A stretch of 64,000 bases of DNA. It comes from Tribonema minus. Its lineage: Eukaryota; Sar; Xanthophyceae; Tribonematales; Tribonemataceae. The number at the start of each line of letters is the position of its first letter. Positions within the stretch are counted from its first letter, which is position 1. The stretch is taken from contig JAFCMP010000521.1 in NCBI GenBank assembly GCA_017506865.1, forward strand, positions 704,632 through 768,631. The letters run 5' to 3'. A program made the position numbers and the translations under genes. The notes beneath the pieces are model-generated. The model made no database searches. It had not been told where the DNA came from and saw only the letters and a program-made list of their open reading frames with translations. Below are positions 1 to 64,000 of the stretch, in pieces.

Positions 1-32
1 ACTGGGATCCAGCGAAGCTGCTCGCAGGCAAG

Positions 33-3000
33 ATGGCGAAGGACAAGAAGGTGGCGGAGTTCGTGACCCGGGAGATGACCATCCACCTTCACAAAAGGGT
101 GTTTGGCGTCACATTCAAGAAGCGGGCGCCTAGGGCTGTGAAGGAGGTCAAGAAGTTCGCAGCCAAAGCCATGGGCACAACGTGAGTGCGCATGCATCCG
201 GACTGCGTGGCTGCAGCGGCCTCGCTTGCACTGCAGTGTATGCTTGCCAATGATCCACTCTGTTGCTGATGCTTTCATGGCAGTAGTGGCTTCAGGCTCG
301 AGGGCAGTGATTGTGGTGGCGGTCCTCATCGCCTTGTGGCAGGGGTGGCGGTGTCGTCACCGTCAGCGTTGCAGCTAGTCATCTCATGCCGCCTCTGCAG
401 TTCCCTGCTCAAGCAGGGTGTTGGTGTGGTTCTGTCGCCAGTGAAACTTCACTGCACGCGGTTCCAGAGTTGGAAATGATCAGCTCAGGGTGCAGCTACG
501 TAAACCAGCAGCAGCGCCGCTTCTTCAGTCACCACTTGAATGCAATCCGCCTTCTGCATAGTATGATCAAATATAGGTCACACTATGATCTACAAGGTCA
601 ACATTGGGTCGTATTGCATCAGGCTCAGCTCTCTCGTGACACGCGCACGACTTGGGCGAGTTCGCAAGGGGGCTTGGCAGATGAGAGGCGACGCTGACAT
701 GAACCTCGGTGGTCGTGTGTTGATTCACAAACCGAGACGCTCATCTTGAAGCGCATCATGCAGGGATTCCGCAACCCCCTCTGCCTCAGTTACTGTCGTG
801 ATGCAGCAGCGCTCTGATAAGCCAGAAGTGCACCCAAGTAGTACCGCGCGCGCGTCAGCATGCGCGTCGCCGATTGCACGGAGCTGTCAGCATGTTCATC
901 ACCAATCGCATGAAGCATGCAGCGTGTGCAATAGTGCCGCGGCCACGCTAGCGCAGCGTGCAACATCAGCTTGCACGCCCTCAAACGACTACATAGAGGC
1001 CTTGGCCTCAGAAGCAGTGTGCAAACTCTAAAGTGGCCCTCGATTAGCCCTCGCGGCACTGCTCAGCACTGAAGTGGCGCAAGCTGCGCTCGCTTCCGCC
1101 ACTCCGCAGTGCTCTATCTGTCGGGGGAGCTTGTGTTGAAGTCGCTGCTTTTACTCCGTATGGCTTCATGGCTCCGTCGCATTGCATTAGGCGTGCGGAC
1201 TCGCTGTGTGCAGCGATGCTGGCATTCTCCAGAGTGGCAGCGAGCGCGTGCCTTGTGAATATTGAAATTAGCATTACTGGCGCTGCGGAAAATTCAACAT
1301 AAAACTGACAATTAATGAAGCGGTCAAGCATGCTACGCAAGTCAACTTCACATGATGCCGGGTAGACATGAGGCTTGGTGAAAGGAGCAAACTGCTGACG
1401 CCTCGAACATTCGGATCACACCATGTACAAGCTGTGCAGTAGCATCACGCCTCACGTTCAACGACGCACAGCTCACAGTCGCGCCACCCGCTCTCTTCGA
1501 CCGTGCTTCGATCTCAATGCTGATGATGCAACACGACACGAAAGCATGTCAGCGTCACGAACATCAGCGCCGCGCGGTGCTCGCCGTGACTTTGCCGCGC
1601 ACGCCACGCACGCGCGCATGCACCCCCCCCCCCTCCCCCATCGCCGCTCTCTCGCTCTCGCCCGCGCCGCCGCTGCGCGCGCCGCTGCTGGTCCTACTCA
1701 TCGTTGTTGACGTCCACTTGTTTCCCGAGCGCTGCGGCTGCTGCGCCTGGCGCTCTCTTCAAGATGCGTTCCACACGCACTGCGCGGCGCGCCGTTGATG
1801 CTCGCTGCGCGCGTGCTGAGCGGCGCTGCCGTGTGCGCGCCCCCGCTACTCTACCCCTCGTTGACCCGCTCACAGCCTCTCTGACCCGGTTCCGTGTCGC
1901 CTGCGCGGTATCTTCCCCCCCCGCATGTGTGTCCCCCCCCCCCCCCTCGTGTTGCAACGCTCAGCGATGTGCGCGTCGACGCCTCGCTCAACAAGTTCCT
2001 GTTCTCCAAGGGCGTGCGCACTGTGCCGCACCGCGTGCGCGTCCGCATGTCGCGCAAGCGCAACGAGGACGAGGACGCGGAGGAGAAGGTGAGGCGCAGT
2101 GTGGCAGCGCTCATTTGTAAAACATTGAGCGACAGTCATTGGTGGCACGCGCCCAGGCGTATGCATGTAGCAGTGATACATAAGTGCATGAACGACACGA
2201 CATTTGCTGCAGTGAGGGAAGGACGCGGAGGAGAATGCGAGGCGCGCTGTGGACAGCATCACATTCTGCAACACACGTGTAGTCTACATATATAATGAAG
2301 TTTGTGCAAATATGTACCTATGGTAAACACGCGCATGACACCGGTCAACGACCTGGGCAGCTGAGAAGGTCAAACCTCTGCAAGAAGAGGCAAGTAAGTC
2401 ACCAGCGTGAGGTGGTCACTGCGGAGAAGGTGAGGTGCGCCGCAGCGGGGGACAGCGCTCAGGAAACTATACCTAGAAGCGGTTCAGAAGTCGACTGTGT
2501 GTCATCTTCGTTTGCGCAAGAGCGGCAGCGAAGAGCCAGACGCCATAGAATGCGGCAGCGCAACAGTAGAGACTGAAAGCGCGGCGCGCGATGGGCACAG
2601 AAGCGACAGCAGTTGTCGGCATCCACGTCGGACGATACTGCGCGGTGCCAGCGGTGGGGACGTGTGCGGAGGCCGTTGTGGTGGCGTGCTTCAGCGCATG
2701 CGCGCTGCAGGCCAGACCCTACCGGGAGGGGTGGCGAAAGGATGTCAAACCGGGCGGTACGAATGCGTGGTGATTTTGTATGGATGCATGCGAGCGAGCC
2801 CTCGCGGGGCGCGCAGCGACGCACGAGGTGGCGCTTGAGTTGCCGGCGGCACAGCGAATCGAACTGGAACCAATGCGGCTCAGCGTCGCTCCAGGGACCC
2901 GTCAATGCGCGTAGTTGATGTGCGGTACATCGTGCCTGCACGTGCTTACACGTCCGTCGCTGCCTCCGTCGTTGCCATCCCCGCCCGTGGCTTGCGCTCG

Positions 3001-3510
3001 CCCTACTTTCACTTCCGCGTGGCGCAAGATTGGTGGTGCAGCATCACAGACGCGCCGCAGAAACCGAGCTGACGTATTTTTGAAGCATTTGAGTTGCATT
3101 TAGATGCTAGGCTTGACGCGCCCGGGGCTGCGCTTTGAGAGCAATGGATCCGTACTCTACGAACCTGATGCGATGTGTGCGGCGACACAGAGGGGGCACA
3201 CATGGCTGCGGCAGCGGTCGCAGCGGCCATGCATCGACCGCGCTTCCTCGCTCCCTGAAATGCGTGTTCCAATTGGCAGCCATGATTATCTGCGGAGTGA
3301 AGCTACCCCCCCCCCCCTCCCCTTTCCCCTCGTGGCACCACTTGAACTTCCGCCAACGCGCGTGCATCTCTACTTCGCCCGCTGCCGCTAATTTGCGCCC
3401 CGTCTGCCCTTTCTGCTGCGCGCGCCCCGCCGCAGCTCTACACGCTGGTGCAGTACGTGCCCTGCGCGGACTTCAAGGGCCTGCAGAACGAGACGGTGGA
3501 ATCCGCATGA
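33..3510 (+). CDS. RPL31: Cytosolic large-subunit ribosomal protein eL31 (three exons)
   Basis: Structural protein of the cytosolic 60S subunit, placed near the polypeptide exit tunnel in known ribosomes. Exons 33-181, 1965-2088 and 3436-3510 join in phase to 348 nt (115 aa plus TGA). The product is nearly colinear with animal and plant eL31: the first exon holds [10 protein letters not shown] and FKKRAPRA, the second [10 protein letters not shown] and the signature [15 protein letters not shown], the third LYTLVQYVP. Family length is about 120 aa, so the protein is full length. The start is the first in-frame ATG, just upstream of AKDKK. Introns are GTGAGT...CAG (1783 nt) and GTGAGG...CAG (1347 nt), unusually long for a ribosomal protein gene. 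Transcription probably starts left of the window, because only 32 bases of leader are present. Intron 2 carries copies of the exon 2 border. Identity is secure; exon borders are inferred from homology. Confidence 0.95.
2071..2460 (+). repeat. Echoes of eL31 exon 2/intron 2 border
   Basis: The exon 2 end plus its donor (2071-2114, GCGGAGGAGAAG|GTGAGG) recurs at 2218-2262 with the GT changed to GC, and again at 2421-2460 with a perfect GCGGAGAAG|GTGAGG. All copies are in the same orientation and lie within about 350 bases downstream of the real donor. The third copy could act as a cryptic 5' splice site. Confidence 0.7.
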
Positions 3511-4833
3511 TGCGCGCGCTCCTCCGCTCTCATCGAGCACGAACCCCCACACCTAATGCACCTACGCTTCTCATGTCCTGCCCGCGTGTGCCGCGTTGCG
3601 TATCCGGTGTTGCTGTGTCGCGCTGCTGCCGCATGGCGTGCTGTTCATTGTCTGGGGTGCGACCGCTGTTCCGTGCGCTGCACCTGTTCGCCGCTACCTC
3701 CGGGCTGCTCTGCCCTGGTCAGGCTTGCTGTCCCGCCGTGTGCAGGGATCAGGCGCGTGGAAGTTTTAGCGTAAGGTTGCCTCAGTTGCACTGTGTGTGT
3801 AGACTTTGGGGGCATTTGGCGTGCCTCTGCTGGGGGCTGTCGTTCAGGTGTAGACGCTGCCCTGAGGTCTGCTCATGTGCAGCCCCTCTGCATGTAGCTG
3901 GACGTGTTGCACAGCGTGTGATGCAAACGCCAGGTTGCTTTGCGTCTGGCGACACCAGCTCAGCTGCTTCGTCTGATGACACAACTGCATTTTTCGAGAG
4001 TTGACTGGCTGTATCCGCTCTGGAGTACTCGTTTTTCCTGGTTGTGTAAATTGCGTCACTGCAGCCACTACTGTACTTTATAACTGATCAAAGAACACGT
4101 TGAGCGTTCAACTGTAATTCTGGAAGGCAAGTATGGCATGCACCGCAGGAGCACAGGGTGACCTGCCTGCTTCCGTACTTCAAGTTGTATGCCTGGTTGA
4201 TTTGCTCCACATGACGCTTCTTCTTGGACTGACTCACAAACAATGCACTGTGCATTCATATGTATGTCTGCAAGGCAGGGCACCGTGGCCCGTGAGCACA
4301 GGAGCACATCGTTTGATGACCAAAAGCAAGTTTGCGGTGCTGGCGCACTCCTCGCGGCAGTGACACCTTGACTGTACGCTGGTGCCAAAGCTCCTGGCCA
4401 TTGCACACCATGCGCACCAACACTCGCCTCGTGTGCTGCCAGTGAGGCTGCCTGTCATGATGTTGCATCGCTGTAGTCATTGCTGCGTGCGTAGCTTGCA
4501 CCTGAGCATGTGCGAGGCATGATGCATCGAGTATGTTGCAGCCCACGCCATCGTGTGGGTGTACTGCCAGTGCTCAGCGGCATATGACGGTGTGCAACAT
4601 CCTGTTTACTTTGTACATTATGTGTATGAATTCATGTCAACATCTATGTCGATGCTCGCTTTTAAAAGGACGCAATTGGTGGCCACCGGATGCCGAGCCT
4701 GCCATTTATCCAAGTGTGTCTTGTGAAAATTTGAAAGTGTGTGAGTGCGCTTTGACGATCACTTTCAAACGACATTGCGGGATGGCATCTCCCCCTCCGT
4801 GTGCTTCACAATTGAGTACAAACGATGCCATAT
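3511..4833. other. 3' flank of eL31, no gene seen
   Basis: This stretch is less GC-rich than the exons and no reading frame in it resembles a known family. It should contain the eL31 3' UTR and polyadenylation site, which I cannot place. It ends where the first retrotransposon 3' copy begins. Confidence 0.5.
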
Positions 4834-4968
4834 GGCGGCGGCGGCGTTTGAGTGGTTGTCGTTGCGACACTTTCATACTGTCATACGACATGTAGATTCC
4901 TTACAGCTAGATGCCAATCATCTGGGCTTTTTCGCGCCCTGAGCGAGAATTAATAAAAAGTACAAACT
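4834..4968 (+). mobile_element. Non-LTR retrotransposon, 3'-end-only copy A
   Basis: The sequence is almost identical to the last codons and 3' UTR of the element at 5173-6656. It begins with the GGCGGCGGCGTTTGAGTG that ends that element's ORF, and finishes with the family tail CGCCCTGAGCGAG, AATTAATAAAAAG and TACAAACTC. A copy holding only the 3' end is the usual product of aborted target-primed reverse transcription. Confidence 0.7.
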
Positions 4969-5172
4969 CGGCGGTGGCGTTTGAGTGGTTGTCGTTGCGA
5001 CACTTTCAGACTGTCATACGACATGTAGATTCCTTACAGCTAGATGCCAATCATCTGGGCTTTTTCGCGCCCTGAGCGAGAATTAATAAAAAGGACAAAC
5101 TCGCTCAGGGCGAAACTCGCGCCCTGAGCGAGAATTAAAAAGTACAAACTCGCGCCCTGAGCGAGAATTAAT
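4969..5172 (+). mobile_element. Non-LTR retrotransposon, 3'-end copy B with tandem tail repeats
   Basis: A second 3'-end-only copy lies directly behind copy A. Its tail is extended by two further variants of a 35-40 base unit (CGCCCTGAGCGAGAATTAA, then a lysine-like AAAAAG, then ACAAACTCG). A reversed unit (CTCGCTCAGGGCG) near 5098 can pair with the forward one as a hairpin. The tail runs directly into the truncated ORF copy that follows, which implies nested insertion into the tail. Confidence 0.65.
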
Positions 5173-6656
5173 ACAAAGTGCCAATGCGGCAGGTGCTGCA
5201 CCAACACCTGCGGCAGCAGCAACACCACTGGCAGCAGCAGCAACGGCAGGCGGCGCAGCTGCAGCACCAGCGCACGCAGCAGCGGCAGCCGTCAATGCAG
5301 GCGCTGCGCGTTCCACACCAGCAATGCTACAAGGCGCAGCAGCAGCAGAGGTGGCGCGCCTGCCCCTCATGCGGACGATCGCCACAGCTGCCACATCTCT
5401 ACGTGCAGCAACAGGTAACAAGCTGGATCATATACTGCCACCAGCGCTAACGCCACTGCAGCAGCAACCACCTACGCAGCAGCCGCCGCTGCGGCCGACA
5501 GCAGGTGGTGGCACTGGTGCGGATGCTGCTTGCGTACTTGACGCCAGTGCTCTGCAGTTGCAGTGTAGCCTGAAGCGCCCCAATCAGAGTGCGCTTGCAG
5601 ATGCCGTCGCTACCGAGCTTGCAGATAAGGTGGAGGCGGACCTGCAACAGCTGCCGCAGGGCACGCAACGCTCGCAAGCACTTGCTCGGTTCCGGTCGCA
5701 GCGCCACATGCACTCGATCGGCATGGCATTCCTCAACGAGCCCATGTACTCCACAACGGCTTCGTTCGATGGCCTATCCTGGCAGCTGGCCGTCAAACGC
5801 GCCATCGGAGTAGAGAAGCAGACGGCAGGCTGCAAGCTGTGCGGGAAGTCGCCGGGCGGCACCCTGCATGCACGGCTGTGTCAAGCGCCACGCGTCAAGG
5901 CGCACGACACCATCGTCCACAATAGCGTCAAGAGGGCCACGCAGCGCATCCTGCGGCAATTATTCAAAACGGGACTGGTGGACGAGGACTACACGCCGTT
6001 TCTGGGGTCCGCCGGGCCGCCGGGGAGTCGCAGGATGGACATCGTGCTGCCTGCCGACGCCTTCCCGGTGACCGGCTACGACGACCCGACACGCCACCTA
6101 CCGCTCATGGTAATCGTTACCTGCTTCGAGGCACAGGTGGCGTCGCGGGCGGCGAAGACTGCAGCAGACCCCGAGCGATGCTGCCGCGACCAAGAGGCCG
6201 CCAAGACTACCCACTATTCTGGTCATTATGATCAGAATTGCTACAAACTTGCCACTTTGGCAATAGGGTCATTTGGCAGCATCGGGGAGCAGGGGCGGAA
6301 GCTGCTGGAGGCTGTGGCGACGGAGTATGCCAGCAGGATGTCAGTGCCCGGAGGAGCGCGCCCTAAAGCTCTCAAGGGCATCGCCCTGGCGCGCTTACGC
6401 TCGGCATTGTCGGCAGCGCTCCACATGGCGTACTCTGGCCGTGTCATGATACACATGGCAGAATCCAGGGGGGGGGGGCACATGGAGGAGGACGTAGGGG
6501 AGGACCCCGAGATGCCATTTGGCGGCGGCGGCGTTTGAGTGGTTGTCGTTGCGACACTTTCAGACTGTCATACGACATGTAGATTCCTTACAGCCAGATG
6601 CCAATCATCTGGGCTTTTCCGCGCCCTGAGCGAGAATGAATAAAAAGTACAAACTC
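5173..6656 (+). mobile_element. 5'-truncated non-LTR retrotransposon (C-terminal ORF plus 3' UTR)
   Basis: The unit comprises an open frame from its first bases to the stop at 6536-6538 and a 3' UTR of about 118 bases identical in layout to copies A and B, ending with the AATGAATAAAAAG tail. The reverse transcriptase part is missing, so this copy cannot move by itself. It is inserted in tandem, same orientation, behind copies A and B. Confidence 0.65.
5174..6538 (+). pseudogene. C-terminal part of a non-LTR retrotransposon polyprotein (zinc finger plus restriction-like endonuclease)
   Basis: The frame is open from 5174, upstream of its first ATG at 5324, which fits a protein cut at its N-terminus. 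An Ala/Gln-rich linker is followed by a Cys/His cluster (CKLCGKSPGG...LHARLC) and then a PD-(D/E)XK-like core: HDTIVHNSVKRA, RRMDIVLPADAF and the strand LMVIVTCFEA. A C-terminal helix-rich part follows (KLATLAIGSFGSIGEQG). This order of a C-x2-C...H...C finger before a restriction-like endonuclease is typical of R2/REL-type non-LTR elements and related algal retroelements. The endonuclease would nick target DNA for reverse transcription. No reverse transcriptase motif is present in the window, so I treat this as a dead remnant. The family assignment rests on motif pattern only. Confidence 0.6.
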
Positions 6657-6706
6657 TGGCAGTCAAGCTTCCGGCACAAACAAGCGCAGATTGTAGATGC
6701 CCAGCT

Positions 6707-6787
6707 TGCTACCAGAACTTACCTGCAACTTGTTAGTGTACCTGACCTGCTACCAGAACTTACCTGCAACTTGTTAGTGTACCTGAG
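6707..6787. repeat. 41-bp tandem duplication
   Basis: The unit beginning TGCTACCAGAACTTACCTGC occurs twice with a 41-base period and almost no divergence. It lies between the retrotransposon and the MULE and has no coding content. Confidence 0.75.
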
Positions 6788-6955
6788 CATGCACAATATT
6801 GATTACAGTAATCTTCATTAGCTTCTTCCTTGCCAGGTGTGCTCCAAGAGTGTGTCACCTGCAGCTGTCTCCATTTGCCTGCCATGGCAGGTACACTATG
6901 CGCTGGTACGGTGTGTTGTCTGCTTGTAGTCAGCGCGCGTGAATTGCTACCAGTC

Positions 6956-6963
6956 AACAGGCT
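6956..6963. repeat. Target-site duplication, left copy (AACAGGCT)
   Basis: AACAGGCT abuts the left terminal inverted repeat, and the same 8 bases abut the right one at 16185-16192. Mutator-like elements usually make 8-11 bp duplications. The next base (G) also matches on both sides, so 9 bp is possible if the left repeat starts one base later. Confidence 0.8.
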
Positions 6964-7156
6964 GCGAACCCCATATTTGGGCCAGCCTGGCCCAAATATC
7001 TCGTGGGCCAGGTAGGCCACGTCATCCGCTGAGAACTGCGCTGCTGCCGCACCCCGAAGAGCCACTCATTGTGCCCCAGCAAAGCGCCCCTGGTGGCGTA
7101 CGACAGCTACTACACCAGCTGTTGCACCAGCAGAGCGTTGGCGGATGGGGCGAGGC
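6964..7156. repeat. MULE left terminal inverted repeat
   Basis: The reverse complement of this segment matches 16006-16184 almost throughout, starting GCGAACCCCATATTTGGGCC. A perfect 11-base palindrome with a 5-base loop (ATATTTGGGCC...GGCCCAAATAT) sits at 6973-6999, ten bases from the tip. A 12-base duplication near 7118-7130 is absent from the right end. Confidence 0.85.
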
Positions 7157-8214
7157 CTACAGAGCACGTTGGAGTCATCAGGTGATGCCTGGCAGTCGCT
7201 GCAGCTCTCCAGTTGCGTATCCTTCCCGTGCATCATGGCGTTGCCTTGCATGTCGGTCTGTATCGCCTGTGCGAGCCTGGAGCAAGTCTTGTTTATCACA
7301 GTTGCCTCAGACGCAAGTACGGTGCAGGGCGCCAGCTTTCGCTAACAGCCGAGGAGTCGAGGGCAGCACGGGAGTTTTACAAACTTCAATCGTTGGTCTT
7401 TCGCTTTTCTACTGATGTTGTTTCTACCTTTAGCGTGTCTTCTTGCTACATGACCATAAGGTTTTAACTTATATTAACACTCGTTTTTCTTACATCATTG
7501 AAAATGTATGGGCTTTGGGTGGCTTGGGGCCTCTAATTCCTTAATGGCGACTGCTGCAGGACGCTTCCATAAGCATCATGATGGCGCTTATCCTGCGTGT
7601 GATGTGATTCATTGAGCATCTTGTTGGCAGTTGAAGGTGAAGCACTCAACATTGTATACTGGTGCAGAAACTAGTTCGGGCTTACTACCAAGAAACCGCC
7701 AAAATACTTTGCTACCGCCCCCCATGCTAGTTTGATGTGCCTCAAGTATCTAGACGTTGAACAATTTCCTCGTGCCATGCAGTGTTAGATTACGACTGCC
7801 TGGAAAACTCAGTGGCGTCCTTTGCCCACGCCTGAACGCATGGCGCCTTCATTTCTGAAGCCATCTGAATACCAACCCCTGACAGCGCCGGTGCCTGTAT
7901 GCACGCATGCATGCGGCGATGCACCTGCCAACGACGCACTGCAGCCGCATTTTCAGCGCGCTGTGCGAGAGGGACGACAGGGACGTGCGCGACAACAGCA
8001 GCAGCTCAGCCGTGCTCTCGACGCTTAATGTGGCGGCGCTTTCAGGCGCGCATGAGTCGGCAGCAGCGACACCGCCTTCATGGTCTCAGCGCCAGCAGTG
8101 GCGGCGGTGCGCGCACGCGATGGGAGTGTGCATAACAGCCGTTGCGGTTCAGCCGCGTGCACAGCATAATGCTTTTATGGCACTTGTATCGCATGGCGGT
8201 ACCGGCGATACGTG
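7157..8214. other. MULE internal sequence, no supported gene
   Basis: AT-richer spacer on the 3' side of the transposase. A GC-rich patch begins near 7900 and has a short open plus-strand frame (7907 onward, RIFSALCERDDRDVRDNSS) that I do not recognise. It may be another captured host fragment. Confidence 0.4.
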
Positions 8215-8508
8215 CTACGAAGGCAGCGGCGCCAGTGCAGCGAGCGCGGTGCGTCGCTCCAGCTCCTCTACGCACTCGCCGAGCAGCGCCATGTCTGAAA
8301 GGCGTCGGCGTCGGCGGCGTGCGGCGCGCTGCCGCCGCCGCCGCACGCGAGCGCATGCCAACGCCGCAGCATACGCCACAGCTGCGGCGTGGCGTCGAGG
8401 CCCGGCGAGCGCAGCGCCGTGCAGCGCGGCGACCTTGTGCGCGATGGCGGCGCTCGTGCGCGGCTCGCGCATCTGCGCCGGCGTCAGCGTCTGCGCCTCC
8501 AGGAACTC
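8215..8508 (-). pseudogene. Choline/ethanolamine-kinase-like exon fragment carried in the MULE, frameshifted
   Basis: Behind an acceptor-like CGACGCCAG the frame reads EFLEAQTLTPAQMREP, then SAAIAHKVAALHG. This aligns well with the conserved stretch before the Brenner motif of choline/ethanolamine kinases, where a Gly-Arg-Leu-Glu-x-Phe strand leads into a Leu-rich turn and an IA-x-K...HG helix. After HGAALAG the similarity continues only one frame over (LDATPQLWRMLRRWHALA), which fits one extra G in the GGG near 8417. A further frame change follows near DMALLGECVEELERR. The catalytic HND and DFE motifs are absent and no flanking exons are seen. The composition is far more GC-rich than the surrounding MULE, so I infer a captured, inactive host fragment (Pack-MULE type). 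The identification is from memory of the family pattern. Confidence 0.5.
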
Positions 8509-8862
8509 CTGGCGTCGAGCAGGCGGGCCGGGGAGGCGGGTGCTCTCGACGGCAGCAGAAGAGGCGGGGGCGCATACGCCTGAGGAGCAGCAGCGCCTGG
8601 CACGGCACAAGGTGCTGCTCACTTGATGTAATCAAGCGCGGACGGGCGTGGCGATGGCACGCAGCTGCCAGACACTTCAGCAGCAGGTGTTCCAAAGCTG
8701 CGCAACACTAGCGCAGCTGTTGTGACTCCCACCAGCGATCTGGCTGTGTGCAGCACATAGCAATGTGCATGAGGGGCATGCCGCAGCAGGTTTTGTCCGA
8801 CGGGTGCATCATGAGCAGCTTGGCTCGTGATGCACCCTCAGCTGCGTCAGTTGCAGATGGAA

Positions 8863-9058
8863 GCGCGTAGCATGCTGGACGCTTTCAACAATTGTGAGCA
8901 TGCCTTGGTAAATGGTGGCACGTCAGCTCTGGCTGTGGCGACATTCAATAAATGTTCGAGGCGCGTAGCATGCTGGACGCTTTCAACAATTGTGAGCATG
9001 CCTTGGTAAATGGTGGCACGTCAGCTCTGGCTGTGGCGACGTTTAATAAATGTTCGAG
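8863..9058. repeat. 98-bp tandem duplication in MULE
   Basis: The unit starts GCGCGTAGCATGCTGGACGC and ends AATAAATGTTCGAG. The second copy at 8961 differs at only a couple of bases, so the duplication is recent. Confidence 0.9.
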
Positions 9059-9153
9059 GCTTTACTACCAACACCTACGCTATACTATGAAGTATAGTTG
9101 TCCAACATGTTTCGTCATCCACGTGTGACTCTGTCTTGGAGGCTCTTTTGACT

Positions 9154-9283
9154 GTTGACGCCTGATGCATGATCATGATGCTTACACGTGAGGTTTCTTG
9201 TGCATGATCATAGCTTCCCTGTTGACGCTTGATGCATCATGCTTGCACATTAGATTTCTTGTGCATGCTGCACACCTTCCTGT
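9154..9283. repeat. Imperfect tandem repeat (about 65 bp) in MULE
   Basis: TTGACGCCTGATGCATGATC followed by TTTCTTGTGCATGATCA is repeated as TTGACGCTTGATGCATCATG followed by TTTCTTGTGCATGCTGC. The copies have diverged more than those of the 98-bp repeat. Confidence 0.65.
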
Positions 9284-9892
9284 TGGTTGCTTCATTTGAA
9301 ACTCGAAAGGTTGGCGATATATATATGTATCACGCAAACATCATGAACTTGCGTGTTTCGCTTTGCAATGTACATGAATCAATGCAAATGGCCAACATGG
9401 GTGCTGGTACACGGGTGTGTGTGCTCCCATCGCACATTGGACAAGCATCAAATTGAATGATCGCACATTGCTGCCCATTTGATTGTGGCTGCTGGATTAT
9501 TGAGCATGCATGTGGTCTTGTTGCGCCAGCATCCATCCACACAACCTTACCCTAAATCTTGACACAATCATCACCTGTGCTTTGGCGTGCAACGTCCCAA
9601 ACAGCTGACGTGAACCACTACATGCTACATGCATGTATACGAATGCCTCAGAGGTCTCCAATGAGAGTGTAAAATGTGTGCACGCACACATTTGCAGAGC
9701 GAGCTCATATTCCTATCACATGCACACCCATGCATTTGATGGAAAAAGCCGAGCGCAGCATTGACAAAGCTGTCTGCAAGACAGTTCAGATCATGCATGA
9801 TCATCACAAGGGCAAAAACACAATCTTGCAAGAAAGATGAATGCATCAGAGATGGAATGCCAATGCAAGGAACATATTGCACATGCAAGCGT

Positions 9893-11721
9893 TTAGGTTT
9901 TCTTCTTCTTACTGGGGCCAGCTGTGCTGCCCCGTGCCCGTTTCCCCAATACTTTCTGTGTACGCCTCTGCCTGATGAGTGGGTCATGGACATTGCCTGC
10001 TACTCTATCACGTGCTACTTGGCTAAGGTACTTCATCAGTTCCACCGCCTCCTGAGGTGGCAATGACTTAACATCCGCAATGAGATTCTTGGCAAGTCCC
10101 CAGATTTGGGCATGCGCTATGTCAACGCTCAGCTGCTGAGGCTCATCCACCCCCATTGCATCCCAGTCATCGCATGCTGCAGCCCCGACACCAGATGCGG
10201 CAGCTGCAAATTGCCTTGCAGCAAGCGCCACCACTTTTGCTAGTACTATCTCTTTACCTTCACCAGTGAGAATGCAGGCTGCCGCCTTCATACGGGAGGG
10301 GTGGAGCCACCTCGAGTGCGTGTTGCGGAAGATACACTCTGCAGCTGAGCGCTGCACGCGTGAGCATTGTGCGACAGTCGCCGTGGTCGTCACTGGGCTT
10401 GCCGCAGTCGCTGATGCTGCCGCCGCCGCCGTCGCTGGTGCTGTCGGCGGCGCCGCTGTCACCGGCGCTGCGTCCATGCTGCGCACAAGCGGCGCTGCTG
10501 CCGCTGCTGCCGCTGCCGCTGTCGCCGGCGCTGCCGCCGCTGCTGTCGCCGGCGCTGCGCCCAAGCTGCGCACAAGCGGCGCTGCTGCCGCTGCCGCTGT
10601 CGCCGGCGCTGCCGCCGCTGCTGCTGCCGCCGCTGTTGCCGGCGCTGCGTCCAAGCTGCGCACAAGCGGCGCTGCTGCCGCTGCTGCCGCTGCCGCTGTC
10701 GCCAGCGCTGCCGCCGCTGCTGCCGCCGCCGCTGTCGCCGGCACTGCGTACATGCTGCGCACAAGCGGCGCTGCCGCCGCTACTGCCAGCGCTGCTGTCG
10801 CCGGCGCCGCGTCCATGGTGCGCCCAATGGCAGGCGGCGCCGCAGCAGCTCGCACCTCTGATGCCGCCAGCGCCGGCGTCGAAGTCCGTCGCGAGCACAC
10901 AGTCAAGATGTTTGTGCTGGGGCTTGCTTTGCGTGCGCTGCTGAGCACCAGCTTTGCGTCCGCCGCCATGAGCCCTTGAAGCCTGCGCCCATCAATTGCG
11001 GTGACAGAGTCACCTACATGAATGCGCCGGCTCTCCTCCGCTGGCAGCAGAGCCCCTGTTGATTTGTTGCGAGTGAAGCTGAGCACTGTGACCGTGTTGT
11101 CCGTGAAGCCGAGCTCAACTCCAAGACTCTCTCCCACCATCATGCGCAGTGATACATCATGCGTAGTGTACGCTTGAAGTTGAGTAGCACCGCCTGTGGC
11201 TGCCGCTGCGCCGGATGCTGCTGTTCTGCTGCCGCCGCTGCTGCTGCTGCGCTGCCGCTCCTCCGCGCCGCTGCTGCATTGCTCATCTTCCTCGCCGCTG
11301 CTGCTGCCATCGTCCGCGCCGCCGCTGCGCTGCCCCTCCTCCTCACCACTTCCGTTGCCCCCTTCACCAGGCAAAACTGTCACTCGCGGCAAGCACGCGA
11401 GGACATGGCGGCACAGCATGCCTGTCCGCATAGTCTCCAGGCAAGTGCACAGCGCAGCTCCTGAGGCAGTTATCACCACAGAATGGCTCGAGCGGCCAAG
11501 AGTGGAAGCTACAGAAAACCATTCCTGTGCGCCAAACGCTGTGTAGTTGTCTGCGATGGCTTGCAGCATGCTGATGCTTGCTCTGTGATGATCATTCTCG
11601 TCCAGTGCTGCATCGGGCTCAGCCTCCACGGCCCACTCTGCAAGCAAAGAGCACATGCCATCATGCTTAGTCAATGTGAAGTGGAACACAGTAACCCGTT
11701 GTGCTTGCTCCACTTTCACCA
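9893..11721 (-). CDS. Transposase last exon: SWIM finger, PDZ-like domain, Ala-rich repeats, basic tail
   Basis: The SWIM finger maps to 11405-11449. The PDZ-like segment at 10889-11161 reads VGESLGVELGF, then AEESRRIHVGDSVTAIDGRR and a final ILTVCS strand, matching the carboxylate-binding GLGF loop and the following helix of PDZ domains. From about 10800 to 10290 an Ala-rich stretch repeats APLVRS(L/M)xAAPATAAA at least four times; the repeats are GCC/GCG-rich and probably expand by slippage. The C-terminus has a conserved-looking helical part (LPPQEAVELMKYLSQVARDR) and a nuclear-localisation-like KKKKT. Confidence 0.7.
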
Positions 11722-14700
11722 CTTTGTGCGATAGTCGTCACTTGGTGTCTATTCAGCAGCAAGGATGCTGCTGTTGCCTGCCGGTAACAATAGTTTTGAA
11801 CGACAGTGTCAGAAGTACGGCCAATGTAAATGTGATGATATCACAGATGACCACACATGTAACACATGCCTCAAGTAGTTGCTAAGCTGGTCGCTGACAC
11901 CAACAAATTTTGCGTTGTGCAGCCTTTCGTTTGACCACACACAAAAAGCATAGCAATCTAATTGAGCACTGATGTGGTGATGATCACTGGGGTCGATATA
12001 TGCGCTCAAGCCGCTCTGGACACGCTGCTCCTTGTATGCAATGAGGTTGCGAGACTGCCACTATTGAAGTGAAAAACTTTCTAGCTAGCCTAATGACCCG
12101 AACCGTTGATGTTGAAGTTAGGAGTTAATGTTACCTACTTGAACAGAAACTCAATTGGAACTTTTTGAAGCAAAAACAAGCTGCTGAACATCAATTCTTG
12201 GTAGTTGTACAACTCCTGTTTGCATGTACCTGAGGTGTCGCAGTGATCCTGCCTCGCCAGCTCAACATGATAGCGCGCAGCAGCTCCAACTTCCTGAACG
12301 AGACACGTGAAGCAGTGCAGCGTCCCGTCCTGCTGAGCGACGTCCAGAAGCGGCTGATAGATGTTGCAAAGCGCTGCATCCACGCCTTTGAGCGCTACGC
12401 CATATGCCCGATTTGTGGCCTTGTTGTAGAGCTGGTCTTCGGCGCTGTATCTGCTGGTGATGCGGTCAATGGTGGTCTTAAGGACGCAGAGGGTGCTGAG
12501 CTTGTGAAGCTCAGATTTGATCTTGGCGAAATATCCCTCACACCGCTGGGTAGAGTTGATCCCCAAGGTGAGGACGCCGATGCGGAAGTAGAATGCCCAC
12601 CGCTGCCGTATGGGGTAGATGGTCGTGTTCAGGTACTTGACAACATCGGCATCGGCTTTGTCAGCACTCGCAAGTGCACGGTGAAGTGCGGTCCAGGCGC
12701 GCTCAAAGCAAACCTCCGTGGGTGCCCTGGATGCTCGATGCAGACACTTCTTGAAGACCTGCCAATGGCATTGAGGTGTAAGTGAACTTCAAGTTGATGA
12801 ACACTGCAGCATTGAAGGTGTATCAGCCAGTGCGGCAGATGCAAAGATAAGGCCTGCATGGGTGCATAAAATACTATTTTGTACATTATCGTGGCACAGC
12901 AGCAAAGGACAATCATGATGGTGGATCCACACGCACATTCATTTTGTGACATGTTATTAGACCGATGATATTGCGCTGGCAATATCGCAACATGCGTGTT
13001 ACTTGAATGGCCATTGCCATATTGGGTTCTGTGAATTGCTGCTGCAGCGGTCTGCTTGGTGTGGACCAAACATGCATGAGTGAATGAGCCTCCATAGCAT
13101 TGCAATGTGTCCATGATGGCTTTCTGTTTTGCAGCACGCTCCAACCCAATGCTGTTGATGGTACTACCGCTGGCAGCAATTTAGAGCCGTGGATGTCAGG
13201 TTCATTCACGCTATCACATTTAAAACATTTGAGTATGATATTTAACATACAGATAGCATGCGCGCAGTTTGCAAAAAAATTCTCTACGCCACGTTCACCA
13301 AGTCAAATACTTCAATGCGCGCATCACCATTCCGGATTGGCAACTTCAGAGTAAACATTTGCCATACATTTGAGTATGTTATTTTACATACAGATAGCAT
13401 GAGCGTAGTTTTCAACGTATTTCCCTACGTCACGTTCACCAAGGTGAAACACTTCAATGCGTGCATCACTTCCGGATTGGCAACTTCACCTTCAAGTTGA
13501 ACGTTTGCTATTCGTCACACGGTTCTCAGCAGAATGTAGAAGAATAACCCCTCCCACGCAGTCAAAGACGGGGAAATGAATATTATGAGCCCATGTTGCA
13601 ATGCCTACGTGAAATTAAAATTATGCCCCAGCTATGCAGTAACGCAACATCAAGTCAAGCGGGCAAGCAAATTTGCACTTGCCTGCCATGTTGAATCGCC
13701 CAGCTTCCCCTTGAGCTTCTCCTTCACATTCTTGATAAAGTGCCACTCGCAGATGAGGTGCACTGTTCCTGGCCAGGAAAGCCCCATGGCAGCTTCCGCA
13801 GCAAAATCCCTGCAATGGAGGTGAAAAGCAGATGTTGCATGCGCATGTGAGACGGCTGTGCGCAAGGCGGGCTACTGGGCACACTGACAATGATATCATT
13901 GACATCCCCACCATAACTCGCACACCTGTCTGTGAAGCACACACGAGGGTGCTTGCCGTTCACCATTTTCACGTAGTGGTCAAAGAACCACGTGAATGCC
14001 TCTGTGTCCTCCTTGTCCAAGACTGCCTGGCAGAAGAGTCGTGTCCTGTACACCAAGAGCGCCGCAATGAGTCGCAGTGAGAAAATGAATGCATCGCTCA
14101 GCAACATGCAGTCAATTGTTAAGAACAGTGAAAAAGCAGTGTAGTCCATCAGCATTTGGCAGCTATACAGTATCGCTGACTGCCATGTCAATCACCGTAG
14201 TTTGGTGACGGCATGCATTCAGCATTATCACATACTGCTCACTTGCTCTCGCCGTTCACGCCAACGATCACGCTCAGTGGCAGGCCATACTTGGTGGTGC
14301 CAAAAGTGCAGTCCTGCACAGGCGGCACAAAAGCATAGAAGTTGAGCGGAACATGATGTGTTGTCATTTCGTCATACAGCGATAATTTCCTATGAGCCGT
14401 TGATGACCACCTCCATCATGGTGTGCGAATGAAGCTGAGCCAAATCATTTGGGCAAATATGAGTTTCAGTATGCACACTGTGACCGCATTGGTGCTGGGT
14501 TTTCCAGAGGCAGCTGCTGATCAAGTAGTAAGCGATGACAATGACACGGTGACACCAGTCAATTGCAGCGCACTGGCAATTACATACAGTACATCGTCAA
14601 AATATTCAGACCATGGGGTGGCAAGAGGGACAAAGTATACTGCCTTGAGACTAGGTACGTCATGATGCTGCATGAGTTGAGTGCAGCAGCCATGGAAGCA

Positions 14701-15713
14701 TCACCGGTGCAGTAACAGCAGCATACCTGTTGGATTACATCTAGGCCAAATTCCATAGCGCGCTCGACCTGCTCCTGAGTAGACCAAAAAGCGCGCCTGA
14801 ACGTGCAGTCCTCCTGAAGGTTGTATGATGCGTATCCTCCGTTGGCCTTCACCTCGCAGAGCGCTGCGATGAACTCTTTGCTATCACCCTTGGTGAACGC
14901 AATGCGTGCTCTGACGTCAGATTTTGTGTTGTTCAGCAGGGCGAGAGCTGATTGATCAAAAACCGCTGTGAAGTCACCACCGAAAATGATGAGTCACGAC
15001 AGTCTGCTGAAGCACCCTGCCACTCATAGTTGGTGCGGCACTCCAGTTCCTGACGTTCTGGATGATGTCATCCGTGAGGTCTTCCCTGGTGATGATGCGA
15101 CCTGTATTACCAGGTGGCGCCACCGGTTCAGTCATGGCACTCAGCGCGTGATTGTGGCCGTCGTGGAATGATGTGAGTTGGGAAATTACCCATGGTGGCT
15201 CCTGGCTGGCATTCTGGCATGAGTTCTCATCTGGTGCTGTGTGCTGCTCCTTTGACACTGACTGTTGTCTGAGCTTTACAAGCCACTGGCACTCGCACTT
15301 GATGCATGTGCTTGCGACTGCACAACGCTGCGCTTCTGGGTGCGTCTCTGAGCGCTTGCGAGGCGGTTTGCCAGCACAATGGCAGATAATCCAGAACAGA
15401 GGAGGGCTGCGTTGTTTGCTCTTGCAGTATACCTTGAAGCCAGCACTGGCAGCATACGTCTGCACCGCATCGATGGCATGCTGCCGGGTTGCAAACAGCC
15501 TGCTGTTGAGGTCAGCACAGACCTGAAAATGGCGAGGCAGAAAATAGCAAAGCTATCAGGCAGGGATGCTGTACAGATGAAGGCAAGTATTGCATTACAG
15601 GCAGGTATATACACTCCTTAACAGAGGAACCAGACACGTACCTCAGCGTCTGTCACGTTGTGGACCGCAGCAGTCTGTAACGAAGGCGCTGCCAGCTCCT
15701 GGAGCTGTTCCAT
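9893..15713 (-). CDS. MULE transposase with FAR1, MULE, SWIM and PDZ domains
   Basis: Enzyme that cuts and moves the surrounding element. My exon model is 15713-15642, 15522-15024, 14965-14727, 14313-14243, 14045-13926, 13809-13683, 12758-12230 and 11721-9893. It totals 3486 nt (1161 aa) with consistent phases. Domains in order are a FAR1-type WRKY/GCM1 zinc finger (residues about 40-150, ending FHDGHNHAL), the MULE DDE core (first Asp in QDCTFGTTKYGLPL near 271, second in VCFTD near 333, then CEWHFIKN), a SWIM finger (CTCLETMRTGMLCRH, about 644-658), a PDZ-like domain (740-830), an Ala-rich repeat region and a basic KKKKT end. Intron 13682-12759 begins with GC (CAG|GCAAGT). The start is the first ATG in the FAR1 frame. 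An upstream open frame at 15774-16058 ends at TGA in the same frame and could be an extra 5' exon. Confidence 0.8.
12230..12758 (-). CDS. Transposase exon 7: MULE helical C-terminal part
   Basis: Reading from the acceptor TTGGCAG, the exon encodes VFKKCLHRASRAPTEVCFER, RWAFYFRIGVLTLGINSTQR and CEGYFAKIKSELHKLSTL. The pattern F..G..T.QR.E.....K is the standard end of the MULE transposase domain. It ends with a GTACAT donor inside TCAGGTACATGC; without splicing the frame runs to a stop at 12135. Confidence 0.75.
13225..13497. repeat. 141-bp tandem duplication in a transposase intron
   Basis: ACATTTGAGTATG at 13225 recurs at 13366, and the two units stay alignable through TTCCGGATTGGCAACTTCA. 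The duplication accounts for a third of the long GC-AG intron. Confidence 0.8.
13683..14313 (-). CDS. Transposase exons 4-6: MULE catalytic core
   Basis: Three short exons (14313-14243, 14045-13926, 13809-13683) encode DCTFGTTKYGLPLSVIVGVN, then QAVLDKEDTEAFTWFF and KHPRVCFTD, then RDFAAEAAMGLSW and HLICEWHFIKNVKEKL. Both catalytic aspartates of the DDE core and the C-x-x-H of the MULE signature are present, so the core looks intact. Two of the splices split codons exactly where needed. Confidence 0.8.
15024..15522 (-). CDS. Transposase exon 2: FAR1-type DNA-binding domain
   Basis: This exon follows a TTTTCAG acceptor. It encodes AVQTYAASAGFKVYCK, IICHCAGKPPRKR, STCIKCECQW and WVISQLTSFHDGHNHAL. 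The spacing Cys-x-Cys ... His-x-His is the zinc-binding pattern of FAR1/MURA DNA-binding domains, which recognise the element's terminal repeats. The 3' border (ATGA|GTGGCA) gives a 58-base intron and is the least certain border of the model; without it the frame would hit a stop 13 codons later. Confidence 0.75.
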
Positions 15714-16005
15714 CTCAGGATCTGTGGCGCCACAACAGGAACTGAATTCAGCAAAAGCGAATACGTTTTGTGCTCACGCAGGATCAAAGCGCATACTTAT
15801 GAATGCACGTAACTTGATGCGTTGCTTGGTGCTGTGTGCTTCACTCAATGGTGCACAAGCAACTTGTCCAACGTGAACACACAGACAAGCAGTAGTGCGG
15901 CAACGACAGTTGGCGCAGTGAGAGGTGCATTTCGCGTGACGCCGCACCTGGAGAGCTGTGGCGGTCGCCAAGGCCTCAAAAGTTGTCAGTGTATCAAGCT
16001 CTACA

Positions 16006-16184
16006 AGCCTCGCCCTATCCGCCAACGCTCTGCTGGTGTAGTAGCTGTCGTACGCCACCAGGGCGCTTTGCTGGGCACAATGAGTGTCTCTTCGGGTGCG
16101 GCAGCAGCGCAGTTCTCAGCGGATGACGTGGCCTACCTGGCCCACGAGATATTTGGGCCAGGCTGGCCCAAATATGGGGTTCGC
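16006..16184. repeat. MULE right terminal inverted repeat
   Basis: Inverted partner of 6964-7156. It ends AATATGGGGTTCGC and carries the same palindrome at 16149-16175. The repeat lies upstream of the transposase gene and so should hold its promoter and the FAR1-domain binding sites. Confidence 0.85.
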
Positions 16185-16192
16185 AACAGGCT
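16185..16192. repeat. Target-site duplication, right copy (AACAGGCT)
   Basis: Matches 6956-6963 exactly and directly follows the right terminal repeat. Confidence 0.8.
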
Positions 16193-18102
16193 GGCCAAAC
16201 ACGGTCGGAATATCTATTGTATCATTTCATCACATACTTACCAATATGGCACTAACAACAGTCACCGTCAGGCTAGCTGTCAAACCTAAGTTGAAAACTT
16301 TGCCACTCCCATTAAGCTGAACATACCCTAGAAATGAGATACTCGGCCTAATACCCTAGAAAGAGATACTCGGCCTCACAGGTCATGAAACCTCCATGAG
16401 AACACAAATGGTGAACCGAGCTTCTGTCGCAGGCAAAATCCCTTGGAGCACTCTTGTGACTGGCCATCCCAACATTGCTCAGTCACCCCCTTTGGTGACG
16501 ATGCACCGCATTTGTGTCAACCGGTGGCCCCAGCCATGGTCAACGTCAAATGGGATGTTGCGAGCGCTGCTGGTGCGCTGCAAGAAATGGTGAAGCACGC
16601 GACCAGCTTGCTGCCTCAACAGCGGGCTTTGCTGCAGGGGCGAGCGTGTTTCACAGTCTGACCGTGATGCCTCTCACAGGGTGACATACCGATGCAAACC
16701 AGTATAGATGCCATTCTGCGGCGTCGTTTGAGCGATCGTCATTGAGACACTTTCATGCCGACACACAACCATGTAGATTCGGTACAGCAAGCTCAGATAT
16801 CATTCATCTGAGCGTTTTCGCGCCCTGAGCAAGAAAAAAGGACAAATGGCAGTAGAATCAACAAGAGGGCGCACACGCAATAGGCGCAGCGCTCACGCGT
16901 AACGAGGGTGCATCTGTGCATAAGTGACAGCCTCTATGGCGGGGCGTTGAAAGCGGCGGCGGCGCCACGCGTGAGCGCTGCGGCCAGCTGCAGTTGCAGC
17001 ACCTTAGACACGCACACTTGTGTGGCACGCTCGGGGCAATCACGCCGCAGGGCCCGGCCCCCAAGGAGCCTCTCCGCCCCCGGCCTCCAATTGTGGCCAC
17101 GCTAGGGATGGATTCCTCTCTCTCAGACATGTACACACGCAGCCGCGCCTAACGCGCGGGCGGGCGGGCGTCCCCCGTTTCAGGGGCGCGCAGTGGGGGG
17201 GCTTGGAGTTGAATTCGGGAGCCCGCGAGCTCCAGCCCCCCTCGGCATTGAACGTGACTAATGTCCTACAGTGCTGCACAGTGTCGCGCGGAAAACGGAA
17301 AACAGTATGGCGTCTCCCGCAAATTCAGTATGTGTGTCCAGGGGGCGTGCATCTGTGCGGCAAAGATCGCGCTGCCCCCGTCCTCCCCCTCCCCCCCCTT
17401 TTCCCCCTCCCTCCCCTTTTCCCCCTCCCCCCCCTTCCCTCCCCTCCTCCCCTCCCCCCCTCTCCCCCGCCCCCCTTCTGCTTCACCCCACAGCCTTGCA
17501 CATCGAGCGAGCCTCACTCCAGAATGGAGTGAGATACGTGCAATGGTAAACTCCCTGGCGCCCGCGCACTGCCACCTACGCATTGCGTGCGCGCACCTGG
17601 TCAAATTGCTCAAACTCGCGTCTGCCGAATGCACATGTATGGTGCATGATACCCCCCCACCCCCCCCTTCTTCTCCCCTCCCCCCCCCCCCCCCCCCCCC
17701 CGTCCCCCGCCTGGGGCAGTGCTCCAAGAAACTGCCTCCGACCACCCCCCCGCCCCCCAACCCCCTCGTCTCTGTGGTGTGCCTTTCGCACACAGAAAAG
17801 GCTCCTTCCTCGTTACCCGCGTGTTTTCCCCCTTCTCCTGAAGTGTCGACGGCATCGCCTGCCCCCTCCCCTCTGCGGTGCCCCCCAACTGCGAGCACGC
17901 GGGCGCAGCAGCGCTCAGTCACCAGCGCCGCCCTACGCGCCAATCAGCGTGCGTGCAAGGGGCTCGTTACCCGCGTGTTTCCCCCCTTTTCCTGCAGTGA
18001 GGACGGCATCTGCCTGCCCCCCCCCGCCTCTGCGGTGCCCTACGCCTGCCCCACCCCCTGCTGTGCCCTATGCGGGCGCAGAAGAGCTCAGCCCGCGGCG
18101 CC
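16193..18102. other. Spacer between MULE and HSF gene, no gene seen
   Basis: Holds a short tandem repeat (ATACCCTAGAAA...GAGATACTCGGCCT twice, 16323-16376), a diverged retrotransposon 3' end (16717-16857), long pyrimidine/C tracts (17380-17480, 17640-17720) and a tandem duplication around 17809-18122. Open frames here are low-complexity products of the C tracts. Confidence 0.5.
16717..16857 (+). mobile_element. Non-LTR retrotransposon, diverged 3'-end copy D
   Basis: Clearly related to the 3' ends near 4834, 4969 and 6522 (CGTTTGAGCGATCGTCATTG, then ATGTAGATTCGGTACAGCAA and CGCGCCCTGAGCAAGAAAAA) but about 25 percent diverged. It is an older insertion of the same family, lying just outside the MULE. 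Confidence 0.65.
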
Positions 18103-18122
18103 CTACGCGCCAATCAGCGTGC
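17809..18122. repeat. About 155-170 bp tandem duplication at the 3' end of HSF gene 1
   Basis: CTCGTTACCCGCGTGTTT occurs at 17809 and 17963, and CGCCCTACGCGCCAATCAGCGTG, which spans the HSF1 stop codon, occurs at about 17929 and 18100. The duplicated unit therefore includes the last codons of HSF gene 1 and its 3' flank. Confidence 0.7.
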
Positions 18123-21100
18123 CCTCCTCCGCGGGCTGCTGCATCTTCGCGGGCGCTTCCGCGAGCGGCTCCGGCGCCAAGTCGGCGTTGTTGAACGCTG
18201 CCTCGAACGCGCCCTCGTCTTCCTCGTCCTTCGCGTTCGCGAGGACCTGGGATGGGGGGGGGGGGGGGGGGGGTGAGCACACTGCTGAGCTCTGCGAGCA
18301 TGCTCAACACAACATACAGGGTATGTGCCGAAGCGAGATGGGAGGCCCGGGGGGGGGGGGGGGGGCACTGCTGAGCTCTGTGACCATGCTCAGCATGTAG
18401 GGTGCACGCCACGCTGTATTGCTGCCGCCAGGACATCACCCGTGGGTGCTGATGGAGGCGTTCAAATTGGTGTAGGCATGCATTCCGGCGCGCCGTCTGA
18501 CTCCACGCGTGAACGACAGCTCAATGGCACATGCAGCTCCCTGTCCGGGCAACACATACTCACTGCGCATCACACTGTACCCTGCTCACCACCGCGAGCT
18601 GGCATGGAAAACAGCGGCAGCGCTCAAATGTGCGCCCATAGGCAGGCAGCCCCGACTCCATCAGAAGCCACCGGCTGGGCGGTCACCGCATGCCAAAACG
18701 TGTACGCTCTTGCAACATGTAGCGATACCGCCCCTTCGTATCAGAGGCCACCGCCTGCGCGGTCACTGCATGCAAAAACGCGTGCACTCTCGCAGCACAT
18801 ACCCCCCCCCCCCCCCCCCCAAAACCCCACAAAGAACCGCGCGCGTGTGTGTCTGCCCTCCGCACTCACGTTGAGCAGCACGAAGATGCTGCCGCGCAGG
18901 CGCGCCGTGTCCGTGTCGCTGGTGCCGCTGCCGCCAAGCCTGCGCGTGCGCGCCACCGCGACGTTCGCCGCCGCCGTCGCCGCCGCATCCGCCGCCTTCT
19001 CCTCCGCCGCCGCCGCATCCTGCTGCTGCTGCTGCGCCGCCGCCGCCGCTGCCGCGCCATTGGCGCCGCTGTTCGGATCCGCCGCTGCCGCCGTGGCAGG
19101 CGCGTCGTCCGCTGGCGGCGCCGGCGCGGCGGCGGCGGGCGCGGCGGCAGGCACTGCCGCGGGCGACATCTCCCACGACGCCTCCAGGTCCTTGATGGCG
19201 TTGTCGAGGAAGTAGCTGTCCATCCAGTCGGCGAGGGTGGAGCGCCGCCGGACCTGCAGCATGGCGCACAGGGGCAAGGGGGGGGGGGGGGGGGTGGAAG
19301 GGGGGGGCGGAAGGTGAACGTCTGGTTTTGACTTGCATAGCATACTTATTGGAGGGTCTTCTGATGCCGTTATGCGCCGCTGCTGTGCGGCCGACTGTTT
19401 CCAGTCGCCGCGAGGTGCGACCGATACTGTGACATTATCATCGTGTTTCGCAACTGCTGCCGTCGCGTCGAAGCCGCGTGGAGCCCAGGCGTACGAAGTG
19501 ATCCACCAGAGCGACACCCTATGACAAACATTCCAGGTCCGCAGCAGCGCCACAGACAGTGGTACGACTAAAATCACAAGCTGCTTTCGAACACCAAAAC
19601 GCCACAATACTGACGTTCAAGCCCGATCGTTCTGACAGCTCAACACATGGAGCGCATGCATCATTGCTGGCGAACACCCCCTCATGACTGCGCATATACC
19701 GGCAATGATCACCATGTGGTGGCAGATATGCAACACACCGCATGCACACACAGCAGCTGAGAGCTGCGCCGCCCACCTCCGGCCACAGCAGATCCAGCAT
19801 GCCGCTGTCGTGCCGTTGCGGCGGCGACGGCGGCGCCTCCGCCGGCTGCTGCTGCTGCTCCTCCTTGACGCCTGCCTCCCTCCCCGCTTTGCCGCCGCCT
19901 GCTGCCGGCGCCGCCGCCGCCGCGGGCTCCTGGTTGATCGCCATCAGCGCCGTCAGTATGGACGTGCGCAGCGCCGAGCCGCGCGGCAGCGGCAGGTCCG
20001 AGTCCGTGAGCGCGGCGGTGGACGCGCCGCTGTTGCGCGCGTCGCAGCCGCTGGCGCTGGCGGCGCTCACGCGCCGCCGCTTCGCGGGCGGCGCCTGCGT
20101 GTCCACGGAGCGCAGCAGCTCCATGAGCGAGTGGCGGCGCGTGACGCTGCTGCGCAGGCGCATGCTGCTGCCGCCGCTGCGGCCGCCGCCGCCGCCGCCG
20201 TCCGAGGGGCCGAGCACGTCGCGCATCGCTGGCGCCGGCGGCGACGGCAGCGACAGCAGGTCGCCGCCGTCGGCGAGCAGCGACGCCGTCGCGCCGACGT
20301 CGCCCGCGCCGCCGCCGCGCGAGTCGCGCAGCTCGTACGCCATGTCGAGGAGCTGCGAGCCGAAGCCGGGGCGCTCGAAGAGCGTGAGGTCCGCGCCCGC
20401 CGCCGCGCCGCTGCCGCTGCTGCTGCCGCTGCCGCCACCGCCGCCGCCGCCGCCGCCGCCGAGGCCGCCGTTGCCAAAGGTGAGGCCGGTGCCGACGCCG
20501 TACATGGGCGGCGCAGCTGCCATCGCGCCCGCATCTTCGCCGCCGCCGCCGCCGCCGAGTACCTCGTTCATCCGCAGCTCCTGCTCCAGCGCGCCGAGCA
20601 TGGCGCAGAAGCTGCTGCGGACGGGTCCGTCCTGAGCGCCGCCGCCGCCGCCGCCGTAACCGCCGTAACCGCCGGGGCCGTAGCCGAAGGCAGCGGGCGC
20701 GCCGTTGAACGCCATGGCGTGCTGCTGCGCGTGCGGCAGCACGGGGGCGTCCAGCGGCGCCGTGTACGCGGGGGCGGGCGCGCCGAAGGCGGCGCCGAGG
20801 GGCGTGGACCTGCGGCACGTCAAATTGGCGTACAACAGTTTGAGAGGTGTGCGTGATGCGGCGCGGCAGCGGCTGTGCCATTTCTCTCGCATCTTTGAGC
20901 GCATGGGGCTGTGAGTGCGCAGCCAGCCGGTGTATTGGATGGTAGCGCGCAGGCGGCCTGCCAAGGCGGAGTGACCCTGATGCGGCGAGTGTACGCGATG
21001 GCATTACCCAGGCGCAGAGTCCGTCATCTGCTCTTCTCAGCCCGTGCCACCCCAGCAATTGCCGATTGAGGACTCTGGAAGCGCTTGAAGCCGCACTACA

Positions 21101-23411
21101 GTAGTAGCAGATGCCGAATTATGTGTCATCAGCGCAGGAAGGCGCTGAGCTGTAAGTACTGAGCACTGCTTTGTGTGCTCGCCAGTGAAGGTGCAACACT
21201 CGACGACTCGACAACTGGATGACTCTGAGTGCGGGCCAGTACTCTCTACAGAAGCAGGTGGACACATAAGCAGGTGGTTAACGTGCATTGCATTTGTACT
21301 CCCAAGGACTGGCCACGCTGTCATCCATGCGCGTGAGGCTGCGCTGAATGCACAAACGACACGCCATTTTTGATTGCAAGTACTTCCAATATAAGTTCAG
21401 TACTGAGTCATCACTCATAACACAGAATGGTTTCAGCTCAGTTTTGAATGCACAAACAGATTGAGTTCAGGATCCTGAATCAGATACTGTTCAGAGGATG
21501 ACTGGAGGATGGTGCTTTTTCAAGTAAGCACTCAGATGCGCATCACGACGCAACGCAATGGGGGCCAATTGACCGTGTTGGGCACTCCAACAGAGTGAGA
21601 AATGTTGTTGTATTCAGTATTGTGTTGCGCACTCCAATAGTGTGGTAAATGTGGAGTTTACAATATTGTAGCGGTAATGCTCAATGGAAATCAAGTCTTC
21701 AACTGTTCAAATTTCGCACCTGCCAGGGAACAGCTTGGTAACCCTCCTGCTGCTGGTCTCACGGCGCTCCTGAGCACGAGAAAAGAACAAACAGACGGTT
21801 GTGTACAGTGTGAGTACAGTAGCAGCAGCAAGCCCGCGAACTGGGCTACAATGTGACTGAGGACACCGCTCTGCCCATGTTCCCGCATGACATGCTCTTT
21901 TGTGATGTGGCAGAGGATCCCGCTGCGGATGATGCAGTAGTCCGCGATTGTCAACGCTGAGGGCAACAATGATCTCGCACATGCTGCCCAACACACTTAG
22001 CGACGAAACGCTGTCTGTCTCATGACGCGAAACGTGCTTGTGGGCAGGCATTGAGGTCCGGTCAACAATTAGAACATTTAAATACCACTGAAAGCACGCG
22101 CGCGCACGTGAGTTACAGGCTGCAGCTGGCATATCCCACTTGACGCCCACCCCCCCCCACCCCCCCCCTCCCTTCCCCCCCGTTCAGCGCCACCTCAATT
22201 CTCCACCTCAAGGACCTCCGCGCCATGACCTGCAGCGCATGACCACCGCCGCTCGTAGCACTCATTTCCGCAGCTGGCAAACTGCGCTGACCGCAGCGCA
22301 GCACGTCTGTGTGCGGCGCACCACGCGCCTGCGCCGAAGGACAAGGTGTTTTTCCTTCCAATAGGGCATGGACACAGGCAGCGGCGGGCGGGGCGAGCGT
22401 GCGCCCCGACCCCCAGCGCGCCGCAAAACGCGCAGGCACGCACCATCTGCTCGCGGAACGAGCCGTCCCACGGCGCCCCGTCCACGCCCCCCGGCGGCGG
22501 CTGCTGCTGCACGTGCTGCTGCAGGTGCGAGTGCGCGTGCGCCGCGCCGTAGCCGCCCGCGCCGCCGTACGCCTGGCGCGGCGGCGCCGCGTCGAACGCG
22601 CGGCGCATCTCCGGCTCGCTGTCGCTACTGCTGTCGCTGGTGCGCGCGGTGCCGTCCAGCGCGCTGCCGGCGCCCTGGCGCGGGCGCGTGGAGCAGCCGT
22701 ACACCTTGCGCTCATAGCGGGGGGGGCAGGGGGGGACCTGCCCCCTGCGCACCTGCTTGAGCAGCTCCGGGTGGCCGCGCTGGAAGTAGCAGTGGATGTA
22801 GCAGCCGCTCTCCCTGCCCTTGACGATCTGCCACGTGCGTCATGGCGGTTGGCGGTGGATTCGTGAGTGGCGGTGGGGGGGTGAGTCGAAGCGAGAGTGG
22901 ACCCGGAGAAAGCCCGTTCGTGTACGTAGCGCGGCATGCAGCAGCGCGAAATGTGGCGGTCAATCGCTGTTGATAGCAGAGAAGCTGGCATGCCCACGCC
23001 TCATTGACTGAGTGCACAACGAACCGCCAAATACACACATCCAGCGAAGGGAACGCGTAGTCGTCTCGTCTCGACACATGAGAGGACCGCATTGCATAGC
23101 TGACAGCAATGAAAGTGCGCTGTTGTATGCTCTGAATGTCCGCGTCTCACCTTACGGAAACCATAGAGGTTGAGTTGCCGCTGAAAGGAGGAGAACTTGT
23201 CGTGTTTGAAGTACTGGGGCAGGATCTTGGTCTTGAAGGCGGCCATGTTGCGGATGCCGAAGGCTCTCCCGGTGCTGCTCCATGTGATGATCTCTGGGCT
23301 CTCGTTCTCCAGGATGGAAATCAGCACGTACGGGAAGCCCGCTGGTGCAGTGGCGGTCAATGGCCTGAGCTGTCCCTGGTCGGTATAACCATGCTGTGTT
23401 TGCATGGTCAT
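18103..23411 (-). CDS. Heat-shock-factor-type transcription factor (HSF gene 1)
   Basis: Nuclear DNA-binding protein; HSF domains bind inverted nGAAn repeats as trimers. Exon 1 (23411-23151) holds most of the winged-helix domain: AGFPYVLISILENESPEIIT, FGIRNMAAFKTKILPQYFKH and DKFSSFQRQLNLYGFRK. It is interrupted at the intron position usual for HSF genes. Exon 2 (22827 to about 22444) completes it with the wing (ESGCYIHCYFQRGHPELLKQ) and a CPPRYERKVYG motif. Exons 3 (20809-19777), 4 (19253-18870) and 5 (18246-18103) encode Gly/Ala-rich sequence with islands shared with HSF gene 2: SFCAMLGALE, RRHSLMELL, LRTSILTALMAI and DWMDSYFLDNAIKDL...LRGSIFVLLNV. The acidic C-terminus ends EEGTLIGA. The exon 2 donor is not settled, because the obvious site is out of phase with exon 3. 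The start is the first of two close ATGs. Confidence 0.8.
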
Positions 23412-23699
23412 GGCTGGTGACTGCGGCGGTGCCCTGCGCGCGAAGGAACCACGCCAACCGCACCCTTGAACGCCAGCTAGCAAGTCTCTCTGCTTTCGCT
23501 TCACTAGGTCGCCAGCTATCTCAAGCCTCTGTCTGTTCTTCTAGACGCCAGTGACGAACACAACCCCCGCGCTGATTTCGCTTCTGAGGGTCAGCTGTCT
23601 CCCGTCTCCCTCACAGCGCAAGCGCGCTCCGCGGTTGCTCGAGGTCTCTGGTTGTAGTAGCAGGCAAAACCTGTAGGCACACCTGGGTTTACGAGTCAA

Positions 23700-24480
23700 A
23701 GCACACAAGGTCACCTGGCCGTGATGATGAACTTGCGCTGCGCAGAGAAGAAGCCAAAGTGAACGGTCGCAAATTGTAGAACACGCCGCCGGCAGCGTGG
23801 GGGAGGCACTCTCTCGTCAGGCTTTAAGCAAGCCTTCAACGACTTGGCGATGCAAGCCACCAGCAACAAGGAGAATCGCAGCACACGTTGAGAAACACGA
23901 GCCGTCAAGGACGGGAGCGTTTGAAGGCATCCACGTGGCGCACACCCGACTCCGCGCTAAACCGCGCGACACATGCGACTGCTCCGACTACATTCTGCCG
24001 TGCACGACGGCTGTGCACCACTACGAGGTTCCTACTTTGACATTATCGCGCTGCGGCGTCTCGGTGGAGGATCTGCTCTTGCTCTCCTGCACCCCACAGC
24101 GTTACTGTATTCCAGTGGAACGCCTACGCTGCGCGGCCGCCGCTCCGGCGCAGTAGCGGCGCCGCAGATGCCATTCTCTTCATTGGCGACGGCAGTCGCT
24201 GCTGCTGATGGTGGAGGTTGTGGTGGTGGTAATGCTGCTGCTGCTGCTGCTGCCGCTGACTATGTTGGCGGAGGCTGCTGGTGGTGTTGGCTGTTGGCGG
24301 TGGCACCCGGCTGGCGCGATGGCGCGCCTGTGCCAGGCCCGCTTATGCTACTGCCCTGCGTCAGTATGAACAACGCGCTGAGGATGGATTGGCGCAGCGT
24401 CGCTCCCGGTGTGCTGCTGCGATGCCGCCGCCGCCGCCGCCGTCGCCGCCCATGGACGCTGCGACGAGTTGGTGCTGGTC
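23700..24480 (-). pseudogene. Decayed partial duplicate of the HSF gene 2 3' end
   Basis: Reverse-strand frames read TPGATLRQSILSALFILTQG, then QHHQQPPPT in one frame and LPSPMKRMASAAPL in another. These match the HSF gene 2 C-terminus (IPGATLRPSILSALSILTQG, QHHQQPP, LPSPMQAMAFAAPL). The 3' flanking DNA is duplicated too: CACCTGGCCGTGATGA, then CAACGACTTGGC and GAAGGCATCCACGTG, lie here and again at 24890-25095. Relative to the parent, about 600-700 bases of the Gln/His-rich part are missing, the frame is broken, and similarity stops at about 24465. It sits directly downstream of HSF gene 2, so it arose by local tandem duplication. Confidence 0.75.
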
Positions 24481-25297
24481 GGCATCGCCCCGCACCAACA
24501 GCAATCTTACGTGACCATAGAGGTGATGACATGCCTACTCACCTGCCGACCAACATCAGAGGCAATATAGGAGGCGACTATGGCTCATGTGTGGAATGAC
24601 GCCCTGCTGTTGTTTCACTGCCACGCATTGCACACCAAACCTGGAGCAAACGCGTGCAGCTGTTGGCAGCCATGCATAGCATCGGCAGCGCAACAACAGC
24701 GCAAGCGCAGCACGCTTCGCTCGCACAAGTTGGAGCATCACACGAAGCACGGGGCGGCACCGCAATGGATGCACCCCTCACTACCCCCCGCACCCCCCCC
24801 CCCTCTCCCGCTCCCCCTTCTGTACGGTTGCGCGCACTAGCGCAGGTCTACTCCCTCTGGGCACGCCTGTGTTTATGTGTTTAAGCACAAAATCACCTGG
24901 CCGTGATGACCCTCTAAGGGCAGCACGCTCCGATGGAGGCATTCTGCGATCAAGACTTTCGTCAAGCCTCCAACGACTTGGCAACTGCATTAATTCAAGC
25001 CACCAGCAGCAAGAGAGATCGCAGCACATGTGGAGAAAAACGAGCCGTCAATGACGGGAGGTACTCTCGCCATTTGAAGGCATCCACGTGTCACAGCACA
25101 GGTCCGCAGGCAACCACGCTACGCAGGTCAAAAGCTGCGACATGCGACGGCCTGACTACATCCCTCACGTAAAATGGTGTCGCACGCCGCTGCCCTCTCG
25201 CCGCTCCTCTCTTCTGCAGCCCCGCTGTAGCGGGGATTCGGGCGACTAAACTCATCATCAACGCGCGTGCACAACGGCTGTGCACACTACGAGCTTC
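24481..25297. other. 3' flank of HSF gene 2
   Basis: Contains the parent copy of the duplicated flanking DNA (24880-25100) and no reading frame I can support. Confidence 0.5.
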
Positions 25298-25541
25298 CTA
25301 CGTGTGACATTGTCGCGCTTCCGGCGTCTCCGTTGAGGATCTACGTGGCTCTTGCTCCGGCCCCATAGCGCTCCCTGCACCCAGCACGGCGCTGTTCCAG
25401 TGGAACGCGCCTACGCTGCTGCGCCGCCGCTCCGGCGCGGGCAGCGGCGCCGCAAATGCCATTGCCTGCATTGGCGACGGCAGTCGCTGGTGCTGGTGCT
25501 GCGGTTGGTGAGGGTTGTGGTGGTGGTGGTGGTACTGCTGG

Positions 25542-25591
<50 letters not shown>

Positions 25592-28500
25592 GTGATGCTG
25601 ATGCTGGTGCTGCTGTTGGTGGTGCTGCTGGTAGTGGTGGTGGTGCTGCTGCTGCTGGTGGTTGTGCTGCTGCTGCTCCTGCTGCTGCGAGAGGTGGTGG
25701 TGGTGCTGCTGCTGCTGCTGCTGCTGCTGCGGCTCCTGCTGCTGTGAGAGGTGGTGCTGCTGGTGCATCTGCTGGCTGCCATGCGGCCGTGGGGAGATGG
25801 CCGCCGCCACTGATGACCCGCCCGCCGCCGCCATCTCGCCATCTACTGATGACAGCACGCTCAGCAGGACGTATACGCTGGCGCGCAGCTTCGTTTGTGA
25901 CAGGCGGTGGTCAAGACCGCCACTACTGCCGCCATCGCCACTGCTCAGCGCTTGTTCCGTAGCAGCAACTTGGTCAAGGTCGCGCACGGCATCTTGCAGG
26001 TAATAGCCGTCCATCCAGTCGTGCAGCTGCGGCAGCATGCCCTGCTGCTGCTGCTGCTGCCCATGTTGCTGCTGCGGTGGCTGCTGGTGGTGTTGGCTGT
26101 TGTGGTGGTGAACGCTGCTGTCGCCACCGTGCTCGTGTGATGGCGCGCCTGCGCCAGAGCCGTCTATGCCGCTGCCCTGCGTCAGTATGGACAACGCGCT
26201 GAGGATGGATGGGCGCAGCGTCGCTCCCGGTATGCTGCTGCGCATGCCGCCGCTGCCGCCGCCGCCGTCGCCGCCCATGGACGCTGCGACAGCTGCTGCA
26301 GTGGCCACGGCGGCAGCCGTTGCGGCCGCGTCGCTTTCCATCTCGCTCCGCGACCGCTTGCGCACAGGGCTGCCGCCGCCGCCACTGCTGCCATGCTGCT
26401 GCGGCAGCGGCAGGTCCTGACCCGGCGCGGCGCCCACCCCCATCCCCTGCATCAGGTCTAGCATGCTGCCGCGGCGCTGCGCGGCCATGTACAGCTCCGT
26501 AAGGCTGCTGCGCCGCTGCACCGCCGTGCCGTGCAGCAGGTCCAGGCCGCTCAGCGCGCTGCCGCCGCCACCGCGGTCGTCGGCGTCGCCGCTGAAGGCG
26601 CGCGGCGTGATGCCGCGCGCCGAGTGGTGCAGCTCGTTCGCGAGCTCGCGCAGGTGGTTCGTGAAGCACGGCTGCGCAAACACCGGCAGATCGCTGCTGC
26701 CGCTCTGCGTGCACGTGCCGGCGGCGGTGCGCTGCTGCTGGAGCTGCGCCTCCAGCGACGCGAGCATCGCAGTGAAGCTGCCGCGCGTGTGCGGCATGTG
26801 CGGCGACGGCGGAATGGACAGCGGCGGCGGTATGGCTCTAGCGCCGCCAGCGGCGGCAGCGGCGGCGGCGGCGGCGGCAGCAGCAGCGGCGGCGACCGCA
26901 GCGCCGCCGCCGTCGTGCGGCTGCGCTGCCGCCATCGGCAGAGGCGTGGGATGCCTTGAGTCGTAAGGCTGGGTTGACTGCGGCCGCGAAGCGGTGTACG
27001 GTTGCACGGACGGTGGCCGTAGCGACTGGCCGGTGCGCGAGGATACTGAGCTGACGCTGTGGGGTCGCTCGGGGAGGGCGGAGCTGTGCGGGGGTGCGCG
27101 CATGACAGCGGCGTCTATGCTGTTATGGTCCAGCTGTACTTTGGCGCCCGCCGCGGCGGTCAGCGGCGCATTGCTGAGGTTCGACGTGCTGCTGGCTCTG
27201 CAGGATCAGCATTGCACAAGGGCAGATTGAGCTGCTGCTGGCAGATGACGCGCGCAGGTCTGATGTGCAATGCTGTCCCCAAGTATACCGCAGTACACCA
27301 TGACAAAGCACAGTACATGATCACATTGAGCTAGGCGAGTGCACTGCAACATATGAACCTATGAACCTAATCAGCGGACTCACACGCAGATGCTAAATGT
27401 CGACGATATCCATGTGTGCATGACGTGCACGCCTTGCGAGCTGCACAACGCGAGTAGCATTCACTTCACCTTCAGCAGATGATCATACGGCATGGGGTAT
27501 CAACCGACAGTTGAACACAATGACGTCATGCACTGACGTGAGCTGCCGCGCGGGACCAACGCAATGCCTTTGGATACAGTGGAAGAGCGTCACATCTAGT
27601 GTAGACAAAAGGAAGACGCTCACCTTGCTCTAGGAAACAGTTTGCTCACTCCACTGATGCTTGATTTGCGCCGCCGCTGACATGAGCGAACAACACAGCA
27701 GACACACATCTCTCAGTTAGCGCCACTGCATCCTCTTCTGGCAGCAAGGCAGGTGCTTGTACAAAGCAACGGAGCGCAGCACGGCACAGCACACCACCTG
27801 AGCTAATAGCCTGCCGGTGGCTAGAGCTATGGTGCTTGAACTTTGCAGTCACTACAGCAAGCATGGTGATACACAGGCTCCATGGCCGCCGTCAGCCACC
27901 CCCCCCGGCTTAGCCTCCATGCACAGCTCACAAAGATCAGACATGGTGACGCACAAGCCCGCAGCGTACGCTATCCCCATCTCTCACCGCAATGTCCGCC
28001 GCTGAGTCGCCGCCGTGCCCCTGCGCGGTCCGTTCCTTGGCGGCCGGCATGGGCATTGACGACGCCCCCTGCGCCCCGAATCTCAGGTCTGCAGCTGCAG
28101 CAGCGCTGGCATCACCTGCGCCCATACCGCCCCTCCCGTCGCTACCGCGCGCGGCGCTGCTAGCAAACGATGCCATGTGCGTTGCGGCCGATGCGATGCT
28201 GCTGCCGCCGCTGCTGCTGCCGCCACCGCCGCCGCCGCCACCAGCGCCTTCCCTGCCAACGCCACCTCTACCGCCGTCGCCGCCTCTGTCGCCGCCGCTG
28301 CAGCTCAGATCGTCTAAGTCGCCGCTGAACGTCAGGTTGCTGGCGCTAAGACGCCGCAGCTGCTCCGCGCCAACAGCCACATCAGCGCTCATCTCATCTA
28401 GCATAGAAGCCGGCCTCAGCGCCATGGGCTCCCGCTGGCGCGGCGAGGCCATGCGATGCTGCTGCGTAAAAGACGGCCGCCGGTGCAGCTGCTCCGCGTG

Positions 28501-29017
28501 GCCGCCGCCGCCGCCGCCGCCGCCGCTGCTGCCGCCGCCAACGCTGCCGCCGCTGCCTCTGCTGCGCAAGAGCTGCTCCAGCGACGGTCTGCCGTGCAGC
28601 ATGTCTAAGCGACTGTGCATCGGCTCCACGGGACTGAGCAGCGGCTGCGCGCGGGCGTGCATGTGCTGGCCGCCACCGCCACTGCTGCTGTGCACAAGCT
28701 CCTCGTGGCCGGCGTGCGCGTGCGCACCGCGACTCTGCGCCGCCTCCACATGCATGCCGCCTCCGCTGCCGCCACTGCCGCCGCCGCCGCCGCCGATGCC
28801 ATGCGCGTGCGCCTGCCGCCGGCGCGCAGCCGGCGACTCCGCGCTGTAGCCGAGGTTCTGCTGCTCGTGCCGGCCCTGAAGCAGCTCCGCGCGGCTCTGC
28901 AGCAGTTCTGAGCGGCCCTGCAGCAGGTCCGAGCGGCCCTGCAGCGGATCCGAGCGTCGCTGCTGCTGCACGTGCTGCTGCGGCGGCGGCAGCTGCAGCT
29001 GCTGCTGCGGCGGCGGC

Positions 29018-29050
<33 letters not shown>

Positions 29051-29858
29051 GGCGGCGGCGCGTGCAACGACGCGCGCTGCTTGGCCGGCCGCGGCGGCGC
29101 CGCCGCCTGCGCGCTGGGCAGGTGCGCGGCGCTGATGAACGCGGCCGTCGTCGCGCCGCGCGGCGGCGGTATGAGCTCCGGGTCGCTGTCCGCCTCCGAG
29201 TCCTCGCCGCGCGCGCCGCTGCCGTAGATCTTCTTCTCGTACTCCGGCGGGCACGGCGGCATGTAGCCGCGCTTAACGTGCTTGAGGAGGTCCAGGCGCC
29301 CGCGCTGGAAGTCCTTGTGCATGTAGCCGCCGGACTCCCTGCCGCGCACGATCTGGCAGCGGGCGGGCAGCGACGCGCAGCAGCGGCGGCGGCGCGTCCG
29401 TGTGAGCAGTTGCCGGCTGCAGGCGCCGCATTGGCGCGATGACTTGCTGCAGTGCGAAGCGAAGGCTGGGTTTGGAGCAAGGTAAACAGCAGTTGCTGTC
29501 GCGTCTTGCGTCAATTCAGACTGGCGCCGGTGCAAGGTGTACGTCTCACCTTGCGAAACCCATAAAGATTAAGCTGCCGCTGAAAAGAGGAGAACTTGTC
29601 GTGTTTGAAGTGCTTGGGCAGGATCACAGTTCTAAAGGTGGCCATATCTTGTATGCCAAATGCCTGCCCAGACGATGTCCACTTGATGACGTCCGGCGCT
29701 TCCATTTCCAGAATGCTGTACAGCACATGGGGAAAGCCTGCTGGCGCAACAGCTGCGACTGCCGCAGCAGAGGCGGCCGGGGTTGCATGCTGCAGGGCAG
29801 GGTGGGAGGCTCCCCTTGTCGTCGGCCGCCGTGGTGGCGATTTGGACTCGCTGGCCAT
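25298..29858 (-). CDS. Heat-shock-factor-type transcription factor (HSF gene 2)
   Basis: Paralogue of HSF gene 1 in the same orientation. Exons 29858-29550, 29352-27988 and 27133-25298 join in phase to 3510 nt (1169 aa). Exon 1 has the winged-helix core (AGFPHVLYSILEMEAPDVIK, AFGIQDMATFRTVILPKHFK, FSSFQRQLNLYGFRK). Exon 2 continues with the wing (RESGGYMHKDFQRGRLDLLK) and the CPPEYEKKIYG motif shared with gene 1, then a long Gln/Ser/Gly/His-rich region. Exon 3 carries the shared islands RGSFTAMLASLEAQL, RRSSLTELYMAAQRR, LRPSILSALSILTQG and LHDWMDGYYLQDAVRDL...LRASVYVLLSVL, and ends in poly-Gln/His. The start is the first ATG of the exon; an in-frame GTG lies upstream. No coiled-coil oligomerisation region stands out. 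The large low-complexity arms are probably disordered activation domains. Confidence 0.85.
25500..25760 (-). repeat. CAG/CAC codon repeat encoding poly-Gln/His
   Basis: CTG/GTG triplets on the plus strand encode a nearly continuous Gln/His run in HSF gene 2, with an uninterrupted block of 15 Gln codons at 25544-25590. Such triplet runs expand and contract readily. Confidence 0.85.
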
Positions 29859-31776
29859 ACCTACGCCTTCAGCGTATGAGCGACGAAGCAACGACAGAAG
29901 GTGCACGCACAGTCACTAACTCTTGCTGATCACCTACAGCATTGCGCTTCAATGAAGCGACCAATTGATGCTGAAACAGCATCCTCAACCCACAGCTGCA
30001 CAAGAACAAGTATTCGGAAACGGAGAAGCAATCATGAGCCTGGTCCATGCCTGTCGGGCTGAGCTTGAGGCATCAGCACACACAGAGATAAACTTCCATT
30101 GTGAATCACCTTACCACAAACACACCTCTGTGTGTTGCATTGAAGCTTGCATCAGCGCGCCAACAGTACGTCCACTGAAGATGACACCATCAGAGCAGCA
30201 TGTGCGAACCTAGTATCCTCATCAAGAAGCTCACGCTGCAGCTCCTCCTGCTGCGCTGAGCGCAAAGACATTCCGACTCTTGAGGACTGAAACAGAGTTG
30301 ACTTTCAGCTGATTGTGCCGGCTGACCTGAGCCGCCCTCGCCACTGCCTCGCGCGCCAGTTTTCCTGGTGCTTGCACGATATGGCGCGCCTTCCTCTGCC
30401 GCCTGCTCCTTCTTTCTTTTCATCGCTCTCCCCTTGCCGTGTTGCCTATGGCGTGAACGCCAAATTTGAACAATCAGAGCAGCGCCCCCCACTTGGAGAC
30501 TTGCATTGTGTGAAATCAACTTTTTTTTGTGCCAACAGATCAAGGCAAGATGGATGCACCATCAGTATTTGCACCTTCAGGTACCATCTAACATGAACAG
30601 CATGCAGCTGATGCATTGGGACCATGATAATACGATCCATGGGGGGTGGACATTGCAGCTGCCGGCGTCCACTAAGATATTTGGGGGGTGGCAGATTAAC
30701 ACAGCGGCACGCACCTATTGTTGCATTATTATGGCTAACATAGACCATGCAGAAGCGCCCAGAACCCCCTCTTGATGCCCCGCCCGGGTTCTATGCTTGC
30801 AACTTCAAGTTGAACGAGTGCCACTTGTGACCATTATGCGAACTGCTAGCTCACTGGCAGGCTGCCAGTAGGCGAAGCTGAGCTAAGCCAGAAACCAAGC
30901 GACACGTGTGTAGACAGACGTTCAGGCTGTTTGCACACGGCGACCCTCAGGCTGTTGCCAAGCACCCGGCAGCTTCCACTGCCATGGCAGCCATCACAGC
31001 GGCAAAATGACCCAGGCTTGCCAAGTGAATGCTAGTACCATATGATAGTAAAGTCTAGAAGTATGCTGCGCAGACAGTGGATAAAATGCAGTCCCCAAAG
31101 ACGTCAGTTGAAGCGATTGATGCTTAATTTAAATCTAACTATCATGCAACAACTTCGAAGTTTAAACAGTAGTTGCTTGACCGCTACTAGCCGAAGGTTA
31201 TGGCCAGAATTCTCAAGGTAACCGTGATGCTGTGTGCACATGTCATTATGCTATTGCACGCCTGTTTTACCAACAACTTTGGAAAGCTGCAGTGCCGCAG
31301 TGGACCAGGTCCAGCGTTCGGAGACTGCAGTGCCAGTGCCACAATTGTGGGAGGTGGAACCCTATCTAGAGAGTGCTGATGCTCCAGTGGGGAGCTTTGC
31401 AGCTGGTTCTCTCAGCCCACGTTCAACTTGGGGTCCACTGAATAAGATTGAGAAGCAGCAGGATAGTCTCTGAAGGTGTGAGAGACGCTGGCCCACATCC
31501 GTACATCGCTATGTGCTGCGGACGGAAGTCCCCGAAAAAGACGCAGCTGCCATCGTGCTCCGGAGGCTCGCCAATTTTCTGCTCCGCACGTCATTTGCAG
31601 CTGGTTTGCGTGGCAATAAATTGCGGTAGGGTGACACTCCAACTTCCAGTGAACTTCATGGAAAAAAGCCGAAGCAGTGTCTGTCTGTAAGTGCGCCCTG
31701 CTGCTGAGAGGCAGCGCACCCTGCTGAGGCCGCTGCCTGCCTCTGTTCAGGCCAGCAATGGAGCAGGAGGAAGACG
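29859..31776. other. Divergent intergenic region between HSF gene 2 and the cyclase-kinase gene
   Basis: About 1.9 kb that should hold the promoters of both divergently transcribed genes. I find no heat-shock-element array or other clear site. A short ATG frame ending at a strong donor (31658-31686, GTAAGT) could be a 5' exon, but its phase does not fit the next exon. Confidence 0.4.
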
Positions 31777-34166
31777 ATGAGGAACGTGGCTAAACACATC
31801 GTCGCGGGCACCTTCAATGGGAACGCGAGTGCTACGCTGTGGTTGGTGTCCTGGCTGAAGCCACTGGTCTCTCAGAAGGGCGCAGCAGATGTCAAATCTT
31901 CCAGACACTACGTGGCTTTCAGGCGATCAGCCCGGCTGCAACACCGTAGCGAGCACATCGCCTGCACTGCTCTTGTCGCTGTTGCCGTGACATGGGCGCA
32001 GGCCTGGAGCTGGCTGGACCTCGGGGACATAGTCACGTCAGCCGCTGCCTACACAGGTGTTGCTGTCGCGATATGCGGCCTGCTGCTTGCTGCTGGCTCT
32101 GCCACACCAGCAGTCACCAAGGTGGTGGACCTCTTTTGTGCCGTGGGCCTGCTGGCTCTTCCGACTATCCTTGAGGCCACAACGCACACACCCTTGCTGC
32201 TCGGCGGCGGACTGCTGGCGGGTATGGCGTTCTTGCTGCTTGCGGCCTCGCTCCGCACGGCGCATGCCACGGCGCTCTGCCTGGCCGCCTTTGCGGCGTA
32301 CGCAGCCTGCGCTCTGGCGACGCCGGACGACACCAGGCGCTTGGACTCGGGACACCGGATCCTGGCGCTGTGTGCCCTGGGCGTGCTCGGCCTCGCGGCG
32401 CTGCAGGCAGCGTGGACCCTGGACTGCCTGGTGCTGCAGGGCTACAGGGCAGCGGCGTCGGCGGCGTACATGCGCGCGGCGGCGCTGGAGGAGGCCGCGC
32501 TCGGCGACGGCATCGTCGCCGCGCAGCTGCCCGCCGCGACGTGGCGCACGCTCCTGGAGCTGCGCGGCAGCGCCGGCGGCGGCGGCGGTGGTGGGGCCGC
32601 AAGAAGCAGGCGCGCCGGCGGCGAGTCCGCTGGCGGCGCCGCCGTCAGGCGCTCGCTGACGCGGTTCGTTGGCGCCACGCGCCGCTCCACCGAGCGCCGC
32701 CTCGTGTCCATCGTCGCCGTGCGCGCGGCCGACGGCGGCGCGCTGCTGCACGCCGCCGTCGGCGACAGCAGCGGCGCCGCGGCGCTGGCCGACGCGCTGC
32801 TGCGCGAGCTCGACATCTGCCGCGAGCGCGCCGGCGCCGCGCGCCTGCCGACGTGCGGCGGCTGCCTGTACGCGGCGTGCGTCGGGCTGCCGGCGTCGCT
32901 CGGCTCCGCCGCCAACGACGCCGCCGCCGCGGTGAACTTTGCGTGCGACGCCGTCGCCGTCGGCGCCGCGCTCGGCGTGGAGGTGTGCGCGGGCGTCGCG
33001 AGCGGGCCCGCGGTCGGCGGCGCCGTGCTGACGCGGCCGCTGGCGTACCACCTCATCGGGCAGGTGTTCACGGTCGCCACGAGCCTCGCGCACCTCGGGC
33101 AGGCGGGCCAGGTGAGGTGCATGGCGGATGGGGTGCGACGGCTTTGTCGGTGTACGCTGTCGCCGGATGCGTGGCTGCGGTGGCGCGCGACACGCTCCTC
33201 AAAGTCTCCCTGCTGGCATGTCGTCTGACGTGCTGCTGCATTTGACTTGGAGTTGTACAGTGCAAACGCGGCCGCCCTGTGAGGGTCACGCTGCGCATCG
33301 CGGCCGCCGTGTTTGCCACACAGTCGCCGCGCACAATGCCCCGACGTTAGGTACGCTCTGTCCGCAGGCGGCACACATTCAATAGATTACACGCTATTCA
33401 AAAGACAAGACGCCAGTACGCCAGCCCCTACGGCAACGCCGCTCTTATGCCATAAGTACACGCCCCCGCTGCCGCCGCCGCGCGCAGGTGCTGCTGGAGG
33501 ACAGGACGGCGCTGCTCATAGAGCGCGACGCCGCGTCCGTGCTGCCAAGCAGCGCGCGCTTCGCCGCCGCCGCCAAGCCCGCCGCGCCCGGCGCCGTGCC
33601 GGGAGCCGCGGCCGCCGCCGCTGCCGCCGCCGCCGAGGAGCCCCCGCGCGTGTTCCCCCTGGTGCGCCCCGTGCAGCGCAGCTGGTGGCAGGTGGCGCGC
33701 CGCGAGGCGGTGTGCGCGGCGCTGACGACGGGGGACCCGCCGCCGCCCGTCCAAGTGCTGGGGGGATGGGGGCCCGCGGGCGGCGGCGGCACGGGCGCGC
33801 CGGCGGCGGCGTGGGAGGCGGCGGCGGCGGCGCGGCGCAGCGGTGGCGGCGACGCGCGCGAGGAGAAGGAGTACTCGCTGCTGGAGCGCGAGCGGGACGA
33901 CGGCGTCACCAGGGAGGTGTTCCTGACGCGGTTGCGCGGGCTCGATGCGGGAGACGGGTGGCTCGCGGTGCTGTTGCCGGACGGGCTCGGCGGCGGCGGC
34001 GGCGGCGGGGGGGGGGCAGGGGATGGGGCGGCGGCGGCGGGGGGGACGCTGGAGGGGCTGCGGCCCGAGTCGCGCGCGTTTCTGGCGCAGCCGTACGCGG
34101 ACGGCGCCGCGCGCGCGGACGACGTGGACCGCAGGTGGCTGCAGCTGGCATCGCCGGCGCGCTGCG
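31777..34166 (+). CDS. Cyclase-kinase exons 1-2: membrane block 1 and cyclase-like domain 1
   Basis: Exon 1 has about six hydrophobic segments between residues 60 and 222 (for example TGVAVAICGLLLAAG, LFCAVGLLALPTIL, LLGGGLLAGMAFLLLAASL, ILALCALGVLGLAAL). A class III cyclase fold follows: RRLVSIVAVRAADGG (strand 1, where active enzymes have the FADIVGFT aspartate), CGGCLYAACVGLPASLGSA, then VEVCAGVASGPAVGGAVL and YHLIGQVFTVATSLAHLGQ, finishing across the intron in VLLEDRTALLIE. The VG.ASG...GG and G...N/V.A..L patterns are conserved, but the two metal-binding aspartates and the Asn/Arg pair are not evident, so I call it cyclase-like and probably inactive. Exon 2 continues as an Ala/Gly-rich C1b-like region. 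Confidence 0.7.
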
Positions 34167-37100
34167 GTGAGGGGGACGGCAGCAGCGCTCACGTCTTGGC
34201 GTGTGTGTGTGCATCATAGGGTAGAGCAGCGGCCGGTTCGCGCGAGCAATGCAGGGCCTGAGATGCAGCACACATGGAGAGTAAAAGTCCTTTGCGGAAA
34301 GATGGTGAAGCTTGCGCTATCTGTGAAGTTTTGTACTTGAAGTAGCATGACGCGCCCCTCAGCGCTGATGTGACGAGGAAGCGCGGCCTGTCCAGGTCAC
34401 TCGACCCCGGCGCGCCGGCGCAGGCACTTGCTAGGGACGCAGGAATGCAACGGCTGCTGCGCGTGCAGAGCACTTGACTGACCGTTGCGCCGCATACGCC
34501 ATCTGCAACACGCTTTCAGCCCAAAACAGCACGTCGGGCGCACGCCTGCGAACGCCAGCCGCTGCTGTTCCGCGGTCTGCGCACCGCTTGCTCTGCCGCA
34601 GCTTTCCGCCACCTGCTCAGGCGTATCCGCCCGCACGCGCCCATCGCCGCGGCGCCGCTGCCGCCCTCGCTGAGCTGCCCTCCGTCCCCCTCCCCACCCC
34701 TGCGCTGCGCAGCGCGGCTGGCGGAGCTCAAGTCCACCTTCTACCCGCGCCTGCCGCTGGAGTGCGCGCTCGCGGCCGCGCTGCTGATCGCCGCGGTGGC
34801 GACCGCGGACTGGCCCGCGTGGCGCATTGCCGCGGCGCTGGCGCTGGGCGCCGCGGCGGCAGCGGCGGCGCTCAACGTATCGCGCGCAACGCGCCGCGCG
34901 CGCCGCCCCTCGCCCGTCGTCAGCGGCGCCAGCGCGCACGGCCGCGCTGCTGCCGCCAATGACGGCGCCCGGAAGGCTGCTCTGGAGGGCAGTGGCGCCG
35001 CTGGCGATGCGCTGGCAGACATGGAGGCCGGCGGAGCGGCAGCGGAGGCGGCGGCGGCGCCGCGGCATGCAGGGTTGAAGTCCCGCCTGCTGCCCGTGCC
35101 GCTGGCGGCGGACGTGGCGTTTGCGGCGTGCGGCGCGGCGCTGCTGCTGGTGTGCGGCAGCGGCGGCGCCGGGGACGGCGCGGAGGCGGCGCTGCTGGAG
35201 CCCGCCACGGCGGCAGCGGCGGTGCTGCTGCTGGTGGCGTCGCTGTCCAGTGCGGTGAGCGTAGCACGCGAGCGGAAGCGTCGCGTCTCATGCGTGCTGG
35301 CAGTGGACTGTTTTGACGGCGTTTTTTCTTGAATGGAACGTCACGATGATTGCGGTTGGCTCGCGATGCCGTGCCGTGCTGAGGTCGTGGGGACGACAGG
35401 CGGCGCTGTGCTCATAGCAGCAGTGGTCTGATTGCCTCGCAGCTGCTTGCTGGAGAATGCCAATCGCATTTCTCATCGAGGTTCGGCAATGCTCATTGCA
35501 CACGCGGCGCGCAGCAAACGCTGCCGTCAAACACAAACCCACGTACCGCCCCTGACATCTCAATGCCGCGCTTTCGCTCACGCCCAACATTCCACAAACA
35601 CTCACACTCAGGGTGTACATTGCCGTACGCACGGCAGCGGCGCGCAATTACCGCTGAACGCAATTGCCCCGCAAGGCCCCAACAGCCGCACGCAACTGCA
35701 GGCTCTGAATGCCGCACCACCGCTGGACTCACGCTCTCTATGCAGAGCACTGCGGCCGTCTCTCTGATACTTGCCGCCGTTGCTGCTGCTGCTGCTGCTG
35801 CTACCGCCGCCGCAACTGCGGCAGCAGCGGCGGCGGCAGCAGAGGCGGCGGCTGCTGCTGCTCCCGCTGCTGATCCTGCTGCTGACTCTGCGCCTGGCTG
35901 TTTCGCGCGCTGCGCCGCTCCGCTGCAGGCGCGCTTCGCGTCCGCGGCGCTCGCGCTGCCACTCTTTGGGGCTGCGCTCATCGCGGCCGGCGCCTTTGCG
36001 CCGGACGCCCTCGGGCCCTCCATCGCCGCCGCGGTCACCGTGGTCCCTCTCGCGCTCCTGTACAAGCGCGAGATGGAACGTCAGGCACTCAACCTCTTCC
36101 TCAGGTATATATGAACAGAGTTGTCGGGCGCCGTGCGCGCCGTGCTGTTGGTGCGGTGGATGCTTGTGGGTTGGGGCTGTGCCTCACTGCCAGCGAACAT
36201 GCAGCACGCCGCAACAGCCCATGCGCGTCTCTCCGTAGTGCAGCGGTGCTCTCATACAGCGCTGCATGCTCCGCTGCGAGCAGAACGTCGCCGCAGGGCA
36301 GTAGCTGAATTGGTTGCAGCGCTGTGCCCCCCCCTGCTGTCGTCGCTTGCGCATTACATGACACGTCGTCTCAGGGATAGGGTGACCCTGACGTCACTCT
36401 TGACTCTGACCGAGACTCTCATCAGCAGCAATGTCATCTCACCTGCGTCGCTCCCGCGCGCGCTCCGCTGCCATGTAGAGTCGACGGCGACGCCGCGGCG
36501 GCGGCGGCGGCACTGGCGCAGCAGCGGCGCGAGACGGCCGTCGCGCTCAGCGCGGCGCTGCCGCACCCCGGCCTCGCGCGCATCCTCTGCGGCACGCCGC
36601 GTCGCAGCAGCAGCGCCGGCGGCAGCGACGGCGGCGGCGACGACGCAGGGGCGGCGGCGCTCGCGAGCCCCGGCGGCAGCGGCAGCGGCGGCGGCGGCAG
36701 CAGCAGCGGCGGGCTGCTCGCGCGCGAGTCCGTGTCCGTCGTGCACGTCGCCATGCGCTCAGCGCTGCAGCTGCAAGGGCTCATCCCGCCCGCGGACCTG
36801 TGCGTCTTCCTGGACAAGGTGTTCAGCATACTCGACGGCGTGACGCGCCGCTTCGGCGGCTTCCGCGGGCGCGTGTGCGGCTGCGGCTACGTCGCCGTGT
36901 TCGGCGTGCCGCTGGGCGACGGCGCGGCGGCGGCGGCGGCGGACGGCGCTGCGGCGGCGGCAGGGCGGCCGCTGGACCACGTGCGCGCGGCGCTGGAGGT
37001 GCGGGGCACGCGCGTGCATTTGCGCGTTCGTCGAGGCGTGCTGCTGAGCAGAGCTGCTGCGTTTCGACCGTTGCAAGCACGCGCCGTCTGATGTGACGCT

Positions 37101-40100
37101 GTGTCGGGTGCCGTACGGCACGTGTGCATCTTGAACCCCGCTGTGAACACCTCCGCGGCGTCGACTCCTTCCGCTAGCTGTTGCAGCGCGTGCGCGTGCG
37201 GGCAGCGCTGCCGCAGCCGGGGTTTGGTATGTTGGCGCAGATGCAGTTGCAGAGCGCCGCCGCACCACCCAGGCGGCCTGACTGAACGTGCACTGCGCGC
37301 GCAGCGGCACGTTGCATGCGCGCGCCGCTGCCGCTCGGCCGTTCACAACAGCGTCAGTGCACTTGCTCCCTGTCACGAGATGGCAGTAATGCCTGCTCAT
37401 GCCGCCGGCTGAATGCCGTGCTGCCAGGACATTCTCCTGCCCACACGCCGTTTTCCATGGGCTGCCCACCTTGCAGGTGGCGCAGTTGCATGCGGAGCAT
37501 TGCAGCAGCTGTACTCGACCACTGCCACACGCACAGCATCGGCCTCGCCCCCCCCCCCCCCCCCCCTTCCCCCCCCCCTTCAAAGCCACTACCGCCACCT
37601 CCCCCTCGCCCCCCCCCCCCCCCCCCCCCCTCTCCTCGCTTCGCAGATGGTAGAGCTCGTGCAGCGCGAGGTCGCGCAGTTCGGCGCCAAGCACCGCCTC
37701 TCCCTCGGCCTCTGCATCGGCGTCGCGCACGGGCCGCTCGTGGCGGGCTTCGTGGGCGCCGGCGCGCACTTCGCCTTCGACGTCGGCGGCGAGGCCGTCG
37801 CCGCCGCGGCAGCGCTCGCCGCGTGCCCCGCCGCCGGCAGCGGCGGCAGCGTCGCCGCCACCACGGTGCACGTCGGCGAGGCGACGGTGGACGCTGTGCG
37901 GCGTGTCGCCGCGCACGCGGAGGTGCGCACGCGCTGGTAGGGCTAGGGCTAGGGTCGCAGTCAGCAGTGTGTGTGTTCAGTGGCGGCAGCTGCCTGCGCA
38001 CATGCGTGCCCCGCACGCCAGCGGCGCACGCGGCAAGATCGTCGCGCAGCGTGCGAAGTGACTGCGGCGGATGCCTGCGCAATGGGGCGCGCCGCCCCCG
38101 TGCCCGAAGCGTTTCATTCCGGTCCTGGAATGAGCTGCAGCCACGGCCGCTGCGGAGGCGAAGATGGGGTAGCAGCGCTCATCGTGCGGCGCACCGCGCG
38201 GCACTGATGGCTCTAGACACCGAATGACAGCGCTCGGCGTGAAGTGCCCAGCGCAGCGCTTGCACAAAGTGTGTTGGCGAGGGGTCAATTGATGCCTTGC
38301 GCCGCGTCGCCGCACACGCTGCGGTGCGGACAGCCAGTGGTAGACTCTACCTACTTGAGAATTTTTGTCCGAATGTGGCAGCGGCGCTCACCCCCTCTCC
38401 CCTCTCAACACACATATTCCCCTCCGCCGCCGTCACGCCGCCTTCGCAACTGACACATCGCACCCCCTCGCATACCCACCCGCTGCTCACCATCACGCCA
38501 ATCCCTGACAGGCGGCGGCGGCGGCAGCGCGCGCCGCCGCAGCCGAGGCAGCTGCGGCAGCGCTCGAGGACGGCTGGCGCCCCGCCCTCGGCGGCGCCGC
38601 TGCCGCCGGCAGCATTGCGGGCTCCGTGGCGGCGGCAGTGTGGGCGACAGCCGGCGGCGCCGTGGCCGCGCGCGGCGGCGACGACGACGGCGGCGCGCGG
38701 CACTGGGCGTCAGCGCTGCGTTTCGAGGAGGTGGACGGGGGGGTCGCGATGCCGACGGCGGGGCATGGCATGCGGCGCATGCGGTGAGCGGTGCGGCGCG
38801 GCGCGCCCAGCTCTCTCCGCTTCAAGCCTCTGAAGTAGGGTTGTGTGTTGAAGAGGGGAGCAGCCTGAGAAGCGCACAGTGAGAGCGACACCAGCAATGC
38901 AGATGGCGGGGCACGGCATGCGGCGCATGCGGTGAGCGGCGGGCGCCTCGAGCGGCGCAATGCGCTCGCTGCTCCGCGCGCAGAGTCAAGTCTGAGGGTT
39001 CAGGCGTCACGTCACGGCGCGCGATGCCGCAGCCTCAGTAACCCGCTGCGCCCAATGACCCGAGAGTTCACCCGTGCCCACCTGCACTTGTTGCTGTCGT
39101 CTTCGCCCGCTGGCTCTCGCTAGCGGCCACATTCCACGCCCCAGAGTGCGCAGCTGTTACGCGCCAACGCCATGCACACGCACTGACTGTACCGCCCGAC
39201 GCCCCCCGCCGCCCCCCCCCCCCCTTGTGCAGCGCGTGGCGCATGCACATCGGTGACGCCGCGAGCAACAGCCTGGACGCCGGCACGATGCGCGAGCCGA
39301 CGCTCGACGTGAGTACGCAGCTATGCGCGCGCAGCCGAGATGTGCAAGTCGCGTCGCGTGCGTGCCTCAAGCGTCCGCAGCGAGAGCGGCGCTGCGCTGC
39401 GGCGCCGCTGCGTCGATGCGCAGTGAGGGTCGCGACGGTCGCAGCCGCTGCACCGCGGGCGGGCGCGCCCCGGCGTGCGCGGGCGCGGGCGTTGACGGCT
39501 TTTGAGATGTCGTGACCAGCCTCTTTGCTGCGCCGCACCGCAGGCTGGCGCGCCTCGGCGGTCGCGGGCGCTAACGTCTTTTGAGATGTGCTGGTGGCAT
39601 CTGCTGAAGGTTGTTCTTAGATGTCGTGACCAGCCTCTGTGCGTGCAGGTGGCATCTGCCGAGACTCTGCTGAGTTGCGCAGACAGCAACTTGATCTACT
39701 GCCGATGGCAGTGCCGGTGGGTCCATCATGTAGCCTCGCGCACATGCGACACCGCCGCGGTGCGATGCGTGCGTGCATACATGGGGCACCTCGGGCGTCA
39801 CGCAAGCGCGCGCTTTGCTGCGGCAAGGAACAGCTTCTGGACCTGGTGCTGCCAGCTAGGGTAATGTGCCAAGAGCCTGTGTCTCTGTTGCAGCGCGCAC
39901 AGATTGGCTGAGCGCTGTTGTGACTGCCCATGATGGCGCTTTCGTACGTCTTTGGCACATGTGCGTGTGGGCTGCGGTAGCTGTTTCCGTCTGGCGTCGA
40001 TGCAGTGTGGCAGCAGCTGCGGCGGGCGGCGCCTGCGACTGGGTATCGCCGCTGCTGCCGCTTGCAAGCCGTTTCGGGGGCCCGCACAGCCCAATCAGCA

Positions 40101-40754
40101 AGACGCAGCACCTCAAAAAGCACGCTACATGCTTAGCAACGCATGCGTGCAGTGCGCGCCCGACGCCCTTCTGACCGCCCCGCAACTCGCTTACGCCGCC
40201 GCCGCCGTGCCGCTGCTGCCGCCGCCGCCGCGCGCAGGACTTCGACGTCGTGCGGCTGCTTGGCACGGGCGGCTACGGCAGCGTCTTCCTTGTGCGTGAG
40301 CGGCGCGGCGGCGGCGCCGCGCACGCCGTCAAGGTCGTCCCCAAGACGCGCGTCGAGGGCGTGACGGACTGGATGCGCGTGGAGCTGCGCGTGCTCGCGC
40401 GCACGCACCACCCCAACGTCGTCCAGCTCGAGTTCTGCCTGCAGGTGCGCGTTCGCGCTGTTCGCTGTTGTGTGGCGGCGCCGCGTGACGGCGCAGCACA
40501 AGAAGTACGCGCCTTGCGGCCCCGTCTGTGTAGAGCACGGTGTCATTGCGTGTGAGGGGAACGTGGTGCAGCCGCTGCGTGTGTCAAGTTCTGCCTGCAG
40601 GTGCGCGCGCGCGCGCTGCGCGCCGGTCTCGTGGCAACGCAGCGAGCGACCCAGTTGTCCTCGCTGGTTGACTGCTGCCATTGTAGAGACGAGGTCTACT
40701 AGCGCGCCGGAAGTGCGTTCCGTCAGACCGGTCAGCGCTCTTTGTTGCTGCTGC

Positions 40755-40786
<32 letters not shown>

Positions 40787-43700
40787 ATGATGCTGCTGTG
40801 TCGCAGCGGCAGCACGGCGCGGCGGCGGCGGCGAAGGCCGCGCGTGTGTGGCTCGGTTTGTGTAGAGCTCGGCGCCGTTCTCTGCGCACCACTGTACTGA
40901 AGTGTGTGTGCTCCGCGCCCTCGTCTGGCAACACAGCAACCCAAATTACCTCTCTGGTTGCCTTCTGCCATCACGAGGTGTACCAGCGTGCCATTAGTGT
41001 GTTCGGTCAGACCATTGCTGGATTCGCTACGCGCGCGTGCGGTGCCGCAGACGGCTTTGGCGGCTGAGGCTGCCCGCGCAAGGCTCGCTCGTGTGTAGGA
41101 GGGCGTGGCGCCATTCCGTGTGAGAGGGCCAATGTACGTGCGCGTTCGCATTCGTACACCACTGCTGCGCGCCAGCCCGGGGCTCCTTGCCGCAGGACGC
41201 CGCACACACACCTGTCGCTGCACGTGGCATCGCCCGCCATAGTCCCCCCCCCCCCCCCCCCCCCCCCGGGTCTCAACACCCCCCTGGCTCCCCTGCCCCG
41301 CGAGCCGCTCACCCCCCGCCCCCCCCCTTTCTTGTCGCTTATCTACCCCCTCTCCCCCCCCCGTGCAGTCGGAGGGCCGCATCTACGTCTTCATGGAGTA
41401 CATCCGCGGCTGCACGCTCAAGTCGCTGCTGCGCGCGCACCGCGCGCGTGGCGGCCTGCCCATCCCCGCCCTGCGCTTCTGGTGAGCCGCAGCGCACTCG
41501 CTTGAGCGTTGCTGCATGTGCGTATCGCCCCCGGCAGAGGAAGGCGTGCACGTGGACTGGTTGCAGCGGCAGCGACTGCGCCGGCGCGCACTGGCGGGGC
41601 TGCTGCCTCTGTTTGTGTCAGGCGCCGGCTTGAGCGCGTGCGCGCCACGTGCAGCATGGGCCAATGAAGTGCTGAGGTGAAACGGTCTGCTGGATGTTGT
41701 TTATTACGAGTGACAGCGCTGTATCGCGCGGGAGGGCGCGGGCGCGATGGTACACCGAGGGCCCCGTGCTCTGCGGTGACCGACTGTGTCAGGGCAGCTT
41801 GTTTTGTCTCCACGACGCTGCAGGCATGCTCATATGCAAGGCGTTGGGTAGTCGGACGTGCAGTGATGCGCCCAGTTGTGGCCGGGTCACGTCAGCGCTC
41901 GACGCCGCTTCCAGCCAGCAGCAGCGAAGATGAGCGACGGTCCAGCGGTCACGCTGACTTCTCGCTGCCCCAGCCTAGAGGAAGGGGGGGGGGGGGGGAG
42001 GGGTGTTGTCGGAGCGCTGAGCTCGGTGAGCTTGTCACGCAGCAGCGCCTCAGTGCTCGTGGAGGGGCGCAGCAGCGCTCAGCGCCATCATCGAAAGCAG
42101 ACGGGCGCAGCGCCCGCCGCCCGTACCTGCGCACCGCCGCTCGCCGGCGCAGCGCAGGGCTGCCTGCTGCACGGTCTGCGATGCGCGACACGCACGCACG
42201 CGCGCCGCTTTTGCTGCACGTCCTCGCCGCAGCCATGCGCATGACCCGACCCTCGCCCTTACTCTGACTGTTACCCTTATCCTGACAGGTTTGCGGAGCT
42301 CGCGCTCGCGCTCGGCTACGTGCACGCCCTCGGGGTCATTCACAGGGACGTCAAGCCTGACAAGTAAGTGAGGGTGTAGGTATGGATATGGTGAGCATTG
42401 GTGCATCGCTGCAACTGTTGTGACCCGTCCTCACACTGTCAAATACCATGCTGTGAAGTTGTAGTGCTTTCGTGCGTCAAGGGGGGGCGTTGTTCCTGCT
42501 GGCAGTGTGCCGTCATGTTAAAACTCTGCTCATCCTTTTTTGACCCTACACGTGTGCTGCATGCCGAAGAGGGCTGTGTTTGTAGGCGGGGGAACCTGAC
42601 ACTGTGAACACTTGGTATTCATAACATTCACCCAAGTTTTTTGTGCTGTTGTGTCTTGCCCGCAGCCTGATGATCACGCGCGACGGCCACCTCAAGCTCA
42701 TGGACTTTGGCCTTGCCAAGGCGGCGGAGCACGGCGTGCACCGCGGCGGCAGCGACGGCGGCGGCGGCAGCGGTGACGGCGCAGAGGACCGCTCGCGCTT
42801 CTCATCGGCTGCCGTCGCGGAAGAGCTGCACCTGGACGAGGCCCTGGATGCAACGCTCAGGTGAGGGGACGCAGTAGGGGTGTGTTGGTATGTACGTCAA
42901 GTAGAAGTTCAAATAGGGGGGGAATCTGAGGGTGCCGGGCGCCGCAGCGGTCGCGCCGAGGGGCATGTGCGGTGCGGCAGCGCTCCGCAATAAGCGCTGC
43001 CCGTGTGTAATGACGTCGCGGCGCGACAAGCGCTGCTCGTGTGTAATGACGTTGTGGCGCGCGGTGCACGGCGTGTTGTGCGTCGTACGAGCACGGCCGT
43101 TTTTGTATGGGGACCATTGATGTGTGGCGGTGCGCATGCAAGGTGCGCGCCACTGCGCATTGCGCCCTGCAAGCCCCGCCGTCTCTGGCGAGTGCGCTGA
43201 CGAACGGCGCATGCAGCGCGCAGTGCTCACGAGTCGCGATGCGCGCTGCAGCCCGTCAACGGTAATGGACGCCGTGCAAAGGTGCATCGCGCATCGGGCA
43301 ACACTGCAGGCGCAGCTTGACTCGCTTGATAACCAATTGCAGCTTCACCTCGCAGTGGTCTAGACTCACACATGTACCGCATCCCTGACATCACACGCCT
43401 GAGCGCCTGGCGTGCGCCTCACTCCCGTCCTTGCTGATGCCGCCACTGCCGCCGCCGCCGCCGCTGCCGCCGCCGCAGGTTCCTCCCGTCAGACGCGCTG
43501 CCGCTGATGCGCCACCTCATGCCGCGCGCCGGCGCGGGCGCGGCGACGAAGACGACGACGGCGACGATCACGACGCGGCGTCCGAGTCGCATGCGCGCGG
43601 CGGCGGCGCCGGCCGCAACCGCGCGCAGCAGCCCATCCGCATCATGGTGGTGGACCCCGACGCAGCTGCGGTGAGAGCGCCGCGCATTGCAGCACTTGGC

Positions 43701-46700
43701 AGCACTTTCTTCCCCCTGATCATGTCCTTAGCATTCTGCGTGGGCGCAGGCGCCGCGGAGGCAGCCGCCGCCGCCGCAGCAGCAGCAGCAGCGACTCCGC
43801 CAGGCTCAGAGTGACGGGGGCCAAGTTCGGGCCACCAACGGACAGGCACGCGTGGCAGGCAGTTTCGTGCGCGTGCCGCGCCTCGTTGCGGCGCCGCGCC
43901 CGCCGTCGCCGCAGCGCGCCGAGAGATGCACCAGGACCGCCGCCGCGCCGTTCGCCTGCGCAGTTATGCGTGCATGGCAGCGTTTGCGGGCGTTCCCTCG
44001 CGATGCTGCTCGATTCCCCGTTGTTCCGTTTGTCGTGCTCACGCGCTCCGCTCCTCCCCGCGCCGCCGCCGCCGCCGCCGCTCGCGCCGCAGCGCCGCGC
44101 CACCAAGGCGACGCTGTCGGAGGCGGGGTACCGCGTGGCGGTCGCCAGCAGCAGCTCGCAGGCGCTGCAGTCGCTGCTGGGCGGGCTCCACTCACGAGTC
44201 GACCTCGTGCTGCTGGTGCGTCACCCCGCCCTCGCTGTAACCGCAATGTTGAAGTACACGTGCGTGCAGAGTAATTGTTTTTGGGTGTGCGAAGACGGTT
44301 GGGAGCGTCGGCCTCGTGCTGCTGGTGCGTCCCCCCACCCGCGCGTTTGGCCTGTAAGTGCAATGTTGAGGTACACGTGCGCGCAGAGTGGTTGATTACG
44401 GCGGTTGGGAACGTTGGGATTTCGCCGTTCAGGTGCCTATGATCAGGCGCGGTGGATGCTGTGTGTCATAACGGTGTCGTGAAAGAGTTCAGGCACAATC
44501 CGATGCAGCGCCGTGTTTGCACGGCCCGCTGACCTTCCCTTAAGGGTTAGGGTTAGGGTTAGGGTTAGGGTTAATCATCTCAAGGTGGATTCGGCGAGCC
44601 CTCGCTCAATCAGCGCTCACGCCGCCGTGCAGCGAGTGCTCACGGTGCGCGCATCAACAATTAGGGTTAGGGTTAGGGTTAGGGTTAGGGTTCATCGTCG
44701 AGGGCGTGCTCACTCTGGAAGGCATGTGAGACAGACAGCACGCGCGTAACTCATACTTCTGTCAGTCCTCTGCGTGAAAGATTGCCCCCCAAGTGTATTT
44801 GTGAGTGCCGAGAGAGAAGGCCAGGCACAGGGCCCGCCTGTTCATGGAATACACGCATGCACTGAGCGATCACAGTGCGCGTATTGACAACGAATAGGTA
44901 CGTCCTCCGCGCGCTTTGCGGCATGGTCACATAGCACAACCGGGCCTTGCGCAACGCGTGCGAACTGCGTGGCACTCGGACTCCTCGATTGCAGCCATTC
45001 ATTATTGATCGAGAAGCCAGCTTGCCGCACGTGCACCTTCTGCCTGCGTGCTCAGGCATAGCTGCGCTCCAACCTCGATGCGTGCTTGCGCGCATTCAGG
45101 GCAGTGCGCACTGGCTCTGCCCTGCAATCGATAGCGCTTGGCGGAGCGGGGCGGTGCTGTTGGTTCTCTCGTGGCAATTGGCCTCGCTGCTGCTGCGCCA
45201 GTGCCACTGCTGCTGCTGCCGGCGCCGACGCCACGTTGGCGTCGTGTCCTCCCGCGTGCGCACGTCGCCGTGCCCGCTGCACCTCAGCACCAGTGGTGGT
45301 CGCGCAGCGTGCCACTGCGACCGCCTGCTGTCGCGCATGCGCGCGCGCGTGTGGTTTTGCAATGACAGTCTCAGCTCTTCACAACTTTGAGCACAGTGTT
45401 CTCATGCTGTTGCGCGCGCGCGTGGTTTTGCTACGACAGTCTCGACTTCTTCACTGCCTTGTGTACAGTGTTCTAACGCTGTTGAGCGCTGCCGCTGCTG
45501 GTGCGCGCAGGACCCAGACCAGGGCGCGGCCGGCCGCGGCGGGCCCTCGCTGCTGTCGGAGATGCAGGTGACTGTTCTGACGCTTAGCGCGCTCTGAGCA
45601 AGCTCGTGCCACGTGCGCTGGATGTTCGCGCTGCCGCAGCACAGGCGCATCGCCTCGTGCCGCAGCCTTGAACAGACACCTGCTGCTATTTGATTGTGCA
45701 ACCTCACGCGCATTGCGTGCGGAAGGGCCGTGCTTGCCGAACGCGCACCTCCGCTGTTCCGGCAAGCGCTTTGCCGCCGCCGGCATCACACTGTCAGCAC
45801 CTCTGACCTGGCTCGTGCCCACGCTGCAGTGTTGCATTCCGCCCATGTATCACATGCGACCGCCCTCTTGGCCCGCATCCTGTGCGCTGCTGTTTCGCAA
45901 ACGCGCCCCCGCCTCAGCGCTCAAACCCCCTCCCCCCCCCCCCCCCCCCCCCCCCCCGTCGCAGACGCGCCCAACGCTGCGCCAGATCCCCGTGGTGGTG
46001 CTGAGCACTGTGGACGGCACGCTGGACGTCGCGCGCTGCCTCGCGCAGGGCGCACGCGAGTACGTCGTCAAGCCGCTGTCGCTGAGCGACGCGCACGGGC
46101 TGCGCGCGTACGGCGTGCAGGTAAGCGCTGCCGCTGCCGCTGCTGCTGCTGCTGCCGCAGGTGCGTTTGTGCAAGGGGTGAACTCTGACCCTGACCCTAG
46201 GTCGTCGTTGTCGCTGAGCGACGCGCACGGGCTGCGCGCGTACGGCGTGCAAATGAGCGTTGCTGCCGCACTCGCGCTTCTGCGAGGGACAACTCTGACC
46301 CTAACCCTAGGTCGTCGTTGTCGCTCTGCTGCTGCCGCCGCATGCGCGTTTCTGCGATGTTTAACTCTGACCCTAACCCTAGGTCGTCGCAGCCGCCGTC
46401 ACTGAGCGACGCGTACAAGCTGCACGTGTACGGCGTGCAGGTGAGCGCTGCTGCTGCTGCTGCTGCACGCGCATTTCTGCAAGGGTCATCTTCATCGCTG
46501 ACCCTAGGTCGGCACGCCCGAAAGCGCACGGCGCGCATGTCAGCGTTCGTATTTGTTCGTGTGCGGGAAGCATTCTGCCTTTGTGTACCTTGCGTGTTAT
46601 GGCGGCGCGAGAGGCAGATGCGCGCAGACCGACGGCAGGGATAAGTGGGCCTAGGACTGGCGCTTGGGTGCCCAGTAAGCCGATGGGTGCGTGGCCCCTT

Positions 46701-49700
46701 CTGCCAGGGCAGCGCTCCTGCTGCACGTGCGTGCGTGTTCTGGCAGGGAGTGCTGTCACGCGCTTGAAGTTCCTGCTTGAACTTGATACGCGCCCTCGGC
46801 ACGCACAGGTCCATGGCACGTACTTCAAACACATGCCGTTTGTGCTCTACGTGTGAAGCGTTTGGGCGCATCATGTGTGGCCGCCATTTCTGGGGCTTCT
46901 GCATGCATCGGCACCGCAGATGTGTTCGGTGCCCCCCCTCCCCCCCCCCCCCCCCCCCGCTCACACACATTGGCAGTCCTTCACACCCGCACGCCACAAG
47001 CGCCAGCTGCCATCTCCCCCCCCCTGCCCCCACGCCAACCCCCCCCGCCCCCCCTGCCCCCTCCCCCCCCGCCGCGCAGCGCCGCGCCAGCATCGCGCCA
47101 CAGCCGCCTCCCGCAGACGCCGCCGCGGAGCCGCAGCGCCCGCGCTCCTGTTCCAATGGCCAGGTCTCCATGGTGTCCACGGACGGCGGCGTGCTGGCGG
47201 TGGCGGCGGCGGCGGCTACGGCGGCGGAGCGGCGCGCGCAGCGGCGGCGGCGGCCCGGCACGCTGCGGCGGTGGGCGGGCGCCGCGGCGGAGCGCGCTCG
47301 TGCGGTTCTCGCCGCGATGGCCGCGGCCGTCGAGAGCGACGACGAGGACAGCGATGCGGGTACGTGTGTAAATTGGGGTGCGTGCATGTAGGTAGGGTTA
47401 GAGTTAGGTGCACGCGCGGTGTTGCCGCGGTGCCGGCACGCCCCTCTTGCTGCGCGCGGCGCGGCGCGTAGCGCGGCGGCTGTGCGACGGCGGCGCACGC
47501 GGAAGCGCAAACGGCATGCGCTTGCCGACGCCGCCTGCGCGGACCGCACACAGTGAAAGTGCTCAGCCCGTGGCGATCGCCCCCACGGTGCTGCTTGCTA
47601 AATCGTGCGTCCGCGTCCCTACCGCCCTCAAGATAACCCTAACCCTGACCCTAAACCTAGCCGCCCCTCTTGCCCCGCCCCCACGCGTCTGGCGTGCAGG
47701 CCCCGGCGACACGCTGCGCCGGCGCGCCGACAGGCTGCAGCAGGAGGCCGGCGAGGCGCGCGCAGACGGCGGCGCCGCTGCCGCCGCGGCGCGCCCGCCG
47801 CCGCCGCCGCAGCTCACGGCCAAGGGCATGGTCGGCACGCCCAACTACATGGCCCCTGAAGGTGTGTACGTGCGTACGGTCGCTGGCGAGCGCTGCGACG
47901 CCGCTCGCTGAGGCGCTACAGCGGCGTGCGGGCAGGGGGCTGAGCGGCGCTTCTCCCGGCGCGGCGCGCGCGCGCGCGGCGGCGCTTAAGGGCACGTGCA
48001 GGCCTTCGCGGAGGCAATAGCATAGTGTACTTGGTTGTGTCACAACAACGCTCGGTGCGCCATGTGCGTGGGCGGGCGAGCGCCTGCAAGCCCCGCGCGC
48101 GTTGCGTCGGCGCCCTGCGGAGGCTGCGGAGCGCTGCAACGCGCTGATTTGCTGACGGCGCGTGCGGCGCCGAGCCGGTGCAGACATGCACGCATATGTC
48201 ACCAACGACATCCGGTGCGCTGCAAATGTACAGCCTTGGCAGCGGGGTTCCACGCGAAGTGCCTCCAGCAGTGTGGCATGGCGTGGTGGGTAGCAGCACA
48301 GCGCGCGGCAGCGAGCAGCTGCGCTATCCCGTCTCCGCGCGCTACGCAGCGCACGGCGCAGCATCTCTCACGCACGAACGACGGCAAACAGCGGACGGCA
48401 CCCCGTGCGCGCTGTGCCTCACCGTCTCGTCGCCCGTGGCACTGAGCACGAGCGCGTGCACGCCGTGGCGCCGTCGCCGGCGGTGGCGCCGCTTGCGCTC
48501 GCCCGCTAGGCGTGGCGCTGTGAGACATTGCAGTTGTCGCCCGCAAGTGGCCGTGTGCGCGCGTTTGCTCTGACTGCAGCGGCGGCCGCGACAGCGCCTG
48601 GGGCGTGTGCCCGCCACTGAAGTTTGAACATGTGAAGTTTCACTTTTGAGTCGCCGCGGCGCCCTCGCCCGCTGCTTGTCTCACGCACGCCGCGCGTGTG
48701 CTCGCTTCTCAATGCTGCCGCAACAGTCATCGCGCAGGGGGAGTACGGCCCCGGCGTGGACTGGTGGAGCTATGGCATCTGCCTGTTTGAGGGCGCCGCG
48801 TGCTGCCTGCCGTACTCGGGGGACACTCCGGCGCAGGTACGTATTACATATTCATTGTTGGAAGGCACTTGCGGCTAAGCATCCCTTGTCATCTAGATCT
48901 CTACGATCTTTTGATTCGTTTTCATTCGAGCATATGTGTTGTGTACTGTTGGAGGGCACCGCGTTTCACGCATGTTTGAAGTACATAACTTGAAGTATGC
49001 AATTTACTTGCAGGGACATGTATATATGTTATGTACTGTTCAGGGGCGCTGCGTGCTGCCTGCCGTACTCGGGGGACACTCCAGCGCAGGTATGTGTACA
49101 CACATACCTTAACGGGCAAGAATAGTGGCGGGGACTTGTATACATGTATGTACTGTTTGGGGGCGCCGCGTGCTGTCTGCCGTACTCAGGGGACACTCTG
49201 GCGCACGTACAAAATGACGTAGATGCGTGCCGCGTTTGTGCATGCATGCTATACACATGCAGGCGTAAGTGTATACTACAAAGTACACTTGTATGTACTC
49301 TGCAGTTTATGTGTAATTGTTAGAGGGCGCCGCATGCTGCCTGCAATTCTTGGTGACATGTTTCACATGCGTGCAGCAGTTGAAGCGGAGCAGTTGCAGC
49401 ATGCAAGTCGAACTACTTGAGAGCAACACTCAAGAGCACTGGAGTTGTTTGCTGGCGGCGACTACATGCCATTGTCATGTTGGCCGCAATTCGTGCGTCG
49501 CTCGGCTGCAGTCGTCTATGCCACTTGTGTCGCCGGGGAAGGGGGGGGGGTGCCCTGCTCCTTTGCAATGAGAGCGGGCGCCACCTGCGTCTAGCCACCT
49601 TTCGTTTGTGTTCATCTGCGGCGAATATTTCTCTTCTTGATGGCTGTGTCACACGCGCACCTCGTCGTCTCTTGAAGGCCGCACAGCGCAACAGAAACGC

Positions 49701-52700
49701 GTCGACGCCCACTTTCCGTTGAACTGTGAATCGCACGATCATCGACCCCACGTCCTCCAACGCCTGCCACGCGCCCTGCAGCATATGCGGCTGCAGCCCG
49801 ACCATGCGTGCACAGCGCTGCGCCAGCAGCCCCTCTCTGTATGCTTGCTGTTGCATGCTCGCAGTATTCAGTCGCAGTTGTGCAGTCGCCATTTTCTCTG
49901 CATGCTTGCAAGCAGGATTGAACTGCTGCATGCTTACGACTGTGCAGCCGCCACGCTTTGCGTCAATCCATCTGATCACTAGTGTTCATGATCGTGACCC
50001 GGCCGTGGCTGCGGGTGTGCCAGACGTGCGCCGCGCCGCGCCGCGTCACGCGCGCAAGCTTCATCCTGCACAATGCGTCGTTCGCTTGCCCAGCCCTCCG
50101 CCGAGTACATGCCGTAATTGTCACTCGCAAGGCTGCCGCAGCGCCTCGTTGCGTTCCAGGCATCATGGCCACACCCGCCGCCGCCGCTGCCCCACGAGCG
50201 GCGCGGCCGCTGCACACCGCTGCCCCCCCCCCTCTCCCCCCCCAATCACCATCTTGCCCCCCCCCCCCCCCTACCCCCCCTCCGCGGGCAGGTCTTCATG
50301 GCCGTCAAGCGCTCGCAGCTGCCGCTGCACCAGGCGCGCGCGGCGCCGCACCTGCAGCACCTCATCGCGCGCCTCCTCGCGCCCGACGCGCACGCGCGCA
50401 TCGGCGCCCTCAGCGACGCTGCCGAGGTGACGGCGCACCCGTTCTTCGAGGGCATCGCGCGCGCGCCCGCGCCGCTGCTGCCGCCGCTCGACCTCCCCGA
50501 GATCCCCGAGGAGGCGGAGGAGACGGCGCGTCGGCAGCTGCGGCGGCGCGGCGGCGGCGGCGGTGAGTCGCGGCGGGACGGCTCTCTCGCGGCGTTCACG
50601 TTGGCGTGTTGTTCTGGGGGCTAGAGAGAGAGGGGGGGTGCGTTGCGTGCTCGCTCTGCGAGGGCATCGCGTGCGCTCCCCCTTGGCTGCTCTTGCTGGG
50701 ATGCAGCGCACGCGCAGCATGCGGCGTGGTAGCCTCTGCGGCATGGGGCGGTTTTTGGATCATCAATGGCCAGTGTGCTGCAACGCAGGGCGTGCGTTAG
50801 CATGCTACCACAGGAGACGCACAACGGCGGTAGCGCACAACGGCGGTAGGAAGTAGCATTGCATTTCGTCGCGTGTCTGCCCTACAAGTGAGGGCAGCAT
50901 CTGACCTTAACGCCGTGAGAGGAATGACATTCCGTGCCTGAGCACTGCATCTTGCGCTGCTGCATCTGCACAGCAGACAGCACTAGAGCCTCACGACATC
51001 TCCAATTGCATGCCTTGCCAGCAGGGCACAATGGCCACGCGTCCTAACCGCGGGGCGTCATGACGATGAGTCGCTCACTGCCTCGCGGAGGCCTTAATCA
51101 TATCTTCCTGCATGCACGGCGACACACTTCATGCTGCATTGCGTCGCGCGCATGCGCTCATGCGCGTGCCGCCGTACGTACACTTCTATGCCTGCAGGCG
51201 ACGCCGCCGACGCGGACCCCCTGACGCTCTTCTACAGCTCCGCCGGCGCGCGCCGCCGCGCCGCCGCCCGCGCCCACTCGTTCAGCACCGCCGCCGCCGC
51301 CGCCGGCAGGCCTCAGAGCCAGCAGCAGCAGCTCCTGTCCCTGCGGCACTCGGGCGCGCTGGCGGCGGCGGTGATGGCGGCGGCGCCGCCGCAGCCGCCG
51401 CAACCGCCGCCGCCGGGGTCACTGCCGCCGCGCGGCGAGGAGTACGCGGGGCTGCTCGGGCCGTATGTAGGCGCGCCGGCGTGGGCGGGCGCGCCTGCTG
51501 CTGCCGCGGCGCGCAGCAGCGCTCCGCATGTGCATGGCAGCGGCAACGGCATTAGCAGCAGCGGCGGAGCGGCGGAGACGGCAACGAAGCGCAAGCTCGC
51601 GGCACTGGCGCGCATCGAGGGCATGCGCCGGCCGGTGGACGGCCGCGTGGCGACGCCGGCGGAGGCAGCGGCGGCGTCGGAGAGCGCGCAGGTGGGCAGC
51701 AAGCTGCGCACGGTGCTGCAGGCGCGCGCGTCGCAGCGGCGGCGGCACGGGCCCGGCTTCGACGGCGCGCAGCCGCCGGCGCCGCCAGCAAACCACAACG
51801 GCCACATGCATACCCCGTTGGCTGCGGCCGCCGGCGGTTCGGTAACTGCCAGCAATACTCAGCGCGCGCCGCGCTGGGACGGGCAAGCTTACAACGTCGG
51901 CCCTGCTGCGGCGCACGGCGGCGGCCTCATGGCGGCGCGCCAGCCCGCCTCCCATGCGCAGGCGCCGCCGCCGCCGCCATCGCTGCCGGTGCCGCCGCCG
52001 TCTTCGGAACCGGACGGCCGCAGCCCGAGCTTCTCGCAGCTGCCGGAAGGCGCGCGCGTGCGCGAGCAGATCCTGGAGCGCGCCGCGCAGCGCGGCCTCA
52101 GCAGCGCCGTGACGGCGCTTGCGCAGCACCGCAGGCAGCAGCAGGAGCGGCTGCGCGCGGCGGAGGGGCGGCGGGGCGAGGCGGCGGGTGCGGCTGCAGG
52201 TAGCGGCGCTGCGGGGCAGCCGACTGGCGGCGTGGCTGGCGGCGTGGCTGGCGGCGGCGGCGGCACTGGCAGGGCAGGCGGCGGCGCAGCGCAGTCCGTG
52301 AGCCAGCAGCACCTGCAGCGCGCGGCGGTGATAGCGCAAGCGCGGTCAGTCGCGGAGAAGCAGCGGCAGCAGCAGCAGCAACAGTCGACCTGGCAGCAGA
52401 GTGCGCCGCCAGCATGGCCGCACAACGGCACGTCATCTCCCAACAGTAATGCCATGGGAGACGCTGCCGCGGCAGCGCAGGAACAGCAGTACTCTGACCA
52501 GCACTCGTCTGACACGGACGCCCGAGCTGTTGTGCATGAGCGGCAGCTGTGGCAGCACAGGCAGGCACCGCCCGCTGCCATCGACAGTGCCCGCAGGCCG
52601 ACAGAGCACAAGACCCAGGGCCAGCAAGGAGCAGCTGCGGGCGTTTTTGCGACTGCCAATGTCGAGCAGCAGCACCAGCGGCAGCCTCCGCCCTCAGGCG

Positions 52701-53698
52701 TGAGCGCTGTCGCAAGCATGCAGCTGCAGCGGCAACGCCCTGCTGACGCTGGTGTCAGTGCTGTCGCCAATACGCAGCAGCAGCACCTGCAGCGCAAGCC
52801 GTCCGCGGGCGTGAGCGCCGTCGCGAGCATGCAGCTGCAGCGGCAGCAGCCCGCTGTCGCCGGTGTCGCAGGCGCGCAGCCACAGCCGCCGCCCCAGGCC
52901 GGCGCGGTGGCTGCTGCTGATGCCAGCGCACATTCGAATGCAGACCGCCATTCACCTCTGCACAGTCAGCGACAGCCACACTCTGCTGACGCTGCTGACG
53001 CTGGCTCTCTCAGCGCGATGATAAGCGCGCGGCAGCGGTCGCAGCCCGCGCCGCTCGGCGCCACTGTGCACATCAGCGAGCAGCAGCAGCACGGACAGAT
53101 GCAGCAGCCGCGCACGCTGCCGCCGCCACCGCAGCAGCAGGGCACCCCACAGCAGAACGGCAGCGGCGCGCCGCGGCGGCCCAGCGCGGCTTCGCCGCCG
53201 CCGCCGCTGCATGCGCCGCCGCCGCTGCAGCAGCCGCCGCCGCCGCCTGCCGACAAGGTCCCGCCGCTGCAGGGCGTGACCCTGCTGAAGTCGGTGGGGT
53301 CCTATTCAGAGGACTTGACGCCCGCTTACCAGCAGCCGAGCCGCCAGGACGACTCGAGCAGCTACTACGGGCGCCTCTTTGGCGGCGACGCCGCCAGCAG
53401 CGGCGCCGCCGGCGTTGGTAGCCTCGTGGGCCTGGGGCTCGGCCTCGGCAACGGGCGGGACGCGGGCGCGAGCGAGCGTCGCGGCAGCGGCGGCGGCGGC
53501 GGCGGCGCCGCGGCGGCGGCGGCGGCGGCAGCGGCGGGCGCGAAGCGGCCGGAGCTGGAGGAGGGCGCTTCGTCGCGGTCGTGGGGCGCGACGTCGGATG
53601 ACTCGTGGGAGCGCACGGAGACGCTGCTCGCGGCGCAGCTGTACGAGCGCGCGGAGGGCCAGGTGTTCACCGAGATTGCGGCGCTGCGCCCGCACTGA
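31777..53698 (+). CDS. Giant transmembrane cyclase-like / receiver-containing Ser/Thr kinase fusion (21 exons, 2828 aa)
   Basis: Exons: 31777-33111, 33488-34166, 34713-35254, 35746-36104, 36479-36998, 37647-37922, 38512-38783, 39233-39308, 40238-40444, 41369-41481, 42289-42363, 42666-42860, 43493-43670, 44093-44215, 45511-45567, 45965-46120, 47080-47359, 47700-47861, 48727-48836, 50292-50562, 51198-53698. All phases agree and the total is 8487 nt. Order: membrane block 1 (about residues 60-222), cyclase-like 1 (308-460), membrane block 2 (675-965), cyclase-like 2 (1005-1237), linker, AGC-like kinase (1354-1980) with a REC domain (1597-1721) between DFG (1498) and APE (1868), then a low-complexity tail. 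I infer a membrane signalling protein that may couple a two-component phosphorelay or a ligand of the cyclase-like domains to a Ser/Thr kinase. The start is the first ATG of the exon 1 frame and an upstream exon is possible. Two genes instead of one is the main alternative, but the phase continuity across 37922-40238 argues against it. Confidence 0.8.
34713..36104 (+). CDS. Cyclase-kinase exons 3-4: membrane block 2
   Basis: Exons 34713-35254 and 35746-36104 encode further hydrophobic segments: ECALAAALLIAAVATADW, IAAALALGAAAAAAALNV, VAFAACGAALLLVCGSGG, TAAAAVLLLVASLSSA, AVSLILAAVAAAAAA, ALPLFGAALIAAGAF and SIAAAVTVVPLALLYK. An Ala/Arg loop separates the second and third. With six to seven segments between two cyclase-like domains, the layout copies that of animal membrane adenylyl cyclases. 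Hydrophobicity is judged by eye and Ala-rich segments may not all be membrane helices. Confidence 0.65.
36479..37922 (+). CDS. Cyclase-kinase exons 5-6: cyclase-like domain 2
   Basis: Exon 5 (36479-36998) gives SVSVVHVAMRSALQLQG, PPADLCVFLDKVFSILDGVT and RGRVCGCGYVAVFGVPLG. Exon 6 (37647-37922) gives LGLCIGVAHGPLVAGFVGAG and FAFDVGGEAVAAAAALA. This is the standard order of a class III cyclase: helix with a PP..L..FL...F...D motif, a GY.AVFG.P strand, IG.A.GP...G..G, then FDV.G..V..A. In active enzymes the second strand carries IGDAYMA; here Gly-Asp is replaced by CGCG. The distal Asn-x3-Arg is also absent. Either the pair is non-catalytic, or the fold serves as a nucleotide sensor. Confidence 0.7.
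37886..38345 (+). repeat. Echo of exon 6 border in intron 6
   Basis: The exon 6 end and donor (37886-37940, GCGGCGTGTCGCCGCGCACG then GAG|GTGCGC...TGGTAG) recur degenerately at 38287-38342 (GCGCCGCGTCGCCGCACACG then GGTGCGG...TGGTAG), about 400 bases downstream. Confidence 0.65.
38750..38945 (+). repeat. Echo of exon 7 border in intron 7
   Basis: GGCATGCGGCGCATGCG|GTGAGCGG at the exon 7 end (38765-38790) recurs almost perfectly at 38917-38941, including the intact donor. Confidence 0.8.
40238..42860 (+). CDS. Cyclase-kinase exons 9-12: kinase N-lobe through DFG
   Basis: Exons 40238-40444, 41369-41481, 42289-42363 and 42666-42860. The Gly loop is GTGGYGSV, the ATP lysine is in HAVKVV (residue 1385), the helix-C Glu is in WMRVELRVL, the hinge is YVFMEYIRGCTL, the catalytic loop is VIHRDVKPDN (Asp 1480) and the magnesium loop is LKLMDFGLAK (Asp 1498). 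All catalytic residues are present. The motif set resembles AGC kinases of the Rim15/IRE/Greatwall type, which also have long inserts after DFG. An acidic Ser/Gly-rich stretch begins directly after DFGLAK. Confidence 0.85.
40430..40990 (+). repeat. Echo of exon 9 border and internal duplication in intron 9
   Basis: GTTCTGCCTGCAG|GTGCGCG at the exon 9 end (40431-40451) recurs exactly at about 40589-40609. A separate imperfect duplication links 40640-40735 to 40905-41010 (shared GGTTG..TTCTGCCAT and TCGGTCAGACC blocks). Confidence 0.75.
40739..40800 (+). repeat. Trinucleotide repeat in intron 9
   Basis: An interrupted run of TTG/CTG triplets with a GATGATGATG block, about 60 bases. Confidence 0.8.
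42984..43063 (+). repeat. 36-bp tandem repeat in intron 12
   Basis: AAGCGCTGCCCGTGTGTAAT then GACGTCGCGGCGCG is followed directly by AAGCGCTGCTCGTGTGTAAT then GACGTTGTGGCGCG. Confidence 0.8.
43493..46120 (+). CDS. Cyclase-kinase exons 13-16: response-regulator receiver (REC) domain inside the kinase
   Basis: Exons 43493-43670, 44093-44215, 45511-45567 and 45965-46120. The receiver reads PIRIMVVDPDAAA (acidic pair), LSEAGYRVAVASSS, VDLVLL|DPDQG (phosphoacceptor Asp 1651, split exactly by an intron), GPSLLSEMQ, IPVVVLSTVDG (Ser/Thr 1683-1684) and CLAQGAREYVVKPLSL (Lys 1705). Every key residue of a working receiver is present. The 43493 border uses the AG in TCCCGTCAG; a second acceptor 14 bases upstream (43478) would shift the frame and lose the domain, so alternative splicing there would matter. 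Confidence 0.8.
44196..44395 (+). repeat. Echo of exon 14 border in intron 14
   Basis: CCTCGTGCTGCTG|GTGCGTC at the exon 14 end (44203-44222) recurs exactly at 44313-44332. The following intron sequence (GCAATGTTGAAGTACACGTG) is duplicated as well, giving a tandem unit of about 110 bases. Confidence 0.8.
44540..44574 (+). repeat. Interstitial telomere-type array (TTAGGG)
   Basis: Five consecutive GGGTTA units within intron 14 of the cyclase-kinase gene. Confidence 0.95.
44661..44692 (+). repeat. Second interstitial telomere-type array (TTAGGG)
   Basis: Five TTAGGG units, 85 bases after the first array, same orientation and same intron. Confidence 0.95.
46064..46515 (+). repeat. Tandem echoes of exon 16 end joined by CCCTAA motifs
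   Basis: The exon 16 end (GACGCGCACGGGCTGCGCGC then GTACGGCGTGCAG) recurs at 46199-46252 and, more diverged, at 46383-46440; a shorter piece lies at 46303-46330. Each copy starts with GTCGTC right after a telomere-like CCCTGACCCTAG or CCCTAACCCTAG. The 46383-46440 copy is bounded by AG and GTGAGC like a cassette exon of 58 bases. Confidence 0.8.
47080..50562 (+). CDS. Cyclase-kinase exons 17-20: linker, activation loop APE and kinase C-lobe
   Basis: Exon 17 (47080-47359) is a basic/Ala linker. Exon 18 (47700-47861) ends in the activation loop KGMVGTPNYMAPE. Exon 19 (48727-48836) continues VIAQGEYGPGVDWWSYGICL and FEGAACCLPYSGDTPAQ, joining as APE|V with a split codon. Exon 20 (50292-50562) holds HLIARLLAPDAHARIG and VTAHPFFEGI, the standard end of a kinase C-lobe. 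The T-x-x-Y-x-A-P-E loop suggests phosphorylation of the loop Thr. The distance from DFG to APE is about 370 residues. Confidence 0.85.
47631..47660 (+). repeat. CCCTAA-type motif before exon 18
   Basis: ACCCTAACCCTGACCCTAAA lies 40-70 bases before the exon 18 acceptor (47699), where a branch point is expected; CTAAC fits branch-point consensus. Confidence 0.75.
48781..49359 (+). repeat. Four-fold echo of exon 19 end in intron 19
   Basis: The exon 19 end (GGGCGCCGCGTGCTGCCTGC then CGTACTCGGGGGACACTCCG and GCGCAG|GTACGT) recurs at 49042-49093, 49159-49210 and, decayed, at 49320-49359. The preceding TGTACTGTT spacer is repeated too. The 49042-49087 copy is bounded by TTCAG and GTATGT, so it could be spliced as a 46-base exon that would break the frame. 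Confidence 0.85.
48850..48937. repeat. Dispersed repeat, copy 1
   Basis: ATTCATTGTTGGAAGGCACT then TGCGGCTAAGCATCCCTTGT and CTCTACGATCTTTTGATT match the reverse complement of 55165-55245. It is AT-richer than the surrounding gene and is probably a short transposon relic in intron 19. Confidence 0.65.
51198..53698 (+). CDS. Cyclase-kinase last exon: 832-residue low-complexity tail
   Basis: Single exon after a CCTGCAG acceptor, open to TGA at 53696-53698. It is rich in Ala, Gln, Pro, Gly and Ser. A motif VSAVASMQLQRQ occurs twice (near 52705 and 52810), with a related VSAVANTQQQHLQR between them, an internal repeat of about 20 residues. The last 45 residues are more complex and possibly conserved (SWGATSDDSWERTETLLAAQ, then LYERAEGQVFTEIAALRPH), like the C-terminal tail of AGC kinases. 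Most of the tail is probably disordered. Confidence 0.75.
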
Positions 53699-53703
53699 GC
53701 TCT

Positions 53704-53740
<37 letters not shown>

Positions 53741-56383
53741 TGCCGTGCCGGCAATCGGGTGTGCGGTCCTGGAGAGCGGGTGGGGATGGGGGGGAGAGAG
53801 GGGGGTGGCGCGGCGGCGCGCACGCTCGCGGTGCGCCACGCGTCTGGGCGGCGACTGATGACGTGCGCAGCGCGCTGCAGCGGCTATGTGTGGCTTGCTG
53901 GCGTGGTACTGTAGCGCCGCGATGACGTGAGCCTCATCAGCGTGCCGCATCCGAGCGGCGGTCGCGCCGCCGCCGCGCTGCGCCTCCGCCCGCATGCGCC
54001 GCAGCGCGCGGGCCGCTGCGCGTTCGTTGTCCTTGTGCCATATGGAAAGGGGGTGGTGGCGCGCATCGGATGCTGTTCCCGATACGCGTAGAGTGGTTGC
54101 TCAGCGACGACGATGCGCAGTGCTCCGCCCGGTCGCACTGCGTCCGGCCTGCTGCAGCTGCGTGCACACAGGCGGCGCCAACTGCGCCGCAGCATTCTTT
54201 TTGCGCGTGAGGCAGCGCAGTGTGATATGATATCCTTGGTCTACCCACTCCGGCGCAACAGGCGCTCGATCCATGGCCCCGCTGCATGATTGCGGCAGTG
54301 TGTCTATGCTGACAGGGGGCGGCTGTGGGACGCTGCGCGCCGTACACCCTACTGACTGCGCTATGTATGATAGTGTGCCACATTTAGCGGTGCACGGACG
54401 TTGCAGGTCATTGTCTCGTCCTGTGAGAAGTGTGCGCGTTGCCCGGGGTGCGCATTGCGGGGTGTGAACCTCATCTTTTCTAGATGTTCACGTCGTCGCA
54501 ACAGCCACGCGCCGTTGCTTCGCGTTACGCAAGTCGTGCGTTTCAGTGCGCGCTGCAGTAGTAGCTCAATCGATTGTTGTCTCCGCAATTGAGCATAGCA
54601 GCATAGTGAGACGTGAGTTGCACAGCGTCTTGCGTTCTTCGCTTCTGCTGCCCTTCTTTCTGTTGCAGTTACCCTACCCAATCATCTCGCGTTCTGACAG
54701 AAGCATGTCTCATGTTCACAAAGCAACTAGCTTCCAACACCACGTTGTTTCCAATACCATGCAAAAACTCAACTGGCAAGCGGTTTGCAGCGTTTGAACT
54801 GCGTGTTCAATGCACATGGCAACGTCTAGGGGGGGGCAGTCCGCAAAGAGTCAACATCAGATGGTCAACACAAAATGCGAAGGACATGGGGACAGGAGCT
54901 ACTTTGTGCCTCAAGACTACAGCTGCCAGGACAGCTCAGCTCACAATGAGGCGTCTACCACTCACCAACCGCAGCCAGGTGTGTGTGGGGGGGGGGGGGC
55001 TGTAAATGGTGGCATGCACGCGCAGCGCCAACTGACTGCCAACAGCGCCCGTCTCTGTGCACGTCTACTGCATGTTCCCGGCTGCACTCTGCGCGCTGAT
55101 GCATCGTGGCGCCTCGCAAGTGTACGTACACCAACAGCGCCAGAGGCGCTGCCACAGTTGCCCGTGACCATATGAAAAAAAATCAAAAGATCGTAGAGCT
55201 CGTGATGAGGGATGGTCAGCCGCAGGTGCCTTCCACCAATAACCGTGGTCGTCGCTGCTGCAGCAAATTGGCCACAAGTCAAACAGTACCACCATATGTC
55301 TGTGTGCAAGCATATATCAGAAATGCCCAATGTGTTTTTTGAACAGAGGAGTATATGCAGCGAGAAGCGCTCAGCCTTTGAGGTATCGTGTGTGACATTT
55401 GAAGCATATGAGAGTCACAATTCTGCCAGTCGGGACGTCAACGCTAGCATTTCAGGACTTTAAGGTGGAGGCTGCATTGTGAGCTGGGGGTCAGCATGCA
55501 GACTTCATCAAACAAGAGGTTGCAACACAGAAGGCAGCCGGCTCGTGCAGTTGACATGATGGTCACATGGGCTTCGTGTGTTCCATTGCATGGTGTGTAC
55601 CTCAAGTGACATCTTGCAGGTTGCTCCTTGCGGTTAATAGGGGCAGCAAATATGTCGCCCCCCCCTGTGCGGTCGCATCCTGGCAGCCAGTTGTGCGTTC
55701 TGCTGAGACCGGCCGCACGCACCGGCTGTGAAGCTTGCAGCAAAGGTGGCGGCGCCGCACGGCCTTGACAATGCGGCAGGACCCGAAGCTGAGGCGTGCT
55801 CCGCCTGCTACAGTACATCCTGGTTGAACGATGTGAATGTGTGCGCACAATTAGCTCAGTGTCAGTGCTCACAAGGACTCATCTGACGCTCTCATAAACC
55901 CCCCCGATCCTGTACTTGGTGGATACGACAATTGCCGCACCAAACAGTTGCTCAGCACACCGGTTGTGCGGTTGACTCCTCAAGACCCTCCGTGACCCCC
56001 CCCCCCTTTAAATGGAAGGCTCCAAGAGATGAGAAGATCAGGGTCCGTCGTGAACGGCGACACCCTCAGGCAGTACCACCACTGCATGGTTCCAATCATT
56101 TCAACTCAAGTAATACTCCGAAGCGTGTTGTGGATGTTGAGCGTACTCTCTACTTTACACAAGGCCGACACACCAGCCGCTGCGAACAACGAGTTCAAGA
56201 CTCACTACACACCTTAACCCGCCCCCCTCCCACGTATTGCACGGGGGGGCACCCTGAGCACTGAGGCGTGCTGCGCCTGCTGCTGCTGCTGCGAAGTCAT
56301 CACGGCACCCCGACCGCCACCGCCGCCGCCGGCCGGCCTTACTGTCAAGCTGCCCAGCGGGGCCGTTTCTGTCAATAACCTCA
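53699..56383. other. Convergent intergenic region
   Basis: Lies between the 3' ends of the cyclase-kinase and PH-DUF547 genes. Frames here are short and unlike known families. It contains the second copy of the dispersed repeat (55165-55245, opposite orientation). Confidence 0.5.
55165..55245. repeat. Dispersed repeat, copy 2 (inverted)
   Basis: The reverse complement shares GGTGGAAGGCACCTGCGGCT and GCTCTACGATCTTTTGATT with 48850-48937 and ends in an A/T-rich CATATG flank in both. Confidence 0.65.
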
Positions 56384-58886
56384 TTACAGCGAGACTGCCT
56401 CAGTCTGGACAGAGGCAACGTCAGGATCCGCGGCAGCGGGCCCGTCCTGCGAGCCCTTGCCAGCCGCAGCACCTGTCTTCAGCAGCTCGAGCCGGCGGCA
56501 CTTGAAGCTGAAGGGGTGGTACTTGACGGCGATGGGCGCAGTGTCCGCCGCTGCCAGCATGCCCGCAAGGGCTTCGTACTTCTTGTCGGAGAGGTACCTG
56601 CGAGAGGCGGGATGGGGGGAGGGCGGAGAGTTGGCAGCAGCTTCGAGCATGCACTCAATGCCTCGGCCGTGGATGGAAACTTTTAGAAAGGGAGCGTCAC
56701 CGGAACTTTGATGACACTTGAAGCTCAGCGCTGCGTGTGCAGTCAATCATGAGCGAGATGACACCAGCACCAAGAAGTCACCAGTCGCAACCACCGGATG
56801 CATGCATGTGTATACTGCTCTTCCTCGCCTTCTGAGGGGGGACCACGGTGCTTAAGCAGCAGCAATGGCACAGGAGCCCTACCTGGCAATCACGCACAGC
56901 ACGTCGTCCGTCGTCTTTGCAAAGTCCGCCTGGAACCACTGCAGCACGCGTGGCAGCGTCACGCGCGACGGGCCAAGTTCAACAGTCGCCTGCAGCATCG
57001 ATCGGCTCGCCGCGTCCAGCTGCGCGTCCACGCTGTCGCTCCCACTGCGGCAACACGCGGCGTTCAGAACACGCGTGTTAGAGACTGCGACACGCGGACT
57101 GCTGGCCTGCACCAGCAAGCGCGGCTGCTCTTGCACTCGGCGGCGGCGGCGCACTCAGAGCTGTGGCGCGCACGAGAGCGCGGCGCGTCGCGCGTACCGC
57201 CGTGGATCGCGCGGCACGCAGCACCAGTTCAATGCAGTCGCGTGCGCCCATGCAGCGTACTGCGCAGTATGCGGACCGCATGCGCATGCGCTCAGCGCCA
57301 CCTCAGCGGTATCAGAAGCGGCGGCGCTACCTCGTGCAGCGGCAGCGATGGCGGTGCAGCAGAACACACTTGTGAGCACAGCAGCAGCAGCAGCAGTTCC
57401 ATTCTGCCATCTCATGCTCGCGCCGCGCGCGTCCGCACCTGTCTCCGCCGCCGCCGCCGTCGCCGCCGCAGCCGCCGCCGCCGCCGCCGTCGCCGCCGCT
57501 GCCATACACCAGTATGCCGCCCGCCGTGCTCTCGGAGCCGCCGCAGCACAGCGCAAAGTTGACGCGCGGCTCCACAGCGCTCAGCGCGAACGCGTACTTC
57601 TCCGAGGGGACGAGCAGTTTGCTGGGGTACTGCTTGGCGGGCGCCGCCGCCGCGCGGATCACGCAGTGCTCCAGCTCCGCGAGACTGGGGGGGGGGTGGG
57701 TGGGTGGGGGGGAGGAGTCAGCCAATGCGGCTGTAGAGGAGATGTTGAGGTTTAGATCGGCCAATGAGCGATTGGGTGCGTCGTTTGATCAACTGGGAGA
57801 GGATGGTAGCACTTCACATCAAGGACGTAGACGGGTGAGGTGGGATGTAGGGGCCGGGGCAGAAAGTGCATTTGAGATGCAGCCAAGACTGAACTGACGG
57901 TGACATGTGCGCGCGGTCGCGACAGTGTAACCGGTGCACCGCAACGGATGGGGCATGCAACAGACCTGGCCCTGCCCCCCGGAGATGAAGTTGACAATTA
58001 CGCATGGAGGGTAGTGTCGGGGGCACGCGCGTGGCCGGTGCCGCTGTCGACTGAATGACGCTGATGGTATCAAGCGGCCGGCAACAGCAAGCTCGCCGCG
58101 GCACCGCAGTGGAGATTGAAGCTTGCAACGGCAAAATTCGCGGACAGCTCGTCGATACATGTGCAGTTTGGGACCGGTATGCAGCACTTTCTGTGCTAAT
58201 GTGCGACAGACCCGGGGGGGTGCCGTTGCACCCCTGTCACCGCCCCCCGTCGGCACGCAGCGCATCCGATCTCTGGCTTGCAGTACAGCACTCCCAATAA
58301 GCAGCTCCGACGGTGGCAGCACAGCACTCCCAATGAAGCACCTCGGCGCGCAACAATACGCGTGCACGCCCTTCGCGCACGCCGTTCGCTGACCTCAGAA
58401 CGTTGCCGCCGATTCCATAGCTCAGCCCGCTCAGGTAGCTACTCCATACTTGAGCGCACAACGCCCGCCCTCTGCCGCCTTCGTCACTGGCCCCAACCCT
58501 CACCACACCACCAACCAGGGCCCTGCGCAGCCCCAGCCTCAAACTTAACCCTACCTCTACGCTCGACCCTCGCTGCCGGTGCATGCGCGCACCTGAGCAC
58601 GTCGCCGCCGATTTCGTAGCTCAGCCCGCTGAGATAGCTGCTCCACTTGATGGCGCCGCCCGGCGGTCCGACCAGCAGGTACGCGTGCAGCACCATGAGG
58701 TGGTACAGGTTCAGAAACAGCGCGAGACGCTCCGACTCGTCCGCGCCGCCGGGCTGCGCGCGCGGCAGCTCCAGCCACCTGAGCGCTGCTGCCGCGTCCA
58801 GGAACTCCACCACCGCCGCGACGGCGGCCTTTGTGCCGCCGCCGCTGGCGGTGCTGCCGCCGCCGCCGCTGCCTCCGCCGCTGCCT

Positions 58887-58918
<32 letters not shown>

Positions 58919-61900
58919 CGGCACACCGGAGGTGCCGTCGATGATGCCGTCCACGCGCAGCCGCAGCGCGCGGCGCAGCAGCGCGGCGACGGTGGCGGAC
59001 GCGGCGGAGGCGTCGTGCGGCAGAAGTTGAAGTTGTGATGGCGGCGGCGGCGCGGCGCTGAGGCGGCGGCAGTTGAGGATGTAGCGCGCGCCGCCGCGCC
59101 ACGCGCTCTTCTTCTGCAGGAAGGAGCCGTAGGGGGACGCCCCCTGCATGTTGGCGTCGTCGTCCTGGCGGGGGGGGGAGGAGGGGGGCGAGACGCGCGC
59201 CAGGGGGTCAGGGTATGCCACTGAGTGATATGGGGGGGGGAGGGTGCGTACACGGTGCGCACAGGCGTTACCTGAACCCTAACCCTGACCCTAACCCTAA
59301 CTCTAGCCTAATCCCAACCCTTACCCCAAACCCTAGTTCAATCGCACAGCGTGCCTGTTCTCCGCGGTGTTGAACGTTGTTGCTGGTTCGGTCAGGGTGG
59401 CACGCGGCGCGCTCTTGCAGCCGACCTTGTCACAGCAGCGCGGGGCATGTGTGAGCAATGCCGGAAGACTCTTCGCGTCGTCACTGCCCATCTGACACCT
59501 GCTCAAGCGATACCCTAGGTATATGCACATACGCTGTGGAGCTTCAGGCATGCTTGTAGCAGCTCAGAATGCACACCAACTTGAGTGACGCTTGGGCGCA
59601 CCTGCGTGGGCGCACCCAGCGCTGACCGCTGCCGCTCCATGCCCTTGATGGGCCGCTCTCGTAGGCAAGCCGGGGCAGGTACAGTGCCCCCCCCCCCCCC
59701 CCCCCTCCCCCTCACTCTGCTGCTGTGGCAGGCTTGAGCACCACATCGTTCAGCGGCACCCGAGCGCAGCGCACTACTTACCTACGCAAGTAGACAGCAC
59801 GCAATGACTGCGCTCTTGCCGCGGTGGCGTCGAGCGTGACCTCGGAGCGAGAGGCACAACCCCCCACCCCGGAGCGAGAGGTACAGCCCCTCACAACCCG
59901 CCCCCACTTTCAACTTGCAGACTCCAGAACCCCTGCACAAAAGGCACACGCGCACAGCTCAAGCACGCCGGGCTTCGAAAAATTTATGCCCACGAGCTTA
60001 CCGCGGTGGCGTCGAGAGTGAGCTCAGAGACGCCGGAGCCCGCCGACAGCAGGCGCGCGTGCGCCGCGGACTCCAGCGACGCGGAGCTGCGCACCGCGTT
60101 GAGCGCTGCCACCCATGCGCTCGCGTTCGCGCCGCCGCGCAGCAGCAGCACGTGCACGCGCCCGAGCGTGTGCAGCTCTACGGTGGCGAAGCCGGGGAGG
60201 AAGATGCCGGAGCGCGCGTCGCTGGCTGCGGTCGTGGTGGGGAGAGGGGGGGGGGGCAAGAGCTTTTAACTTTGAACTTCAGCTGGTGACGCAACAAGAG
60301 TCATGTGGAGATGGTGCATGTGCTCGCGGTGTGCGTGCGTATGGGGGAGAATGACATGACTAGCACCGGATCGCTATTAGCGGAGCTGCCGTCTTGCGTG
60401 CACACGTGCGCGCGCCGCCATCGTCTCAGGTAGAGCGCCACCTGAGCGATGACGCTGTACAATCCGCAGCTGCTGCGCTTCCATGGCCCTGCGTCGCCGA
60501 GCACATGGCGACATGCAAGCTCCGCGTGGCGCGACCGCACGACACACGCGCATGCCGCCTCAGCGCTCTTCTGCACATTTCACGCGCATACATACGTACC
60601 CCTGGTCGCGACGACGACGTCCATGAGGTCCCACTTGTCGATGCGCAGCGTCTGGCGCCCATGGCGTGAGAGGATTACCGACTTGTCCGTCACCGCCGCC
60701 CACTCCTCGCTCCAGTGGTGCTCCGACAGCGCGCGGATGACCTGTGCGGCGCGGCGCGATTTCGGTTAGGGCAGGTAGGTATGAGTAAGGGCCTAACCCT
60801 AAAACCTAACTCCAACGTACCCATAAGGTAACCCCAACCCTTGACCTAGGGTATGGTCTCGCTGAAGAGGCGCACGTGTCGCGTCGATGATGCAAAACCA
60901 GTTACTGTTGAGATCTGACGCAATCGGCCGACTACACTGCTTTTTTTTAAACTTGTCGTCAAACCATCAGCTCAGTCAGGGTGTGCTTGCAAGTGCGCCT
61001 CTTTTTGAAATAGTGCCAGGTGTGTTGTGGTCAGCTACTGGAGGCGATACTGGAACAAACCGCATTGAGACTCTGTCCCATGTCACAGTTGCTGCATCCG
61101 TCAATTACACTGGAGAACAATTTAAGTGCTTGAAGTATGCCCGCAAAGGTGTCATCTGTTGCAGCGCCGCCGATAGCCATGCATTCCAGCAGCAAGGAGC
61201 ACACCCCACGAACTCGCAACGCCCCCACACACCGCACCCCCAGATCACAACAACCATCGCGACTCACCATCCCCTCCATCTGTGCCGCCGCCGCCGCTGC
61301 AGCGGCGGCGCCGCGCGCGCCCTTCATCAGCCCCGACGTCCTGCGCCGCAGCGACAGGCTAGAGGCGCCCGCCGCACCCGTGGCGTGCTTGGCAAGCTGC
61401 CTGTCGGCGCTCGTGACGCGCGACAGGAGGGACGCCGCGGTCGGAGCGCTGGCGCAGCGCAGCAGCGCGTCGCAGCGGCGCCGCTCCGCCTCCGCAGCGC
61501 TCAGGCGGGGGTTCTGCCGCGGCGCGCGCATCGGGGGGGGGGGGGGGGGGGCATGTGAGAGTCGACCCTTCCCTGTGTGTTGGCAGCTCTTTGGAACTTG
61601 TATCTGAAAATATGTAGTGTTGAGCCGAAAGACGGGGCGCGCGTACTGCCGTCGGCGGTGTGCATGCGTGAGTGGTCAACAGTGGGCAGTGCAGCAGCCG
61701 GGTGTGGCGACAACCAGTACAGGTGTGTGTACGCTGCGCAGCGCTCGCTATCAGTTTGCTGAGTCGCAAGTGCTCAACCTGGGAGCAGCTGCGCAGCGGA
61801 GCGTCTCCGCCTGGCGTGCATGATGACCGGGTCATCGTGCACCGTGGCCGCGCCCTGATCGGAGCGCACAAGCCGCAGCGCGGCGCCAACTGCATCCCGG

Positions 61901-63738
61901 CAGCAGACCTGCTAGGGTGCAAATACACCTGTACCAGCCATGCGGCATGCCCAGACGATGGCATCCTCAACAGTATGGCTGCATGTGCACTCATAGCAGT
62001 TTCCGCTCTGCAGGCCTCTCTGTCCTACTCCAAAGCATCATCTCTGTCATCATCAAGTTCACCTGGTTGGACAGCGGAGGCGCCCCTGTGGGCAGTGCGC
62101 CGGCGAAGTGCTTGGTCTGGCGCAGCACCACCAGGTCGCCCTGGACGACCACGAACGCGGTCCACTTGGTCTTGTTGATGTTCCTCTCATACAGATCCTG
62201 CACGCCACAGGCAGGGGGGGTTACGGAGCAGTCAGCGCAGCTGCTCGTACGCCGCCCAGATCAATCAGCGCCTGAAATTACAATCTATACAGATTAAGAT
62301 GACAAGTGCAGCCGTCAGTGTCGTGACAAATAGGAGCAGGGATGCGCAACGTGCGCATGCCGGACGAGGTACAGTCCCTGCACACAGCCGAGCGGCGTGC
62401 GCAGTGGCAGCAGTCTGCTGCGCGGGGGACCTCAGGCCCAGACCGCGTGCGTCGCGACACCGACGCGCGTTTCAGAGCGCAGCGCGTACAGTGTTCCTCC
62501 CCACACTGAGGGCTAGGGTGAGCCACAACAGCACGGCTCACCAGATACGCGGGGCACGCCGGCTCGCCGGCCATGCTGACCCCCCTGCTGTGCTTGCGCG
62601 CGACGCGCGCCGCCACCGCCGCCGCCGCCTCGCGCGGCCCGCGCACCCCTTCCCCGCCGCCGTCAGCCACCTGCGCTGCCGCCGCCGCTGCCTTGGAGGC
62701 ACCTGCCGCCGCCGCCGACGCCGACGGGACCACATCATATCTGTCCGCGCGCCGCTGCGCCGCCCCATCGCGCGCGCGACGGCTTTCAGGCCGGCGCTGA
62801 CGCGGCTGCCACGCCGCGGCAGGGACGGCGGCGCGGCGCCGCTGCTGCCGCCGCCGTCCGCGGCCCCGCGCGCCGCCGCCGCGCGCCTCTTGGACTTGGG
62901 CGCGTTAGCCGCCGCGGCGGCGGCGGCACCCTGTTCGTCATCAATGACGAACTGGTGGGCGTGTATGATGTGCGTGCGCGCATCACGGTCGCCGCCGCCG
63001 TTGTCATTGTCGTCGTCGTCGTCATCGTCCGCCAGCTCGCCGTCTTCGAGGGATAGGATGTCCGCGCCGCTGCCGATGGCGCGGTCGAGCGCGGCCGCGG
63101 CGTCGTCGCCGTCATCGGAGTCGGAGTCGGAGTCGCAGTCGGCGGCGCCCGCGTCGCCGCCCTGCAGAGCGATGAACACGAGCACACATCAGCACGCGAC
63201 GTGGCCCACACGCAGTTAAAGCTACCACACGCCGGCACACCTCACAAGTGCATGCAGGCAGCAGCAGCAGCAGCCAAATAATAGCAGCCTTCTGTACAGA
63301 ACACTCCATGCAGCAGCGCTCACCCCATCTTCGGACTCAGACTCAGACTCCCCCAGCAGCGCGCGCGGCACCCCCCCGCCGTCCCCTCCTCGCCCCCCTG
63401 AGACGCCGGCGCGTCCGCGTGCGCCACTTCAAGGCACATGAGGTACTTCAACTGGCCCTGCACGTGCGGACCGCCGCCGCTGCGGCCGCCCGCGCCACCG
63501 CCGGCAGCAGCAGCAGCGGCGGCGCCAGCGCCGCTCATGACGCCGGCGGACGCGCATCTGCTCAGAGTGGCGGCGGCGGCGGCGGCAGGGGCGGCAGCGG
63601 CGGCGGAAGGGGGCGCAACGTACGCCACTATGCGCAGCGAACACTGGCCCCAGAAGGTGTGGAGGTCGGCGTCGCGCAGCGCAGGGACGTCGCGCAGCGT
63701 CCAGCGGGGCAGGTTCAGGTGCGCGGAGTTGAAGCCGA
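56384..63738 (-). CDS. PH domain and DUF547 protein, 5' end beyond the window
   Basis: Exons from 5' to 3': 63738-63324, 63161-62542, 62197-62063, 61513-61268, 60741-60600, 60225-60002, 59164-58593, 57684-57439, 57044-56883, 56597-56384. The last eight join in phase to 1941 nt (646 aa plus TAA). DLYERNINKTKWTAFVVVQG and SEEWAAVTDKSVILSRHG then FATVELHTLGRVHVLLLRG and ASAWVAALNAV give one or two PH-type domains, which usually bind phosphoinositides or proteins. DUF547 follows: ERLALFLNLYHLMVLHAYLL, WSSYLSGLSYEIGGDVLRSL, AELEHCVIRAA and AVEPRVNFALCCGGSES, with the C-terminal VTLPRVLQWFQADF and APIAVKYHPFSF. The function of DUF547 is unknown. The first two exons each need one extra base to stay in frame with the rest. 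The true start lies to the right of the window. Confidence 0.75.
58390..58650 (-). repeat. Echo of the DUF547 exon end in the next intron
   Basis: On the minus strand, AGCTATCTCAGCGGGCTGAG then CTACGAAATCGGCGGCGACG and TGCTCAG (58593-58640) recur at about 58397-58445 as AGCTACCTGAGCGGGCTGAG then CTATGGAATCGGCGGCAACG and TTCTGAGGTC. Confidence 0.8.
58593..59164 (-). CDS. PH-DUF547 gene: exon with the DUF547 N-terminal half
   Basis: Starts after a CCCGCCAG acceptor with DDDANMQGASPYGSFLQKKS. A Gly-run spacer separates the helix RVDGIIDGTSG from FLDAAAALRWLELPRAQP. The FLNLYHLMVLHAYLL...GPP segment and the Y.IGGD..RSL end are the DUF547 signatures. The last codon is split (AG|T) with the next exon. 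Confidence 0.75.
59275..59337. repeat. Telomere-type array in PH-DUF547 intron
   Basis: AACCCTAACCCTGACCCTAA followed by degenerate units, within the intron before exon 59164-58593. Confidence 0.9.
59814..60045 (-). repeat. Echo of the PH exon end in the next intron
   Basis: On the minus strand, GAGCTCACTCTCGACGCCAC then CGCG|GTAAG at 60002-60022 recurs at about 59820-59843 as GAGGTCACGCTCGACGCCAC then CGCGGCAAG, with the donor GT changed to GC. Confidence 0.75.
60766..60855. repeat. Degenerate telomere-type repeats before a PH exon
   Basis: On the gene's strand the segment reads ...TAGGGTTAGGCCC...CCTACCCTAACCG. The last CCCTAAC lies about 30 bases before the acceptor at 60742, a good branch-point position. 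Confidence 0.7.
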
Positions 63739-64000
63739 AGCTGTTTGAGTGAGAGTGCAGGCGGGGGGGGGGGGGGGGGGGGGGCTAAAGAGGGTGACGA
63801 GGAGCTGAGTTGGACAGATTATCAGTCCAGCGCGGCAGGTCCAGGTGCGCGGAGCTGAAGCCAAAGCTGTTCGTGTGAGAGTGCGGGGTGGGGTGGGGGG
63901 GGGGGGGGGGGGGCACAAGGGGGGGGGGGGGGTAAATAGGGTTACAAGGAGCTGAGATGTGCAAATCATCAGTCCAGCGCGGCAGGTCTAGGTGCGCAGA
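63738..64000 (-). repeat. Echoes of a 3' splice site and exon start
   Basis: The acceptor and exon start at 63738 (minus strand: CTCACTCAAACAG|CTTCGGCT then TCAACTCCGCGCACCTGAAC) recurs upstream at about 63820-63880 (CTCACACGAACAG|CTTTGGCT then TCAGCTCCGCGCACCTGGAC), and a third copy begins at about 63967 and runs off the window. Each unit also carries a C-run, and the period is about 130 bases. Confidence 0.8.

Follow-up and report, generated by a model that had tools for sequence, protein, structure and literature searches.

A Candidate Membrane-Bound Ser/Thr Kinase Combining a Degenerate Adenylyl-Cyclase-Shaped Module With a Receiver Domain in the Activation Loop

The Locus and Its Gene Model

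The window analyzed here comprises the final 64 kb of contig C518, which belongs to a eukaryotic genome of 158 Mb in 554 contigs. Between positions 31777 and 53698 of its forward strand, a run of exons has been found that can be joined into one open model, assembled from open frames and from the sequence at the junctions. It consists of 21 exons and 20 GT-AG introns with fitting phases throughout, contains no internal stop, and translates into 2767 aa. The first-pass annotation had described a phase-consistent 21-exon gene of 2828 aa, of which the ATG at 31777, the stop ending at 53698, and the number of exons have been recovered, but the length has not, as the two proteins are 61 aa apart. 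The region is GC-rich, and several introns carry a long C-rich tract at their end. Along the modelled chain, the order 6TM-C1-6TM-C2-kinase(REC)-low-complexity tail is distributed over the exons as follows:

E1, 31777–33111, + strand: start codon, first membrane block (~6 predicted helices, aa 61–213), a long helix, and the start of the C1-like domain
E2, 33488–34166, + strand: end of the C1-like domain and linker, joined in phase 0
E3, 34713–35254, + strand: second membrane block, predicted helices 1–4 (hydropathy, aa 685–849)
E4, 35929–36104, + strand: second membrane block, predicted helices 5–6 and the next helix (hydropathy, aa 858–897)
E5, 36479–36998, + strand: N-terminal part of the C2-like domain (PF00211, 33.1 bits together with E6)
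E6, 37647–37922, + strand: C-terminal part of the C2-like domain (PF00211; acceptor ranks 2 of 1367)
E7, 38512–38783, + strand: Ala/Gly-rich linker exon whose phase fits on both sides; weakest exon of the model
E8, 39233–39308, + strand: linker just 5' of the kinase, containing ATG 39243 (acceptor ranks 5 of 1367)
E9, 40238–40444, + strand: kinase N-lobe with glycine loop, AVK lysine, and alpha-C glutamate (PF00069)
E10, 41369–41481, + strand: kinase hinge region (PF00069; acceptor ranks 3 of 1367)
E11, 42289–42363, + strand: kinase catalytic loop HRDVKPDN, the Asn codon being split with E12
E12, 42666–42860, + strand: kinase DFG motif and beginning of the activation-loop insert (PF00069)
E13, 43493–43670, + strand: insert with receiver beta-1, VVDPD (PF00072 in the joined piece)
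E14, 44093–44215, + strand: receiver alpha-1 to beta-3 (PF00072)
E15, 45511–45567, + strand: first codon is the predicted phospho-acceptor Asp (weak acceptor, rank 175 of 1367)
E16, 45965–46120, + strand: receiver beta-4/beta-5 with Ser/Thr and Lys (PF00072; acceptor and donor both rank 1)
E17, 47080–47359, + strand: low-complexity part of the insert, uncertain (phase fits; acceptor ranks 4 of 1367)
E18, 47700–47861, + strand: end of the insert and GTPNYMAPE motif
E19, 48727–48836, + strand: kinase C-lobe with DWWSYG motif
E20, 50292–50562, + strand: end of the kinase C-lobe
E21, 51198–53698, + strand: Gln/Pro/Ala-rich tail of ~830 aa in an open frame, and stop codon

For comparison, the genome itself, Pfam, NCBIfam, PDB sequences, and published papers have been used. 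As part of the best explanation of the locus, the gene is proposed to be nuclear and to come from a photosynthetic eukaryote; the genome contains 92 matches to light-harvesting proteins. Two of these light-harvesting pieces have Euglena polyproteins as their best matches, followed by chains that bear the cryptophyte names ACPI/CAC or are of mixed types.

The introns of this region show a peculiarity of their own. At four of the six junctions tested, the tail of an exon and its donor (~40–60 exon bases plus some intron bases) have been copied into the following intron at 75–91% identity. Such copies lie at 38273–38331 after E6, at 38894–38953 after E7, at 46206–46269 and 46380–46511 after E16, and at 49036–49353 after E19, where one 36-base piece ends before the donor. 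Decoy splice sites might arise from them. Two short TTAGGG arrays have been noticed in an intron (44543–44573 and 44661–44692), and the stretches 48854–48921 and 55181–55297 are 87–88% identical to part of contig C268 (L036) and probably represent a dispersed repeat.

Coding Potential and Gene Prediction

Codon log-odds have been trained on 3566 codons taken from 20 other kinase stretches of the genome, two of which are near-identical. With these scores, the modelled frame outscores the other five in 20 of 21 exons, including those of the membrane blocks and cyclase-like domains; the sole exception is E13, where one reverse frame scores higher. The in-frame score falls below zero in four exons (E7, −6.7; E13, −0.4; E17, −9.7; E21, −87.5); the modelled frame is still the best of six in E7 and E21 despite these negative values.

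The same codon scores, together with generic hand-entered splice weights, have been used in a Viterbi gene finder at nine penalty settings. One gene has been returned in six settings, and two, three, and five genes in one setting each; cyclase and kinase halves are joined in eight of the nine. The one-gene models reach 1613–1725 aa as compared with 2767, because low-complexity exons are trimmed, with E1, E3, E6, and E21 shortened or split. These four exons agree with our model in one or both outer ends; E3, for instance, has the same start and ends at 34876. Nine exons (E2, E4, E5, E9, E10, E11, E16, E19, and E20) are identical to the model in all settings, followed by E8 and E12 (eight settings each), E14 (seven), E13 (six), E15 (three, at low intron penalty), and E18 (two as a whole; its 3' part in six), while E7 and E17 have been returned in none. 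Three alternatives offered by the gene finder have been left aside: the split 31777–31828/32114–33111, which breaks up an open exon, an exon at 46393–46440, which sits in a repeat copy of the E16 boundary, and an exon at 46809–46856.

One Gene or Two

A single transcript would span all exons of the model. The weak link of this arrangement is the interval of 37.9–39.3 kb, within a doubtful stretch that extends to 40.2 kb. Two possible ends of E6 keep the phase, 37922 with E7 as the next exon and 37936 with E8 as the next; left unspliced, E6 runs to a TAG at 37938–37940, and E7 to a TGA at 38785–38787, immediately past its donor. The exons could accordingly belong to two neighbouring genes, a degenerate transmembrane cyclase that terminates at one of these stops and a receiver-containing kinase that starts at ATG 39243 or in an unseen 5' exon. 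Both stops and the ATG are present, and one of the nine gene-finder settings splits the locus in precisely this way, ending at 37940 and restarting at 39243 with E8 taken from the ATG. The absence of E7 from every setting and the three settings without a single gene also speak against the one-gene model; where two or three genes are returned, the locus is broken within the kinase insert and not at 37.9–39.3 kb. On the other side, a polypyrimidine acceptor is located 10 bases 5' of ATG 39243, and as this site (39233) ranks fifth of the 1367 AG sites scored, an exon upstream of E8 is likely. Furthermore, the donor of E7 and the acceptor of E8 are in matching phase, and the other eight gene-finder settings connect E6 to E8. 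The boundaries of E6 and E7 recur in the following introns just as do those of E16 and E19, where homology fixes the donor; this mildly favors the view that the donors of E6 and E7 are used. Weighing these observations, we regard two separate genes as rather unlikely.

The Cyclase-Like Module

In the joined N-terminal 1176 aa, Guanylate_cyc (PF00211) is the sole Pfam family, recognized in two stretches with 48.8 bits (E 8e-13; cut-off 21.9), and none of six shuffled controls (three per domain) has given a PF00211 match. Scored separately, the C1-like domain reaches 23.8 and the C2-like domain 33.1 bits against the same cut-off. The stretch in E1 stays below it alone and exceeds it once joined to E2, and none of the eight single exon pieces scanned passes a Pfam cut-off, so that the domain calls depend on splicing. 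In PDB, C2 finds class III cyclases as its best matches (the mycobacterial-type adenylate cyclase 4p2m, E 1.4e-8; AC9, E 6e-5), while C1 is matched best by nucleotide cyclase domains (the rhodopsin-cyclase 5oyh, E 9e-4). The likeness between C1 and C2 is weak (BLASTP E 0.008). A single-sequence structure prediction of E1 has come out all helix with a mean pLDDT of 43.5, and thus gives no support for a cyclase fold of C1.

The membrane helices have been predicted from hydropathy at a threshold of 1.6. Five peaks above this value are found in block 1 (aa 95–213), preceded by a sixth of 1.36 at aa 61–79, and six in block 2 (aa 685–897); three further peaks above 1.6 lie within folded domains. The blocks and domains follow the order 6TM-C1-6TM-C2, with 5–6 plus 6 predicted helices, and the chain would cross the membrane in two blocks.

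The active-site residues have been read by eye against the PDB alignments and against cyclase exons on contig C115 of the same genome, metal-1 by motif only, as it lies outside the printed alignments. The C115 exons retain an active site with FSD at metal-1 and TIGD at metal-2, followed by TINTASR. At the same positions, C1 reads AVR, TCGG, and VFTVATS, and C2 reads HVA, VCGC, and AVAAAAA. Both domains are thus devoid of the two metal Asp and of the active-site Asn and Arg, which leaves none of the four metal and transition-state residues in either of them. In the base-binding site of C2, the Asp is kept and the Lys is replaced by Arg. With all four gone, cyclic nucleotide is unlikely to be produced by this chain, and, judged by these residues, the protein is probably not an adenylyl cyclase in function, as a defining catalytic feature is missing. 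The expectation that cyclic-nucleotide, two-component, and Ser/Thr kinase signalling are joined in one protein is therefore supported for the kinase with its internal receiver and unlikely to hold for cyclic-nucleotide production.

The Kinase, Its Receiver, and the Tail

The second half of the chain contains the complete AGC-like kinase that had been claimed for it. With the insert left out, it scores 189.3 bits (Pkinase cut-off 31.7), and the glycine loop, the Lys, the alpha-C Glu, HRDVKPDN, DFG, and APE have all been located by eye. On this basis, it is apparently an active AGC kinase. DFG and APE are separated by an insert of 365 residues, and the receiver domain lies inside, with 55.3 bits for REC against a cut-off of 30.2. 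When the insert is retained, Pkinase is found in two stretches (173.4 bits), the first of which extends to aa 177 of the piece (position 151 of the 263 in the profile), and Response_reg appears with 50.7 bits at 269–379 of the piece. Guanylate_cyc, Pkinase, and Response_reg thus all exceed their cut-offs in the translated model, and Pfam together with hydropathy supports the domain order proposed earlier, in which two units of membrane block and cyclase-like domain are followed by a kinase with an internal receiver.

Provided that E15 is right, the receiver possesses the predicted phospho-Asp, the Ser/Thr, and the Lys, as read by eye. The acidic pair reads D-P-D (VVDPD), so that Pro takes the place of the second acidic residue; as the phospho-Asp, moreover, is the first codon of the weakly supported E15, the domain may be a pseudo-receiver. 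Histidine kinase domains have been matched 22 times and Hpt domains twice, weakly, in the assembly, and some of these may be on contaminant contigs.

The best PDB match of the kinase is Greatwall (5loh, 165.9 bits), only 2.2 bits ahead of AKT2 (163.7), and chains of AKT2, RSK, and S6K all rank above the other Greatwall chain, 8v5h (159.9 bits). By the place of its insert, the kinase probably belongs to the MAST/Greatwall branch. Pfam has reported neither DUF1908 nor PDZ in the kinase part or the tail, and no family at all in the tail encoded by E21. A search of the genome for Endosulfine has given no match, and equally none of 14 controls has been detected by it. In the kinase part, the portion scanned with NCBIfam, TIGR03903 has been matched with 59.2 of 705.75 bits, far below the cut-off.

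Relatives Within the Genome

Searches of the whole genome with PF00211 and PF00072 have given 4 matches, all on C115 and none in the window, and 51 matches, none on C518, respectively. The window is missed by both, because each of its domains is split among several short exons. The C1 exon, E1, finds only itself and one weak match in the genome; this match, on C268 (29% identity, 3 stops, E 0.001), is absent from the tblastn search with E1 and has been treated as chance. With the kinase as query, 143 matches have been scored, which comprise six of its own exons, a partial copy on C216 (92%), and others of 25–53% identity. The C216 copy (L033, 3166–5221) covers E18–E20 including the introns, with 68–88% identity over the aligned exon bases. 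Two bases are missing from its E19 and longer pieces from its E18 and E20, whereas the window copy is open, and, to judge from these lesions, it is a decayed segmental duplicate of the 3' half of the kinase. No second instance of the whole architecture has been seen in this genome in exon-by-exon searches, which could miss a diverged copy.

Two observations concern the assembly itself. Paired matches on contigs C90/C179 and C223/C144 have near-identical scores and spacings, which suggests uncollapsed haplotypes or duplicated contaminant contigs. psaA/psaB are represented by only 11 short fragment matches scattered across contigs (L029, L030, L031), as in nuclear copies of plastid DNA.

A decayed kinase copy elsewhere in the genome, taken together with the lost cyclase residues, could indicate that the locus is itself a non-functional fusion or a pseudogene whose cyclase half is decaying. 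We consider this improbable, as 2767 codons are free of stops, codon usage favors the modelled frame in nearly every exon, those of the membrane and cyclase part included, and the kinase motifs are intact. Still less credible is a module that has kept its cyclase activity by means of an unusual active site, in a chain that both makes cyclic nucleotide and carries a kinase: its family is that of class III cyclases and C2 has kept one base-binding Asp, but the four metal and transition-state residues retained in the C115 exons are gone from C1 and C2 alike.

Comparison With Known Systems

Class III cyclase domains share a chain with a kinase or kinase-like domain, as here, in the bacterial TOMM kinase/cyclase (TIGR03903) and in animal receptor guanylyl cyclases. 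In these proteins, the kinase part precedes the cyclase. The two predicted blocks of ~six helices, with a class III cyclase domain after each, are shared with the mammalian transmembrane adenylyl cyclases (tmACs) AC1–AC9 and with Rv1625c/Cya; compared with AC1–AC9, the present protein has lost the catalytic residues in both domains, and its chain continues into a kinase. In tmACs, a helical domain continues TM6 and TM12 (PMC9433096). The order of membrane blocks and cyclase domains had been presented as that of animal tmACs; the order is supported, but it is not confined to animals, as a tmAC-like two-domain layout has been described for the Dictyostelium guanylate cyclase and for the Toxoplasma ATPaseP-GC (PMC6592433). 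The latter resembles our protein further in that the tmAC-like layout is fused to another enzyme; it differs in that this partner is a P4-type ATPase instead of a kinase and in that guanylate cyclase function is ascribed to the Toxoplasma protein (PMC6592433).

Among kinases, Greatwall/MASTL and MAST likewise belong to the AGC group and have an activation segment interrupted by a long insertion (PMC11961639). The Greatwall insert of ~550 aa is described there as non-conserved; its place is occupied here by the 365 residues with the receiver domain. A survey of MAST kinases mentions a T-loop insertion, and the terms receiver, response regulator, Rim15, and cyclase are all absent from its main text (PMC12024977). 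Fungal Rim15 also unites a protein kinase and a receiver in one chain; its receiver is C-terminal (PMC8510515), whereas here it lies between the DFG and APE exons and a membrane module is added. No such fusion appears in the available portions of kinome papers on Ostreococcus and Phytophthora. In line with the first-pass annotation, which named no such protein, none with this domain order has appeared among the papers listed in a topical literature search.

Proposed Function

From the domain order of the model, the kinase motifs, the receiver between DFG and APE, and the loss of the cyclase residues, all read in the sequence itself, we slightly favor the interpretation that one gene encodes a membrane-bound Ser/Thr receptor kinase, composed of a dead tmAC-shaped sensor and a receiver-gated AGC kinase. 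The two membrane blocks of ~six helices, each with its cyclase-homology domain, would form a tmAC-shaped module in one chain. As the cyclase sites are dead, this module would act as a sensor: it would respond to a ligand or to the state of the membrane and set the geometry of the C1-C2 pair, much like TM6/TM12 and the helical domain of adenylyl cyclases. From C1-C2, this change would pass to the AGC kinase adjoining C2. The receiver in the activation-loop insert would supply a second input, in that phosphorylation of its Asp, or the binding of another protein, could move the insert and thereby switch the kinase. The further-reaching view, by which the whole membrane and catalytic scaffold of a tmAC has been turned into a pure sensor-transducer that drives an AGC kinase gated by a receiver in its activation loop, is put forward more tentatively, as somewhat less likely than not.

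The role of the large membrane domain of adenylyl cyclases has been called an open question (PMC12414865). If the further-reaching view is true, the protein would show directly that the membrane domain of a tmAC is able to serve as a receptor by itself. In a tmAC layout that lacks catalysis and possesses a kinase, sensing would be uncoupled from cyclase activity, and the sensor role could be tested via the kinase readout. The receiver within the activation segment, finally, would provide a route by which two-component phosphate may gate a Ser/Thr kinase directly.
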